From positions 10,319,501-10,383,500 of the forward strand of contig OX031072.1 of NCBI GenBank assembly GCA_943736015.1: 64,000 bases of DNA, written 5' to 3'. The translations under genes were made by a program, and so were the position numbers. This stretch comes from Tridacna crocea. Its lineage: Eukaryota; Mollusca; Bivalvia; Cardiida; Cardiidae. The notes beneath the pieces are model-generated. The model saw nothing but the letters and a program-made list of their open reading frames with translations. It searched no databases and was not told where the DNA came from. Shown piece after piece: positions 1-64,000 of the stretch. The number at the start of each line of letters is the position of its first letter. The first letter of the stretch is position 1.

Positions 1-250
1 TTGAATGGTGAAACTTTTGGCGAAATTTGAAAGCCAACAGGGATCTCTTCCTTGAAAAGGGTCCACTTACCTGTTACATGGGGTCCATTCTGTCGTTTAT
101 ATCTGCATTTCTTGCAAATTCTCTTTGTCTCCCTTCTTTCTCGCCTGCGATCAGAATTTATTTTTCATGAGTCCCGATGTACAGCTGGATTTTTTTTTAC
201 GTTTAATTAGAAATATTTTTTTCCTGTTCTTCGGCATTCATGCACCTGCA

Positions 251-460
251 TCAACCCTTTCCCAAACAATCCCTGGTTTTAACGGGTACGGAATAGTAGC
301 TTTTTGAAAACATTGTGGTTACCAGCATTTTCTCCTTTTCACACAATGTTTTCTACCCAATCAAAGACAGAAATCACCTTTTCAGCAAGAGTTGAACTGT
401 CATCTGCAAATGCTTTCAATTTGGTCTAGCCAAAAAGTTAGTCGTTTCGGAAAGGGTTAA
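251..460 (+). mobile_element. Type-1 TTAA hairpin MITE
   Basis: Begins TCAACCC and ends GGGTTAA. The left half of the core palindrome is largely lost. Confidence 0.75.
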
Positions 461-466
461 GAGTGT

Positions 467-648
467 TTAACCCTTTCGAATCCATAGGCGAAATCCGTGA
501 CTTTTGTGGACGACATAGATCAAGATCAGACTGCACAGAACGTGTAGTCTGATCTTTTATCTATACCATCCGCTGGTATAGTCAAGCCTATACAATGAAA
601 TTCTTTGTATGTTTCAATGGGTTGTATTGGTAGCCGTCGAAAGGGATC
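467..648 (+). mobile_element. Type-3 hairpin MITE (GATCAGACTGCA core)
   Basis: TTAACCCTTTCGA at the left and TCGAAAGGGATCTA at the right. The core is an inverted repeat of AGATCAGACT around 525-560. A related copy lies at 40881-41064, and isolated cores occur near 5905, 11545, 18420, 46480, 57780 and 61965. Confidence 0.7.
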
Positions 649-751
649 TAGTTTATTCGTTTGGCGTAAAATAGTTAAGTATTTTTATTGTTTTGTTTTC
701 AAATTTTCATGCTCCTAACATTTAAAACCAACCCATTTCTAAAACTGCTTT

Positions 752-1046
752 TCAACTCGTTACCAGGTAACACAATTTTAGACTTATCCAATGAAAACAT
801 TTGCAGATGGCAAAGAAAATGAATAATGCCCTGGAATACTGGGTTTAACCGGTTCAAATTGATAGCATTTGCAGACGACAAAATAAATGCAACTCAAAAA
901 TTGAAATTTGTTACCAGTAGGGTAGAAAACATTGTGGAAAAAGGAGAAAATGCTGGTAACCAGCATTTTCTCCTTTTCCCACAATGTTTTCACAAGGCTT
1001 CTATCTCCTTGTCGTACAAAGCAGGAATTGTTTGGTAAAGGGTGAA
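752..1046 (-). mobile_element. Type-1 MITE, rearranged copy
   Basis: The core palindrome at 923-994 is intact. The outer arm on the left appears twice (752-830 and 848-900), and the right end reads GGGTGAA. Confidence 0.65.
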
Positions 1047-1448
1047 TGTATCACAGTGGTACATTTTACTGAGCAAGTCATCACATAATTCTTGACAAAC
1101 AGACAGACAAGATGATCCATGAAATCTACTATGTCTAACAAAGCAACTGAATCATGAGATACGCTGGTCCTTTGGTCAGCAGAGAACTTACTGATAGAAG
1201 AAAAAAACGAACCACGTCTACCTGAACAGACTGTGTTCAGATTCTATTATGAGTCATTGGTAGAAAAGGAGCAGTTGCCGTTAAGATTTTCGTGTCAAAA
1301 ATAGCGATAGCAGATCTTTACGTCTGCACGGGCCAGGAGAATATACATAACCCTATTTTTGACCAATCATAATACAGTGTTTATTCATTCTATATTAATA
1401 CCAAGACATGTATAGGTCTCTCAGTTGGTCAAATCTCTGATTGTAGTT

Positions 1449-1677
1449 TTAACTCTTTACCACACGACAAAATTTTAGACTGGTTCAACTTGAAAGCATT
1501 TGCAAATGACAAAATAAAGGTGACTGAAAAATTGAAATTTGTTCTGGAAAGGGTAGAAAACACTGTGGGAAAAGAAGAAAATGCTGGTTACCAGCATTTT
1601 CTCCTTTTCCCATAGTGTTTTCAAAAAGCTTCTTTCTCAGGGACATCAAAAGTAGGGATTGTGTGGTAACGGGTTAA
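1449..1677 (-). mobile_element. Type-1 MITE
   Basis: TTAA at both ends. The core carries ACACTGTGGG with ATAGTGT in the partner arm. Confidence 0.85.
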
Positions 1678-1833
1678 AGGTTGTGGGCTTGATTCCTGCA
1701 AGAGGAATATAGTTTTTATCGTTGTCCAAATGTCTGTTCCTTCGTCTGTCCAGACTGGGAGGGGGGGGGGGGGCTAGATATGTATTTCCATTATGGTTCA
1801 ATCCCTCTTCAACTACTGGACAAAATTGTATAC

Positions 1834-1996
1834 AGAGCTTCAGATAAGAGGGAGTGATGATATTCTTTATCCATTATTTCCCTTTTAAATCCTATGTTTT
1901 GGGTACTCATATAAGAACTGTCTTACATTGGGTTTGGTACAGAATATCTAATATTTTTTTTATTGTAAAAATCAAAATCACTCCCTCTACCCTGGT
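1834..1996. mobile_element. Foldback MITE with GAGGGAGTGAT ends
   Basis: Inverted ends CAGATAAGAGGGAGTG and CACTCCCTCT; also found at 18171-18338, 48963-49360 and 54098-54280. Confidence 0.6.
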
Positions 1997-1998
1997 AT

Positions 1999-2363
1999 GA
2001 AACTTCATTATGCCAAGTCATGGACAAATACTGTTTATGTATAATTTCATCATGGACAAATAACAAAAAATTAAGCCACATGTACATGCAAAACACAACA
2101 ACTTGTACATGTTTCTATCAAAAAATTGTTCTTTTTCCCCAGAAGGTATCATTTTCATGAAATAACTTGGATTTTTTTCCGTTTGCTTTATTCTTTTTCC
2201 AGAGCCAAGTGTACACAGTCACACCTCATGATTGGGTAGCAGAAAAGTCATATTTTGTAAACAAAAAAGATTATAGAATGGAATGTTTACCCCAAGTCTG
2301 GGAAAACCGAAACAAAAGCAACAAAAACAATGCTGGAAAAAAAGAAATTGTCTCTACAAGGAA
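1999..2363. other. No gene or clear repeat seen
   Basis: AT-rich sequence without a convincing open frame, splice pattern or named repeat. Confidence 0.5.
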
Positions 2364-2555
2364 TTAACCCTTTAACGACAGATTCTTCAACTTGCTCAAA
2401 CTGAAAGCATAGACTAAACATGACTGAAGTGACTGGATTAGTCTGGCAAAAGCAGAACAGATTGTGGAAAAAGGACCATTTTCCTTTTCCCACAATCTTT
2501 TTAAAAACCTTCTTCCTTAGAAATTATAACTTCGTTTTGTGCTGTAAAGGGTTAA
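2364..2555 (-). mobile_element. Type-1 MITE, diverged
   Basis: TTAA ends and both terminal arms are present. The core is shortened but still self-complementary (GGAAAAAGGACC with its partner). Confidence 0.65.
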
Positions 2556-2765
2556 GCCAATAATCTTCAAAATGGGATCAGCAGGTTTTCCAACTGAGCT
2601 ATGGAGTCAAATGATTAGAATTTGCTGTGTTAAAAAATACATTTATCCCTCATATTGCAATGACAGCTATATTATTACCAACAAAATGGTAATTTCTACA
2701 GCATAAAAAGTTTTTAAAAAAAATAGTAATTCCTAACACTTTCTATATGTATTTTTTGTTTCACG

Positions 2766-2932
2766 CTGACCATCTTCTTATTTTTTTGGCAATGGCTATG
2801 CGGGAAAGAATATTATGCAGAATACTGGCAACAGAAAATCCAACAACAATGTATCTGAAATAATGCTGAAAACATTGTTACAAATCACACAATCAATCAG
2901 TCAATCAATCAATCAATCAATCAACAACACAA
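2766..2932 (+). mobile_element. SINE 3' part with (TCAA)n tail
   Basis: It matches the body of the tRNA-derived SINE at 16039-16359 in opposite orientation, lacks the head and ends in a (TCAA)n tail at 2888-2925. Confidence 0.6.
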
Positions 2933-2934
2933 TT

Positions 2935-3108
2935 CTAGGTTTCTTGCAACCGCAAATAGAGGATGCATTTGAAAACATTGTGCCAATAGGAGAAAATGCT
3001 GGTAACCCAATGTTTTCTTTGCTATGTAAGACAGAAATCATTCTTTGAGCTTCAGTCGTCACATATGCTTTCAATTTGGTTTAGTTTCAAATGTTGTTGT
3101 TTGGTAAA
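2935..3108 (+). mobile_element. Type-1 MITE, partial
   Basis: Half-decayed core at 2968-3016 and the right outer arm ending TTTGGTAAAG; the left terminus is absent. Confidence 0.5.
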
Positions 3109-3408
3109 GCTTGTTTCTTTTTATTGGAGAATGCCATTTTAACAGCATAGGTCATCAATGGTGAAAGGCCAAAAATTCCCAGAAAGTCTGCCTGCACTGG
3201 TTATCAAACTTCAACCACCAGGTCACAAGTTAAATACATGTATATGTACGCCAACAAAATGCCACTGACATCACATACATCAACAGTGCGAGGTGAAAAA
3301 ACTGCCATACAGAAGTTTGCCTCAACCCGGTAACAAACTCTCAACCACCAAGTTACAGGTCGGATATGCTAAACAAGGAGCAACCTGGCTGGGCTCTGTA
3401 GTAAAGCA

Positions 3409-3639
3409 TTAACCCTTTACCAGACGACAAAATTTTAGCCATCTCCAAATTGAAAGCATTTGCAGATGACAATTTCATTGGGGTGCAAATTGAGCAATCT
3501 TTCTTTTATCATGCCAGGAGAACATTGTGTGAAAAGGAGAAAATGCCGAGTAACAGCATTTTCTCCTTTTTCCACAGTGTTTTCAGAAGGCTTTTTTCCC
3601 AAGGTCATAAAAAGTCAGCATTGTTTGGTAAAGGGTTAA
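3409..3639 (-). mobile_element. Type-1 MITE, GATGACAATTTCA sub-type
   Basis: TTAA ends. The GCAGATGACAATTTC arm variant is shared with 19872-20096 and 29352-29577. Confidence 0.8.
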
Positions 3640-3713
3640 AGCAATCTTTGCACACAAATATAAAATAGAGTCTCTATTCAGATATTTCTAAAAATCTTAC
3701 AAATGAAATCTAG

Positions 3714-3941
3714 TTAACCCTTTCCCAAACGACAAAATTTTCGACTGGTCCAAAATGAAAGCACTTGCAGACCACAAAATAAACGTAACTCAAAAATTGA
3801 ATTTTTTTTCCAGCAGGGTTGAAAACATTGTGGGAAAGGAGAAAATGCTGGTCATCAGCATTTTCTCCTTTTCCCACAATGTTTTCAAAAGGCCTCTATC
3901 TCAGGGCCGTAAAAACCAGGGATTGTTTGGGAAAGGGTTAA
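3714..3941 (-). mobile_element. Type-1 MITE
   Basis: TTAA ends with CCCTTTCCC and GGGAAAGGG termini and a full core at 3821-3889. Confidence 0.85.
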
Positions 3942-3949
3942 ATGCCATT

Positions 3950-4633
3950 TTAAGGCCCCTACTGGAAAACAGCTATTTCCACTTAAATATTATCCTACAA
4001 AATTTGCTACGATTAAAAATGAGTGTAAGTGTACCTTAAGCAGCCACTTTTTCCTTCTTTTCTGTCTTGAATTATCATTTGTAAATATGAACATCCAAAT
4101 TCTCACTATAAAGGGAGATAATAATTACCTCCCCTTTCAGGAAACTAATAAAAGTATCAACAAACAATTTTAAGAGAGATATCAAAGGAGTGGTTGGTCA
4201 GTTAAAAATGTGCAAAAGTATTATATCAGTGTAAATCAAAAGTATTACATCAGTATAAATCCTCATGGGCGGATCCAGAGGGGGGAACTGGGGGTCCGGA
4301 CCCCCCCTGGAATTTTGGCAAAAATGTGGTCATCGGATTCGTGAAATGGTACTGGTTTGATATTGCATAGCATTTATGTAAAATACATTTATAATTTTAA
4401 AAAAAAGGTTCTAAATGTGGAGACCTCCTCATGGTTAGAAGTGGAAACATTGACTTTTCTTGTAAACGGCTTACATCCACTGAAATCCGGAAATCAAAGT
4501 ATCATATATTAAGACAAGTGCGTTTTCGGTGGGACCCCCCCTGAGAAAGATATCTGGATCCGCGCATGATCCTTATTTATCAACTAATAAGATTTTTTTT
4601 CCATGTTACACTAGAGGCATTAGGGGTCTATTA
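3950..4633 (-). mobile_element. MITE with GACCCCTAAT ends, interrupted
   Basis: This is a reverse-orientation copy of the element at 25976-26334. It is split by the GGATCC-ended element at 4265-4567. Confidence 0.6.
4265..4567 (+). mobile_element. ~300-bp element with GCGGATCCAGA ends
   Basis: Inverted ends GGCGGATCCAGA and TCTGGATCCGC with G/C-homopolymer shoulders. An inverted second copy lies at 58438-58732. It sits inside the MITE at 3950-4633. Confidence 0.7.
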
Positions 4634-4696
4634 CCTTGAGAAATTACGTGAAAAAAATAAAAACAGGAAGAGAAAATAAAAATAGGCATAGACAAG

Positions 4697-4925
4697 GTAA
4701 CTTTACAAAAATGACAAAAAGCTCTAAGTGGACCAAATTGAAAGCATGTGCAGACAACAAATTAAATGATGCTAAATGGCTGATTTCTGTCTTTCATAGG
4801 CTAAAAAACAAGGTGGAAAATGGAGAAAATTGTTTAGCAGCATTTTTCTCCTTTTCCCTCAATGTTTTCGAGTGGCTTTTCTTTCCAGGTTGTTTAGAGT
4901 CTGGATTGTGTGGTAAGGATATTAA
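4697..4925 (-). mobile_element. Type-1 MITE, diverged
   Basis: The core arms still pair; the right end is GTAAGGATATTAA. It carries the AAATTAAATGATG arm sub-type. Confidence 0.65.
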
Positions 4926-4995
4926 CTTGCTACACATGAATTTTGTTTTCTTATCTTGTAAACAAAAGTGTCAGCTTGGAATGTTTGTCAAAACT

Positions 4996-5090
4996 TTAAC
5001 CCATTACCACACAATCCCTACTTTTGATGACACTGAGAAAGAAGCCTTTGGAAAACATTGTTGGAAAAGAAGAAAATGCTGGTAACCACT
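4996..5090 (+). mobile_element. Type-1 MITE left half
   Basis: TTAA end, left arm and half core. It breaks off at the centre of the palindrome (GGTAACC). Confidence 0.75.
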
Positions 5091-5110
5091 ATGATTTTCT
5101 GTGACTATAT

Positions 5111-5298
5111 TTTCTGTTTGACAAAGGACAATTTCCTTCAGATGAGTCATCAAGTTTTCAATGCCATGCTTGGTATGTCAGCCTGTGCAGTATGCACAGG
5201 CTTCCATGGGTGGATAAAGTTTGCTACGGGTAAATTTTCTGTTTGCCATCAAAGGACAATTCCCCTAGATGATTCATTAAGTTTTCAATGCCTTACTT
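5111..5298. repeat. Short direct repeat, ~60 bp x 2
   Basis: The stretch TCATCAAGTTTTCAATGCC with its flank occurs at 5111-5170 and again, diverged, at 5237-5298. Confidence 0.5.
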
Positions 5299-5414
5299 GT
5301 CGTAATGTATTACAAGTTGTATAAAAAACCCATTTCATGAGCATTGTTCTCCCTGTCTCTCTCACACACACACACACATGGTGATTCTGATCAGGGATTG
5401 GATGACCTATAAGT

Positions 5415-5643
5415 TTAACCCTTTACCATACAATGACGACTTTTTACAACCCTGAGGAAGAAGCCTTTTGAAAACATTGTGGGAAAAGGAGAAAATGTTG
5501 GTAACCAGCATTTTCTCCTTTTCCCACAAAGTTTTCTACCCTATCAAGGTGAAATTGTACCATTCAAGCCACTCTGAAATTGTCGTCTGCAAATTCTTTC
5601 AAATTGGATAGGTCTAAAATTTTGCCATGTGTAAACGGGCTAA
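5415..5643 (+). mobile_element. Type-1 MITE
   Basis: Left TTAA; the right end has decayed to CTAA. The core is nearly intact. Confidence 0.8.
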
Positions 5644-5970
5644 ACTGCGTAAATACCAACCTGTCACCTCTAAACATTTATATGAAATAAATAAACACAA
5701 CAAAAACTAATAAAACCCTTAAGATGAGTCATATTGACAATCCGCAAGACAGGATCAGTGGGAAACCAAGGATCAAATGGTATAAAACATACCCTGAAAG
5801 TGAAAATTTTTGCGATGTACAACCACATAATATACAGTACATGCCTCTGAAATTTAGCTACTTCCTTCAACTCCTTTATTAATGTTGATGACACCAAAAG
5901 CTTTTGTGGACAGTGTAGTTCAGAGATCAGAGTGATCTCTGAACTTCACCGTCCATTACTTTTCTTTAGA

Positions 5971-6199
5971 TTAACTCATTACCAACCGACAAAATGTTAG
6001 GTTTGTCCAAATCGAAAGCATTTACAGACGACAAAATAAAAGTGACTGAAAATTTCAAATTTGTTTTGTGAGGGGTAGAAAACGTTGTGGGAAAAGGAGA
6101 AAACGCTGGCAACCAGCATTTTCTCCTTTTCCCACAATGTTTTCTAAAGGCTTCTTTCTCAGTGGCATCAAAAGGAGGGATTGTGTGGTAATGGGTTAA
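5971..6199 (-). mobile_element. Type-1 MITE
   Basis: TTAA ends and a full core with AACGCTGG in the left arm. Confidence 0.85.
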
Positions 6200-6497
6200 G
6201 GCCAAACTGTCTCTTCAACATGCAGTAGAACTATATTTATAGGCAAAGAGAAAGTGTAAACTATTTACTTCATTGTGAACTTTTTCACTGCCAACTAAAT
6301 GGAACCAAATTTGCTGGAGGTCTATAAGTATATGTGACCATCACACTAAAAAGTTACATCTGGGAATTCTGTACATCAATTAAATGAAAACAGATCAACA
6401 ATAGTGTAGGTCGGTTTAAGTTGATAATTCAAAAATGATTGTATAACAAGGCACAATGACCACTTTTGTTACAGAAAATGTCATTACAGTGAAATGT

Positions 6498-6546
6498 GTC
6501 AACCCTGGTCCGCCTGCGTAATTCGCGCAGTCTGACCAGGGTTGAT
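6498..6546. repeat. Palindrome TCAACCCTGGTC
   Basis: Inverted repeat of TCAACCCTGGTC about GCGTAATTCGCGC. It resembles the central part of the dispersed GCCTGCGCAG-type MITEs. Confidence 0.55.
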
Positions 6547-6674
6547 ACTTTTTGCAGTTCCAAGAAGGTCCCTTTTTGCCTGTTGGGTCACATATCTTTA
6601 GTGTCACTAAAACTTTTCTTTGGTTTAAGATTAGCATCAGACAGCAAATAGTGTAGATCCAAGATCAGACTACA

Positions 6675-7010
6675 TGTATGATAAAAAAAAATGCTAGTTA
6701 CTAGCATTTTCTTCTTTTCCCCAACATGTTTTTAAAGAGCCCTCCTTCCCAAGGTCTTCAAATTTCTGGATTCTTTGGTAAAAGGCCTTACCCTTCAACC
6801 TATGACAAAATTTTAAACTTTTCAAAATGGGAACCATTTGCATAAGAACAGTTTAAAATGACTTAACAATGAGGTTTGTCTTTAAAAGGGAAGAAAACAT
6901 TGTGGGATATGGAGAAAATTAAACAATAAAAATATAGCCATATTATACCTCAGAATACAAATGTTTTTCTACAGTGGTAAAAAAATAGGAATGATAGGTA
7001 ATGGGTCATA
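6675..7010 (-). mobile_element. Two decayed type-1 MITE pieces
   Basis: A right half (6675-6790) is followed by a heavily diverged full-length copy (6788-7010), just upstream of the esterase start. Confidence 0.5.
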
Positions 7011-7121
7011 ATCCAGAAAAAAATATAGATCTAGTTTCTTACGTGATAATATCTTGATGCTTTCTTTTTTTCTTACAATACCAGATTTTCAAAAGACGGG
7101 AATCAAATTAGTCTTGCAATA

Positions 7122-10100
7122 ATGATTGCTCTAACTGGATTTTTGCTGATACTGATTGTACCAAGAGTGTTTTCCGAGACCATCAACACAAATAACATCG
7201 TTCAGGTTCCAACTCCAACGGGCGAAATAATAGGATTTTGGCAAAACTTTCACCTGAGCGGCAATGCATACACTGTTTATCAATTTCGGGGAATACCATA
7301 TGGTGAAGCACCAATAAATAACTTTAGGTTTAAGAAATCAAAATTGAGATCATACTTTAACAGCCCATTTAATGCTACCAAAGACGGCCCAATTTGCTAC
7401 CAAGTAAAAAAAAACAACCAGTTAAATCACATCCAGTCTGAAGACTGTTTGACACTGAATATTTACGTACCATCCACACCACAGAAACCCATTAAACCTG
7501 TGATGGTCTGGTTTCATGGTGGAGGATTTCTGAATGGTGACAGCTACAGCTATAATGCTTCAATATTGAGTGCGGTTGGAGAGGTAGTAGTCGTTACTGT
7601 AAACTACCGTTTGGCTCATCTTGGGTTTTTTACAACTGGCGACTCCACTGCATCCGGAAACTATGGTCTTTGGGACCAACACTTAGCTTTGCAATGGATC
7701 TCTAAGAACATTGGAGCATTCAGTGGAGATCCAAGCCGGGTAACAATATTTGGTGGATCTGCAGGGGCATCTTCTGTGCTGTACCAAGCTTTCTACCCAG
7801 GCAATAAGGGACTTTTCCAACATGTTATTGCCCAAAGTGGGACCACTATCAGTCCATGGGCATATAAAGGATATTATTACAATAAGAAAGTATCTAAGAA
7901 GTTTGCTGAAGCTGCTGGATGCAAACAAGAGAATCCTGTTGATCAAACAGCATGTCTACAAGTAATACCAATTGAAATACTAGATTCAATAATGAAGAAT
8001 ATGACATCAGGAGCACCTGGGCCAGTCCTGGATTACGAATTCATACTTGACCAGCCAGAGAACCTACTAAGTGGTAAAACTTATGCCACTGCAGCCCTAG
8101 ATATGTTCCACAGCGTAGATCTGATGACAGGTTATAACAGCGCTGATGGGATGATGGACTTCTTTCTGTGGCTGTATGCCTCCGGATCTAAGGACTTGAA
8201 AAGGTCCAACTTCAGATTGCCGAAAGATGTCTATGCTCTGGATCTGGTCCCCTATTACATCAGCAAATATTTTAACAAGAGCGTGACCGAGATCGAACGA
8301 CTGGTTACTCTCTATGAATACACAGACTGGAGTAGTCCTTATGATGAGGGCAAAAGGATAATGGAGTTGGTAAAACTGGCCACTGATTGCCATGTTGGTG
8401 TTTCGACGGTAAAAACAGCTGTTAGACACAACACAGACAAAGAGTGGGGAAAAAATACCTATGCCTACGAGTTTGCTATTCAACCTTTGCCACAGAAGTA
8501 TCCAATATTGTCAGTTTTAGATCGAGAAGAAGTGATGGGCCATGGAGACGAAATTTCCTTTGTGTTTGGTACAGGTGTGGAGAGGGTTTCAAATGATCTT
8601 TACCAGATCTCTTTGTTCCATATATACCTTGCTACAATGAAAATGTGGGCCAATTTCGCATATTCAGGGTAAGTGGTGTCATGTTTTAATTAATCCTTTT
8701 CAGCACAATCCCAGCTTTTAATGCCCTGAGGAACAGGCCTTTTGAAAACATTGTAAGAAAAGGAGAAAATATTGGTAACCACCATTTTCTCGTTTTCCCA
8801 CTATGTCTTTTTTCCCTTCCCAAAACAAATTTCAAATTTTCATTCACTTTTATTTTGTCATCTGCAAATGCTTTCAATTTGGACAAGTCAAGACAATTTG
8901 GACAAGTCTAGAATTTTGTTGTTTGGTAAAGACAACAGATCAAAAAGAAGTCAATTTTTGGGTGAAGCTTGCTTTTTGATAGGGGTCTGGGGACCATAGT
9001 CACTGACAAATAAATATTGTTTAATATTGTTCAAGCCCAAAAAGGCCTTTGAAGACCTGAATGACTCTATTGCCAGTGAATGAGCAGTAAAACTAAATGG
9101 AACAGAAAACAGTCATCTAGGATTGATAAAGCTGAACAGATTCTGAGTATTCTGACCGTTTTCTATGAGAATTAAACTAAAAATTTTGTCTCTAGAGTAA
9201 ACACAAGATTTATCAAAAAAGTTTTTTTCCAGTGACTTACTTTTTGACCCTACTGATCCAATATCAAATTCTAAGGTATTATCTAGATAAAAATTTTGAT
9301 CAATTTTCAGTAGTATCAGACTAAAAACATAGCCTCTAGTGTGTAATTAAGGTTTTTCCAAGTGAATTTACTTATAAGTTAGGAACAAATTGAAAATATT
9401 GTTACGGAAGGAAACTGCTTCGTGTATGGCTTCGTCCAGACTTGAATACAATACCTAACAACTGCACTAGGGAGATATCTCTTTAGCTCTGTGGTTATGG
9501 TATTGGTCTTTTAAACCTCAAAAAATGAGAATATTTGTCCTCAATGAGTTTGAATCCCACCAGCAGCCGTTTGTATTTGAGCTATGCATTTTGTTGCCAA
9601 CCTTCATGGTTGTAAGATGGAGGCTCGTCCGGGATTGGCCATTGAGTCATTAATCCCATATGTCATCCAAAAACAGACAGTAATATTGAAAATTATTTTC
9701 ATAGCTATTGCTTTTTACACCCACCAAAAACATACACACAAAAATCAAGAGACGCTACTCTAAGTTACTACTTGCACAGTTACCTCGCATAATACGGGCA
9801 GAATTCGCCCCGTTTCGATTAGCCTGTACCGGTCCCTATACACGTAGTGTATCAGGGGCGGTAACCAGTCTACGTGTATGGCTTCGTCCAGACTTGAATA
9901 CAATACCTAACAACTGCACTAGGGAGATATCTCTTTAGCTCTGTGGTTATGGTATTGGTCTTTTAAACCTCAAAAAATGAGAATATTTGTCCTCAATGAG
10001 TTCGAATCCCACCAGCAGCCGTTTGTATTTGAGCTATGCATTTTGTTGCCAACCTTCATGGTTGTAAGATGGAGGCTCGTCCGGGATTGGCCATTGAGTC

Positions 10101-10900
10101 ATTAATCCCATATGTCATCCAAAAACAGACTTTCTGCCAAATAAGGCTTTGAGTCATCAATAAATGATGACTTAAAATAGGGTATGTTACGAGAGACCCC
10201 TCCTTCATGTATGGCTATGTCCAGATTTAACCCATTACCACTCAATCCCTACTTTTGACGCCCCTGAGAAAGAAGCCTTTTGAAAACACTGTGGGAAAAG
10301 GAGAAAATGCTGGTAACCAGCATTTTCTCCTTTTTCCACAGTGTTTTCTACCCTTTCCAGAACAAATTTCAATTTTTCAGTCACCTTTATTTTGTCGTCT
10401 GCAAATGCTTTCAATTTGGACCAGTCCAAAATTGTCTCGTGTGGTAATGAGTTAAATAAAATACCTAACAAATGCATTAGGGAAATGCATTGGTCACCAG
10501 CATTTTCTCCTTTTCCCTCAGTGTTTTCAATAGGCTTCTTTCTCAGGGGCGTCAAAAGTAGGGATTGTGTGGTAATGGGTTAAAGTCCTCTTCTTTAGTT
10601 TTCCATAAAATATAAACTATATGGTAGAGAGTTACATGTACCATGGCCCACAGGCTCTAAGTATAACTATTTTATGCTTTTCTTTCAAGTAACCCCAATA
10701 CACCATACAATGTCACAGAATATATCAAGACAACCTGGCCAGAGTTCACTGCCACCTGGGATTACTTACAGATCACGCCTGAAATGTCGACAAATTCAAC
10801 TAGGACAGGAATGAGAGCTCGTGCTGTGGAATTCTGGGAAAAAGTCTTACCAATGGCTACACATCACTTTTGGGATGATGAACCGCTTTACTTCAAATAA
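7122..10900 (+). CDS. Secreted carboxylesterase / cholinesterase-like protein, two coding exons
   Basis: Exon 1 is 7122-8668 (donor GTAAGT at 8669) and exon 2 is 10690-10900 (acceptor TTTCAAG, stop TAA). The join is in phase and gives 585 residues, a normal type-B carboxylesterase length. Residues 1-18 look like a signal peptide (hydrophobic run, cleavage near FS/ET), so secretion is likely. Family marks: EDCLTLNIYVP near 107-117, oxyanion motif HGGGF at 132-136, nucleophile Ser213 in FGGSAGASS, a likely acid Asp342 in SADG, and His474 in GHGDEISFVFG. The usual GESAG elbow reads GGSAG and the acid is Asp, not Glu; both variants can occur in active esterases. Several N-x-S/T sites fit a secreted protein. 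The substrate cannot be told from sequence. The 2-kb intron holds hairpin MITEs and a duplicated tRNA-like repeat. A CAG at about 7084 may be the acceptor of a 5' UTR exon. Confidence 0.9.
8690..8933 (+). mobile_element. Type-1 MITE in esterase intron
   Basis: It begins 21 bp after the donor. The right arm contains a short internal duplication of GGACAAGTC. Confidence 0.8.
9421..9678 (+). repeat. 258-bp tRNA-like repeat, copy 1
   Basis: It has an A-box-like TAGCTCTGTGGTTATGG and a B-box-like GAGTTTGAATCCC, as in tRNA-derived SINEs. A near-identical copy lies at 9873-10130 and a fragment at 10203-10486. It is not a functional tRNA: the acceptor stem is not apparent. Confidence 0.7.
9873..10130 (+). 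repeat. 258-bp tRNA-like repeat, copy 2
   Basis: Same length as 9421-9678 and almost identical. The B box here reads GAGTTCGAATCCC, closer to the consensus. Confidence 0.75.
10227..10455 (+). mobile_element. Type-1 MITE inserted in tRNA-like repeat
   Basis: TTAA ends and a paired CACTG/CAGTG core. It splits a third copy of the 258-bp repeat between GTCCAGA and ATAAAATACC; the intact copies read TTGA/ATAC there. Confidence 0.85.
10487..10583 (-). mobile_element. Type-1 MITE right half
   Basis: Starts at the palindrome centre and ends GGGTTAA, 107 bp before the second esterase exon. Confidence 0.75.
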
Positions 10901-11209
10901 ACAACAGTTACTGCTTCAGCAATAATGAACAGGATGAAAATACAGAAAAAAGGAATTGTTCATCTATTAATGGGGTGAAGTACTTTGTGAGAAAAAGGGC
11001 AACCCTTTCTTAGGACCACTTGCTTCTCTCTCAACATTGTCTCAGCATTACAAAGTATTCAAAGTACAAATGTTCCGAAATTCTACAACACTTGTTTCAA
11101 GTTCTCATATTGGACCTTTGATCACATTGATGTGAAACAATATTGCTTTTGTAGTACATGTATTACTCGAACAAATGGACCTGAAAACTGACCATCATGA
11201 AAAGTATAA
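10901..11209. other. Esterase 3' flank
   Basis: Likely 3' UTR and downstream sequence. AATAAA overlaps the stop codon; I see no other clear poly(A) signal and no other gene. Confidence 0.4.
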
Positions 11210-11444
11210 TCAACCCTTTCCAAAAGGACAAAGTTTTAGACCGGTCCAAATTAAAAGCACATGCAGAAGACCAAATAAAATTAACTCAAAAATTGAAATT
11301 TGTTTCCAGCAGGATAGAAAACATTGTGGGAAAAGAAGAAAATGCTGGTTACATGTACCAGCATTTTTGCCTTTTCCCACAATGTTTTCAAAAGGCCTCT
11401 TTCTCAGAGTCGTAAAAACCAGGGATTGTTTGGTAAAGGGTTAA
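11210..11444 (-). mobile_element. Type-1 MITE
   Basis: Left TTAA mutated to TCAA. The core loop is enlarged by ACATGT. Confidence 0.8.
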
Positions 11445-11662
11445 AGAGTAAATATTAATATTATCGGCTATTATTGGATGGTACGGAAAATCTGTTAACA
11501 GTAAATGTTGGGTTCTACCAAAGTCAATATGAAAGCTTTTGCTGATGACATGGATCAAGATCAGACTGCACAGAGAGTGCATCTTAGATCTATGTTATTC
11601 CTCACATATTACCAATTCAAACCAACAAAATCATGTTTATTTCGGGTATTTTAATTATCTCT

Positions 11663-11891
11663 TTAACCCATTACCACACAATCCCTACTTCTGACGACCC
11701 TGAGAAAGAAGCTTTTAGAAAACATTGTGGGAAAAGGAGATAATGCTGGTAACCAGCATTTTCTCCTTTTCCCACTATGTTATCTACTCTTCACAAAACA
11801 AATTTCAAATTTTCAGTCAGTTTTGTTTTCTTGTCTGTAAATGCTTTTGATTTGGACAAGCTTAAAATGTTGTCATTTGGTAATGAGTTAA
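11663..11891 (+). mobile_element. Type-1 MITE
   Basis: Complete, TTAA at both ends, with near-consensus arms. Confidence 0.88.
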
Positions 11892-12186
11892 GACACAATA
11901 AATCTATTAGCTGAATAAAGAGTTGAAAATGGTTCATTTATTCCTCATGCAGACTACAATAGCTGAAGCTAAGTTTGGGCAATAATCCAAGTGTGTAATA
12001 TATGGTATTATTTATTTTATGTCAATTTGTTCGAGTAATATGAGCAAACAACTTATTTTTGAAGAGGGATTTATGAAACAACCACAATAAACTTGGTATA
12101 AAAAAACTTTGAATGTCATGCCATTTCTTGATAGCACCATAAATTTCCCAGATGCTTGAGATTTTCTCAAAGAAGACAGTAATAAC

Positions 12187-12418
12187 TTAAACCTTTACCA
12201 TGCAATCCTGATAATGATTTTTAATTACCCTGAGGAAAAGCCTTTTGAAAACAGTGTGGGAAAAGAAAATGTTTTGTAACCAACATTTTCTCCTTTTCCC
12301 ACAATAATTTCCACCATATCAAAGACAAATTCTATCATTTCAGTGAGATTTAAATTGTCGTCTACAAACACTTTCAATTTAATACATTCTAAAATCATGT
12401 TGTTTGGTAATGTGTCAA
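12187..12418 (+). mobile_element. Type-1 MITE
   Basis: Left TTAA, right TCAA; the left core arm is shortened. Confidence 0.75.
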
Positions 12419-12428
12419 ATTGTCAAAA

Positions 12429-12881
12429 CTAGCTCTATCACAAATGACAAAATTTTAGTTTGGTCAAAATTTAAAGCATTTGCAGATGACAAATTAACCC
12501 TTTACCAAACGACAAAATTTCAGACTTGTCCAAATTGAAAGCGCATGCAGACGACAAAATAAACGTAACTCAAAAACTGAAGTCGCTTCCAGCAGGTTAG
12601 AAAACATTGTGGGAAAAGGAGAAAATGTTGGTTACCAGCATTTTCTTCTTTTCCCACAGTGTTTTCAAAAGGCTTCTATCTCGGGGTCGTAAAAACCAGG
12701 GATTGTTTGGTAAAGGGTTAAAGGCAGCCTAAATGACAAAATTTAACTTTCATAGGGTAAAAAACATTGTGGGCAAAGGAGAAAATGCTGGTTAACAGCA
12801 TTTTCTCCTTTTCCCGCAATGTTTTCAAAAGTCTTCTTCCTCATGGTCGTTAAAAGTTGAGATTGTGTGGTAAAGGCTTAA
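12429..12881 (-). mobile_element. Type-1 MITE, outer copy of a nest
   Basis: Its left arm stops at GACAAATTAA, then a second copy (12494-12721) intervenes, then the arm and core resume. The inner copy used a TTAA inside the outer one. Confidence 0.75.
12494..12721 (-). mobile_element. Type-1 MITE, nested inner copy
   Basis: Complete with TTAA ends, inserted in the arm of 12429-12881. Confidence 0.85.
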
Positions 12882-13057
12882 CCCTTTGTAATGACAGCCC
12901 TGCAAAATGAGACTTTTATAACATGGTGGGAAATAGAGAAATTCCTGTTATTTAGCCTTCAAAGACAAACACCATCATTGAGCCATACTTAATTTGTCAT
13001 GTGCAAATGCTTCCAACTTGTATAGGCATACAATTTTGTCATCTGATAGGGAATTAA
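12878..13057 (+). mobile_element. Type-1 MITE, core deleted
   Basis: Shares its left TTAA with the preceding element and its right TTAA with the next. The palindrome is mostly gone. Confidence 0.65.
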
Positions 13058-13282
13058 CTCTTTACTAAATGCCAAAATTCTTATTCAACTAAATTGAAGT
13101 TTTTGCAGGCAACAAAATAAAAGTAGCTCGAGTAATGATTTCCGTATTTGACAGGGTGGATAACATTGTGGGAAATGGAGAAAATGCTGGTAAGCAACAT
13201 TTTGTCCTTTTTCCACAATGTTTTTTCAAAAGCATTCTTCTTCAGAGGTGTTAAAACTCTGGACTATGTGGTAAAGAGTTCA
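13054..13282 (-). mobile_element. Type-1 MITE
   Basis: Third of a head-to-tail series; the right end is TTCA. Confidence 0.75.
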
Positions 13283-14180
13283 TAGACTTACAGAATGCTT
13301 TGGATAAACAGATTGTAATATGACACACAAATTTGGCACTATAAACACAGAGCAAAGAAAGCATGGTAAAATCTATGTTATTTTACATAGACTGACTTCA
13401 TTCTATATAGAGTAATGTCTTTCTGTATAAAGTAAGTACATGTATATAAATCAATGGAATATAATCTGCATCTGCGTTAATCAATGGAATATAATCAGCA
13501 TCAGTGTTTTTGCTCTAAGTTTGAATTTGTTTTTCCTTTCATTAAGAGTTGGTCATATTAAAATCAAAATACATGTACTGTAAACCAGAAAATGTTTGTG
13601 ATAAGCAATGTTCATGTTTCTTTCCTCACTGGCTTATTAGTGACAATTTAAGTTAGCAATCTTGATTGGGTCGCGAAATTAGCGAAACATTTCTTGCTTA
13701 GAACAAAATCATAAATACTGTACTCTGACCTTTCTTCATGACTCGGAATTACAGGTCAGATCTACTTATCAATTTCAATGTACATGTAAGTGTAAGCAAT
13801 ATCCTCCCAACATAACTTGAATAGCGACTAATGTTCGTGATTTCATGAGTTCTGGCTGAATAGCGGCAGATTATGAATGCGTCACATACCTTGTCACCAA
13901 TCTCGCTAACATAAAAAGCGCAAAATGATTTTCCTGATTTACAGTAATCTTCTTTTCTGTCATGACAAACATCACGCTGTGAGCTATGAGATGCAACAAT
14001 AATCCTCTCGGGCTATTGCCCTTGTGGATTATTTATTGTGCCTAATAACTTGGCATTGCAACTGTGGTTTATTAAAAGATAAACCAAGACAGAAAAAGAT
14101 TATTTCTTAATTCTACCATGCTTTCGTTGCACAGTGTTTATAGAGCCGAATTCACATGTCCATGTTACAATGTTTGAAAA
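13283..14180. other. No gene seen
   Basis: AT-rich. An imperfect 25-bp repeat of TCAATGGAATATAATC occurs at about 13452 and 13481. No credible exon. Confidence 0.5.
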
Positions 14181-14183
14181 ATT

Positions 14184-14318
14184 TCTGACATTATATTTTA
14201 GACTAGTCCAAATTAAATTTTTTTGCAGATGACAAATTCAATGTGGTTCAAACAATGAGGTTTTTCTTGGAAAAGACAGAAAACTTTGTCCTAACAACTA
14301 AAATGATGGGATAGGTCC
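14184..14318 (-). mobile_element. Type-1 MITE fragment
   Basis: Decayed left arm with GCAGATGACAAATTCA and a remnant of one core arm. Confidence 0.45.
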
Positions 14319-14546
14319 TTAATCCTTTCCCAAACAAGCCCTTGTTTTCATGTGTCCACAGTACGAGTCTTCTGAAAACACTGTAGGAAAAGGAGAAATT
14401 GCTTGTAACAAGCAATTTCTCCTTTTCCCACAGTGTTTCCTACCGATTTGGAGAACTTTCTGCCATTTTTATCAAATCTGAAATTGTCGTCTGCAAACTC
14501 TTTTAGTTTAGAAGAGTCTAAAATTTGTCGTTTGGGAAAGGGATAA
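14319..14546 (+). mobile_element. Type-1 MITE with altered paired core
   Basis: The inner core reads AATTGCTTG with CAAGCAATT in the partner arm, instead of AATGCTGG with CCAGCATT. Confidence 0.8.
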
Positions 14547-14551
14547 GAAGG

Positions 14552-14681
14552 GAGAAAAGATTGAAGGAAAAGAAGCAAATGCTGATCATCAGTGCATGAA
14601 TTTTCTCCTTTTTCCAGAATATTTTCAAATGTTTTCTACATCAGGGTCATTGAAACTCTGGATTGCGTGGTATTGGATTAA
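14552..14681 (-). mobile_element. Type-1 MITE right half
   Basis: The core is partly self-complementary. Ends ATTAA, shared with the next element. Confidence 0.6.
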
Positions 14682-14906
14682 CTCTTTACCACACAATCCT
14701 AACTTTTAACGAGATTAGGTGGACACCACTTGGAAACATTGTTGGAAAAGAAGAAAATGATGGTAACCTGCATTTTCTCCTTTTCCCACAATAATTTCTA
14801 CCCTATCACAGACAAATTTCCTCATTTAAGTTGCATTTAAATTGCTGCCCGTAACTGCTTTGAATTTGGGCAAAGTTAACATTTCCCTTGTGTGATAAAA
14901 GATTAA
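14678..14906 (+). mobile_element. Type-1 MITE at unit A left edge
   Basis: Its right half recurs at 26508-26614, so the duplication boundary falls near its palindrome. Confidence 0.8.
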
Positions 14907-15026
14907 TAATATAACCAAAACAGCTCCTCTATAAGAGTTCTCTTCTTTGGTTTAACATAACCTCACCACTTGATCTCTAACTTTATCAATAATATAACAA
15001 AAACAAGTTCTACATTTTACAAGAAC

Positions 15027-18000
15027 CTAAAGTTCCTCTATAAGAGTCCTCTTCTTTGGTTTGACATGCCCTCCCCACTTTATCTCTAACTCACTTTTAG
15101 ATTTATTGAAAAGATCAACGTCACTTTTAATGAGCGAATATTCAAGGTTCAATTCTGGCACTAAATCAAGCATACACATTCCGTAACTCTGTCCCCAACT
15201 TAACAAAAATTCACACTTTTTCTTGCACTGAAACAGTTGTTTTCTGTGAGTTCCCGTTTTCTCAGTTTCTGCTTTTCTGACACTGTGTTTTGTTGTTGAT
15301 TTATATGCAGTTCTGAAAACCTGAAATAAATCCGACACTGCTAGTAAAATATATCTCAGAGGATCGTCTTTGATTGGACAGGAAATAATCTCCAGCACAT
15401 CATTTAGGACTGATAAATTCTGTTCTACATTGGAGTCAAACCCACAATTCTTTGACTGTAATTTAGAAAAACAAGACTGTATTGAATCTCGCACACTTTC
15501 AAAATTTTGACCTTGACCTAGAACACTGGAAAGATTTATTAGGTCTTCAGCACTGTCAGTTGCCATGGAAACATGGTCCCCATTATGTAGTCTGCAAATA
15601 TATGCGTACGAGTACAGAACATTCAACAGATTATATCTTACATCAGCCGATGGTTTTGTTCTTAAAAGTTCTGATATTTTTGGAATTTCAGATTTAATAT
15701 TTGGTTTACTGCTGTCTTGTTTCACTGAATCCATTTCCATGACAACAGGAACTGCCTCTTTCCACCATGGAGTCCATTCTTCCACCAGGTTACCAAGACG
15801 ACCATCAGTGATCATGTGCTCAAATTCCCTCTTCTCCTGTAAAAGATACAAAAGAAGTAATGCAAGTGTATCTTCAACCTTTTTCTAGACAACCCTGTAT
15901 TTTTCACAGCCACCAAGAAAGCTTTTGGAAAAAGATTATGTGAACAGGTGGGTAGATAGAGTAGAAAATATTGTGGTAAAAGTGAAAATGCTAGTTTCAA
16001 GCATTTCACTTATTCCAAAAATATTTTCTACCCTTTCTTGTATTGGATGTATGGTGTTCAACGCCGTTTTAAACATTATTTCAGTTATATCTCGGGGGGC
16101 TAGTGCATCTATCTATGCATTCCTGGAGTTTCCGTTACCAGTATTTCACACAATTTTCCTTCCAAGCCACAGGCTGCTTTCCCACATGATCATCGTCAAA
16201 AAGATGGTCAGCAGTGGGAGAGGAATTGATTCTGTCACAGTGACTATCATCAATCCTTGGAAAGAAATTGGCTGAGTCAGGGGTCGTAGCCAGGGATTGA
16301 ACCCTGGACCCGTCTTCTAAAGTCCTGCAAGCTACCGATTGAACTACCAGGGCTTGGCTCTACCCTTTCTAGAACAAGTTTAAACTTATTAAAGACATTT
16401 CCGTCTGTCAGCTGTGAATAGTAACATATGTAAATTTTTGTCATCCTAGACTCTGGAAATTGGGACAAGTGACTTATGTGTATGTTTTCTGGAAGTTTAA
16501 ATTAGTTCTGTGCAAGACATCCAACTGTTTAACCCATTACCACACAATCCCTACTTTTGACGCCCCTGTGAAAGAAGCCTTTAGAAAACATTGTGGGAAA
16601 AAGGAGAAAATGCTGGTTACCAGCATTTTCTCCTTTTCCCACAATGTTTTCTACCCTTCACAAGACAAATTGCAATTTTTCAGTCACTTTTATTTTGTCG
16701 TCTGCAAATGCTTCTGATTTGGACAATCCTAAAATTTTATTGTTTGGTAATGAGTTAACCCTTTACCACACAACCCTCTCTTTTAACAACCCTGGGAAAG
16801 AAACGTTTTGAAAACATTGTAGGAAAAGGAGAAAATGCTGGTAACCAGCATTTTCTCCTTTTCCTACAATGTTTTCTAACCTTCCAAATACAAGTTTTAA
16901 TTTTGAGTCACAGTTATTTTTTCATCTGCAAATGCTTCCAATTTGGACAAATCTACTATTTTGTTCTTTGGTAAGGTTAATCCAAAACACTATCCAAAGT
17001 CAGAAAACATAAAAAGTTCCAGTTAAGTTGCTTTGGACCATGTACTATTCAATTATCATTGCATAATTGTTGTAAATGTTCCCTCTGGCTTGAATCAAGA
17101 CAGTTTCATCTTCCTACAACAGGTTGATCAAATGTATGATGTTTAACACCATTTTCAACATTAATCTAGTTATATCACAGCAGCCAGTGCATCTATCCAT
17201 CCTTTTCTTGAGATTCTTTTACCAGTGATCCACACAATATTCTTTTCAAGCCACTGGCTGCTTTCCCACACAATTGTTGCTACATACTAAGCTCCTACCA
17301 AAGATGTTTGCTTGTGTTAACTTAACCCTTTACAAGATGACAAAACTTTAGCCTCGTCCAAATCGAAAGCATTTGCACACGACAATATAAATGTGACTCA
17401 AATAATGGAATTTGATCTTCACAGAGTTGAAAACCTTGTGGGAAAAGGAGATTTCTGCTGGTTACCAGAATTTTCTCCTTTGCTCACAATGTTTTCAATA
17501 GGCTTCTTCCTCAATGGTGTTAAAAGTCGTCACTGTGTGGAAAAGGATTAAGACCTAAAATAACTTTCATAGCAAGGGGTTAAATACCTGTTCTGTTAAT
17601 CTTTCCCAAACTTGATCAGTATCCTTTTCAAGGTCAAGGTTATCAAGCCTTTCATGAAGGTCGTCACCATCATCAAGGTCAAGGTCATCTAGATCAGGAT
17701 CAGTTTCTGCTCTTGACAAAATATCCATTAGTTTTCTCTTTTCTTCAGGATCTACTGAACAATCTTTCAGACCTGGAAAGTACCATATCAAACACCAAGT
17801 TTTTGGACAAGATCAAATTCAAAGCATCTGCAGACAACGAATTAAATCTTGTTAATATGATGATTTCTGACTTTGCTAGAGTAGAAAAAATTGTGGGAAA
17901 AGAAGAAAATGCTGGTTACCAGCATTTTCTCCTTTTCCCACAATGTTTTCTGCAAGCTTTTTTCTCAGGGTCGTTAAAAGCCGGGATTGCTTGGTAAGGA

Positions 18001-19669
18001 ATTAATATATGTATTTTTCTGTGATAGAAACATTTAGAAATTTGCATTATTATCACAAGAACTACAAACAGAACCGGAAACAGTGAAAAGCCACAAGTTT
18101 GATCACACCACTGATCAGAGAGATGGCAATGCAAAGCTTTATGCTATGAAACTATAGGTAGTTTAAAACAAAGCTCCAGATACAGGGAGTGAACTTGATT
18201 TCAAAATTGGAAATGTTAGATATTCTCCACTAAACCCTATGTTATCATTATAATTACTCATAAGAATCATCTCATCATAGGGTTTCCAAAAGAAATAATG
18301 GATTTAGAATACAATTGCTCCCTCTTATCTGGAGCTCTGTTTAAATCTAAAAATAAGACCCAAACAAATGCAAGGTCAAGGCTGATTTGTAAAGAATGTC
18401 TCAGCAAAGTAGACCAGAAAGTGTAGATCAAAGATCAGACAGCATGCTTTATGCAGTCTGATCTTGATCTAAACTGGCTGCAAAAGCTACTACAATTGTG
18501 AAAGGCACTTTAAAAGGTTTAAAAGTCACAGACTGCACTTCATAAGGTGTCCGTGGCAATTTTCTCTTTGTAGCATCTAAAAATATTCATGGAATGGGGA
18601 AAACAATACACAATTTTTGATTGGGAATGGGGCAGAAATTAGGCGGGCCTAAGGCCCCTGAGAAAAGGCAGAAAATTCCCTGCATTTGAGTTTTAGATGT
18701 CCTTCTTGAAGAATGGTGAAAAAAAAGAAAAAAAAATCCAACAAGATAACCTAGCTTACCAGGTTGTTGAAAAAAAAAATTGTTTTACAAAATTTTTCAT
18801 CAAACTGAACCAGCTACCTGGTATTCAACATAACTTGACTAGGAAGTTTAAAACATTGTTTCTCTGGTGTGCAAAGATATTTTCAACATTTTTTTCAGTC
18901 ATATCACCATCATCTGGGCATACATTTATGAATTCCTGGGGTTTGAAATTCATTGACTAGCCTTGTAATGTTTACATTTTTTTTTCTATCATTCTTATGA
19001 ATACTCTTGTTCATTTTTTCAAGAATTTTCTAAATTTGACAGTAACAAAACTTCTGTTTGGATAAACTATTAATATCTAAATCTAGGATTACACTTAGAA
19101 TGACTTAAGCTTGGTTGGTATATACAGACACTTCACTAGCCACTCTTTGCAAGCAGCTGGCTGCTTTCTTACATAACCACCATGCTGATTACTGGCATTT
19201 TGTGTTTTTCTTCACAATGTTTTCTTTATAACCCTTTAACCCTTTATCAAACAATCCCTAGTTTTTACAAACCTGAGATAGAAACCTTTTGAAAACATTG
19301 AGGGAAAAGGGGAAAATGTTGGTAACTAGTATTTTCTCCTTTTTCCTACAATGTTTTCAGAAGGCTTCTTTCTCTGGGTCATTGAAACCAGGGATTTTTT
19401 GATAAAAGGTTAACAGATGAGAAGCAAGACTAATACACCAACGACTCTAAATTAAAAGGTCTACCTTCCATGAAGCAGTCCTTATAGAACATCTCTGAAC
19501 AATCCCTATGTTTGTCAGATTTATAGCAGCTAAGTGTACAGTATGCAGTGTTGCATCTGGGACATGTATACTTGGATGTGTTCTTCAAGCACAAGCCGCA
19601 GATTTTATCTCCATTAGTAACATCCGCTTCGCTCTCTATGGTTAATATTTCCAGCTTTTTGTCTGCCAT
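15027..19669 (-). CDS. ZNHIT2: Zinc finger HIT domain-containing protein 2, three exons
   Basis: Exons on the minus strand are 19669-19465, 17772-17588 and 15836-15027. Lengths of 205, 185 and 810 nt join in phase to 399 residues; the human protein is about 403. The N-terminus carries a treble-clef HIT finger with ligands C24, C27, C36, C39, C44, C48, H54 and C57. Exon 2 encodes an acidic linker rich in D/L with the family motif VWERLTE. Exon 3 has EEWTPWWK, LNVLYSYAYICRLHNGD and the C-terminal TLIEEL, all characteristic of ZNHIT2. The family works with the R2TP/RUVBL chaperone in snRNP and polymerase assembly; that role comes from family knowledge. Donor 1 is a non-optimal GTAGAC. The gene lies in unit A of a segmental triplication and is the only intact copy. 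TTAA hairpin elements flank exon 2 closely on both sides. Confidence 0.9.
15868..16460 (+). mobile_element. Old type-1-related element split by a SINE
   Basis: Pieces 15868-16038 and 16371-16460 are contiguous in unit B (27737-27975) and unit C (37340-37590). The core variant is GTGAAAATG with TTTCAC in the partner arm. Confidence 0.7.
16039..16359 (-). mobile_element. tRNA-derived SINE, full length
   Basis: It is flanked by an exact 11-bp duplication CTACCCTTTCT (16028-16038 and 16360-16370). Reading the minus strand, the head has A box TAGTTCAATCGGTAG and B box GGTTCAATCCC. A body follows that recurs at 2766, 17127, 24355, 28251, 37863 and 48826. Units B and C lack the insertion, which gives the empty site. 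Confidence 0.88.
16529..16758 (+). mobile_element. Type-1 MITE, first of a pair
   Basis: Complete. Unit B has only TTTAATTC at this site (about 28107), so the pair arrived after duplication or was lost from B. Confidence 0.88.
16755..16980 (+). mobile_element. Type-1 MITE, second of a pair
   Basis: Shares TTAA with the previous copy. The core has TAGG paired with CCTA. Confidence 0.88.
17127..17285 (-). mobile_element. SINE, truncated
   Basis: Body only; the tRNA-like head is missing. The orthologous insert in unit B (28251-28557) is longer. Confidence 0.65.
17322..17551 (-). mobile_element. Type-1 MITE downstream of ZNHIT2 exon 2
   Basis: TTAA ends; 36 bp from the donor side of the exon. 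Confidence 0.8.
17778..18005 (-). mobile_element. Type-1 MITE abutting ZNHIT2 exon 2 acceptor
   Basis: The CCATATCAAACACC arm lies within about 15 bp of the CAG acceptor, so the branch-point region of that intron is MITE sequence. The right end is GGAATTAA. Confidence 0.75.
18171..18338. mobile_element. Foldback MITE, GAGCTCCAGATA ends
   Basis: AGCTCCAGATACAGGGAG at the left, CTCCCTCTTATCTGGAGCT at the right; same family as 1834-1996. Confidence 0.7.
18410..18490. repeat. Isolated type-3 core
   Basis: AGATCAAGATCAGACTGCA (reverse) faces AGATCAAAGATCAGACAGCA, forming a ~25-bp palindrome. Confidence 0.6.
18838..19175 (-). mobile_element. Decayed SINE
   Basis: Scattered matches to the SINE body (CAGTCATATCACC, AGCAGCTGGCTGCTTTC). 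Weak. Confidence 0.35.
19236..19413. mobile_element. Symmetric type-1 MITE (two like arms)
   Basis: Both outer arms are of the AAACAATCCC / GGGATTTTTTG type, so the element is palindromic end to end. A truncated orthologue is at 28653-28800. Confidence 0.8.
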
Positions 19670-19871
19670 CTCTTCTGTTTTCTTTGCCTGAAATATGAAA
19701 ATGAAAAGTGATCTATTCTCTGCAAAAAGCAGTTTGATTCATCAGCAAAAAGTATCAACCAAATTCAAACATCAGCCTACATGGCAAAATAACATCTAAG
19801 CTAGCCAGTGACTTAGGGAACAGTGTATCCTGTTAGGTGTATAAGTACAAAATTGAATCTGCAGGCGATGT

Positions 19872-20096
19872 TTAACCCTTTATTACACAATAACAACTTT
19901 TGACTGTCCTGTGGAAGACACCTTTTGAAAACATTGTGGGAAATGGAGAAATGGTAAACAGCATTTTCTCCTTTTTCCACTAAGTTTTCTACCCTATCAA
20001 AGAAAAATTGCACCATTGGAGCCACTATGAAATTGTCATCTGAAAATGCTTTCAATTTGGATAGGTCTACAATGTTGCCGTTTGGTAAAGGGTTAA
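19872..20096 (+). mobile_element. Type-1 MITE shared by units A and B
   Basis: Present at the same site in B (29352-29577), so it predates the duplication. The core has lost the inner AATGCTGG of one arm. Confidence 0.85.
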
Positions 20097-20116
20097 AATT
20101 CTCTATATTGGGACTC

Positions 20117-20353
20117 TTAAACCATTACCACTGTACCACACAATCCCTACTTTTGACACCCCTGAGAAAGAAGCCTTTTGAAAACACTGTAGGAAAAGGA
20201 GAAAATGCTGGTAACCAGCATTTTATCCTTTTCCCACAGTGCTTTCTACCCTTCCCAGATCAATTTTCAATTTTTCAGTCACCTTTACTTTGTTGTCTGC
20301 AAATGCTTTCAATTTGAACCAGTCTAAAATTTTCTCATGTGGTAAAGAGTTAA
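20117..20353 (+). mobile_element. Type-1 MITE, unit A only
   Basis: Complete, with an eight-base insert in the left terminus. Unit B reads GGACTCTTTAAATTATGG here (about 29594), an empty TTAA site. Confidence 0.85.
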
Positions 20354-20639
20354 ATTGTGGATGGCATGCATTCTAGTGCCTGCTCAGAGCAGAGGTTGCT
20401 CCGAATTACATAAACATTGTGAGGCATGTGAACAACCAGAAGTCTGCAAGCCCAGGCTTCAATGTCCAGTTTGCATGTATGCCTTTCAAAGAAGAAATGA
20501 CAGGCAGACATTTAACAAAAAGCAAAAAGTTTTGGCCCCTGTCAGGAGACTGTGGACAGGGGACTGCGCAAGCCAACCTAGGTTGACACTTTTTACAGAT
20601 GCATGAAGCCTCCTTCTCGCAGAGCATAGCTCAAACAGA

Positions 20640-21030
20640 CTCATGAAATTCTGTACGAAATTTGGTGTAAATGGAAAGTTAAGTCATTAATTTATCTAAC
20701 AATCCCTGCTCATGTCACTCGCCCATGTTACTGGCAGGTAACAAGAATATTGCAGCATGAAGTCAGAGAAGTGTCTGACATGCCATTGTGATAAACTTTC
20801 ATTCCACAAACACTCTAGGAATGGCTGGTATGATGGGGAGCAGAGAAAAATTCATTAAAAAAAAAAATATATATATATATCAGAGCAACCTTTCAGACTA
20901 ATGTAGTGTCAAAGATGTCATGGATTTTGAAGAATACCTTCTAGAAATAAACCACTTTACATCCATCAACACCTTGTTCAAAAATCGGGTACCAACAAAA
21001 AACAGTAAAGTCAATCATGACGTTGTGTTC
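20640..21030. other. Unit A spacer
   Basis: Non-coding sequence shared with unit B (29880-30050 and 30572-30740). Contains a short (AT)n at 20867-20880. Confidence 0.5.
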
Positions 21031-21038
21031 TCATGTCG

Positions 21039-21544
21039 ATTTACGGATGTTTCGGTAACAGACGAGTTTGGTAACATAGACTTATAGAGTAAATCGATTG
21101 GATGTTTCGGTAACAAAGCGATTGTATAGTGTTTATGTATTGTGACATTCTTTACTACATCCAACGCATGGCTTTATTTTGTTCAAACCTTCATTATTTA
21201 AAACCTTAATGTGTATTTTCCACTATGTAACATAAATAATTTTTTGTTATGTATATAGCATACTTCATTCCATGCTGTATAGATCTATATTGACCATGTG
21301 GATTGCCTATCTTTCAAACTAGAGGGTGGAAAGTGAAAAGATAAAAGGTTTGAACCTATCTATCAAGGGATAAATGGGTGAAAAGTGCAAAAGTAAAAGG
21401 TTTGAACATAACAAAGCCATACATTAGGTGTTAAGAACATAAACACAATATAACTGCTTTGTTACCGAAACATCCAATCGATTTACTATTAAAGTCTATG
21501 TTTCCGAACTCGTCTGTTAGTGTTACTGAAACATCTGTCACCCT
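21039..21544. mobile_element. ~505-bp TIR element, copy 1
   Basis: Flanked by TCATGTCG (21031-21038, 21545-21552). Long imperfect inverted arms carry GATGTTTCGGTAACAGAC and GTCTATGTTTCCGAACTCG. Unit B has no insertion at this site (31555-31570). The 8-9 bp duplication suggests a Mutator-like element; there is no ORF. Confidence 0.85.
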
Positions 21545-21552
21545 TCATGTCG

Positions 21553-23807
21553 TATTCAGTATTATGCCAGATAATTTTAGCCTTTAATGAAGGCTTTATA
21601 GCTAATACCTTTTCCTTTAAAGGTTCAAAATAAAGAAATCATTCAAACAACAATCAATGCAAGATGTAGTCATTTTCTTTGATGAAAAAACGTTTTCGTA
21701 CATGGCGGCTTTTAAGACAAGGGAAATAACCTTGCAATTGCGGTAGGCCTAAAATCGCAAAGTGTTAACCAGCCGACAACATGTAATAATACCATGTAGA
21801 TCTATCTACAGCAAAACTGCGAGTCAAGACGGTAGGTAATACATCTAGGAGAGGAAATAGACTTTTTAAAAGATAAAAATTGGACTAGAATACAGGAAAC
21901 GAGAGATATTAAAGCTACTACATATCATTGTGGACTGGTCTCGGGTCTGGAAACGTTGACCGCCGGATTTCATTGTGAATTTATGGTCAAAGGGAGAGAA
22001 CTCGTACAGTCTTTTATCAATTAGTTATGAAGAGTACTCTCCCTTATTATACTTCGGGATAGCCTGTTTTTCAACCATTACAGTCACACCAACACTTTAA
22101 GAACCGGTGCAAGGTTAATTTATGCCCTCACGGTCTATCGAAAAAACTGTACCCTCAGTTAACCCTTATCCTGCTGAAAGAGTAAACTTTGAAGCCGATT
22201 CTAAAAATCAAATCTTTGCTATTTCACAGGAGTTTTCTTTTGAGAAAGTTTCTGACTGGCCAGTGCAGTTTCAAGATCAAACTGTACGTTCATAAGTAAA
22301 TCGAAGTTTAGTCTGTGCTGTTTTTAACGTTATGGTTTGCCCGCCGGTATTTTTCAGTCAAATACAGGATGCTGTTGTGTTATTTTAAATCAATTCATAG
22401 TCCGAGGGAAGTGTTCAAATTAAAAGAGAGTGATCTCGCCTCTTACAACCTTCCACTCAAAAAAAAAGGGGGGGAAGGGGGTGGGGGGGCAAAACTGGAA
22501 TCAACATCAATAAATCGGCAAAATATCATAGCTTTCATCTCCATTTATTAGCTTGGAAGATTTAGACCTGTATGATTTCACTTTCTGTCCCATGTCTCTT
22601 ACGGTCATTGATCAAAGAAATGATTGGAATGTGACTATTCAGTTCATATTATCGATATTTGTCAGTAACCACGAAAACCTAATTGAACGAAAACGTGTCA
22701 TTGGTTTATAGATTTAAACCGTAACATATAAAAGCTTATTTACCGTATACGTAAATCACTTGATAAATTCTATAATTATATATACACATTCTACGTGCGC
22801 TCTTACTTTGATAACCGAATATTTATTGTTATTTCCGAGTTTGAATTTCGGCGGTCGCCTTGTTTACAAATATGACAAAATGAAAGGGAGACTACCATCT
22901 ATTTACAAAATAGTATCCAGGTATGCAACTGGGTTTTTCTTTCATTTGTCTCCTATCATGATGTTTAAAGAAGAAGCAGCATCTACAATGAATCCCGTAT
23001 TAAACTATGCCACAAATAATGACAGCTCTACGATTTTTTTTTTTTCGATACGGATCGTCTACATAAACTTGCCGGAAATGATAAATTCGTCTTTGGTTTT
23101 ATGCAGTCTACAAATTAAAGGGACGTAACTCTGGTATTACGGAAGTGATGTCAGTATGTACGAGTTTTCTCCCTTTGACCATAAATTTTTCATAATTTAA
23201 GCCGTATACCCATTCAGTGCCACACAGACCTTTCCCACTGACGAAAATCAATGTAAACAGTTCGGAGGGAAAATCAAAGTGTATATGAAGTACAGGATTT
23301 TCTAAAAGATCAATTTTATTCTCCGTAAATTCTTAAAAAGATTAATATACAAACTTGTCACAATAATCTTGAATAGTTCTAAACTGATTTTTAAAGCCCT
23401 TTTTCATCATAGTTTTATTAGCCTATTTCCCTTACTAGATTATGTGAATTTTTAGAAAATAGAATCAATTTGGAGAAGTCTAACATTTTGTTGTTTAGTA
23501 CAGTTTTATTTCGGTGTTTTTTTTTTCATAATTCCTTGATATAACTACGGAATTAATTAATTATATGTCAGGCGATATTCTTTAAAAAGATATTGAAATG
23601 ATAATGTTAAAAGATTATTTTGACCTAAGTAAGTATGGAATTCCAGACGTGATGATTTCCATTTCATCAGGGATCATCTATATGTCCCTTGAGAGACAGT
23701 CGTTTGGGGTAAAGAAATGGCCTCTCACATCAAAAGTCAGAGAATTAAGGCCAAGCATTGGCTACAACTTGTAACCCCCCTGTCCCATGGGAGACAGCTG
23801 TGTTGGG
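21553..23807. other. Unit A spacer without genes
   Basis: Aligned to unit B 31570-33980. Holds a ~29-bp inverted repeat (about 21978-22007 and 23159-23188) around TTTGACCATAAAT, G-rich runs at 22468-22490, and no credible exon. Confidence 0.5.
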
Positions 23808-24039
23808 TTAACCCTTTACCACACAATGCAAACCTTTGATAGCCCTTGGAAAGAAGCCTTTTAAAAACATTGTGGTAAAAAAAGAAAATGCTGATAGCCA
23901 GCATTTTCTCCTATTCCCACAATGTTTTCTCTCCTCTTCAATACAAATTTCAAATTTTCAATCGCTTTTATTTATTTTGATATCTGGAAATGCTTTCAAT
24001 TTGGATCAGTCTAAATTTTGTTGTCTGGTAAAGGGTTAA
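23808..24039 (+). mobile_element. Type-1 MITE
   Basis: Orthologue with a deleted left end at 34062-34255 in unit B. Confidence 0.85.
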
Positions 24040-24267
24040 CCCATTACCACAAAATCCCGACTTTTAACGATCCTGAAAAAGAAGCCTTTTGAAAACATTG
24101 TAGGAAAAGGAGAAAATGCTGGTAACCAGCATTTTCTCCTTTTCCCAAAATGTTTTCTACCCTTCACAGAAGGACAAAAGGAATCTAAAGTTTTCAGTCA
24201 CTTTTGTCGTCTGCAATTGCTATCAATTTGTACAAGCCTAAAATATTGTTGTTCGGTAATGAGTTAA
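24036..24267 (+). mobile_element. Type-1 MITE, unit A only
   Basis: Shares TTAA with its neighbour. Unit B continues directly from GAGTTAA to GTACC (34252-34260), the empty site. Confidence 0.85.
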
Positions 24268-24291
24268 AAACCTACCTCTCATATTAAAGTT

Positions 24292-24355
24292 TAACCCATT
24301 ACCACACAATCCCTACTTTTGATGCCCCTGAGAAAGAAGCCTTTTTGAAAACACT
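24292..24355 (+). mobile_element. Type-1 MITE left end
   Basis: Left arm only, running into a SINE. Confidence 0.7.
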
Positions 24356-24531
24356 GATCATTGTTTCAACGATGGTTATTTGGGAAAGCAGCCAGTGGCT
24401 TGGAAAGAATATTGTGCAGAGTACTAGTAACAGAAACTCCAGGAACGCATGGATAGGTGCACTGGCCACCGTGATATAACTGAAATAATGTTGAAAACAT
24501 TGTTAAACATCATACAATCAATCAATCATTA
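24355..24531 (+). mobile_element. SINE 3' part
   Basis: Body and tail with ATACAATCAATCAATCA; no tRNA-like head. Confidence 0.65.
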
Positions 24532-24849
24532 AACTTGCAACCCTTTGGGCTATGGGAGACAGTTGTATCTGGGTAGAAATCTGCAGTTCCCATCAAAGGT
24601 TCTTGCTTCAAATCCCATGGTGTGTAGGAATGACACATGAGCCATGCTCTGGCAAAAGGAGGCTTAATGCATCTCCATAATGCATTACAGAAAGTCATCA
24701 CATAATCACGGATCCATAAAGTCCATTTTGTTAAACAACAGATGTAAACGTGAGGTAGACTGATCCTTTGACCAACAAATTGACCATTAGCAGAGAGTTT
24801 GGGTCCAGGTCAGCCTGCAAAGACAGCCTGTAACAGAATATAAAATATA

Positions 24850-25060
24850 CTTTCTACTGGATTACAGGCCTTGGGATTACTGGCCCTGTACATAAAAAAT
24901 TGTACAGTCAAGTGGCAGGGGACTCAGAAACTTGTGCACGGCTGTGGTGAATCAAGTCGCCCTGAGCCAAAGGCAGGGTAGCTACATGATTCACCACAGC
25001 TGTGAACAAGTTTCCAAGTCCCCTGCCACCTGATTGTACAATGATTTTTATCATAGTGCA
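24850..25060. repeat. Large palindrome (foldback MITE)
   Basis: GGCTGTGGTGAATCA faces TGATTCACCACAGCTG; the outer arms AGTGGCAGGGGACT and AGTCCCCTGCCAC also pair. Copies: 35580-35715 in unit B, and a single arm only at 38640-38690 in unit C. Confidence 0.75.
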
Positions 25061-25594
25061 AAGTTTTACCACTCCAACATTTGTTAAGTGAATTTTACCT
25101 GTTTTTTTTTTTTGTTTGTTTTAAAAAATTGAGTATGCTGATGAATTTCCCTTCTGAGTGCCTCAATGCAATGAAAACTGAAGTCACTGGGAATTGACGT
25201 CACTGAAATCTTGGTAATACATGCTAAAATGTGCAGCTTTGGCACATAATCTTGATGTTAATCTTGATCTATGCTGCCTTTTCAGATGTTGTGTTGATAG
25301 TGTAGTCATGTATACTGGGCCCCTGACAGGGAAACTGCTTTTACGTCTGTTTTGCCAGTATACACATTATAATAATAATTATGTTTGAGGCATATAACCA
25401 AATCAGATCATGAGAAATTTCTTTGCAGTATAAAACAAAATACAAACTTGCTAAGGATTAGAGCAGGGAAAAAAAAAGAAAGACAAAAGGTCTAATATTG
25501 CCAGTCATAATACAGTTTTTATTATACTGCTGGATACCTTTACAAATCTACGGCTAAACATATGCTGTTCTCAGCAATAACACAGGTATGAATA

Positions 25595-25768
25595 AGCATT
25601 TTCAACAAGCATTTTCTACTTTTCCAATAATGTTTTTTACCCTTTGAAGGCCAAATCTAACCTTTCAAGGGCACATTCGAAAATTTGATTTACATAAATT
25701 TTGACTTTTCCATAGTAATACATTCAGTATGGCCAAGTCTAAAATTCTGTTGTTTGGTATAGGGTTAA
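25595..25768 (+). mobile_element. Diverged hairpin element, right half
   Basis: Ends TTTGGTATAGGGTTAA; shared with unit B at 36790-36958. Confidence 0.55.
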
Positions 25769-25967
25769 CCCTTTACTCCACAGATACCTTTGGAAAACAT
25801 TGTGGCAAAAGGTGAAATTGCTCGTGACGAGCAATTTCACCTTTTGTCACAATGTTTTCTATGCTGTAAAAAAGGAGTCATTTACACATGAGAAACGGCT
25901 TCACCCTTGTTGTTATTTAGGTTGAATTAGAGATGCCATAGAAATGCTTTATGGGGTAAAGGGTTAA
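25765..25967 (+). mobile_element. Type-2 TTAA hairpin MITE, unit A only
   Basis: Core GGCAAAAGGTGAAATTGC with its exact partner. The outer arms GCCATAGAAATGC and CTTTATGGGGTAAAGGG are unrelated to type 1. Unit B has TTAAATCTCAAC (36952-36963), the empty site. Confidence 0.88.
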
Positions 25968-25975
25968 ATCTTAAG

Positions 25976-26334
25976 GTAGTAGACCCCTAATACCTCTAGT
26001 GTTGCATTGCATAAAGTTTTCTTGATAGTTGATAAATACGGATGTATACAGGTATAATACTTTTGCACATTTTTAATGGACTAGAAATTTCTTTATGCCT
26101 ATCTTGAAATTATTTGTAGATACTTTTGTTAGTTTCCAGAAAAGGGAGGTAATTACTATCTCTCTTTGTAATGAAAATACAGTGGTTTTAGATTTATAAA
26201 TGATAATTTTAGAAAAGACAAAAAGGGAAAAGTGGCTTGGTTAAAGTAGTACAATAACAGTCGTTTTTAATCATAACAAATTTTGTAGGATAATATTACT
26301 GTGGAAATAGCCGTTTTCTATTAGGGGTCTACTA
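25976..26334 (+). mobile_element. ~360-bp MITE with AGTAGACCCCTAAT ends
   Basis: Inverted ends AGTAGACCCCTAAT and ATTAGGGGTCTACT. A second copy is at 3950-4633. Absent from unit B. Confidence 0.8.
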
Positions 26335-26335
26335 C

Positions 26336-26614
26336 GTCAGCTCTTTACCAAACATCACAGTTTTAGACTGGTCCAAATTGAAAGCACTTGCAGATGACAA
26401 AATAAACGCAACTGAAAAATTGAAATTTGTATCAAGCCTGGCAGAAAAGATTGTCCAAAAAGAAGAAAATGTTGGTTACCAGCATTTTTTCCTTTTTCTA
26501 AGGTTTTTCTAACTTATCACAGACAAATTTCCTCATCTGAGTTGAATTTAAATTGCTTTCTGAAACTGCTTTAAATTTGGACAAGTCTACATTTCCCTTG
26601 TGTGATAAAAGATT
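26336..26614. mobile_element. Chimeric type-1 MITE at the A/B junction
   Basis: The left arm is from one copy (minus type) and the right arm equals the right half of 14678-14906. The switch is near the palindrome centre at about 26500. Confidence 0.75.
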
Positions 26615-26653
26615 AATAATGTAACAAAAACAAGTTTTATATTTTACAAGAAC

Positions 26654-27692
26654 CTACAGCTCCTCTATAAGAGTTCTCTTCTTTGGTTTAAATTGCCCTC
26701 CCAACTTTGTCTCTAACTCGCTTTTAGATTTAATAAAAAGATCAAGGTCACTTTCAACCCTTAACCCCATAAGGCATTTCTATGGTATCTCTAACTGACC
26801 CTAAATAACAACAAGGATTATGCCGTTTCTTATGTGTATATGACACCTTTTGATAGCATAGAAAACATTGTAAAAGGTGAAATTGCTCGTCACAAGCAAT
26901 TTCACCTTTTGCCACAATGTTTTCCAAAGACTCCTATAAGCAATACATAGAAATGAGTATTTATGGAGTAAAAGGTTAATAAGCGAATATTCAAGGTTCA
27001 ATTCTGGCACTAAACCTAGCATACACATTCCATAACTCTGTACCAAACTTAACAAAAATTCACATTTTTTCTTGCACTGAAACAGTTGTTTTCTATAGGT
27101 TCCCATTTTCTAATTTGCTGCTTTTCTGACACTGTCTTTTGTTGTTGATTTACTGGTATATGCAGTTCTGAAAACATCAAATAAATCTGAAACTGCTGTT
27201 AAAATACATCTCAGAGGATTGTCTTTGATTGGACAGGAAATAATCTCCAGCACATCATTTAGGACGGATAAATTCTGTTCTGCATTGGAGTCAAACCCAC
27301 AATTCTTTAGATTGTAATTTAGAAAAACATGACTGTATTGAATATTGCACACTGTAAAAATTTTGACCTTGACCTAGAACACTGGACAAATTTATCAGGT
27401 CTTCAGCACTGTCAGTTGCCATGGAAACATGGTCTCCATTGTGTAGTCTGCAAATATATGCATACGAGTACAGAACATTCAACTGTTTATATCTTACATC
27501 AGCCGATGGTTTTGTTCTCAAAAGTTCTGATATTTTTGGAATTTCAGATTTAATATTTGGTTTACTGGAGTCCTCTTTCACTGAATCCATTTCCATGACA
27601 ACAGGAACTGCGTCTTTCCACCATGGAATCCATTCTTCCAACAGGTTACCAAGACAACCATCAGTGATCATGTATTCAAATTCTCTCTTCTC
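26654..27692 (-). pseudogene. ZNHIT2 pseudogene, exon-3 copy in duplication unit B
   Basis: This matches ZNHIT2 exon 3 from its acceptor (TTTACAG before 27692) to the TLIEEL stop at 26654. Two lesions disable it. A one-base insertion near 27305-27315 (TTTAGATTG where unit A has TTTGACTG) shifts the frame. A type-2 TTAA hairpin element at 26754-26979 interrupts the C-terminal coding part. The matching exon 2 is absent from unit B, so a full ZNHIT2 cannot be made here. Similarity is still high, so the event looks fairly recent. Confidence 0.85.
26754..26979 (-). mobile_element. Type-2 TTAA hairpin MITE inside ZNHIT2 pseudogene
   Basis: TCAA at the left and TTAA at the right. The intact exon reads CACTTTTAATGAGCG, so a single TTAA was the target. 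Confidence 0.92.
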
Positions 27693-27736
27693 CTGTAAAA
27701 AAGATACAAAAGAAGTAATGCAAGTGCATCTTAAAC

Positions 27737-27975
27737 CCTTTTCTAGACAATCCTGTATTTTTCTCACAGCCATAAAGAAACTTTTTTGAAAATGAATATG
27801 GTAAGAGGTGGGTAGGTAGGGTAGAAAATATTGTGGGAAAAGTGAAAATGTTTTTTATCATCATTTTTCACTTATTCCAAGAATATTTTCTACCCTTTCT
27901 TGGACAAATTTAAACTTGTTAAAGACATTTCTGTCTGTCGGCTGTAAATAGTTACATGTGTAAAATTTTGTCAGC
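27737..27975 (+). mobile_element. Old type-1-related element, uninterrupted in unit B
   Basis: It gives the intact form of 15868-16460. Core GGGAAAAGTGAAAATG with partner CATTTTTCACTTATTCC. Confidence 0.7.
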
Positions 27976-28250
27976 TGATGACCTCTTGAATGTTCTTTGC
28001 AAGGATCATTCTAGTCACTGGAAATTGGGATAAGTGACTTTCGTGTGGAAATATTTATGCATTTTCTGGAAGTTTAAATCAGTTCTGTGCAAGACATCCA
28101 ACTGTTTAATTCAAAGAGCTGTCCAAATTCTGAAAACATAAAAAGTTCCAATTAAGATGCTTTGGACCATGTATTTTATAATCATTATTGTGGTAAATGT
28201 TCCCTCTGGCTTGAATTAAGATGGTTCCATCTTCCTATGACAGGTTAATT

Positions 28251-28557
28251 AAATGTATGATGTTTAACACCATTTTCAACAGTATCTTAGTTATATCACA
28301 GCAACCAGTGCACCTATCCATGCTTTTCTTAAGAATCACTGGCATTTTACCAGTGACCCACACAATATTCTTTCCAACCCACTGGCTGCTTTCCCACATA
28401 ATACTGTTGAAAGAATGGTCAGTAGTAAGTGAGAAATGAATCCTGAAGAAATGACTATCATCAATTCTCAGAAAGAAATCGGCCAAGTAAAGGACTGAAC
28501 CAGCTTTCTCCTATTCTAAAGCCCTGTAGGCTACAGACTAAGCTACCAGGGTTCAGA
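28251..28557 (-). mobile_element. SINE, near full length
   Basis: Body plus a degraded tRNA-like head (TAGCTTAGTCTGTAG on the minus strand). Confidence 0.75.
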
Positions 28558-28652
28558 CATCTCTAAGCAGACCCTATGTTTGTCAGATCTATAGCAGCTA
28601 AGTGTACAATATACAGTGTTACATCTGGGGCACGTATACTTGGATATGTTCT
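28558..28652 (-). pseudogene. Second, partial ZNHIT2 exon-1 fragment in unit B
   Basis: About 95 bases repeat the middle of exon 1 (the stretch around the TCPRC and CYKSDKH codons). The fragment is wedged between a SINE (28251-28557) and a truncated hairpin MITE (28653-28800). It shows that an exon-1-plus-MITE segment was duplicated again inside unit B. Confidence 0.7.
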
Positions 28653-28800
28653 ATAACCCTGAAATAGAAGCCTTTTGAGAACATTGTGGGAAAAGGAGAA
28701 AATGTTGGTAATCAGTATTTTCTCCTTTTTCCTACAATGTTTTCGGAAGGCTTCTTCCTGTGGGTCATTAAAACCAGTGATTGTTTGGTAAAGGGTTAAC
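28653..28800. mobile_element. Symmetric type-1 MITE, left-truncated
   Basis: Orthologue of 19236-19413. Confidence 0.7.
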
Positions 28801-28851
28801 AGATGAGAAGCAAGACTAATAAACCAACGACTCTAAAATTAAAAGGTTAAC

Positions 28852-29056
28852 CTTCCATGAAGCAGTCCTTATAGAACATCTCTGAGCACACCCTATGTTT
28901 GTCAGATTTATAGCAGGTAATTGTACAATATACAGTGTTACATCTGGGACATGTATACTTGGATGTGTTCTTCAAGCACAAGCCGCAGATTTTATCTCCA
29001 TTAGTAACATCTGCTTCGCTCTCTATGATTAATATTTCCAGCTTTTTGTCTGCCAT
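28852..29056 (-). pseudogene. ZNHIT2 exon-1 copy (HIT zinc finger) in unit B
   Basis: The segment is 205 nt, the same length as the intact exon 1. It opens with MADKKLEIL and keeps all eight zinc ligands. The donor is GTTAAC instead of GTAGAC. No exon 2 follows and exon 3 is broken, so a functional ZNHIT2 is unlikely. A free-standing zinc-finger peptide read through the donor remains possible, because the frame stays open a short way to about 28847. Confidence 0.75.
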
Positions 29057-29351
29057 CTCTTCTGTTTTTTTTTTTACCTGAAATATGAAAATGATACGTG
29101 AGCTATACTCTGCAAAAAGGTGGTTTGATTCATCTGCAAAAAGTATCAAACCAAATTCAAACATCAGCCTACATGGCAAAATAACATCTAAGCTAGCCAG
29201 TGACTTAGCAGTACAAGTACAAAATTCAATCTGCAATATGTGGCTAGCAGAGCCAAAGTTCACAAAAATAAGATCAAAGCTAGCCATTGACTTAGCTGTA
29301 CAATGTATTCTGTTAGGTGTACAAGGACAAAATTCAATCTGCAAGCGATGT

Positions 29352-29577
29352 TTAACCCTTTACCACACAACAAGGGCTTCAGACTACCTAGTGAAAGATG
29401 CCTTTCGAAAACATCATGGGAAAATGGAGAAATGGTAACCAGCATTTTCTCCTTTTTCCACTAAGTTTTCTACTCTATCAAAGAAAAATTGCACCATTGG
29501 AGCCACCATGAAATTGTCATCTGCAAATGCTTTCAATTTGGATAGGTCTACAATGTTGCCATTTGGTAAAGGGTTAA
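29352..29577 (+). mobile_element. Type-1 MITE shared with unit A
   Basis: Same site and same core deletion as 19872-20096. Confidence 0.85.
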
Positions 29578-30059
29578 AATTCTCTATATTGGGACTCTTT
29601 AAATTATGGATGGTATGCATTCTACTGCCTGCTCAGAGCAGAGGTTGCTCCGAATTACATAAACATTGTGAGGCATGTGAACAACCAGAAGTCTGCAAGC
29701 CCAGGCTTCAACATCCAGTTTGCATGTATGCCTTTCAATGAAGAAATGACAGGCAGACATTTAACAAACAGCAAAAAGTTTTGTCCCCTGTCAGGGGACT
29801 GCAGAGCAAGCCAATCTGGGTCAAACCTTTTTACAGATGCATGAAGCCTCCTTTTCACAGAACATAGCTCAAACAGACTGAAGAAAATCTGTACTAAATT
29901 TGGTGTTAATGGAAAGTTAAGTCATTAATTTATCTAACAATCCCTGCTCATGTCACTCGCCCATGTTACTAGCAGGTAACAAGAATATAGCAGCATGAAG
30001 TCAGAGGTGTCTGAGATGCCATTGTGATAAACTTTCATTCCACAAACACTCTATGAATG

Positions 30060-30562
30060 ATTTACGGATGTTTCAGTTACAGACAAGTTTGGTAACCAAG
30101 ACTTTTAAAGTAAATTGATTGAATGTTTTGAATGTTTCAGTAACAAAGCGATTATATAGTGTATATGTATTGTGATGTTCTTTTAAGCCCAGTGCATGGC
30201 TTTATTTTGTCCAAACCTTCATTATTTAAAGCCTTAATTTGTATTTTCCACTACGTTTCATAAATAACTTTTTGTTATACCTCATATTACATGCTGTATA
30301 TATTGACCATGTGGATTACCTATTTTTCAAGCAATAGAGGCTGGAAAGTGAAAAAATAAAAGGTTTGAACCTATCTATCAAGGGATAAATAGGTGAAAAG
30401 TGCAAAAGTAAAAGGTTTGAACAAAACAAAGCCATACATTAGGCGTTAAAAACGTCACAGAACATAAACACAATACAATTGCTTTGTTACCGAAACATCC
30501 AATTGATTTACTCTGTAAGTCTATGTTACCGAACTCGTCTGCTACCGAAACATCTGTCACAC
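30060..30562. mobile_element. ~505-bp TIR element, copy 2
   Basis: Exact 9-bp duplication CTATGAATG (30051-30059, 30563-30571). Unit A has the unoccupied site CTAGGAATGGCTGG near 20815. Confidence 0.88.
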
Positions 30563-30739
30563 CTATGAATGGCTGGTATGATGGGTAGCAGAGAAAAATT
30601 CATTTAAAAAAATCGGAGCAACCTTTCAGACTGAATGCAGAGTGAAAGATTCACGGATTTTGAAGAATACCTTCTAGAAATAAACCGCTTTACATCCTTC
30701 GACAACTTGTACAAAAAAAAGGTACAGACAAAAAACAGT

Positions 30740-31527
30740 ACCTTCAGTCTGAAGGTGTCTGCTCCGATGCTATTTTTGTGACTGGTCTTCGCTAACACCT
30801 TCAGTCCAGCCATTCATTGAACCCGTATGGAAAAAATACGATTTTACCCGCATCTTTTCGAACGTCTCAATTCGACAAAAATTCCAATGACAGCTAATAA
30901 AATGGGTATGGATCGTTAGATAAATGATTAATCTTTAAGAGCACACAAAATATGTTGCAAAATACTAATTAAATCAATGGGAATTTACCTTTTTCCCAAC
31001 GTAAATAAATCCAGCATAATTTGTAAACAACTAACACGGCGACTTCCGTTATTCAGGCATGCGCACTCAACGGAATTTGAAATTTGTACAGTCTGGTTCC
31101 CTAACCCTATACAGCCAAGTTCGATCAAGGTGCGTTTATTTAGCAGCAAAATTCGCAACTAAACCATCCTGTAGCGTGTCGGAGATACTGCGATTTCTGC
31201 TGAGACATGCGCATTGAAAAGATAACCATGTTTTGATTTCTGGTGAAGTAGGTCAACCATTATTTACGTTGAAAAGTACAGATTTGCACAAAGGTAAGAG
31301 TTGGATATTAACTAACATCAGTTTTTTTGTAAAGATTAATCATTTATCTAACAATCCATGCCCATTTTAGTAGTTGTCATTTGAAATTCTGTCGCATAGA
31401 GCCGTTCGAAAAGATGCGGGTAAAATCGTATTTTTTCCATACGGGTTCAATGAATGGCTGATATGAAGGTGTTAGCGAAGACCAGTCACAAAAATAGCAT
31501 CGGAGCAGACACCTTCAGACTGAAGGT
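30740..31527. mobile_element. ~790-bp long-TIR element, unit B only
   Basis: Arms of about 195 bp (30740-30937 and 31330-31527) are inverted; each tip is itself a near-palindrome (ACCTTCAGTCTGAAGGT). Flanks AAAAACAGT and AAAAAAGCAGT look like a 9-11 bp target duplication. Unit A has a single AAAAAACAGTAAAG (about 20997). Confidence 0.85.
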
Positions 31528-32569
31528 AAAAAAGCAGTAAAGTCAATCATGTGTTCTCATGTCGTATTCAGTATTATGCCAGATCATTTTAGCCTTTAAT
31601 GAAGGCTTTATAGCTAATACCTTTTCTTTTAAAGGCCCAGAATAAAGAAATTATTCAAACAACAATCAAAGTAAGCAAGACGTAGTCATTTTCTTTGATG
31701 AAAATAACGTTTTCGTGTATGGCGGCTTTTAAAGCAAGGGAAATAACTTTGCAAAGCGGTAGGCCTAAAATCGCAAAGTCTTAAGCAGCCAACTACACGG
31801 AAAATAACATGTAGATCTACAGCAAAATTGCGAGTAAAGACGGTAGGCAATACATCTATGAGAGGAAACAGACTTTTTGACTTTTTAATAGATAAAAATT
31901 GGACTAGAATAAAGGAAACGAGAAATAGTAATGCTACTAAATATCATTTGTGGATTGATCTCAGGTTTGGAAACGGTGACCCCGGATTTCAGTGTGATTT
32001 TTATGGTCTAAGGGAGAAAACTCGTACAATCTTTTTCAATTAGTTATGAAGAGTACTCTCCCTTATTAACCCCCCCTTTCCAGTCACACCGAAACTTTAA
32101 GAACCGGTGTAAGGTTAATTTATGTCCTCACCGTCGATTGGAAATCTGGACCTTCTGTTAACCCTTATCCTGCTGAAAAAGTTAACTTTCAGTATTTTAT
32201 CTTTCAAAGGCAGGATGCTGATTGTATTATTTTAAATCAATTCATTATCTAAGGGAAGTGTTCAAATGAAAAGAGAGTGACCTCTCTTCTTACAACCTTC
32301 CACTTAAAAAAAAAGGGGGGGGGCGGGGGTAATAAACTTGAATCAACATGAATAAATCGGCAAAAACTATTGCTTTCATCATCCATTTATTAGCTTGGAA
32401 GATTCAGACCTGTATGATTTCACTTTCTGTCCCATGTCTCGTACGGTCATTGATCAAAGAAATGATTGGAATGTGACTATTCAGTTCATATTATCGATAT
32501 TTGTCAGTAACCTCGAAAACCTAATTGGACGAAAACGTGTCATTGGTTTATGGGTTTAAACTGTAATAA

Positions 32570-32836
32570 TATGGCTTGCAACACGGGAAAAGGGGCTTTC
32601 GGACATTTGCGTAAAGCGTCGTCTCGGATCAGCCTGCGCAGTCCGCGCAGGCTAATCCGAGACGGCACTTTACGACTACATTAGATTTTGTGCTACAGTA
32701 GACTTGTGTGAAACAGAAAATCACATAAAAACGGAAAGTGCCGTCTCGGATTAGCCTGCGAGGACTGCGCAGACTGATCCGAGACGACGCTTTACGCAAA
32801 TGTCCGAATGCCCCTTTTCCCGTGTTGCAGCCCATA
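32570..32836. mobile_element. TA-flanked MITE with CTTGCAACACGGGAAAAGG ends
   Basis: Near-identical 27-bp inverted ends begin TATGG. The interior has repeated GCCTGCGCAG palindromes. Absent from unit A near 22720. A second copy lies at 39435-39702. The TA duplication suggests a Tc1/mariner-type MITE. Confidence 0.85.
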
Positions 32837-33417
32837 TATAAGTAAGCTTATTTATCGTATACACTTGATAAATTCTATAATTATACATATTCTAAGTGCG
32901 CTCTTACTTTGATAACCGAATATTTATTGTTATTTCCAAGTTTGAATTTCGGCGGTCGCCTTGTTTACAAATGTGACAAAATGCAAGGGAGACTACCATC
33001 TATTTACAAAATAGTATCCACGAATGCAACTGGGTTTTCTTTCATTTGTCTTCTGTCATGATGTTTTAAGAAGAAACAGCATCTACAATGAATCCCGTAT
33101 AAAACTATGCCACAAATAATGACAGCTCTACGATTTTTTTTTTCTTTCGATACGGATCGTCTTCATTAACTTTCCGGAAATGATAAATTCGTCTTTGGTT
33201 TTATGCTGTCTACAAATAAAAGGGACGTAACTCTGATATTAAGGAAGTGATGTAGTATGTAGGAGTTTTCTCCCTTTGACCATAAATTTTTCGTTATTTA
33301 AGCCGTATACCTGTTCAGTTCCACACAGACCTTCCCACTGCCGAAAATCAATGTAAACAGTGTGGAAGGAAAATCAATGTGTATATGAAGAACAGGATCT
33401 TCTTAAAGTCGCAAACA

Positions 33418-33590
33418 TTATTAGCTGGATGAATGAATGAATGAATGAATGAATGAATGAATGGGATGTTTTACCCCACCACAGGCTGCCTTAGTTTCAT
33501 GATGAATCTTGTTTTTTTCCTGGCAGAAAAAAAAAATGATCGTACTGTTGATAAACGTTCGAATAATAATAAAGTACAATAATGACCAGA
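33418..33590. repeat. Unit B-only insert with (GAAT)n
   Basis: (GAAT)n at 33427-33462 inside a stretch absent from unit A. Confidence 0.7.
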
Positions 33591-34061
33591 CCTATTTTAT
33601 TCTCCGTAAGTTCTCAACAGAATAATTTGTGTATACAAACTTGTCACAATAATCGTAAATAGTTTTAAACTGATTTTAAAAGCCCTTTTTCATCTTAGTT
33701 TTATCAGCCTATTTTCCTTACTAGACTAAGTGAATTTTTTAGAAAATGGGATCAAATTGGAAAAGGTTTTTTCTTTCATAATTCCTTGATATACATGTAA
33801 CTACGAAATTAATTAATTATATGTCATGTAATATTCTTCAAAAAGATATTGAAATGATAATGTTAAAAGATTATTTTGACCTAAGTAAGTATGGAATTCG
33901 AGACGTGATGATTTCCATTTCATCAGGGACCATCTATATGTCCCTTGAGAGACAGTCGTTTGGGAGTAAAGCAATGACCTCTCACATCAAAAGTCACAGA
34001 ATTAAGGCCAAGCATTGGCTACAACTTGTAACCCCCTGGCCTATGGGAGACACAAAGCGAA

Positions 34062-34255
34062 CACAATGCGAACTTTAGGCAGCCCTGGGAAAGAAGCCTC
34101 TTGAAAACAGCATTAACCAGCATTTTCTCCTTTTCACACAATGTTTTCTGTCCTCTTCAAGACAAATCTTAAATTTTCAGTTATATTTATTTTGAGGTCT
34201 GGAAATGCCTTCAATTTGGACCAGTCTAAGATTTTGTTGTCTGGTAAAGAGTTAA
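34062..34255 (+). mobile_element. Type-1 MITE, left end and one core arm deleted
   Basis: Orthologue of 23808-24039. Confidence 0.7.
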
Positions 34256-34399
34256 GTACCTTCCTGTGATTGAAAAGGTTCAGATCATTTTGGCCAAGCC
34301 TGGACTTAAACTTGAAACCCTGTGGCCTATGGGAGACAATTGTGTCTGGGTAGAAAATCTGCAGTGCCCATCAAAGGCTCTGGGTTCAAATCCCATGGT

Positions 34400-34897
34400 G
34401 TGTAGGAATGACACATGAGCCATGCTCTGGCAAATGAAGGCTTAATGCATCTCCGTAGTGCATTTTACCAAGAACTTCATCACATAATCATGGATCCTTA
34501 ACTCTTTACCACACGAGAAAATTTTAGACTGGTCCAAATTGAAAGCATTTGCGGACGACAAAATAAAAGTGACTAAAGAATTGAAATTTGTTCTGAGAAG
34601 GGTAGAAAACACCATGGGAAAAGGAGAAAATGCTGGTTACCAGCATTTTCTCCTTTTCCCACAGTGTTTTCTAAAGGCTTCTTTCTCAGGGGCGTCAAAA
34701 GTAGGGATTGTGTGGTAATGGGTTAGAGTCCATTTTGTTAAACAACAAACGGAAATGTGTGGTAGACTGGTCCTTTAACCAACATGTTGACCATCAGCAG
34801 AGAGTTTGGGTCTAGGTCAGCCTGTGCAGATTGTTTAGGGCAACCTGGGTCAATACATTTCACAGATACATTAAGTACCCTTCTCACAGAGCATGGG
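34400..34897. mobile_element. MITE with GAGCCATGCTCTGGCA ends, split by a type-1 copy
   Basis: Ends GAGCCATGCTCTGGCA and CTCACAGAGCATGGG, with TTAATGCATCT and its partner inside. The element at 34498-34726 interrupts it. Confidence 0.6.
34498..34726 (-). mobile_element. Type-1 MITE, unit B only
   Basis: TTAA left, TTAG right. Unit A reads GGATCCATAAAGTCC at the site (about 24711). Confidence 0.85.
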
Positions 34898-34976
34898 TGC
34901 TTGTTACTAATCTAGAAGGCAATCTTAAGAAGTGATTTATTGCAAGAACTTGTTTCACAATGTAAAATAAATGTGT

Positions 34977-35207
34977 TTAATCTTTTACCAAACAATAAAA
35001 TTTTAGACTGGTCCTAACTGAAAGCACTTGCAGACAACAAAATAAAGGTAAGTCAAAAATTAAAATTTGTTTCCAGCAGGGAAGAAAACATTGTGAGAAA
35101 AGGAGAAAATGCTGGTAACCAGCATTTTCTCCTTTTTTCCCCACAATGTTTTCAAAAGGCTTTTTCCTCAGGGGCATTAAAAGTGGTAATTGTGTAGTAA
35201 AGGGTAA
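34977..35207 (-). mobile_element. Type-1 MITE
   Basis: Left TTAA; the right end is GGGTAAC, joined to the next copy. Confidence 0.8.
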
Positions 35208-35408
35208 CTCTTTACCCAACTGCAAAACTTCAGACCCCTCTAGACTGAAAGCACTTGCACTTGCTGGTAATCAGCATTTTCTCCTTTTACTATAATGTTT
35301 ACGACCCCATCAAAGACAATATTCATAACTGCAGCCATATTTACTTTGTCGTCTGCAAATGTTTTCAAAGAGGTCTATACAAAATTTTGTTGTTTGGTAA
35401 GCAGTTAG
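35204..35408. mobile_element. Symmetric type-1 MITE
   Basis: Both outer arms are of the GTCGTCTGCAAAT / TTTAGAC kind, the opposite symmetry from 19236-19413. The core is partly lost. Confidence 0.65.
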
Positions 35409-35842
35409 ATGTTTTGTAACAGCTTAAACAAACACCTGGGCCTATATTCACCCACTAATCTAAAAATCATTTTTATTCCAATGATCAAGAATTTCTAAAA
35501 TTCAAAGTCACACAGCTTCTGATTGGTTGAAAAGAATTGTTAAGCCAGTCGAAAACTGTGTTACTATCTATACTCTATTATGGCCCTGGATTACTGGCCT
35601 TGTACATTACGGCTGTGGTGAATCATTTCGCCCCGAGCCAAAGGAGAGGTGGCCACATGATTCACCACAGCTGTGAACAAGTTTCCAAGTACCCTGCCAC
35701 CTGAGTGTACAACAATTCTATTACGTATACTGCAAATTTTTACCATTCCAACATTTGTTAAGTGAGTTTTACCTGTTTTTCGGTTTAAAAAATTGAGTAT
35801 GCTGACGAAATAGAATTTCCCTTTCATGTGCTGCAATTCAAT

Positions 35843-36368
35843 GACTAGAAGGCCCTGAAGGGCCTGAATATGCTCTACTGGCAGAGAATTCAATTTTGCT
35901 TTTTCATGAAAATCTGTGTGATTTTCATGAAAATCTGGCAACAAATGCAGACTTTATTGGATAAACAAGAATTAGAAATTTTCAACTTGAAATGGCTACT
36001 TTTCCCATACTGTTTGTTGGATTTTTCTCAAAATCAATAGGGTTGAAGCTATTGATGAGATAAACAAAGTGTGCAAGTTTCATGAAAATCAGGCAACAAA
36101 TGCAGACTTTATCGCATAAACAAGAATTTGAAATTTTCAACTTGAAATGGCTACTTTTCCCATACTGTTTGTTGGATTTTTTTCAAAATCAATAGGGTTG
36201 AAGCTATTGACGAGATACACAAACTGTGTAAGTTTCACGAAAATCGGGCAACAAATGCAGACTTTATTGCGTAAACAAGAAAAAGACTAACGGACGGACG
36301 GACAGACGGACGGAAAACGGAAACCACGCCATGACATAAGCTCTGCTGGCTGAAAGTCAGTAGAGCTA
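35843..36368. mobile_element. Unit B-only insertion with 155-bp direct repeats and 3' hairpin
   Basis: Units start at 35923, 36078 and 36233 (third partial), then (ACGG)n, then a hairpin CTCTGCTGGCTGAAAGTCAG ending CTAAA. Units A and C lack it. A similar 3' end is at 49560-49641. Class uncertain (non-LTR-like or Helitron-like). Confidence 0.6.
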
Positions 36369-36789
36369 AAAACTGAAGTCACTGGGAACTGACGTCACTG
36401 AAATCTTGGTAATACATGCTAAAATGTGCAGCTTTGGCACATAATCTTGATGTTAATCTTGATCGACGCCGCCTTTTTGGATGTTGTGTTTATAGTATAG
36501 TCATGTATACTGGGCCCCTGAAAGGGAAACTGACTTTATGTCTGTTTTGCCAGTATACACGTTATAATAATATGTTTGAGGCATATAACCAAATCAGATC
36601 ATGAGAAATTTCTTTGAAATATAACAAGAAATACTAACTTGCTGAGGTTGAGCAGGGAAATAAAAGAAAGAAAAAAGGTCTAATGTTACCAGTCGCAATA
36701 TATTTTTAATATACTGCTGGATACCTTTACAAATCTATGGATAAATATATGTTGTTCTCTGCAATAGCATTGGTACGAATAAACATTTT

Positions 36790-37050
36790 CAACAAGCATT
36801 TTCTACTTTTCCAATAATGTTTTTTACCCATTGAAGGGCAAATCTACCCTTTCAAGGGCTCATTCGAAAATTTTATTTACACAAATTTTGACTTTTCCAA
36901 GTAACACATTCAATATGGCCAAGTCTAAAATTCGGTCGTTTGGTGTAGGATTAAATCTCAACTTTTTACCAAAGAAAAAGTTTTAGACTGGTCCAAATTG
37001 AAAGCACTTCCAGATGCCAAAATAACTGTAAGTGAAAAAATGCAACTTTT
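36790..37050. mobile_element. Hairpin-element pieces at the B/C junction
   Basis: A diverged right half (36790-36958) is followed by a type-1 left arm (36959-37050) that runs straight into ZNHIT2 exon-3 sequence. Confidence 0.6.
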
Positions 37051-37055
37051 TTATT

Positions 37056-37306
37056 TGTAGTCTGCAAATATATGCATACGAATACAGAACATTCAACAGA
37101 TCATATCTTACATCAGCAGATGGTGTTGTTCTCAAAAGTTCTGATATTTTTGGAATTTCAGATTTAATATTTGGTATACTGGCTTCCTCTTTCACTAAAT
37201 CCATTTCCATGGCAACAGGAAATGCCTCTTTCCACCATGGAGTCCATTCTTCCACCAGGTTACGAAGACAACCATCAGTGATCATGTGTTCAAATTCTCT
37301 CTTCTC
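37056..37306 (-). pseudogene. ZNHIT2 exon-3 fragment in unit C
   Basis: This is the first ~83 codons of exon 3, starting at the same acceptor and ending abruptly near a CTGCAAAT motif. That motif is shared with the hairpin MITE arm immediately to its left (36959-37050). The remaining 3' two-thirds of the exon is missing, so this is a truncated duplicate. Confidence 0.8.
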
Positions 37307-37339
37307 CTGTAAAAAATATACAATCGAAGTAATACAAGT

Positions 37340-37590
37340 GCATCTTAAACCCATTTCTAGACAATCCTGGATTTTTTTCACAGCCATAAAGAAACCTTTT
37401 TGAAAATGAATATGGAAACAGGTGGGTAGGTAGGGTAGAAAATATTGTGGGAAAAGTGAAAATGTCTTTTATCATCATTTTTCACTTATTCCAAGAATAT
37501 TTTCTACCCTTTCTTGGACAAATTTAAACTTGTTAAATTTCTGTCTGTCGGCTGTAAATAGTTACATGTGTAAAATTTTGTCAGCTGATG
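37340..37590 (+). mobile_element. Old type-1-related element in unit C
   Basis: Third orthologue of 27737-27975, without the SINE. Confidence 0.65.
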
Positions 37591-37862
37591 ACCTCTTGAA
37601 TATTCTTTGCAGGGATCATTCTAGACTCTGGAAATTGGGACAAGTGACTTTCGTTTGGAAATATTTATGCATTTTCTAGAAGTTTCAATCGGTTCTGTGC
37701 AAGACATCCAACTGTTTATTTCAAAGAGCTATCCAAATTCTGAAAACATAAAAAGTTCCAATTAAGTTGCTTTGAACCATGTACTGTATAATCATTATTG
37801 TGGTAAATGTTCCCTCTGGCTTGAATTAAGACGGTTCCATCTTCCTATGCCAGGTTAATTAA

Positions 37863-38132
37863 ATGTATGATGTTTAACACCATTTTCAACAGTATCTTAG
37901 TTATATCACAGCAACCAGTGCACCTATCCATGCTTTTCTTAAGAATTACTGGCATTTTACTAGTGACCCACACAATATTCTTTCCAACCCACTGGCTGCT
38001 TTCCCACATAATATTGTTGAAAGAATGGTCTGTAGTGAGAGAGAAATGAATCCTGAAGAAAGGATTATCATCAATTCTCAGAAAGAAATCAGCCAAGTAA
38101 AGGACTGAACCAGCTTTCTCCTGTTCTAAAGC
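37863..38132 (-). mobile_element. SINE, 5' end deleted
   Basis: Orthologue of 28251-28557, cut at the unit C deletion point. Confidence 0.7.
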
Positions 38133-39241
38133 CATTTTAGTCATTTTCTTTGATTAAAAAACGTTTTCGTATATGGCGGCTTTTAAGACAAGGGAAATAA
38201 CCTTGCAAAAGCAGTAGGCCTAAAATCGCAAAGTCTTAACCAGCCAACTATACGTAATAATAACATGTAGATCTGCAGCAAAACTGCAAGTAAAGACGGT
38301 AGGCAATATATCTATGAGAGGAAATAGACTTTTTAATAGATAAAAACTGGACTAGAATAAAGTAAACGAGAGATATTAAAGCTACTAAATATCATTGTTG
38401 ATTGATCATGGGTCTGGAAACGATGACCGCCAGATTTCATTGTGGTTTTATGGTCTAAGGGAGAAAACTCGTACAATCTTTTTATCAATTAGTTATGAAG
38501 AGTAACCTCCCTTATTAATACCCCTTCGGAATAGCCTTTTTTCCAACCATTACAGTCACCGAAACTTTAAGAACCGGTGCAAAGTTATAGAAAATACTTT
38601 CTACATGATTTTACAGGCCTTGGGTTACTGGCCTTGTACATAAAAATTGTACGGTCAGGTGGCAGGGGACTAGGAAACATGTTTGAAACGATTTTATTGT
38701 ACTGCAAAGTTTTACCATTCCAAAGTTTGTTGGGCAAAAAAAAAAATTTTTTTTTAAAAATTGAGTACGCTAAGGAAGTAGAATTTCTCTTCTGAATGCT
38801 CCAATTCGAATCTGAAGTCACTGGGAACTGAAGTCACTGAAACGTTGGTAATACATACCAAAACATGCAGCCTGGCACGTAATTTTGATGTTAAGTCTTG
38901 AATGACACGGCCATTTTGGATGTTTTGCTGACAGTGTAGTCATGTATACTGGGCCCCTTAAAGGGAAACTGCTTTTACCTTGGTTTTGCCAGTGTACATG
39001 ATACCGGTATATATGTTCGAGGCATATAATCCAATCAGATCACAAGAAATTTCTTTGCAGTATGATGGGTAACTTGTCGAGGCCAGGTAGGAAAATAAAA
39101 AAGAGAAAAGGTCTAACATTATCAGTCATTATACATGTTTTATTATACTGCTGGATACCTTTACAAACCCACGGCTAAACTTGTACTGTTTTCAGCAATA
39201 GCATTGGTATGAAACAATGCTGCATATTAGCAATTAAAGGA

Positions 39242-39332
39242 TTAACCCATTACCACACAATCTCCACTTTTGATACCTCTGAGAAAGAAGCCTTTAGAAA
39301 ACATTGTGGGAAAAGGAGAAAATGCTGGTCTT
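39242..39332 (+). mobile_element. Type-1 MITE left half
   Basis: TTAA, left arm and one core arm, ending at GCTGGTC. Confidence 0.75.
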
Positions 39333-39434
39333 GCTCTGTGAAAAAGGTGATTTTTGATGCACAGTTACATTTGAGCCATGCTCTGACAAAAAGGGGCTTA
39401 ATGCATCTCTGTGATACAGGATACCATGGAAGTC

Positions 39435-39702
39435 ATGTGGCTCACAACATGCGAAAAGGGGCATTCTGACATCTGCGTACACTGTTGTCTTGGGTCAGCC
39501 TGCGCACTCTGGGCAGGTTAATCCAAGACGACACTTTCCGTTTTTACGTCATTTTCTGTTTTGCGCAAGTTTGCTGAAGCACAAAATCCAACGTAGTCGT
39601 AAAGTGCCGTCTCAGATCAGCCTGCGCGGACTGTGCAGGCTGATCCAAGACAACACTTTACGCAAATGTCCGAATATCCCTTTTAGCGTGTTGCAAGCCA
39701 TA
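39435..39702. mobile_element. TA-type MITE, second copy
   Basis: Same family as 32570-32836; the ends are more diverged. Confidence 0.8.
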
Positions 39703-39857
39703 TGACTGTGGATCCATTCAGTCAAACAATCATCAGAATAATGAGCTAGACTGATACTATGACACACACGAAACTGAGCTACAGCCAAAAGTTTCCACAC
39801 AGGTCAGCCTGTGTGGACTGCACAGGCTGACCTGGGACACTACTTTTTGCAGATGCA

Positions 39858-40085
39858 TTAACCCTTTATCAAACGACAAAATATTAAACTGTCCTGATAG
39901 AAAGCACTTGCAGACAACAAAATGAACGTTAGTCAAAAATTGAAATCGGTTTCCAGCAGGCTAGGAAACAGTGTGGGAAAAGGAGAAAATGCTGGTTACC
40001 AGCATTTTCTCCTTTTCCCACACTGTTTTCAAAAGGCTTCTTCCTCAGGGTCGTAAAAACCAGGGATTGTTTGGGAAAGGGTTAA
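39858..40085 (-). mobile_element. Type-1 MITE
   Basis: Complete; the core has CAGTG paired with CACTG. Confidence 0.88.
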
Positions 40086-40185
40086 GCCTGCATTTCACAG
40101 AGCATTTATAAAGCTATCAACCAATACCAGTCTGCAGACCTTGCAGGTTGACTTGTATTGAAACATTTTGCTGTCTGTAAATTTT

Positions 40186-40596
40186 CATCTTCGCAAGCCA
40201 AGGCTGACGATTCACTATGCTACTCCATCCTTGGCGGATTGAGCTTGATTTTTACATTCCCCCGATATACTTTTTCATTGGATGCAGCCAGCTCTAACTA
40301 CAACGAATGAAATCGCTCGTAGCATTTCATCTTTGATGAAAATAGAATAAGGCCGCCACCTGTCAAATGGAAGGTAAACATGGAAACGCACGTGGATGTC
40401 TGCTTATCACTTCATGCTGAATAATTGTATTGGTAAACCGTTTGTAAAACGATATTTCTCTGGCTTTCAGAAATATGATGTAAAGGGGGGTAATAACCAA
40501 CATCCAATAGAGGGCGCATTGCAGGAATCTTGAAATTGGGCTCAATCAGCCAAGGAAAGATCCATGTAGTGATTGTAACCATGGCTCGCAAAGATG
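40186..40596. mobile_element. CATCTTCGC-ended TIR element, copy 1
   Basis: Exact 9-bp duplication GTAAATTTT (40177-40185, 40597-40605). Ends CATCTTCGCAAGCC and GGCTCGCAAAGATG. Probably Mutator-like; no ORF. Confidence 0.88.
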
Positions 40597-40880
40597 GTAA
40601 ATTTTCTGCCTGCCAAAGGACTATTCTACCTCATGAAAGGGCCTACAATTAGACAACACAAATGCGTATCAGGCAACAATTTGACAGAAATAAGTGCATT
40701 TCTCACATGCAATACACACAATTTTCAAAAGTGGACTCGTTTATCTGTCTCACCTGGTTTGCTATGTCCTTTGAAGGCAGTGACAAAATAAGTCTAGTCT
40801 GTACAGTGCTCCTTGATATCTGAAGTCAACCAACCAAGCAAGTTATTGTTTGAATTCTCTTTCCATTCTACTCGTATGCA

Positions 40881-41064
40881 TTAATCCTTTCAGCTGTATA
40901 GGTGAAATCAGTGACATTTGCAGGAGGCAATGATCAAGATCAGACTGCACAGAACATACAATGTGATCTTTGATCTATAATGTCCACTTGTGTAGTCAAG
41001 CCTATACAATCAAATTCTTTGCAAGTTTCAATGGACTGTATTTAGAGCAGTTGAAAGAGGTCAA
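40881..41064 (+). mobile_element. Type-3 hairpin MITE
   Basis: TTAA left, TCAA right; core ATCAAGATCAGACTGCA with partner. Confidence 0.7.
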
Positions 41065-41081
41065 GTTTATTTAGTTGGATC

Positions 41082-41311
41082 TTGACCCTTTAGCCCATAA
41101 GGCATTTCTAACGCATCTCAAATTGACCCTAAATAACAGCAAGGATGAACCTGTTTCTTATGTGTATATGACACTTTTTGATAGCATAAAAAAACATTGT
41201 GACAAAAGGTGAAATTGCTCGTCACGAGCAATTTCACCTTTTGCCACAATGTTTTCCAAAGGCTCCTTCAAGTAATTCGTAGAAACGAGTATCTATGGAG
41301 TAAAGGGTTAA
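41082..41311 (-). mobile_element. Type-2 TTAA hairpin MITE
   Basis: TTGA left, TTAA right; perfect inner core around CGTCACG. Confidence 0.88.
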
Positions 41312-41315
41312 AGAC

Positions 41316-41531
41316 TTAATTCTTTACCAAACGACAAATTTTTGGACTCGGCCAAATTCAAAGCATCTGCAGACAACAAATCAAAGTTTGATAATACGAT
41401 GATTTCTGAATTTGAAAGGGTAGAAACTGTTGTTGGAAAAGGAGAAAATGTTGGTTACCAACATTTTCTCCTTTTCCCACAATGTTTTTTATAGGGTCAT
41501 CAAAAGTCGGAATTGTGTTGGAAAGAGTTAA
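41316..41531 (-). mobile_element. Type-1 MITE
   Basis: TTAA ends; the core has ATGTTGG paired with CCAACAT. Confidence 0.85.
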
Positions 41532-42040
41532 ACCCCATTTCTGTGAGTACTGCTCACAAATTTGTCCACTATAATCATAGTTAGAGGTGAAAATGGGTCA
41601 TGTCTGTACCATGCTTCTCAATAGCTGTAGTCAAAAAAGCAATTTAAATTCTCTGTCCAGGCGACTCAGATCTATAAAACACCATTTTCAAGAATGCAAC
41701 TCACAAGTTTGTCACAACTGGTCTACAATACTCTCTGTTAGAGGTGATAATTGGTACTGTCTGTATTTCTCCTCAATATGTGAGGTCAAAAAAGTCAGTA
41801 ATTGTTTGAATTCTCTTTCCATGCTACTCAGATCTATAAAACACCATTTTCAAGTATGCGACGCACATTTTTGTCAAAACTGGTCCACTTTATTCTTTGT
41901 TTGAGGTGATAATAGGTCTTGTCTGTATCTTTCTCCTCAATATCTATATTCAAACAAGTCAGAAGTTCTCTCTATGCTGCTCAGATCTATTAAACACCCT
42001 TTTCAAGAGTGCATGTCACAAATTTGTCACAACAGGTCTA

Positions 42041-45000
42041 CTATACTCTATGATGGAGGCGATAATCTGTCCAGTCTGTACCTTGCTCCTCCATATCCAT
42101 TGTCAAACGAGCCAGTAACTGTTTGAATTCTCTCACCATGCCTATCTTATCCTGATTGCCATCTATTACCTGGAAATAAAAATCAATTTTAAACTAGCAC
42201 TGTCTCGAGAAGATAAATACCCCACCAACTGCTTAGCAACTAGATCAGGAAAGAAGAAAGAAATTCAAATGGATTTAAGAATATAGAAACATTCTGTGAA
42301 AATGACAATGTGTTGATAATGACAAACTGTCATTGGGAGGTTGGTCCCCATGTTAGTTGCTGGGAGAAAAATGAATATTGAAATCACACAAATAGTAAAC
42401 AAAAGAGACAGTGAAATGGGAGCTTTTCACATAGTTTTGAATCTAATTTCTCAACCACTTAGACTGGCATTACAACTACAGGTAATAATCTTCATAATAA
42501 CTACAATACTTTAGAATGATATCATTTAAATCTAAATGCATTTTAACATCTGCTTTGTTATCGTTTGCAGCTACTGTTACTTTAAATTGGATGAAAACTG
42601 CAGGAGGATGTCACAAAATTGCTTCATTAGATAGATTGACAGACAGAAGAACTGTCTAATCCTAGAATAATCCCCAGTCAAGCTTTGTTGCAGGAAGATC
42701 CAACTAAAGCTGTCACTGAATGTGAATTAATACCCCCACCAGCACTTTGACAGAAACAGGCAATTTAACAAAAATTTTCTACGTTCAAGGGGAGATTACC
42801 CTTGAATCATAGACAGCAGATGATTGAAAACTGTGTCTTGCACAACTTCCGATCAATGTATCAACAAACTTTTAATACAACAGTAGCAAAACTGTAGGAG
42901 TTCGTGACAAAATTACTAGTATTTTGTACACAGGTGGACACACGGACGTACAGACAGACAGATTGATACCAGTATACCTCCGAAAACATCCGTTTTGCAG
43001 GGGGTTATAATAATTAATTTCATACTCTGTTCATGTGAATCTGGATATATTATATGATATGACCTAAGGAAATAGTCCGGTCTGTTAGCTCAAAAATGTT
43101 TACTCGCCGGACGAAAGTGTGAAAATTTTATATGATGTAAACAATACGTTTCTAAAACGAAAAAAAGGGGTGTGCCCGATTTTAAGGCCCTAGATCAATT
43201 TTTATTGCGATTTGAAATTCGGATAACTGTACTGTCCGAATACTTTTCCTTTGTAGAACAGTAATTTGGTTGTTTCCCGTTTAGTCACAATGTATGATCT
43301 ACAAAAAATGGTGTTTCAGAAGTATTTTGCCATTTTAAAGGCACGGCTGGATTTAGGGATTGATTTTATGAATATTCTATGTGTCTTTCGTATCTTGTGT
43401 GTTTATCAGTCCGTCCAATTGCCTGTCATTTGCTTGCACTTTACATACTTAAAAAGAACTGACTTTGAATTTCGCATATAGGATTCCTTTGAATTTGGTC
43501 GATCGGCAGGACAAATCAAATTGCCTTCAGATTTCCGCATACAATGCAATAGACGATTTGCCGATTACATTTGATATAATTGATATTTTCTTTTTATCCA
43601 AAGCATTTTTTTCCAGGACAAATGCTGTATGACCCGTTCGCAAACCCTTTAAATTTGGACAAATTCACAACTGAAAAGTAAATGACACAGCAAAAAATCT
43701 AGAGTAAATTAATTCTAACACAATTTAGCAATATTTCGTGATATTGCTTTTAAAAAAATAATCATGAACAGACAAAATATGTATTTTATGAGATTGTATT
43801 GAAATAAAGAGCATATAGCGACTAAGAATGAACCCTCTGTAACCTGTGTATAATTCAAAATCCCGTCCATTAATGATCACCACACGGGTAAATAAATATG
43901 AAACAAAAGATACGAAGAGTGAGTTTAATGTGACACATGTTTGGAAATCTGTAAGAAGACAGTACATTACAACTCTTCTAAAGGTCACCCACCCTGCAGT
44001 GCGATACCGAGATCAAAGGAACACCGAGTTAACCCTTTACCCATTTTTCACATCTTTAAAATGCTCAAATTGAAGTTTGAATAAATATTTTGTGAAAACG
44101 GTATGGAAGGTTTGAGATTTGATCTGAAGCCACGTTTCTTTTGTTCATAATCTATAACATGAATTTATTCGTCAATAGGAACATGCCTGAAAACGTAACA
44201 AAGACGGTTTGATAATAGTGCTATAATATCAGCAAATGGACTGTCCCTGTCTCTCTGAGGACACTGGACCGCTATTTTACCTTTTAAATATCAAAGTATT
44301 TCGTGATTTGGCGACCCGAAAAAAGGGGGCTGACGTGCTGGTTTGTCCCACTTTCTGTTTTTTTGTCTCACATCCTCAACCTCAACACCACCCCAAACCC
44401 CCGCAAAAATGTAATCAATATGTAGTTCAAAAACATCTGTGAAAAGTGAATTTTCAAAGTGTGAGAGAAAATAATGGGGAAAAAAAGGGAATCTTTCTCC
44501 AGCTTCAACAATATGTTTTACTTTTTCAAGGACAATTACAACCATTTGAACCACCTTTATTCTATCGTCTCCATATGCTGGGTGTAGGACAAAAACCCAA
44601 TGGGACAAAAGCCCACAGGACAAAAGCCCACTAGGACAAAAGCCCACTGGGACAATAGCCCAATAGAACTTTTAGTTCTAATCATGTATGGAATTAATAA
44701 GTTTCATATATATTATGTGACTTGTCTCTACAAAAAGTAGAAAACATTATGTGAAAAGCAGAAAATGCCGATAAGCAGCATTTTCTTCTTCTTTCACATG
44801 GTTGTTATAAGAATGGGAAATGTTGCAGAGAATTAAACATTGATAAGAAAGAAAAGCAATTTGTTCATTCTTATCATTAAATATCTGTTTTTTCTACAAA
44901 AATGATCAAAAAATTATTTTTTACACAGTTTTTTTTTTATATGCAGAGGGCATTGAAGTTGTCCTCCCTGTCAAAATTAGCAGTTAGCTTTTGCCCAGTG

Positions 45001-48000
45001 GGCTTTTGTCCAGTGGACTTTTGTCCGTTCCCCATATGCTAAGTATATGGACGTCGTCGGGTGAAATTATTCATCGTAACTATATTTAAAACCCTATCCC
45101 GCATAACACAAGCTTTTCACGACCCTGAGAAATATAGTTTTTATAAAATGTTGTAGAAAAGTGATAAAGTTCTGGTGACCACCTTTTTCTCCTTTTCCAT
45201 TTGCTATCATTTCTCATTTTTTCAAGTCACATTCAAAATTGTTGTCTGCAAAGGCTTGCAATTTGGGCAAGTCTAAAATTTTCGTTTGGTAATGAGTTTA
45301 TGAAGATTCAGTATTGTATAAGAAATTGGGGAAAAGGGAGAAAAATAACATTAATATAACTGCAATAGACCTTTCCTATGTTTATGTCTGATTGATCAAC
45401 TAATGTTTGTCGAATTCCTTGGCTAAGTTTTTTAACGTACTGGCTCGAAATCCAGGAATCGGTGGTTTGATTTATTTAAACTACTAAAGTAATATTTTTT
45501 GTTTAAAAAAAATCGTTTCAGGTTGAGGATGTGAGGCAAATAGACAGAGACAGTTTATTTACCAAAAACTGGGATATTATACATTTTCAATTTACAGCGA
45601 AAACCCTGACCTTGAAATAATATTTAAAATCTCTATAGTTGCATTTTTGTCATGTTCCTGTTTAAACTACCTTATAAATTAACTATCGTAATAACAAAAT
45701 TCAATTCAAATCTCAAACCTCCCATTCCTTCCAGAAAAAACAAAAGTTCGAGCACCGACTAACACACACGTGTCATAATTAAGTGTTTATCCCGTTCAGC
45801 CTTACGATGATATTACTTGTAATGGGTTGGAATGGTTAAAATCTGTTACACAGGATAAGTCTGTTCTAATTACTGGTCCTAAAAGATGCATTTTTCTGCC
45901 CGAACATTTTTTTTTTGTTTTCAAATGCATTACCCGATTTAACCGGTCCCAGTTTAACTGTACATTTGCCGTTGTCTGCGCATGTCATATTCTTCGAAGA
46001 TTTGACTGTCTTACATGACGCATCACTACTAGCCCCGAAAGCGGGCTGACTCTAATATTACGCTCTATAAAGTAGCAATGTTGAAAACAGCTTTTACGTA
46101 GCAATACGTATGGGGAGAAATGAGACCTGCTTTAGCAAAAGATTTCTCTAAATTGGTGATCATAGTTGAGTGAATTGCACAAGGTAGCGTTTTATTGGGT
46201 AAACCTTTTTTTTTTAATTTAAAGTAACGGTTGTCGCGTAGGAAAGTGGTTCGGTTCTGTAGCCAGGATGCCCATATCAGATAGATTAGTATTTATAGAA
46301 TGCCATCTAGCGGGAGATACTGTATATTTGCACTTATTTCTTTCGGAATGGGAGGGGGGTTGGTTTTCAAATTATTAAACCTTATCCTACTAATTAAATG
46401 ACACTTTAAAGCCGATCGTAAAATCCCAAATGTTATTTCATAGGAATATCTCGAAGAAAAATATCTCCGTATCGGACAGTTTAGATGATCTAGGATCAGA
46501 CTGCACGTTCTTCGTAGTCTGATCTTAGTCTATATTGTCTGCAAAAGATCATTGAGTCGCGCTTGGCAGCCTAAGGGTTAGTGCAGTCTGCATACGAAAA
46601 GTTCCATCAACATGCCCAATTGAAGATAGCGCTTATGGTACTGCTTTACTCTCTGAAGTCTACCGAAAGACTGATAGAACGACATTTCTTTTTTTGTGTG
46701 TGTATCTTCGAAAAAGGTGATCAATAAAACTACCGGTACAGCCGTTTTAGGTTTTTTTGACCTTTCAAAAATTTCGGAACTTAATATATAAGTGAAAAAA
46801 TTGCTAAAAATGCACATTCCGGGTATCATTTCGGATTTATTCATATCTATATTACTTAGAAATAAACCAAAATCCACCTACAAAGTAAATAAAAAACAAA
46901 TTTTCGATAAAAAAAAATGAAGTTCTCTTAAATTTAAAAGCGTTTTGGTCGACCCTCAGTGATAAAATCATTGTGAGATACAAATATATGTGTTCTGATA
47001 AAATACAAAGGAAGAGTATTCGGACACTACATCTATCCGAATATATAATAGGCAGTATTTAATGAACTAGGCCAATAAAATCGGGCACACCAGGCGCAAA
47101 TGGTTCAGAATGATGTCTATTAACTGTATGCAAAATTTGTTGCTTTCGTCCGGAGTGTAAACATTTTGCTAAAAAATCGAGTTAACAGACCGGACTAAAA
47201 AGAGTTAACACTTTTCATATTTTACAAAGGTACAGGTGCATTTTTTCTTTACACAAGACTAAAAACTTCTTCAGTATATCACTAAAGCCCATGATACGGG
47301 TACTCGTAAGAATTGTCTTGATGACATGATTGTTGTGAAATTAACTCCTCAATGAACAATCCCAAGTTTTAAAGACTCTGAAGAGAAAGGCCTTTGAAAA
47401 TATTATGGGAAAAGGAGAAAATGCTGATAAACAGCATTATCTCCTTTTTCCCATAATGCTTTCTGAACAGCATTTTCTCCTTTTTCCCATAATGCTTTTT
47501 GCCCTTCTTTACTCAAATTTCAGTTTAATAGTCACACTTATTTCATCCTCTGCAAGTGCTTTGAACTAAGAGTGACAGTAATCTACAATTTGTTGTTTGG
47601 TAAAAACTTCAGCCTTTTACAATCAATTGATCCCCCTCCTCCTTCCTAGATCTCTAATTATAATCCAGATTTACAAGTAATACAGACTACACATTAGTTT
47701 TCTCACCAGATGTGGGGGACGAATCTTGTCCTTGGATCCTTTGATTAACCAGTCTTCATGTAGGTCATGTAAACCTTCAAGGTATTCCTGGAAAAAAAAA
47801 AATCAATAATTTGACCCTTTTGGAAAACAAATATATGCACTATGCTCTGGCCAAAGGGGGTTTAATCCATATCTGTAGTGCATGGCATTAGGCAAGGCAC
47901 CACGTAGTAATAGATCTATGAAAATACATTTTTCTATCCAGGTCAGCCTGCACTGATTGTACAGGATGGCTTAGGTCTTGGGAAATAGTATTTAATCCTT

Positions 48001-51000
48001 TAACAGCCTATCACATGTTTTAACCCTTTCCCAAACGTCAAACTTTTGGACTGCACCAAATTGAAAGCATTTGCAGACGAAAATTCAACTCTTGCTGAAA
48101 AGATGATTTCTGTCTACGATAAAGTAGAAAACATTGTGGGAAAAGGAGAAAATGCTGGTTACCAGCATTTTCTCCTTTTCCCACAATGTTTTCAAAAGGC
48201 TACTATTTCAGACGCGTAAAAACCAGGGATTGTTTGGGAAAGGGTTAACTCATTACCATACGACAAAATTTTTTGTCCAAATTGAAAGCATTTGCAGACA
48301 ACAAAATAAAAGTGACCGAAAATTTCAAGATTGCTTTGTGAATGGCAGAAAACATTTTGGGAAAAGGAGAAAATACTGGTTACCAGCATTTTCTCCTTTT
48401 TCCCCACAATGTTTTCTAAAGGCTTCTTTTTCAGCGTCATCAAAAGTAGGATTTGTGTGGTAATAGGTTAACAACCTTGAGAAGGGATGTTTTTGAAAAC
48501 ATGGTGGGAAAAGGAGAAAATGCTGTTAACCAGCATTTTTTCCTTGTCCAACAATGTTTTTAAACTCTCATAGATGTCTGTAAATACTTTCAATTCGGAC
48601 AATTTTATTTGTGTGGTAAACAGTTTAGAAGTTCGAGCCAAATGAAAGAGCATGATGTTACCCCTAACTGACTAAAAGATGAAGTTCTATACAACTACCT
48701 TTACTTCGACTTACCATTGATATACCTTGCTCCTCTTTTCTATTTCTATCTAAAACTCTTTTGTAACAAACTTCTGGTGATGTCTTCAAGTACACTAAAA
48801 GAAGGAAAATACTATTTCATTGACAGATTGAATGTATGGTGTTTAATGCCATTTTCAACATTATTTGAGTTATATAGTGGCACCCAGTGCACCTATCCAT
48901 GCGTTTGTTACCTTTATTTTTTTTAACCAGTAATCTGCACAATATTTTTTCCAGTTAAAAACAATGGAGAGAGAGTGATTTTGATTTCAAAATTGAAAAT
49001 ATTAACTCATTACCAAACGACAATATTTTAGGCTTACCCAAATTGAAATCATTTGCAGATGACAAAATAAAAGTGACTGAAAATTTGAAATTTGTTTTGG
49101 AAAGAGTAGAAAACATTGTGAGAAAAGGAGAAAATGCTAGTTACCAGCATTTTGTCCTTTTCACGCAATGTTTTCTCAAGGCCTTTTTCACAAGGTCGTC
49201 AAAAGTAGGGATTGTGTGGTAATGGGTTAATTGTTCTACACTAAACCACATGTTGTGAGTACTCGATGAGACGATTCTAATGACTACTCACAACACAGAG
49301 TTTCGAAGAGAAATAATGGATTTAGAAAACCATCCTTCCCTCTTATCTGTAGTTTTGCAAAGCTACATGCCAAATTCAGTAGCCCTGAGCCTGTGGTTTC
49401 AGAGAAGATTTTTAAAAATGTTAATTTTTGGGGGGGTTTTCTTGCCATGGCAACCAGGAAATTCTGAAGAGGTCCATGGCAGGATCATTTCTGTGAAGTT
49501 TCATGAAATCTTGATGGGTAGTTTCAGAGATGAAGATGTTTGAAATAAAAGTAAATGCACGCAAGCATGGACAGACGGACACACGCACGATGGCCAACGA
49601 GCCATGACATAAGGCTGCTGGCCTTCGGCCAGTGGAGCTAAAAAATGACGTGTGATACCAAAGTTTATTTCACGCTTTCCAGTAGGATATCGAGAAATAG
49701 CAGTGAAAATATATTTGATGTTACATGGGTATGATCAGTGAAAATACTGACTTTTATATTCTAGTTACCTAGGTGAATTGCGTGTGACTCAGAATCAGAT
49801 GGAAATATGACATCATTTACCTTACATTTCTTGTGCTTGATGTAATATTGTGATGCATTGCTATGTGAAGAGGGTATGCCATTGGGAAAAACTGAAAAGA
49901 ATTGTACTGTATTTTGATAAAGTTCCTTCAAGACAGGGCTAAAAGCATGAAATAAAATGATTTTTGTTTTTCGGTGAAGGATCGAAATTTATTTTATCTA
50001 ATGAACAGCATCGGTAATATTTTCACTCGTTGCTGTGCCTCTCAAGAAAATATTACCAATGATTGCATTGATGACATAAATTTCGATGTTTCACAGAAAA
50101 AAACAAATATCCTGTATTTCTCACACAGTTGGAATTAAACACAAGCAGCAGGAAAGTTACAATGTAATAGTACAAATACACTCACCTATAAGATCTATGT
50201 TCAGCTGATTCTCCTGTGCAAGGAACTTAAACATCTCATGTAAAACAGCATATTCCATATCTGTCAAAAACCCACTGAAAAAAAGGGACAGTGTTATTCC
50301 TTTGCCACTGGAAAGAGTATTCCTATTTTTATTTTTTTTTTTTGGGGGGGGGGGGGCGGGGTACAAAGTAGATCTCCCTAAGATTGCACTAGATATAATT
50401 TTTTTTTTCCCATGTACTCCTATAGTTTATAAAATACCTGGGGTTTAATGTCTGGTTAAAAATATGGAGTTTAAAATTTTTACTAGATGGCAACATTTCA
50501 GACTTGTCCTACCTCTGCCAGCATATGCATGCTAAAAATAAAATGTTACTCAAATGATGAACTCTCTCTTCAAAAGGGCAGACAATGATGTGGGCAAAGG
50601 AGGAATTACTGGTTACCATCATTTCCTCTTTTTCCCAAAATGTTTTATGAAGCCTTGTTCCTCAGAATCGTTACAACATGTGACTGTGTAGTATGGGGTA
50701 TAAACCTTTTTATTTTACACTGATTATGAAGTAAGTTCTTAAATTTAATATTACAATATTAATCACTCTTGATTATAGCTTGCTGGACATCTTAGCCAGT
50801 TCTCGCTCCGTGTTGTAGTGAGTTTCAAAGGTTTAACCCACTCACCAAGGGATTCAAACCTTGAACTTTTCATGTGAGAGACCTAGCTCTAGCCATACAC
50901 TCCTATTTCCTACATGTATCATTAACTTTACCAGACTGGAAAATTTTAGCTTTGCTTAAATTGAAAGCAATTCCAGACAACAAATATGACTCTAAGCAAA

Positions 51001-54000
51001 ATCTTTATCAAATGGTTGAAAATTTTTCAGAGAAAAGGAGAAAAATACTAGTAACTAGCATTTTCTCCTGCCCAATCAATGTCTTCTAAAGGCATTTTTT
51101 CTAGTGGGTAATTAAAACTTAAGATTGTTTCATACAGATAGCTACTTGCCAACAACTGCACTTCTGTTTAATACCTGCATGTATATCAATTTCATATGTC
51201 ATTTTATAGTAAAAACTTTAGTCTCGTTTTACGCTGCTTTCAACATTATTTCAATCATATCACGGTGACATTTCACATATTCATGTTTCAGAGGTTTCAC
51301 CAGTACTACGCTAGGCTCTGAAGTGTCTTGCCCAAGGACACTCCTGTGAAAAAAAGCCAGTGGATCGAATAAGTCTTAAACCTGGAACCTCCTACACTTT
51401 ACCACTGAGCCACACAGGACCCTCAAAATCAGAGGCAGTTAAATGTCTGAGGCACTGATACTTAAATATTGAAAAATAATTTAAACAATAGGAATATACT
51501 TAACCCATTACCACACGAGAAAATTTTAGACTGGTCCAAATTGAAAGCAGTTGCAGACGACAAAATAAAGGTGACTGAAAAAATTAAAATTTGTTTTGGG
51601 ATGGGTAGAAAACACTGTGGGAAAAGGAGAAAATGCTGGTTACCAGCATTTTCTCCTTTTCCCACAGTGTTTTCAAAAGGCTTCTTTTTCAGGGGCGTCA
51701 AAAGTAGGGATTGTGTGGTAATGGGTTAAAACAACCAAAGTAATACTATCAGACCTTCCATGAAAATCAAAAGTAATGTCTACCTTTTCAACTGATTTTC
51801 CACAAAACAATACATTGCACTGTACAAGGATCTCTCCATTAATCTCAATGGCTTTGTCTGGAAAATAAGAAAATTACTGTACTTCTTTCCTTATTTACAA
51901 CATTTTTTTAGCCATTATTAACCCTTCACTGACCTATTCTGATCTTTACGACCTTGAGAGAATAGGCTATTGAAAACATTGTTGGAAAAGGAGAAACTGC
52001 TGAGAACCAGCATTTTCTCCTTTTCCTTCAATGTTTTCTATCCAATCACAAACAGCACAGTGTTCCTCTTTTGAAAAGCGTTGCCAGCAATTGTTGCTTA
52101 TAATATGATAAAGTAAAAGTGTTGGTTATTCTAAACCCTTGACATGAAGGTTTTTCATAACATTGCAAGAAACAAGAAAATGTAACATGCTTCTTTTTTT
52201 CAAAGTTTGTTTTGTCCCATAAAAAACAAATCCTGTAGCAGGAGCCATATCCAAGTCAACAATTTTTGTCATGGACTTTGTCATGAAGACTTAACTCTTC
52301 AACCTTTTACCAGACAATCCTAGTTTTCATGATCTTTGGTTGGAGGAAAAAAACTTTTGAAAACAGAGAAATTCAGTCTTTTACCCAAGCATGTTAACCC
52401 ATTACCACACAACCCCTACTTTTAACGCCCCTGAGAAAGAAGCCTATAGAAAACTTTGTGGGAAAAGGAGAAAATGCTGGTAACCAGCATTTTCTCCTTT
52501 TCCCTCAAAGTTTTCTACCCTTCACAAAACAAATTTCAAATTTTCAGTAACTTTTATTTTGTCGTCTGCAAATATTGTTGACTTGGACAAACCTAAAATT
52601 TTGTCATTGGGTATTGAATTAAATGACATCTTTATTTCATACTCCTGTATTGACTCTAAAGTTAACAGCAAGTGTTGGGCCATTTTAATAAAAAAAATGT
52701 TTACAGCCTTATGAAAGAGGGTTTTTAAACCAATAAGGTTGCTTGTATGACAACTGACATCAGTAAACATCTTTTCCAGGCAAATATCAATATTTGGGAC
52801 TCTAGCCTTGTTCTGAAAAATCCATATTTGGGACACCGCAGAGTCCAATATGGATTCAAGTATTATGTACTCACATGGTAGACTTTAAGCGATTTCAATG
52901 GGAGTTAGATTGTACATGTGAAGTAAAACCTTTATATTGCTGGGTATAGAGTTTATGACCTGGCTGTTTGATTTCACTCTTTACCACACAAAATTTCATA
53001 CTAGTGTAACCTTATTGAAATCATTTGCAGATAACAAACCCAGTGTGGCTCGACTGATGGGATTCATCTTTGAAAAGGTAGAAAAAATTGTTTTTAACTA
53101 GACTACTTACCAAGCAACAAAATTTTAGGCCTGTCCAAACTGAAACCATTTTTAGATGACAAAATAAACATGACTCAAAAATTAAAACTTGATTGTAAAA
53201 GAGTAGAAAACATTGTGGGAAGAGGAGAAAATGCTGGTTATAAGCATTTTCTCCTTTTCCCACAATGTTTTCAAAAGGCTTCTTCCTCTTGGTCATAAAA
53301 ACCAGGGATTTTAGGTATAGGGTTAAAGAAGAAATAAATGCTGATGACAGGCATTTTCTACTTTATCCACAGCGTTTCCATATTCTTTCTTCCTAAGAAC
53401 TGACAAACTATGATACATGATCTGGGCAAAGTTAATGGGGTAACCCTTTACTGCATGATCGGAGGTCTGTATTCACCAATCATTCTTAAGAGCGTTCTTA
53501 AGTCTTATTCCTCAGAATTTTGTCAGCCTGAAAGTAACAGAACTTCTGATTGGCTAAACCAAATGGTATACCCAATCACAAGTTCTGTTACTTCCACAGT
53601 TAGATTATCTTGTAGAGTAAGACAAAGAATCTTCTTAAGAATGGTTGGTGAATACGGACCCAGGAGTTTTATTCTCCCTAAAAGAGGTGGTTTTTGAAAA
53701 CATTCTGGGAAAAGGAGAAATCACTTGCAAGGAGCTTCTTTCCTTTTTCCACAATGTTGTCAACAGAAATACTACTCTTTCAAGGACAGATATCATCATT
53801 TGAGCTGTAATTAATTTGCCACCTACAATAGCTTGCAATAAGGAAGATTCCGTAATATTATCATACAGTCACTTACCTGAGGTAAGGAATGTGTTTCTTT
53901 TAAAGTTGTCATCACAAAGGATTGGAAAGTAAAACACCAACGTTTTGGATCTTCGTACAGCGTTGACTGTGAAAAGAGAGCAGAAGAATCTCAATAGAAG

Positions 54001-57000
54001 TGAAACTACCTAATTCAGGAGCCATGTCAGACTTTTCATAAACATTCAATCCCTACATATTGGATATTTGAATGCAAAAATATTGCTTACATCCGCAGCG
54101 CTCCAGATAGAGGGAGTGATTTTGATTTTAAAAAGACTTATTATTCTCCACGAAATCCTACATTGTGGGTGCTCAATGGAACTGTCTCATGGAGACGATT
54201 ATAATGAGTACCCACAACATAGGATTTCGAAAAGAAATGCTGATTGTAGAATACTGCCACTCCCTCCTAACTGGAGACCTGCATCATATTCATGAACTAT
54301 ACAAGTGACAGTTTAAACTTTCAACAGTCATGTTTCAACTGAAAACTGTTCAACAAAGAGTCCGTCTTTCATGGCAAATTATGGATTTGGACACTCAGTT
54401 GGGGATTTTGTCCATATTAAAATTGAAGATATTGTTGCTAAAACTGGAAATTCCATCGCCAGCATTTTCTCCTTTTTCACCAATATTTTCAAAAGCTTTT
54501 TTTTATCAGAGTCTTTAAAAATCTGGATTGTGTTCAAAAGTGTTTAACACTGTACAAAGAAACATACCAAAGGTTTGTGGCCCTTAAACTCTCTCCATTT
54601 CTGGACTGGCTCCTCATTAATCTGAAAGAAATAAAGCAACACCAGTAATGAAACTGCTGATAATGTTCATTCAGCGCCTATGTTGATTATAAAAATATCT
54701 TCAGCTTTAATCACTTTACCAGACATCAAAGTTTCAGCCTTGCGTTTACATTTGCATACGACAATTCAGCGTGGCGCAAAAGGGGCAAGTTTTCTTTTAT
54801 AGAGTAAACACATTGTGGGAAAAGGAGAAAAAGCTGGTTACCAGCATTTTCTCCTTTTCTCACAATGCTTTCAAAAGGCTTAATTGTGTTGTGAAGGGTT
54901 ATCACTTTTCCAAAGCCTGTGTTTTGATATCCTTGAGAAAGTAGGCCTTTGAAAACATTATGGGAAAAGAAGAAAATACTGGTAGCCAGCATTTTCTCCT
55001 TTTCCCACAATGTGAAGCGAATGATGCAGCGCAAATAAATGAATCTGTCTAAGAAGAGCTCAGTACACATTGTTGAAAAAGGAAAATGCTGGATACCACA
55101 TCTTTGCAAGCCTAGACTGATGATTCACTACCGTTAATCTACCCTTGGCAGATCGAGCTTGATTTTTACGTTCACCCGATATGCTTTTTCATTGGATGCA
55201 GCCAGCTCTAACTGCAACAAATGAAATCACTGGAAGCATTTCATCTTTGATAAAAATAGAACAACGTCGCTACCTTTCGAATCGAAGATAAACATGGAAA
55301 CCCACGTGGATGTGCTTATCGCTTCATGTGTGTTCGTAAGCGGTTTGTTAAACAGATCCATGTAGTGACCGTAACCTTGGCTCGCGAAGATGTGGATACC
55401 ATTACTTTTTCCTTTTCCCAATCTTTTCAAAGAGCTACAGACAGACAGACTGACAGATGAACAGGCTCATTCTATTAAGCACTAAAAGCCCTAAAAATTT
55501 AAAGGGGGGGGGGTTGGGGGAGTTATAATCATTTATAGGATTTACATCAGGTTTGGGAAAACACCAGTTTGGTAAATTGGACTTACATACATACAGTATA
55601 TTGATTGGAGGTTTTGGTTAAAAAGGTAGGCAAGTATCAAGTTTTATTTGCAATACTATTTTTACATCCAATACCTAGCTTCAACTTGTTCAAAGTTAAA
55701 CTCTTTAATTTCTGAGTATTACAAGAGTGTCTGTAAATCTGGCTTCTACCTCTGGAGACTGGCTTTTATTCCCAAGAAACAAATGAAAGCCTGGTATTGA
55801 GTATTTAAGTCATCATGTTGCATTAACCCTTTACTCCATAGATACTCATTTATACACACTGCTTTGGAAAACATTGTGGCAAAAGGTGAAATTGCTCGTG
55901 ACGAGCAATTTCACCTTTTGCCACAATGTTTTCTAAGCTATCAAAAGGTGTCATTATACACATAAGAAATGGCATCATCCTTGCTGTTACTTAGGGTCAA
56001 TTAGAGATACAACAGAAATGCCTTATGGGGTAAAGGGTTAAAACTACACAATTACTATGTAACTGAAGCTTACCTGTTTTTCTTTATATAAGTCCAACTT
56101 GCCAAATTAGTCTGTGACTGAAATATTGTTTACCTATCATGTACATGTTCCTTTTCTGAACATTCATAGAAAATAATGTCACCTGCTTATTACAAAAAAC
56201 TTCTCCTTTTCCCTCAGTGTTTTCTAAAACATCATTTGTGAAATGTAATGCCTGCTGAATCCCTTAGATGGAGGACAAATGATCAACTAAACAAACCTCA
56301 ACAAAGTAGTCCAGCTGTCTGAAATTCTCCAGGAAAGTTGATTTACCACTCCCAATGTTACCCTCCAAACATATCTGTAACATAAAGTGAATGAACAAAT
56401 GAACAAACATATGATGGAATGAATGGACAAAAGAACCAATGAATGACAAACCAATATTCATTCTTAATTATGGTTAGCCTTTTACTAGGCAATATATTTC
56501 ATCCTCATCCAACTTAACCCTTTAATCCATAGGTACTCATTTCTACACATTGCTTGTAGGAGCCTTTGGAAAACATTGTTGCAAAAGGTGAAATTGCTCG
56601 TCACGAGCAATTTCACCTTTTGCCACAATGTTTTCTATGCTATCAAAAGTGTGTCATATACACATAAAAAACGGCTTCATCCTTGCTGTTAATTAGGGTC
56701 AATTAGAGATACCACAGAAATGCCTTATGGGATAAAGGGTTAAAAGCAATGGCAGATGACAGGTTATTACCCTGAATAAAATTAACCCTGAATACATAAT
56801 ATATAAAGAAAGAAATGCTCGTGACCAGGATTAATGATTTTCTACTTTTCTGACAACAGTCTCTACCTTTTTACGACAGTGTGTTTTCTGTAAAAGTTTT
56901 CAACATGGAAGAGCCTGAAATTCTGTCCTTTTCAAATTTTTCTTTACTTGAATAAACATTTTTTAGTTCCGAGAACAGACTTGACTACAACTGTCCCGAC

Positions 57001-58931
57001 ACAAAACATGATAGAACAGTTGAAATTACTCACATTTAATTTCTTGTTCAATATCTTTGGTCCTGTAAATATGAGTCTTTTTAAACACACATTGCCACCT
57101 GAGGGAAAGAAATAAGTTTGAGGCTTAGATACTTTCTCTGAAGTCACAATACAACTAAGGAGTGTAAATAACAATCATTGCCTTGTTATATACATGTACA
57201 TGTATATTGCAGCTTTGTGTATGTACTTTTTCAGTCTTGAGCAATTAACCCTTTACCACATAATTTTGACTATTAACAACTCTATGGATGAAGTATTTTG
57301 AAAACATAGTGGGAAAAGGAGAAAATGTTGGAAATCAGCATTTCCACAATGTTTCCATCACTGTGGCAGACAAATTTCATGTTTTAATCTGTATTTTTCA
57401 TTTGGCATCTGCAACTCCAATAAAGGCAAGTCCGAAACTTCCTCATTTAGTACAGAGTTAACTCTTTCCCTAACAACAAAATTTAGCATAGTCTAAATAG
57501 AAAGCACTAGCAGACAACAAAGTAATAAAAAATTGAAATTTAATTTGGGAAGGGTAGCAAACATTGTGGGAAAAGGAGAAAATGCTGGTTACCAGCATTT
57601 TCTCCTTTTTCCACATTGTTTTCAAAAGGCTTCTTTTTCAGGGTCATACAAAGTTGGGATTGTGTGGTAATGAGTTAAATGAAACAGATGATCAGAAACA
57701 ATTTCAGCTCCTAATAAAAAAAAAAATCTTATTGAGTTAAGTTTCTTTCCACCAGAAAAATCTCATTGTAACAAAGTAAATCCAAGATCAGACTGCATTT
57801 TCTGTGCAATCTGATCTTGATCTACACTGTCCATGTTTGGCACCAAACATAAAAACCAAGGATTAATGATTTTCTACATGGAACTGGGCAGAAAGAAAGA
57901 AAAGAGAACAACAGTAGGAAGGACTCTGTATTTACCCCAACAATTTTAATTTTTCAAGTGAACTGAACCTGACTGTATTATATACAGAAAGATTGTAAGG
58001 AGTGTCTTTATTTCATCACACATGAGTGATGGTGAATTTTCAGCATTTAAAAATATCATCTTGCTAGTCATCTGCTGTAATGTTTGAAAGTCAGAAGAAT
58101 GTACATACTGTAAGGAGAATGAAAGGGCTCACTCTACATGTGCATGCTAACTTTCACTTCACTCTTTACAACACAATCCCAAGTTTTACAGTTTAACAAT
58201 TTTATAACTAAAAACCAATTGAAAATATTGTGGGAAAAGAAGCAAATGCTAGTTAGCAGCATTTCCTCTTTTTCCCACACTGTTTTCTAGCACATCAAAG
58301 ACAAATTCAATCATTTAAGCCAAATAAATTTATATTGCTGTCTGCAATGCTTTCGATTTGGATGTCTACAACATCATGTGTTTTTTTTTTAACAAGAGGG
58401 CTAATGCACCCTTTAACCCTTAACCCTTTACATGCGCAGATCCAGACATCTTTCTCAGGGGGGGTCCCACCGAAAATGCACTCGTCTTATTGTATGATAC
58501 TTTGATTTCTGGATTTCAGTGGATGTACGAGTAAGCCGTTTACAAGAAAACTCAATATTTCCAGTTCTATACACGAGGAGGTCTCCACACTTTGAACCTT
58601 TTTTTTAAAATTTATGACTGTATTTTACATAAATTCTGTGCAATATCAAACCAGTCCCATTCGCGAATCTGACAACCTCTTCTTTGCCAAAGGGGAGGGG
58701 GGGTGCAGACCCCCCCCCTCTGGATCTCTACCAATGCTTTTGATTGGATAGGTCTAAAATTCTGTTGTGTTGTAAAGGATTAATTTGTATGTCAAGTTCC
58801 TCACCCAATGAAATGCATAACATGATTTCCATGGCAAACTGTGCTTTGGCATATAAAGACCTGAAAAGATACACAATGGAAGGAATTTGCTTACCTAGTG
58901 GTGTTTGACACAGCTTTCTCAGAAACATCAT
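42041..58931 (-). CDS. Deoxynucleoside kinase, thymidine kinase 2 / dNK family, ten exons
   Basis: Ten minus-strand exons: 58931-58895, 57098-57034, 56374-56297, 54621-54568, 53966-53877, 51857-51784, 50274-50186, 48794-48715, 47787-47707, 42169-42041. All introns are GT-AG, every phase agrees, and the sum is 777 nt (258 residues plus stop), matching TK2/dNK length. Residues 1-34 are basic with no acidic residue (MMFLRKLC...), like a mitochondrial leader. Then come the P-loop GNIGSGKST (39-47), EEPVQKW (63-69), YEDPKRW, the ERS motif in LMERSLYSA (114-122), the LID region RNRKEEQG (179-186), and EYLEGLHDLHEDWL. The enzyme phosphorylates deoxynucleosides for nucleotide salvage; mitochondrial location and substrate range are inference. 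The last exon is separated by a 5.5-kb intron holding a 4.1-kb inverted-repeat element, and its sequence is tandemly repeated downstream. Exon 10 and the short exon 1 are the least certain parts. Confidence 0.88.
42170..43072. other. Kinase last intron, right of exon 10
   Basis: No exon seen. AT-rich; a short (ACAGACAG) stretch near 42955 resembles a repeat tail. Confidence 0.45.
44445..45070 (+). mobile_element. Decayed type-1 MITE split by a foldback element
   Basis: Left part 44445-44579; the right arm resumes at 45032 with CCATATGCT. Confidence 0.5.
44580..45031. mobile_element. 452-bp foldback element with short tandem-repeat arms
   Basis: Exact 9-bp duplication CCATATGCT (44571-44579, 45032-45040). 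The left arm is a tandem of GGACAAAAGCCCACT; the right arm is the same in reverse (GGGCTTTTGTCC). The interior holds a hairpin fragment at 44740-44812. Confidence 0.85.
45086..45300 (+). mobile_element. Type-1 MITE, diverged
   Basis: Left TTAA, right GAGTTTA; weak core. Confidence 0.65.
47341..47606 (+). mobile_element. Type-1 MITE with duplicated core arm
   Basis: The right core arm occurs twice in tandem (47433-47465 and 47469-47501). ATTATGGG is paired with CCCATAAT. Confidence 0.75.
47820..48000. mobile_element. Partial MITE with ATGCTCTGGC end
   Basis: One end and the GGTCAGCCTGCAC centre match the 34400-34897 family. Confidence 0.45.
48019..48248 (-). mobile_element. Type-1 MITE, first of three
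   Basis: Complete, TTAA ends, perfect core. Confidence 0.88.
48245..48471 (-). mobile_element. Type-1 MITE, second of three
   Basis: Shares TTAA on both sides. Confidence 0.85.
48468..48627 (+). mobile_element. Type-1 MITE, third of three, shortened
   Basis: The left terminus is abbreviated after TTAA; the right end is CAGTTTAG. 88 bp from kinase exon 8. Confidence 0.7.
48826..48960 (-). mobile_element. SINE, truncated
   Basis: Body match only (CACCCAGTGCACCTATCCATG), next to kinase exon 8. Confidence 0.6.
48963..49360. mobile_element. GAGGGAGTG-ended MITE split by a type-1 copy
   Basis: Same family as 18171-18338. The inserted copy occupies 49002-49230. Confidence 0.7.
49002..49230 (-). 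mobile_element. Type-1 MITE, nested
   Basis: Complete with TTAA ends. Confidence 0.88.
49560..49641 (+). repeat. Repeat 3' end with hairpin CTGGCCTTCGGCCAG
   Basis: (ACGGAC)-like tract, then a perfect hairpin, then GCTAAAAA; matches the end of 35843-36368. Confidence 0.6.
50478..50703 (-). mobile_element. Type-1 MITE, old
   Basis: Diverged arms; the core still pairs (GGAGGAATTACTGG). Confidence 0.55.
50922..51135 (-). mobile_element. Type-1 MITE, diverged
   Basis: Left TTAA; the core includes CTAGTAACTAG. Confidence 0.6.
51232..51422 (-). mobile_element. tRNA-derived SINE, second family
   Basis: The minus-strand head has GTGGCTCAGTGGTAAAG (A-box-like) and the body has CTTGGGCAAGACACTTC, a motif seen in several metazoan SINEs. 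Confidence 0.6.
51500..51729 (-). mobile_element. TTAA hairpin MITE type 1, reference copy
   Basis: This well-preserved copy serves to define the family. TTAA sits at both ends, next to CCCATTACC and GGTAATGGG. Two unlike outer arms (about 80-90 bp) flank a near-perfect central inverted repeat of ~33-bp arms around GGTTACC. One arm carries GTGGTAATGGG and CAAAAGTAGGGATTG, the other GCAGACGACAAAATAAAGG. I call the copy + when the CACAATCCC end is on the left. There is no coding capacity. The TTAA target and terminal CCC are hallmarks of piggyBac-type elements, so this is probably a non-autonomous derivative. The core here has the CACTG/CAGTG paired variant. It lies 54 bp from kinase exon 6. 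Confidence 0.9.
51918..52113 (+). mobile_element. Type-1 MITE, diverged
   Basis: Left TTAA and core present; the right arm is decayed. Confidence 0.6.
52297..52390 (+). mobile_element. Type-1 MITE fragment
   Basis: Left arm with ACCAGACAATCCTAG only. Confidence 0.5.
52394..52622 (+). mobile_element. Type-1 MITE
   Basis: Complete; the core has CTTTGTGGG with CTCAAAG in the partner. Confidence 0.88.
52974..53097 (-). mobile_element. Type-1 MITE left half
   Basis: Arm with GCAGATAACAAACCCAG and one core remnant. Confidence 0.55.
53098..53326 (-). mobile_element. Type-1 MITE
   Basis: CTAG at the left, TTAA at the right, full core. Confidence 0.82.
53463..53661. mobile_element. ~200-bp foldback MITE, GTATTCACCAA ends
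   Basis: GGTCTGTATTCACCAATC at the left faces GGTTGGTGAATACGGACC at the right; CTTAAG repeats are inside. Confidence 0.75.
53662..53850 (+). mobile_element. Decayed type-1 MITE
   Basis: Core GGGAAAAGGAGAAATCACTT with a weak partner; adjoins kinase exon 5. Confidence 0.45.
54098..54280. mobile_element. Foldback MITE, GAGGGAGTGAT ends
   Basis: GCTCCAGATAGAGGGAGTG faces CACTCCCTCCTAACTGGAG; fourth copy of the family. Confidence 0.7.
54395..54545 (-). mobile_element. Decayed type-1 MITE
   Basis: One core arm and the right outer arm ending in GTGTTTAAC. Confidence 0.5.
54707..54902 (-). mobile_element. Type-1 MITE
   Basis: Left TTAA, full core, shortened right arm ending TTAT. Confidence 0.75.
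54899..55015 (+). mobile_element. Type-1 MITE left half
   Basis: Left arm and complete core; the right arm is absent. Confidence 0.7.
55099..55392. mobile_element. CATCTTTGC-ended TIR element, copy 2
   Basis: Exact 9-bp duplication TGGATACCA (55090-55098, 55393-55401). It sits in a type-1 core fragment (55068-55098 and 55402-55440). Internally deleted relative to 40186-40596. Confidence 0.9.
55823..56041 (+). mobile_element. Type-2 TTAA hairpin MITE
   Basis: TTAA ends. Perfect core around CGTGACG. Confidence 0.9.
56514..56743 (+). mobile_element. Type-2 TTAA hairpin MITE
   Basis: TTAA ends; near-perfect core around CGTCACG. Confidence 0.9.
57245..57461 (+). mobile_element. Type-1 MITE, core partly deleted
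   Basis: TTAA ends; shares the right TTAA with the next copy. Confidence 0.75.
57458..57678 (-). mobile_element. Type-1 MITE
   Basis: TTAA ends and a good core, tail-to-tail with its neighbour. Confidence 0.85.
57770..57845. repeat. Isolated type-3 core
   Basis: AAGATCAGACTGCA faces TGCAATCTGATCTTGATC. Confidence 0.6.
58158..58392 (+). mobile_element. Type-1 MITE, diverged
   Basis: TTCA left, TTAA right; the core has CTAGTTAG. Confidence 0.65.
58438..58732 (-). mobile_element. GGATCC-ended element, second copy
   Basis: Inverted relative to 4265-4567; G/C homopolymers near both ends. Confidence 0.7.
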
Positions 58932-59134
58932 TTGCCTTTGAAGTTTACATCATGTCAGTAAGCTAAAATGGAATATTATATTTATTCAAAACATGATACA
59001 ATATCAAGGTTCAGGAGCAAGTCATTTCAACATTTGTTTTCTATGTGTCTTCCCTTAGCCTATGAGAGCATCATCAGGCGTATTCCTTTGGCTACTCCAA
59101 ACATGCTCTAGATGATTGGAGTGTTTTAGCACAT

Positions 59135-60015
59135 TTGACCCCCGCCCCCCCCCCCCCCCCCCCCCCCCCAGATTTTGTCCCCCGGACTTTTGCCCCCTTA
59201 GGACACCACCTGCCACCTGGATGTTTGGCCCCCGGACATCTGCCAACCTTGGACATCTGCCTCCCAGACATCTGCTCCCTTAGGACTTGTGGCCCCCCCG
59301 CGACATGTGCCTGGATATCCGGATATCTGCCCCCTTAGGACATCTGCCCCCTGGACATCTGCCCCTCAGTTTGTTCACAACTTGGATGTCTAGCTCCTTT
59401 AAAGGACAATCTCAAAAAAGCAACTTTGAGATATACACGTATATTGTACATGGTAATTTTGACCAGCACTATGAAAAAGACCTCTCAGCTGTTGTATCGT
59501 TAAGTGCTATTTTGTTGAAAATCTTTGGCTGATTAATTGATTTCAGTTTTAGTATCAAACTTCCAGTATGATAACTATAGAGTCAGTTACTCATCTGGCA
59601 CGCCTGCTGTAAACCCCGATAAAAAATTCATTTTTTGCATTTTAAGAAAAATAAAGCAAAATTCAGGATGTTATTAGTTCTTCAACATCATTTAGAAGAG
59701 GCCTATTGTTTTCCAGGAGGCAGTTGTCCTATGGGGGCAAATATCCAGGAGCAGATATCCTACCAGGGCAAATGTCCGGGAAGGGATGTCCTAAGAGGGT
59801 GAATGTCCAGGGGGCAATTGTCCGCGGGGGCAAATGTCCTACGGGGGCAGATGTCCTACGGGAGCGAATGTCCAGGTGGCAGATGTCCTAAGGGGGCAGA
59901 TGTCTTAAGGGGGCATATGCCTGGGGGACAGATGTCCAGGGTGTAGGTGTCCTACGGGGGCAAAAGTCCGGGGGACAAAAGTCCAGGGGGCAGATGTCCA
60001 GGGAGCAAATATCCT
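59135..60015. mobile_element. ~880-bp foldback element with minisatellite arms
   Basis: The left arm (59135-59378) is made of GGACATCTGCCCCCTTA-like units. The right arm (59712-60015) is the same in reverse (GGGGGCAGATGTCC). The outer tips correspond (TTTTGTCCCCCGGACTTTTG). The interior is unrelated unique sequence. Confidence 0.8.
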
Positions 60016-60437
60016 GATATTTCCTTCAGAACATGTCTGATTGTGCACCTGCTGAACTGTTGCTAGGTAATACAAGATGATCGATTTCTTCATGGCAAAA
60101 AGTGCAATTATCTTTTTAACGATATGAATGCCACAAATAGGACCATTATAGACTTGTCTCTACTCCCTATCTACAGCTAATAATCATATCCTCCACTAAC
60201 ACAAACATGACAGTAGCTCTTGCAACTGCCATCATGGCTACGTACATTCATTTTAGTATTGATTAGATTAATATTCCGAAAATGCTCAATCCAGAACACA
60301 ATTCTAGAACAACTTTTATGTGTTCTGGATCATCATGTGTGTGATATACAACTACTGAGTATGTAAAAATATTAAGAAAGTTTAATCTTTTCACAGATTT
60401 TGTATTTATTCCAATTTCCAGGTTGAAAATAATTGCA
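60016..60437. other. No gene seen
   Basis: AT-rich spacer without recognisable repeat or exon. Confidence 0.5.
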
Positions 60438-60665
60438 TTAACCCATTAATACCACACAATCCCTACTTTTGACGACCCTGAGGAAGAAGCCTATAGAAAA
60501 CATTGTGGGAAATGGGGAAAATGCTGGTTACCAGCATTTTCTCCTTTTCCCACAATATTTCTACCCTTCACAAGACAAATTTCAAATTTTCAGTCACTTT
60601 TATTTTGTCGTCTGCAAATACTTTCAATTTGGACAAGCCAAAAATGTTGTTGTTTGGTAGAGTAA
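60438..60665 (+). mobile_element. Type-1 MITE
   Basis: TTAA left, GTAA right; near-complete core. Confidence 0.82.
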
Positions 60666-61633
60666 ACAAAATATGACGGCATAATACCGTAAAACGCCCC
60701 TCTGCTATACAGCCAATGCTTACATGTGGCATTGTTTTTTTCTGTTAAAAGAGGAAATTTAATGAAATTTTCAACTTCATTCCGTTGAAAAATATTGTAT
60801 TTTATGTATACGAAATGAATCCATAAACCAGTTGCAATTTTTTGACACATAATTTTGATTTTCATGGGTTTTCGCGATTTATGGCGGGGCGTTTTACGGT
60901 ATTATGCCAATATGACTTCCCAAAGAAAATTCTGTGCATCTTCCAAGCTAGGGTGTTTTAAAAATGCGATTATACTCAAAATTAAAGACGTTTTCTTTTT
61001 CTTTTAAATCATCAGCTTATACCGGGTATCAGTGATATCACGACAGATATAGAGGCCGAACAAACTGCATTGAAATCAATCTGTTAAAAAGGTATCCGTA
61101 CCTTATTATCATACAAAATACACAAAGTTACTCATCCGACACATCTTTTCTAAAATTTTAAGTATTCAAAATGTCATCAACGTGGAGCTTTGTCAGCGGA
61201 TTTGTGATTTCGTAACTCGCGGAAACTGATGACAGTTCAGTGTGGTCATATCAAAGTACCCGAAGTATTTCATTCGTGAGACATAATTTAACGATGAACA
61301 ATTTTATCATTTTGAAAATATTCTGGCATCAATATTGATTTAATTACTATAAGTTGTTTTTCTAGGACAAATATGACATTAAACTCAACGCGAAAATTAA
61401 TTTTTGGCAATATTATATTCACTCATAACATTATCGTAGCGAGCAAGTCATGACATGAATCAATAAACAACTGATATTTCACGTCTATTTATAGGTATCA
61501 GCGATAATATCCTGTCAAAGTTCATCTTCATTGCGCTGATTCGGATGTTAAATCTGTTCAACAAAATTTTGTGAGGAGAGAAAAGCTTCTTGTCTCTATC
61601 TACAACAGATCTACTTTGTTGATAAACCGGATA
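60666..61633. other. Upstream region of the BTB-FG gene
   Basis: Contains an inverted pair CGTAAAACGCCCC (about 60689) and GGGGCGTTTTACGG (about 60886). The promoter presumably lies within; no core promoter motif is convincing. Confidence 0.4.
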
Positions 61634-61645
61634 ATGGATCACGAG
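61634..61645 (+). CDS. Possible first coding exon of the BTB-FG gene (MDHE)
   Basis: An ATG in fair context (ATAATGG) followed by three codons ends at a usable donor GTGCGT (61646). Splicing to 62406 would be in phase and give MDHE before the BTB domain. Very short first exons are common in KCTD genes. There is no independent support and other upstream ATGs are possible. Confidence 0.3.
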
Positions 61646-61954
61646 GTGCGTACTTTCGTTTATGGTTGAACCCTTGAAATAGAAAACGAAAGTAGGATGG
61701 CCTGAGATCAGCCGAGATGTAAAATTGTTTTGCACAAGTGCTAATAAATTCGCTGTATTCTCTCCTTAAAATCACCATGTAAAATATGAAACCTATGTTT
61801 TAGGTTCTCTAACAGTCCATCGCTTAAAATTGCTTCTTGAACATACCGGTAGTTTTTCAGTCAAAAATTTACTGTAGCTGATAGATCTAGAATCTAGATT
61901 TAATTTTAAGATAGATCTAGATCTATTTCCCATCAAACAGAGGGAAGTATGTTC

Positions 61955-62020
61955 ATATCAGTCAGTGTAGATCAAAGATCTGATTTAACATTCTGTACAG
62001 TCAGATTTTGATCTACACTT
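61955..62020. repeat. Isolated type-3 core
   Basis: GTGTAGATCAAAGATCTGA faces TCAGATTTTGATCTACAC, followed by a G homopolymer to about 62044. Confidence 0.65.
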
Positions 62021-62189
62021 TTGGGGGGGGGGGGGGGGGGGGGGAGCAAATCTAAGTGTTGTCATCAAGTATAGATTAGAAGTAGGCCTAGTCCAGATTA
62101 AAAAAAGAAAAAAGGCAGCATAATTTTACACTTTTATCAAGTGTCAAAACTTAAAATTTAAATAACCATTATGATTTAACTAATTTAGT

Positions 62190-62326
62190 CACTCATTGAA
62201 GGGTAGAAAATATTGTGGGAAAAGGAGAAATGTTGATTACCAGCATTTTCTCCTTTTCCCATAATGTTTTCATGAAGCCTTTTCCTAACGGTATTTAAAA
62301 CTAAGGATAGTATGGCAAAGGGTTAA
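62190..62326 (-). mobile_element. Type-1 MITE, left arm lost
   Basis: Core and right arm ending GGGTTAA, 80 bp before the BTB exon. Confidence 0.75.
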
Positions 62327-62405
62327 ATCCCATTACAGTAATTTTTAAATCACATTCATTTTCAGTTCTGGGAGATATTGCACAGTTACTATTTTTCTAC
62401 TCTAG

Positions 62406-64000
62406 GTGGAGTTTCCAGACGTAATCAAACTCAATGTAGGTGGAAGCCATTATACAACACTTTTGTCTACTCTTACGAAAGACGCGGACAGCAAACTGGC
62501 AGCCATGTTTACTGGAACACTTCCTGTCTACAAGGATAAAGATGACAGATACTTTCTCGATGGCGATGGAAAACTTTTTCAATATATTCTTGACTACCTA
62601 CGAGCTGATGTCCTCCCATATCAAGTTATTCCAAACACTGGTGGATTTGGATTTAGTGGTCCTACTAACTTTCCAAATGGGATTGATAAAACTTTCATGG
62701 CACTTTATAAAGAAGCAGTTTTGTTTGGTCTTAAAGGACTTGTATGCCACCTTGAACAATACAAAGGAATATATGTAGAAAAGCAGCTGGAGAGTTTCCG
62801 TGAATCCAAAGCTGGCTATGATGAATGCATGTCAAACATATTGCAATCTGTTCCCATAAAATCAATGCTTGGAAGCTCTTACACCATTGTGGTGCTTAAG
62901 CAGACAGTGGATGGGCAGCCAGCAAAATGCTGCGAACATACCTGTACTTACAATTACCCATCCAACAGTTTTTTCAAACCACCCCAAGTATTCCAGAAAG
63001 ACATGGCAATAGTAGAAGTTCCATTTGTAATGGATCACACAGTTCTCAATTGCCTGTACATAGATTTGACACGCATTGGTTTTAGTGTCAATTGTGGTAT
63101 GACAGAGTGTAATTTTCTGTGTGAGAGGGAGCCGAGAAATGTATTTGGATCGTCTCCATTTGGACCAAGAGCCCGGAGACAGTGCTGTGGGGAACCAGTA
63201 TATTACGTACAGATCAACTGGTCTTTAGCACCATTTGGGGCTGCGTTTAGTAACCAAGGTTTCTCATTTGGAGGAGGACAGACTGTATCTTCACCTTTTG
63301 GTGGGCCGGCTGGATTTAGCAGCAAAGCACAGACTGGATGTTTTGGGAACCCACAAAGTAATAAAGGTGGGGGTAGTCTATTTGGTTCTCAGCAAAGCAA
63401 TGCAGGTCAGCAAAACAGTCAAGGCACTTTTGGATTTGGTCAGAGTGGATTTGGGCAAAGTGGGACTGCAGGAGGAGGTAACCCTTTTGGTTCTCAACAA
63501 AGCAGCTTTGGCCATACAGGATCGTTTGGTGCTCAACAAAACAGTCAGACTGGTTTTGGATTTGGCCAAAGTGGGGTAGGTGGGGGAGGTGGTACTTTTG
63601 GTTCTCAGCAAAGCAGCTCTGGACAGACAGGATTGTTTGGTTCCCAACAAAACAGTCAGACTGGTTTTGGATTTGGTCAAAGTGGGTTTGGTGGGGGAGG
63701 TGGTACTTTTGGTTCTCAGCAAAGCAGCTCTGGACAGACAGGATTGTTTGGTTCCAAACAAAACAGTCAGACTGGTTTTGGATTTGGTCAAAGTGGGGTT
63801 GGTGGGGTAGGTGGTGCATTTGGTCCTCAGCAAAGTAGCTCAGGACAAACTGGGTTTGGAGGAGTCTTTGGAAGTGGAACTAAAACAGTTTCAGGTCAAA
63901 GTGCATTCACTTTTGGCCAAGCAAAGGGCAATCAGAGCTCTGGATTCAATTTTGGCCAGGCATCACAAAATCAACAGAGCCAAGTTAAGGAAAATCAGAG
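62406..64000 (+). CDS. KCTD-type BTB/T1 domain fused to FG-repeat region, 5' part, runs off window
   Basis: An open frame begins after the acceptor CTCTAG at 62404-62405 and stays open for 531 codons to the window edge. The first ~105 codons form a KCTD/T1-type BTB domain: IKLNVGGSHYTT, STLTKDADSKLAAMF, YFLDGDGKLFQYILDYLR, then KEAVLFGLKGLV. A ~170-residue cysteine-containing region that I do not recognise follows. From about 63230 on, the protein is Gly/Gln/Ser/Phe-rich with about 27 FG dipeptides (FGFGQ, LFGS, TFGQ), like nucleoporin FG domains. Part of it is built from 111-bp tandem units. BTB/T1 domains usually oligomerise and many bind Cullin-3; FG domains usually phase-separate or bind transport receptors. 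The combined role is unknown. The start codon is upstream and the end lies outside. Confidence 0.85.
   Translation, partial: MEFPDVIKLNVGGSHYTTLLSTLTKDADSKLAAMFTGTLPVYKDKDDRYFLDGDGKLFQYILDYLRADVLPYQVIPNTGGFGFSGPTNFPNGIDKTFMALYKEAVLFGLKGLVCHLEQYKGIYVEKQLESFRESKAGYDECMSNILQSVPIKSMLGSSYTIVVLKQTVDGQPAKCCEHTCTYNYPSNSFFKPPQVFQKDMAIVEVPFVMDHTVLNCLYIDLTRIGFSVNCGMTECNFLCEREPRNVFGSSPFGPRARRQCCGEPVYYVQINWSLAPFGAAFSNQGFSFGGGQTVSSPFGGPAGFSSKAQTGCFGNPQSNKGGGSLFGSQQSNAGQQNSQGTFGFGQSGFGQSGTAGGGNPFGSQQSSFGHTGSFGAQQNSQTGFGFGQSGVGGGGGTFGSQQSSSGQTGLFGSQQNSQTGFGFGQSGFGGGGGTFGSQQSSSGQTGLFGSKQNSQTGFGFGQSGVGGVGGAFGPQQSSSGQTGFGGVFGSGTKTVSGQSAFTFGQAKGNQSSGFNFGQASQNQQSQVKENQ
63480..63830 (+). repeat. 111-bp coding tandem repeat in the FG region
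   Basis: The TTTGGTTCTCAGCAAAGC-type phrase recurs at about 63486, 63597, 63708 and 63819, a period of 111 bp or 37 codons. The middle two units differ at only a few bases. The period is a multiple of three, so units can be added or lost without breaking the frame. Confidence 0.9.

Follow-up and report, generated by a model that had tools for sequence, protein, structure and literature searches.

Results

A TTAA-flanked repeat with a palindromic core. The window (the whole 64-kb stretch of Tridacna crocea DNA analyzed here) carries copies of a TTAA-flanked, non-coding repeat of about 229 bp and uniform size (consensus, 229 nt), whose core is a central palindrome of 67 nt consisting of a 33-bp stem (pairs numbered 1 to 33, counting inward from the outer end) and a 1-nt center. 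The type-1 consensus has TTAA at both ends, which read TTAACCC[A/T]TTACCA and TGGTAA[A/T]G[A/G]GTTAA (the window has 22 sites that fit the first pattern and 17 that fit the second), and two pairs of window copies each share a single TTAA. The exact inner 35 nt of the core occur at 166,719 sites genome-wide, a 200-kb sample contained 99 near-full cores (6 of which lie within one tandem array), and we estimate that the genome holds about half a million copies of the element.

Short, non-coding, uniform in size, and present in high copy number, the element has the features of a MITE, and its consensus carries the short TIRs starting CCC/CCY of piggyBac-type MITEs. Judged by the TTAA flanks and CCC/GGG ends, it is probably a nonautonomous piggyBac-type MITE. 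Kolobok nonautonomous elements are described as having a TTAA target with 5'-RR termini (PMC9587614), and this assignment was ruled out by the 5'-CCC termini of our element. The genome contains at least 118 DDE_Tnp_1_7 matches (116 of 196 candidates scored). Paired TTAA-CCC ends flank 5 of 10 representative piggyBac genes, no end pair was recognized in the flanks of the other five, and none of the 10 genes has the ends of the element.

Table 1. Copies of the element in the 64-kb window. Outer coordinates of the copies starting at 39858, 41316, 14319, and 47341 are those of the original prediction.
Copy	Position	Strand	Core and other features
Type 1, CACTG/CAGTG founder subfamily	10227-10455	+	Core 10282-10348, center A; pair 8 C/G
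Type 1, CACTG/CAGTG subfamily	51500-51729	-	Core 51608-51674, all pairs matched; pair 8 C/G
Type 1, pair 8 changed to G/C	39858-40085	-	Core centered near 39996
Type 1, pair 12 A/T	16755-16980	+	Center near 16842; left TTAA (16755-16758) common with left-hand neighbor copy
Type 1, near-consensus core with one inserted A	16529-16758	+	Center T (flipped); one TTAA common with next copy
Type 1, pair 29 T/A matched	41316-41531	-	Center near 41455; unmatched changes in one arm
Type 1, separate lineage	14319-14546	+	Center near 14406; matched at pairs 8, 26, and 31 but not at pair 12
Type 1, pair 10 A/T matched	47341-47606	+	Core at 47396; other changes unmatched; tandem duplication of right stem arm at 47420-47498
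Type 2, perfectly matched core	55823-56041	+	Core 55867-55933, center G
Type 2, center flipped relative to 55823-56041	56514-56743	+	Core 56569-56635, center C

The original prediction held that type 2 keeps the plan of type 1 with paired swaps and that its outer arms are unrelated. The paired swaps were confirmed, as both arms of copy 55823-56041 depart from the type-1 consensus at four pairs (G to C at 14 and 31; A to T at 21 and 26), but the outer arms are not simply unrelated. The type-1 consensus and copy 56514-56743 match in length (229 and 230 nt; left arms, 55 and 55; right arms, 107 and 108), both have TTAACCC ends, and their left arms align above shuffles (z = 4.7, or 2.9 without the first 14 nt); the right-arm interiors show no alignment above shuffles (z = 0.7). 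The other type-2 copy has a left arm of 44 nt. Types 1 and 2 probably represent a single layout, in which the interior has diverged while the ends, spacing, and core have been retained.

Matched changes in sampled copies. All seven type-1 copies for which matched core-arm changes had been reported do carry them (at pair 8; 12; 29; 8, 26, and 31; or 10). The wider statement that in many copies a change in one arm is matched in the other holds insofar as doubles exceed chance, but single-arm changes dominate, and several of the same seven copies also carry unmatched changes; the 53 window copies show 211 single, 21 paired, and 18 unmatched double cells. For larger counts, 260 core hits gave 186 extracted copies with a near-full core and room for flanks (L001 was left out as a duplicate of the window), and removal of 14 without clear orientation (type 2 and others) gave 172; copies were located via their core, so badly diverged cores are hidden. 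A second set of 143 copies combined the window with twenty 10-kb stretches, with one tandem array collapsed. Copies from L002 to L008, which were fetched by similarity, were excluded from the single-versus-paired window count and the 148-copy matched-change, 143-copy, center-base, and outer-arm-cluster counts, those from L149 to L168 entered no count, and extra tandem-array copies were removed (5 from the 143-copy count and 7 from the center-base count).

Among the 143 copies, both partner sites were changed in 105 cells versus 39.5 expected (2.66 times), while controls with partners slid by 1 to 4 gave 0.85 to 1.39 times expectation, and in the 172-copy set, sliding by as many as 6 positions gave at most 1.59 times. 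The same 143 copies hold 529 single, 68 complementary, and 37 non-complementary double cells, and inherited marks account for most of the complementary excess. Once pairs 8, 26, 30, and 31 are removed, complementary doubles number 26 (12.4 expected) and non-complementary doubles 35 (13.9 expected), slides reach 1.68 times, and no complementarity-specific excess is seen in this random sample. Non-complementary doubles are themselves in unexplained excess there.

CACTG/CAGTG at pair 8, with 9,352 exact matched cores of 57 nt, goes back mostly to a founder: of its 24 carriers in the random set, 16 differ from the subfamily consensus by no more than 0.12. Carriers of the changes at pairs 8 and 26 group strongly by outer-arm similarity (0.847 and 0.857), and only a few independent lineages have matched changes, namely, the pair 8 subfamily, the 8/26/31 lineage (one member of which, L012_6797, has an unmatched T/G at pair 31), and type 2. 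The clustering of pairs 8 and 26 and the single CACTG/CAGTG subfamily favor the view that old matched changes in a few source elements were simply amplified, with no ongoing arm-to-arm process.

Matched doubles on unrelated backgrounds. Doubles were also counted genome-wide. Pair 22 shows 7,059 single-arm changes and 407 doubles, where 158 doubles are expected after scaling by a control of non-partner sites, which gave 195 and 139 doubles (on average, 2.1 times independence). Extrapolation from the first 50 of the 407 sites in contig order gives about 293 complementary doubles versus 65 expected (about 4.5 times) and about 114 non-complementary doubles versus 93; 36 of the 50 were complementary (permutation, p < 0.0001). 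Complementary doubles also made up 31 of 50 at pair 31 (p = 0.0024, from permutation only). At pair 28, little or no excess was found (28 of 50; p = 0.16 by permutation and 0.44 when compared with the letters of single changes; ratio, about 1.4), which indicates that arm copying is unevenly distributed over the stem. The original prediction was to fall if paired changes were no more frequent than a few subfamily founders would give; pairs 22 and 31 exceed that level, which may reflect arm homogenization, yet pair 28, one of the three pairs counted genome-wide, does not clearly do so. Uniform arm correction was rejected as the cause of low core divergence, as matched doubles are a few per cent of the changes per pair.

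Sixty doubles were fetched with context, 46 complementary and 14 not. Copies with the same matched change have outer arms no more alike than label shuffles (within-group p = 0.175 for all 60 and 0.91 without the 14), and the nearest-neighbor p values were 0.86 and 0.81. For L035 and L060, picked as little-diverged copies, the pair change was present in none of the 20 best-ranked relatives of about 40 listed for each; the L060 change affects pair 28, at which many of the doubles are due to chance, and its relative L112 carries the arm-B half of the change alone. Other matched changes, many of which may be chance doubles, occur in 27 of 148 copies and are not clustered by relatedness (p = 0.39).

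T is found at the center base in 24 of 140 copies, while the remaining A sites of the core have T in 55 of 2,788 cells, so that A-to-T is about nine times commoner there than elsewhere in the core, and T makes up 24 of 34 center changes versus 55 of 158 changes elsewhere (p = 0.0002). Nearest relatives share center T at chance level (0.167 versus 0.163); the same measure gives 0.847 for pair 8, the founder mark. The apparent clustering of flips (p = 0.0035) disappears after the extra array copies are removed (p = 0.50). In type 2, the center is G or C. This unclustered, complement-specific change is an in-place inversion of the spacer, as expected of template switching. Statistically, matched doubles at pairs 22 and 31 and center flips thus arise in individual copies independently of relationship, and founders as the sole cause are rejected for these two pairs and the center base; we regard an explanation by founders only as unlikely overall.

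Spreading copies keep symmetrical cores. In the 172 copies, all found by their core, mean divergence is 0.08 to 0.09 in the core, 0.15 and 0.24 in the ends, and 0.23 to 0.25 in the outer arms. Private core changes, by contrast, occur near, slightly below, the outer-arm rate: among 40 near relatives, singletons number 20/2,680 in the core versus 73/6,060 in outer non-CpG cells (p = 0.055), while shared variants occupy 6 core versus 130 outer cells. Likewise, variants seen 15 or more times in the 143 copies number 5 over 66 core sites versus 94 over 126 outer sites, and those seen 1 to 3 times number 100 in the core versus 61 in the outer arms. Gene conversion among many copies could homogenize the core across families and would account for a similar core in families with diverged outer arms, but it would erase private core changes too and predicts neither complementary doubles nor center flips on unrelated arms, and we consider it improbable.

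Ten outer-arm clusters were recognized among 148 copies. The five with unrelated flanks (44, 6, 5, 3, and 3 copies) have zero unmatched majority core changes, and both 3-copy clusters share matched pairs 8, 26, and 31. The five with common flanking DNA have 6 to 10 unmatched core positions each, and common DNA outside the element implies that a cluster was duplicated passively rather than transposed. Candidate lineages that had spread with unmatched cores (L010, a tandem array with a unit of about 1.67 kb; L028; window copies 19927/29407 and 27824/37438; L022_6385/L018_8383) were rejected as such, since in every case DNA next to the element, at one end or at both, is shared. Clusters spread by transposition therefore keep consensus or matched cores, while flank-duplicated clusters are unmatched, which favors a constraint on source elements. 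Statistically, copies from which further copies derive have a core that is almost unchanged or matched throughout, whereas private core changes accumulate at nearly the outer-arm rate.

Discussion

The explanation that we hold to be somewhat probable is that a DNA palindrome is constrained in the source elements and that matched changes are supplied partly by template switching; we infer both the mechanism and the transposase. Mobility would depend on the palindrome in cis, so that source elements would stay symmetrical and lineages would change mostly by matched pairs. Matched doubles may form when one arm serves as the template for the other, and center flips may form when the center is copied from the opposite strand, as in replication template switching and quasipalindrome correction. 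Recurrent matched doubles and center flips on unrelated backgrounds fit such switching between arms. A bolder version is that the transposon spreads via a DNA hairpin: the cruciform or symmetric core would be a required cis-signal, selected for its folding rather than for its sequence, and the element would evolve by compensatory pairs in the manner of an RNA gene but without any RNA, with template switching supplying the matched changes; we put this forward only tentatively.

It is also possible, if rather doubtful, that the core is a dyad-symmetric binding site for a transposase or host factor, so that symmetry rather than folding is selected, which is compatible with the template-switching half of our explanation. 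Conservation of the core in spreading copies agrees with this, as do the 19-bp palindromic sequences described in piggyBac ends and the imperfect palindrome bound by piggyBat cysteine-rich domains (PMC11707139). However, 67 nt is a long stretch for a single dimer to occupy, and type 2 differs at 4 of 33 pairs yet remains symmetrical, a pattern that keeps pairing more faithfully than it keeps any fixed recognition sequence.

Selection on the stem of a folded transcript, as a small RNA or processing signal, appears very improbable. The long perfect stem and the lineages with matched changes would suit it, but the loop closing the stem would be a single base, the window gave no match to Rfam, private core changes occur near the outer rate, and single changes giving G.U pairs show no significant strand preference in the 172 copies (157 for the plus strand versus 191 for the minus strand; p = 0.077). 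The original proposal of either hairpin repair or conversion or selection on the folded form is thus upheld in part on both sides, by copy-level doubles and flips and by matched spreading clusters at the source level, while its RNA branch finds no support.

The CMITE families of Acropora corals, whose authors suggest that the internal region helps transposition (PMC2872659), are described as having TTAA target duplications, piggyBac-related ends of the CC[C/T]T type, tandem arrays, and an internal region conserved above the ends between families. Our element resembles them in its ends, arrays, and conserved interior, and its TTAA flanks are probably target duplications as well. Compared by description, CMITEs are about 100 bp, and their copy number in A. 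millepora is estimated at 1,600, versus about 229 bp and an estimated half million here, and their main text has no mention of a palindrome or hairpin, in contrast to the perfect central palindrome with matched changes in our element. The piggyBac and piggyBat ends share probable TTAA insertion and internal palindromic sites with it, but those sites are given as 14 to 19 bp near the tips (PMC11707139), whereas one 67-nt palindrome lies here between unequal arms, with no matching autonomous element among the ten genes checked.

Template switching is reported to homogenize arms and invert spacers in yeast (PMC8604942) and in RNA genes (PMC8794818), and matched arm changes, in-place spacer inversion, and recurrent parallel events are common to those systems and ours. 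The reported cases concern coding genes across yeast strains or RNA genes across species, whereas here a single genome contains more than 10^5 near-identical templates in the form of a repeat; one of three pairs here is without clear excess, and switching is proposed on the basis of counts.

Whether stem positions change together by two chance steps or by one template-switch event is an open question that is usually studied in RNA genes, in which selection and mutation are hard to separate. With more than 160,000 exact inner palindromes in one genome, most of them presumably idle, it becomes possible to measure directly how often arms are copied and spacers inverted, and how these rates vary with distance from the center. 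The element also provides a testable case in which an internal palindrome, beyond the ends alone, may govern the success of a piggyBac-type MITE.

Architecture and superfamily of the element

The element is a putative piggyBac-like MITE with a 229-nt consensus flanked by TTAA. Its ends read TTAACCC(A/T)TTACCA and TGGTAA(A/T)G(A/G)GTTAA, and between them lie a left arm of 55 nt, a central palindrome or core of 67 nt (a 33-bp stem about one base), and a right arm of 107 nt. In two pairs of window copies a single TTAA is common to both members, the arrangement that insertion targeted to TTAA would give. The window has 59 near-full cores, and twenty 10-kb stretches have 99 (6 of the 99 from one tandem array); extrapolation puts the copy number at about half a million in this genome of 1.05 Gb and 31 contigs, where the exact inner 35 nt of the core occurs at 166,719 sites and an exact match to the 57-nt CACTG/CAGTG core at 9,352.

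There are many piggyBac transposase matches in the same genome, and paired TTAA-CCC ends flank 5 of 10 representative genes. The MITE's end sequence is absent from all five paired ends, and no end pair was recognized in the flanks of the other five, so that the superfamily is assigned from flanks and ends. Several of the transposase copies score equally and keep long open frames, which suggests recently active elements. The nearest published element that we found is CMITE of corals, a piggyBac-type group; its internal region is better conserved than its ends, and it occurs in tandem arrays (PMC2872659).

The original prediction held the outer arms of types 1 and 2 to be unrelated. This stands for the right interior, which does not align above shuffles, but not for the left arm, which does. 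The type-1 consensus and one full type-2 copy agree in total length, in the lengths of both arms, in where the core lies, and in their ends, and the four stem pairs that differ between the types are all matched. One ancestral element with a fast-changing interior would explain the two types better than independent capture of the core.

Locations of associated features
Location	Feature
Window 47420-47498	Right stem arm of one copy tandemly duplicated, 36-bp unit; possible trace of replication slippage in the palindrome
Window 27824/37438 and 19927/29407	MITE pairs with flanking DNA in common; these stretches therefore look locally duplicated
Window 32569-32837 and 39431-39707	Another long palindrome-type repeat with arms of 110-129 nt that are 80-88% complementary; by eye unlike the TTAA element
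Window 59234-60015	Minisatellite-like, periods 15-65 bp
Window 63446-63847	111-bp repeat, 3.6 copies; by eye looks like coding FG-type, nucleoporin-like repeats
L010 ~1279-9690 (G000:C1:25001279 onward)	Tandem array in a fetched stretch, ~1.67-kb unit, six copies in 10 kb, one diverged-core MITE per unit; core and flanks of another stretch, L028, resemble it
G000:C18:30428954, C3:66851558, C4:69349889 (624-aa open frames), and others	Equal-score piggyBac transposase copies with long open frames

Matched changes in the stem

Matched arm changes had been proposed for type-1 copies, and all seven cited copies bear them. Across 143 copies, stem partners change together at 2.66 times expectation, against 0.85 to 1.39 times when partners are slid by 1 to 4 positions (slides of up to 6 reach 1.59 times in 172 copies). 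The changed stem cells comprise 529 single-arm changes, 68 complementary doubles, and 37 noncomplementary doubles. Pairs 8 and 26 (numbered from the outer end of the stem) are inherited marks, shared with 85-86% of the three relatives closest in outer-arm sequence. Without such founder positions, complementary doubles (26 versus 12.4 expected) and noncomplementary doubles (35 versus 13.9, beyond the slid controls) are both in excess, and the 143-copy sample alone therefore cannot prove matching.

Genome-wide patterns left one stem pair free and held the remainder of 35 nt exact. Single changes number 7,450 at pair 28 and 7,059 at pair 22. Doubles joining these nonpartners (195 and 139 in two configurations, on average 2.1 times independence) served as a gauge of unequal copy age, by which the expected partner doubles were scaled. 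Pair 22 then has 407 doubles against 158 expected, about 293 of them complementary (65 expected) and 114 noncomplementary (93 expected), as extrapolated from the first 50 sites. Pair 31 has 396 doubles; among the 50 listed, 31 are complementary where permutation leads one to expect 21.3, and the excess at this pair is a permutation-based one. Two of three stem pairs thus have an excess of matched changes. Pair 28 departs from this behavior, with 230 doubles against 176 expected and about 129 complementary against 95. Confidence in copying between arms is limited by this deviation and by the unexplained excess of noncomplementary partner doubles, which lie slightly above expectation genome-wide.

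Selection on a hairpin RNA had been offered as another reading. A selected transcript would favor single changes that give G.U on the transcribed strand. No significant G.U strand preference was found (157 versus 191, p=0.077), and no Rfam family matched within the window at gathering thresholds, neither of which favors a selected RNA.

Recurrence and the center base

Sixty genome-wide doubles (46 complementary, 14 noncomplementary) were fetched with their flanks, and copies with an identical matched change were no more alike in their outer arms than under label shuffles. The T/A changes of two copies, L035 at pair 22 and L060 at pair 28, are each absent from the best 20 of about 40 relatives, 92-94% identical. 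One relative of L060, L112, carries the arm-B half of the change alone, which may represent an intermediate or a chance change; the L060 change itself could be chance, because pair 28 has little excess.

Template switching homogenizes arms and inverts spacers, according to two reports (PMC8604942, PMC8794818), and spacer inversion of this kind predicts complement flips at the center that are independent of descent. The center base is A in 106 and T in 24 of 140 oriented copies, whereas other core A sites read T in 55 of 2,788 cells; T makes up 24 of 34 changes at the center versus 55 of 158 elsewhere (p=0.0002). Copies with center T are unclustered once tandem-array copies are removed (relative sharing 0.167 versus 0.163 by chance, p=0.50; p=0.0035 with them still in), and tandem arrays such as L010 can mimic clades in repeat statistics. 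A private center T occurs in two (L092, L118) of the 40 near relatives fetched for L035 and L060. In type 2 the center is G or C. In listings of open-licence papers we found neither matched changes nor template switching described for the core of a MITE.

Probable constraint on source copies

In those 40 relatives private changes are only somewhat scarcer in the core than outside it (20 of 2,680 versus 73 of 6,060 cells, p=0.055), while variants in at least two relatives occupy 6 core cells versus 130 outer ones. The 143 copies have 100 rare and 5 common variants in the core versus 61 rare and 94 common in the outer arms, a contrast to be read knowing that copies were located via their cores and that subfamily marks inflate outer variation.

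Single linkage at 85% outer-arm identity gave ten clusters among 148 copies, which offered a natural control. In five (44, 6, 5, 3, and 3 copies) the flanking DNA is unrelated, with neither flank alike in 939 of 946, 15 of 15, 10 of 10, and, for each of the two smallest, 3 of 3 pairs, and these therefore spread by transposition; the remaining five have flanking DNA in common, on one side or on both, and are therefore passive duplications. Both three-copy clusters carry matched pairs 8, 26, and 31, although in one copy of that lineage, L012_6797, the two sides of pair 31 do not match. The matched lineages are few, and these two clusters may be one event. Of the five distinct pair changes (8, 14, 21, 26, 31), four replace a base by its complement (G to C, A to T) and leave strong pairs strong and weak pairs weak, which is suggestive of stem stability, five changes being too few to test. 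In the five transposed clusters no core change carried by a majority of the copies is unmatched; the passively duplicated clusters have 6 to 10 unmatched core positions apiece. On the simplest view, a copy whose core is damaged seldom transposes again.
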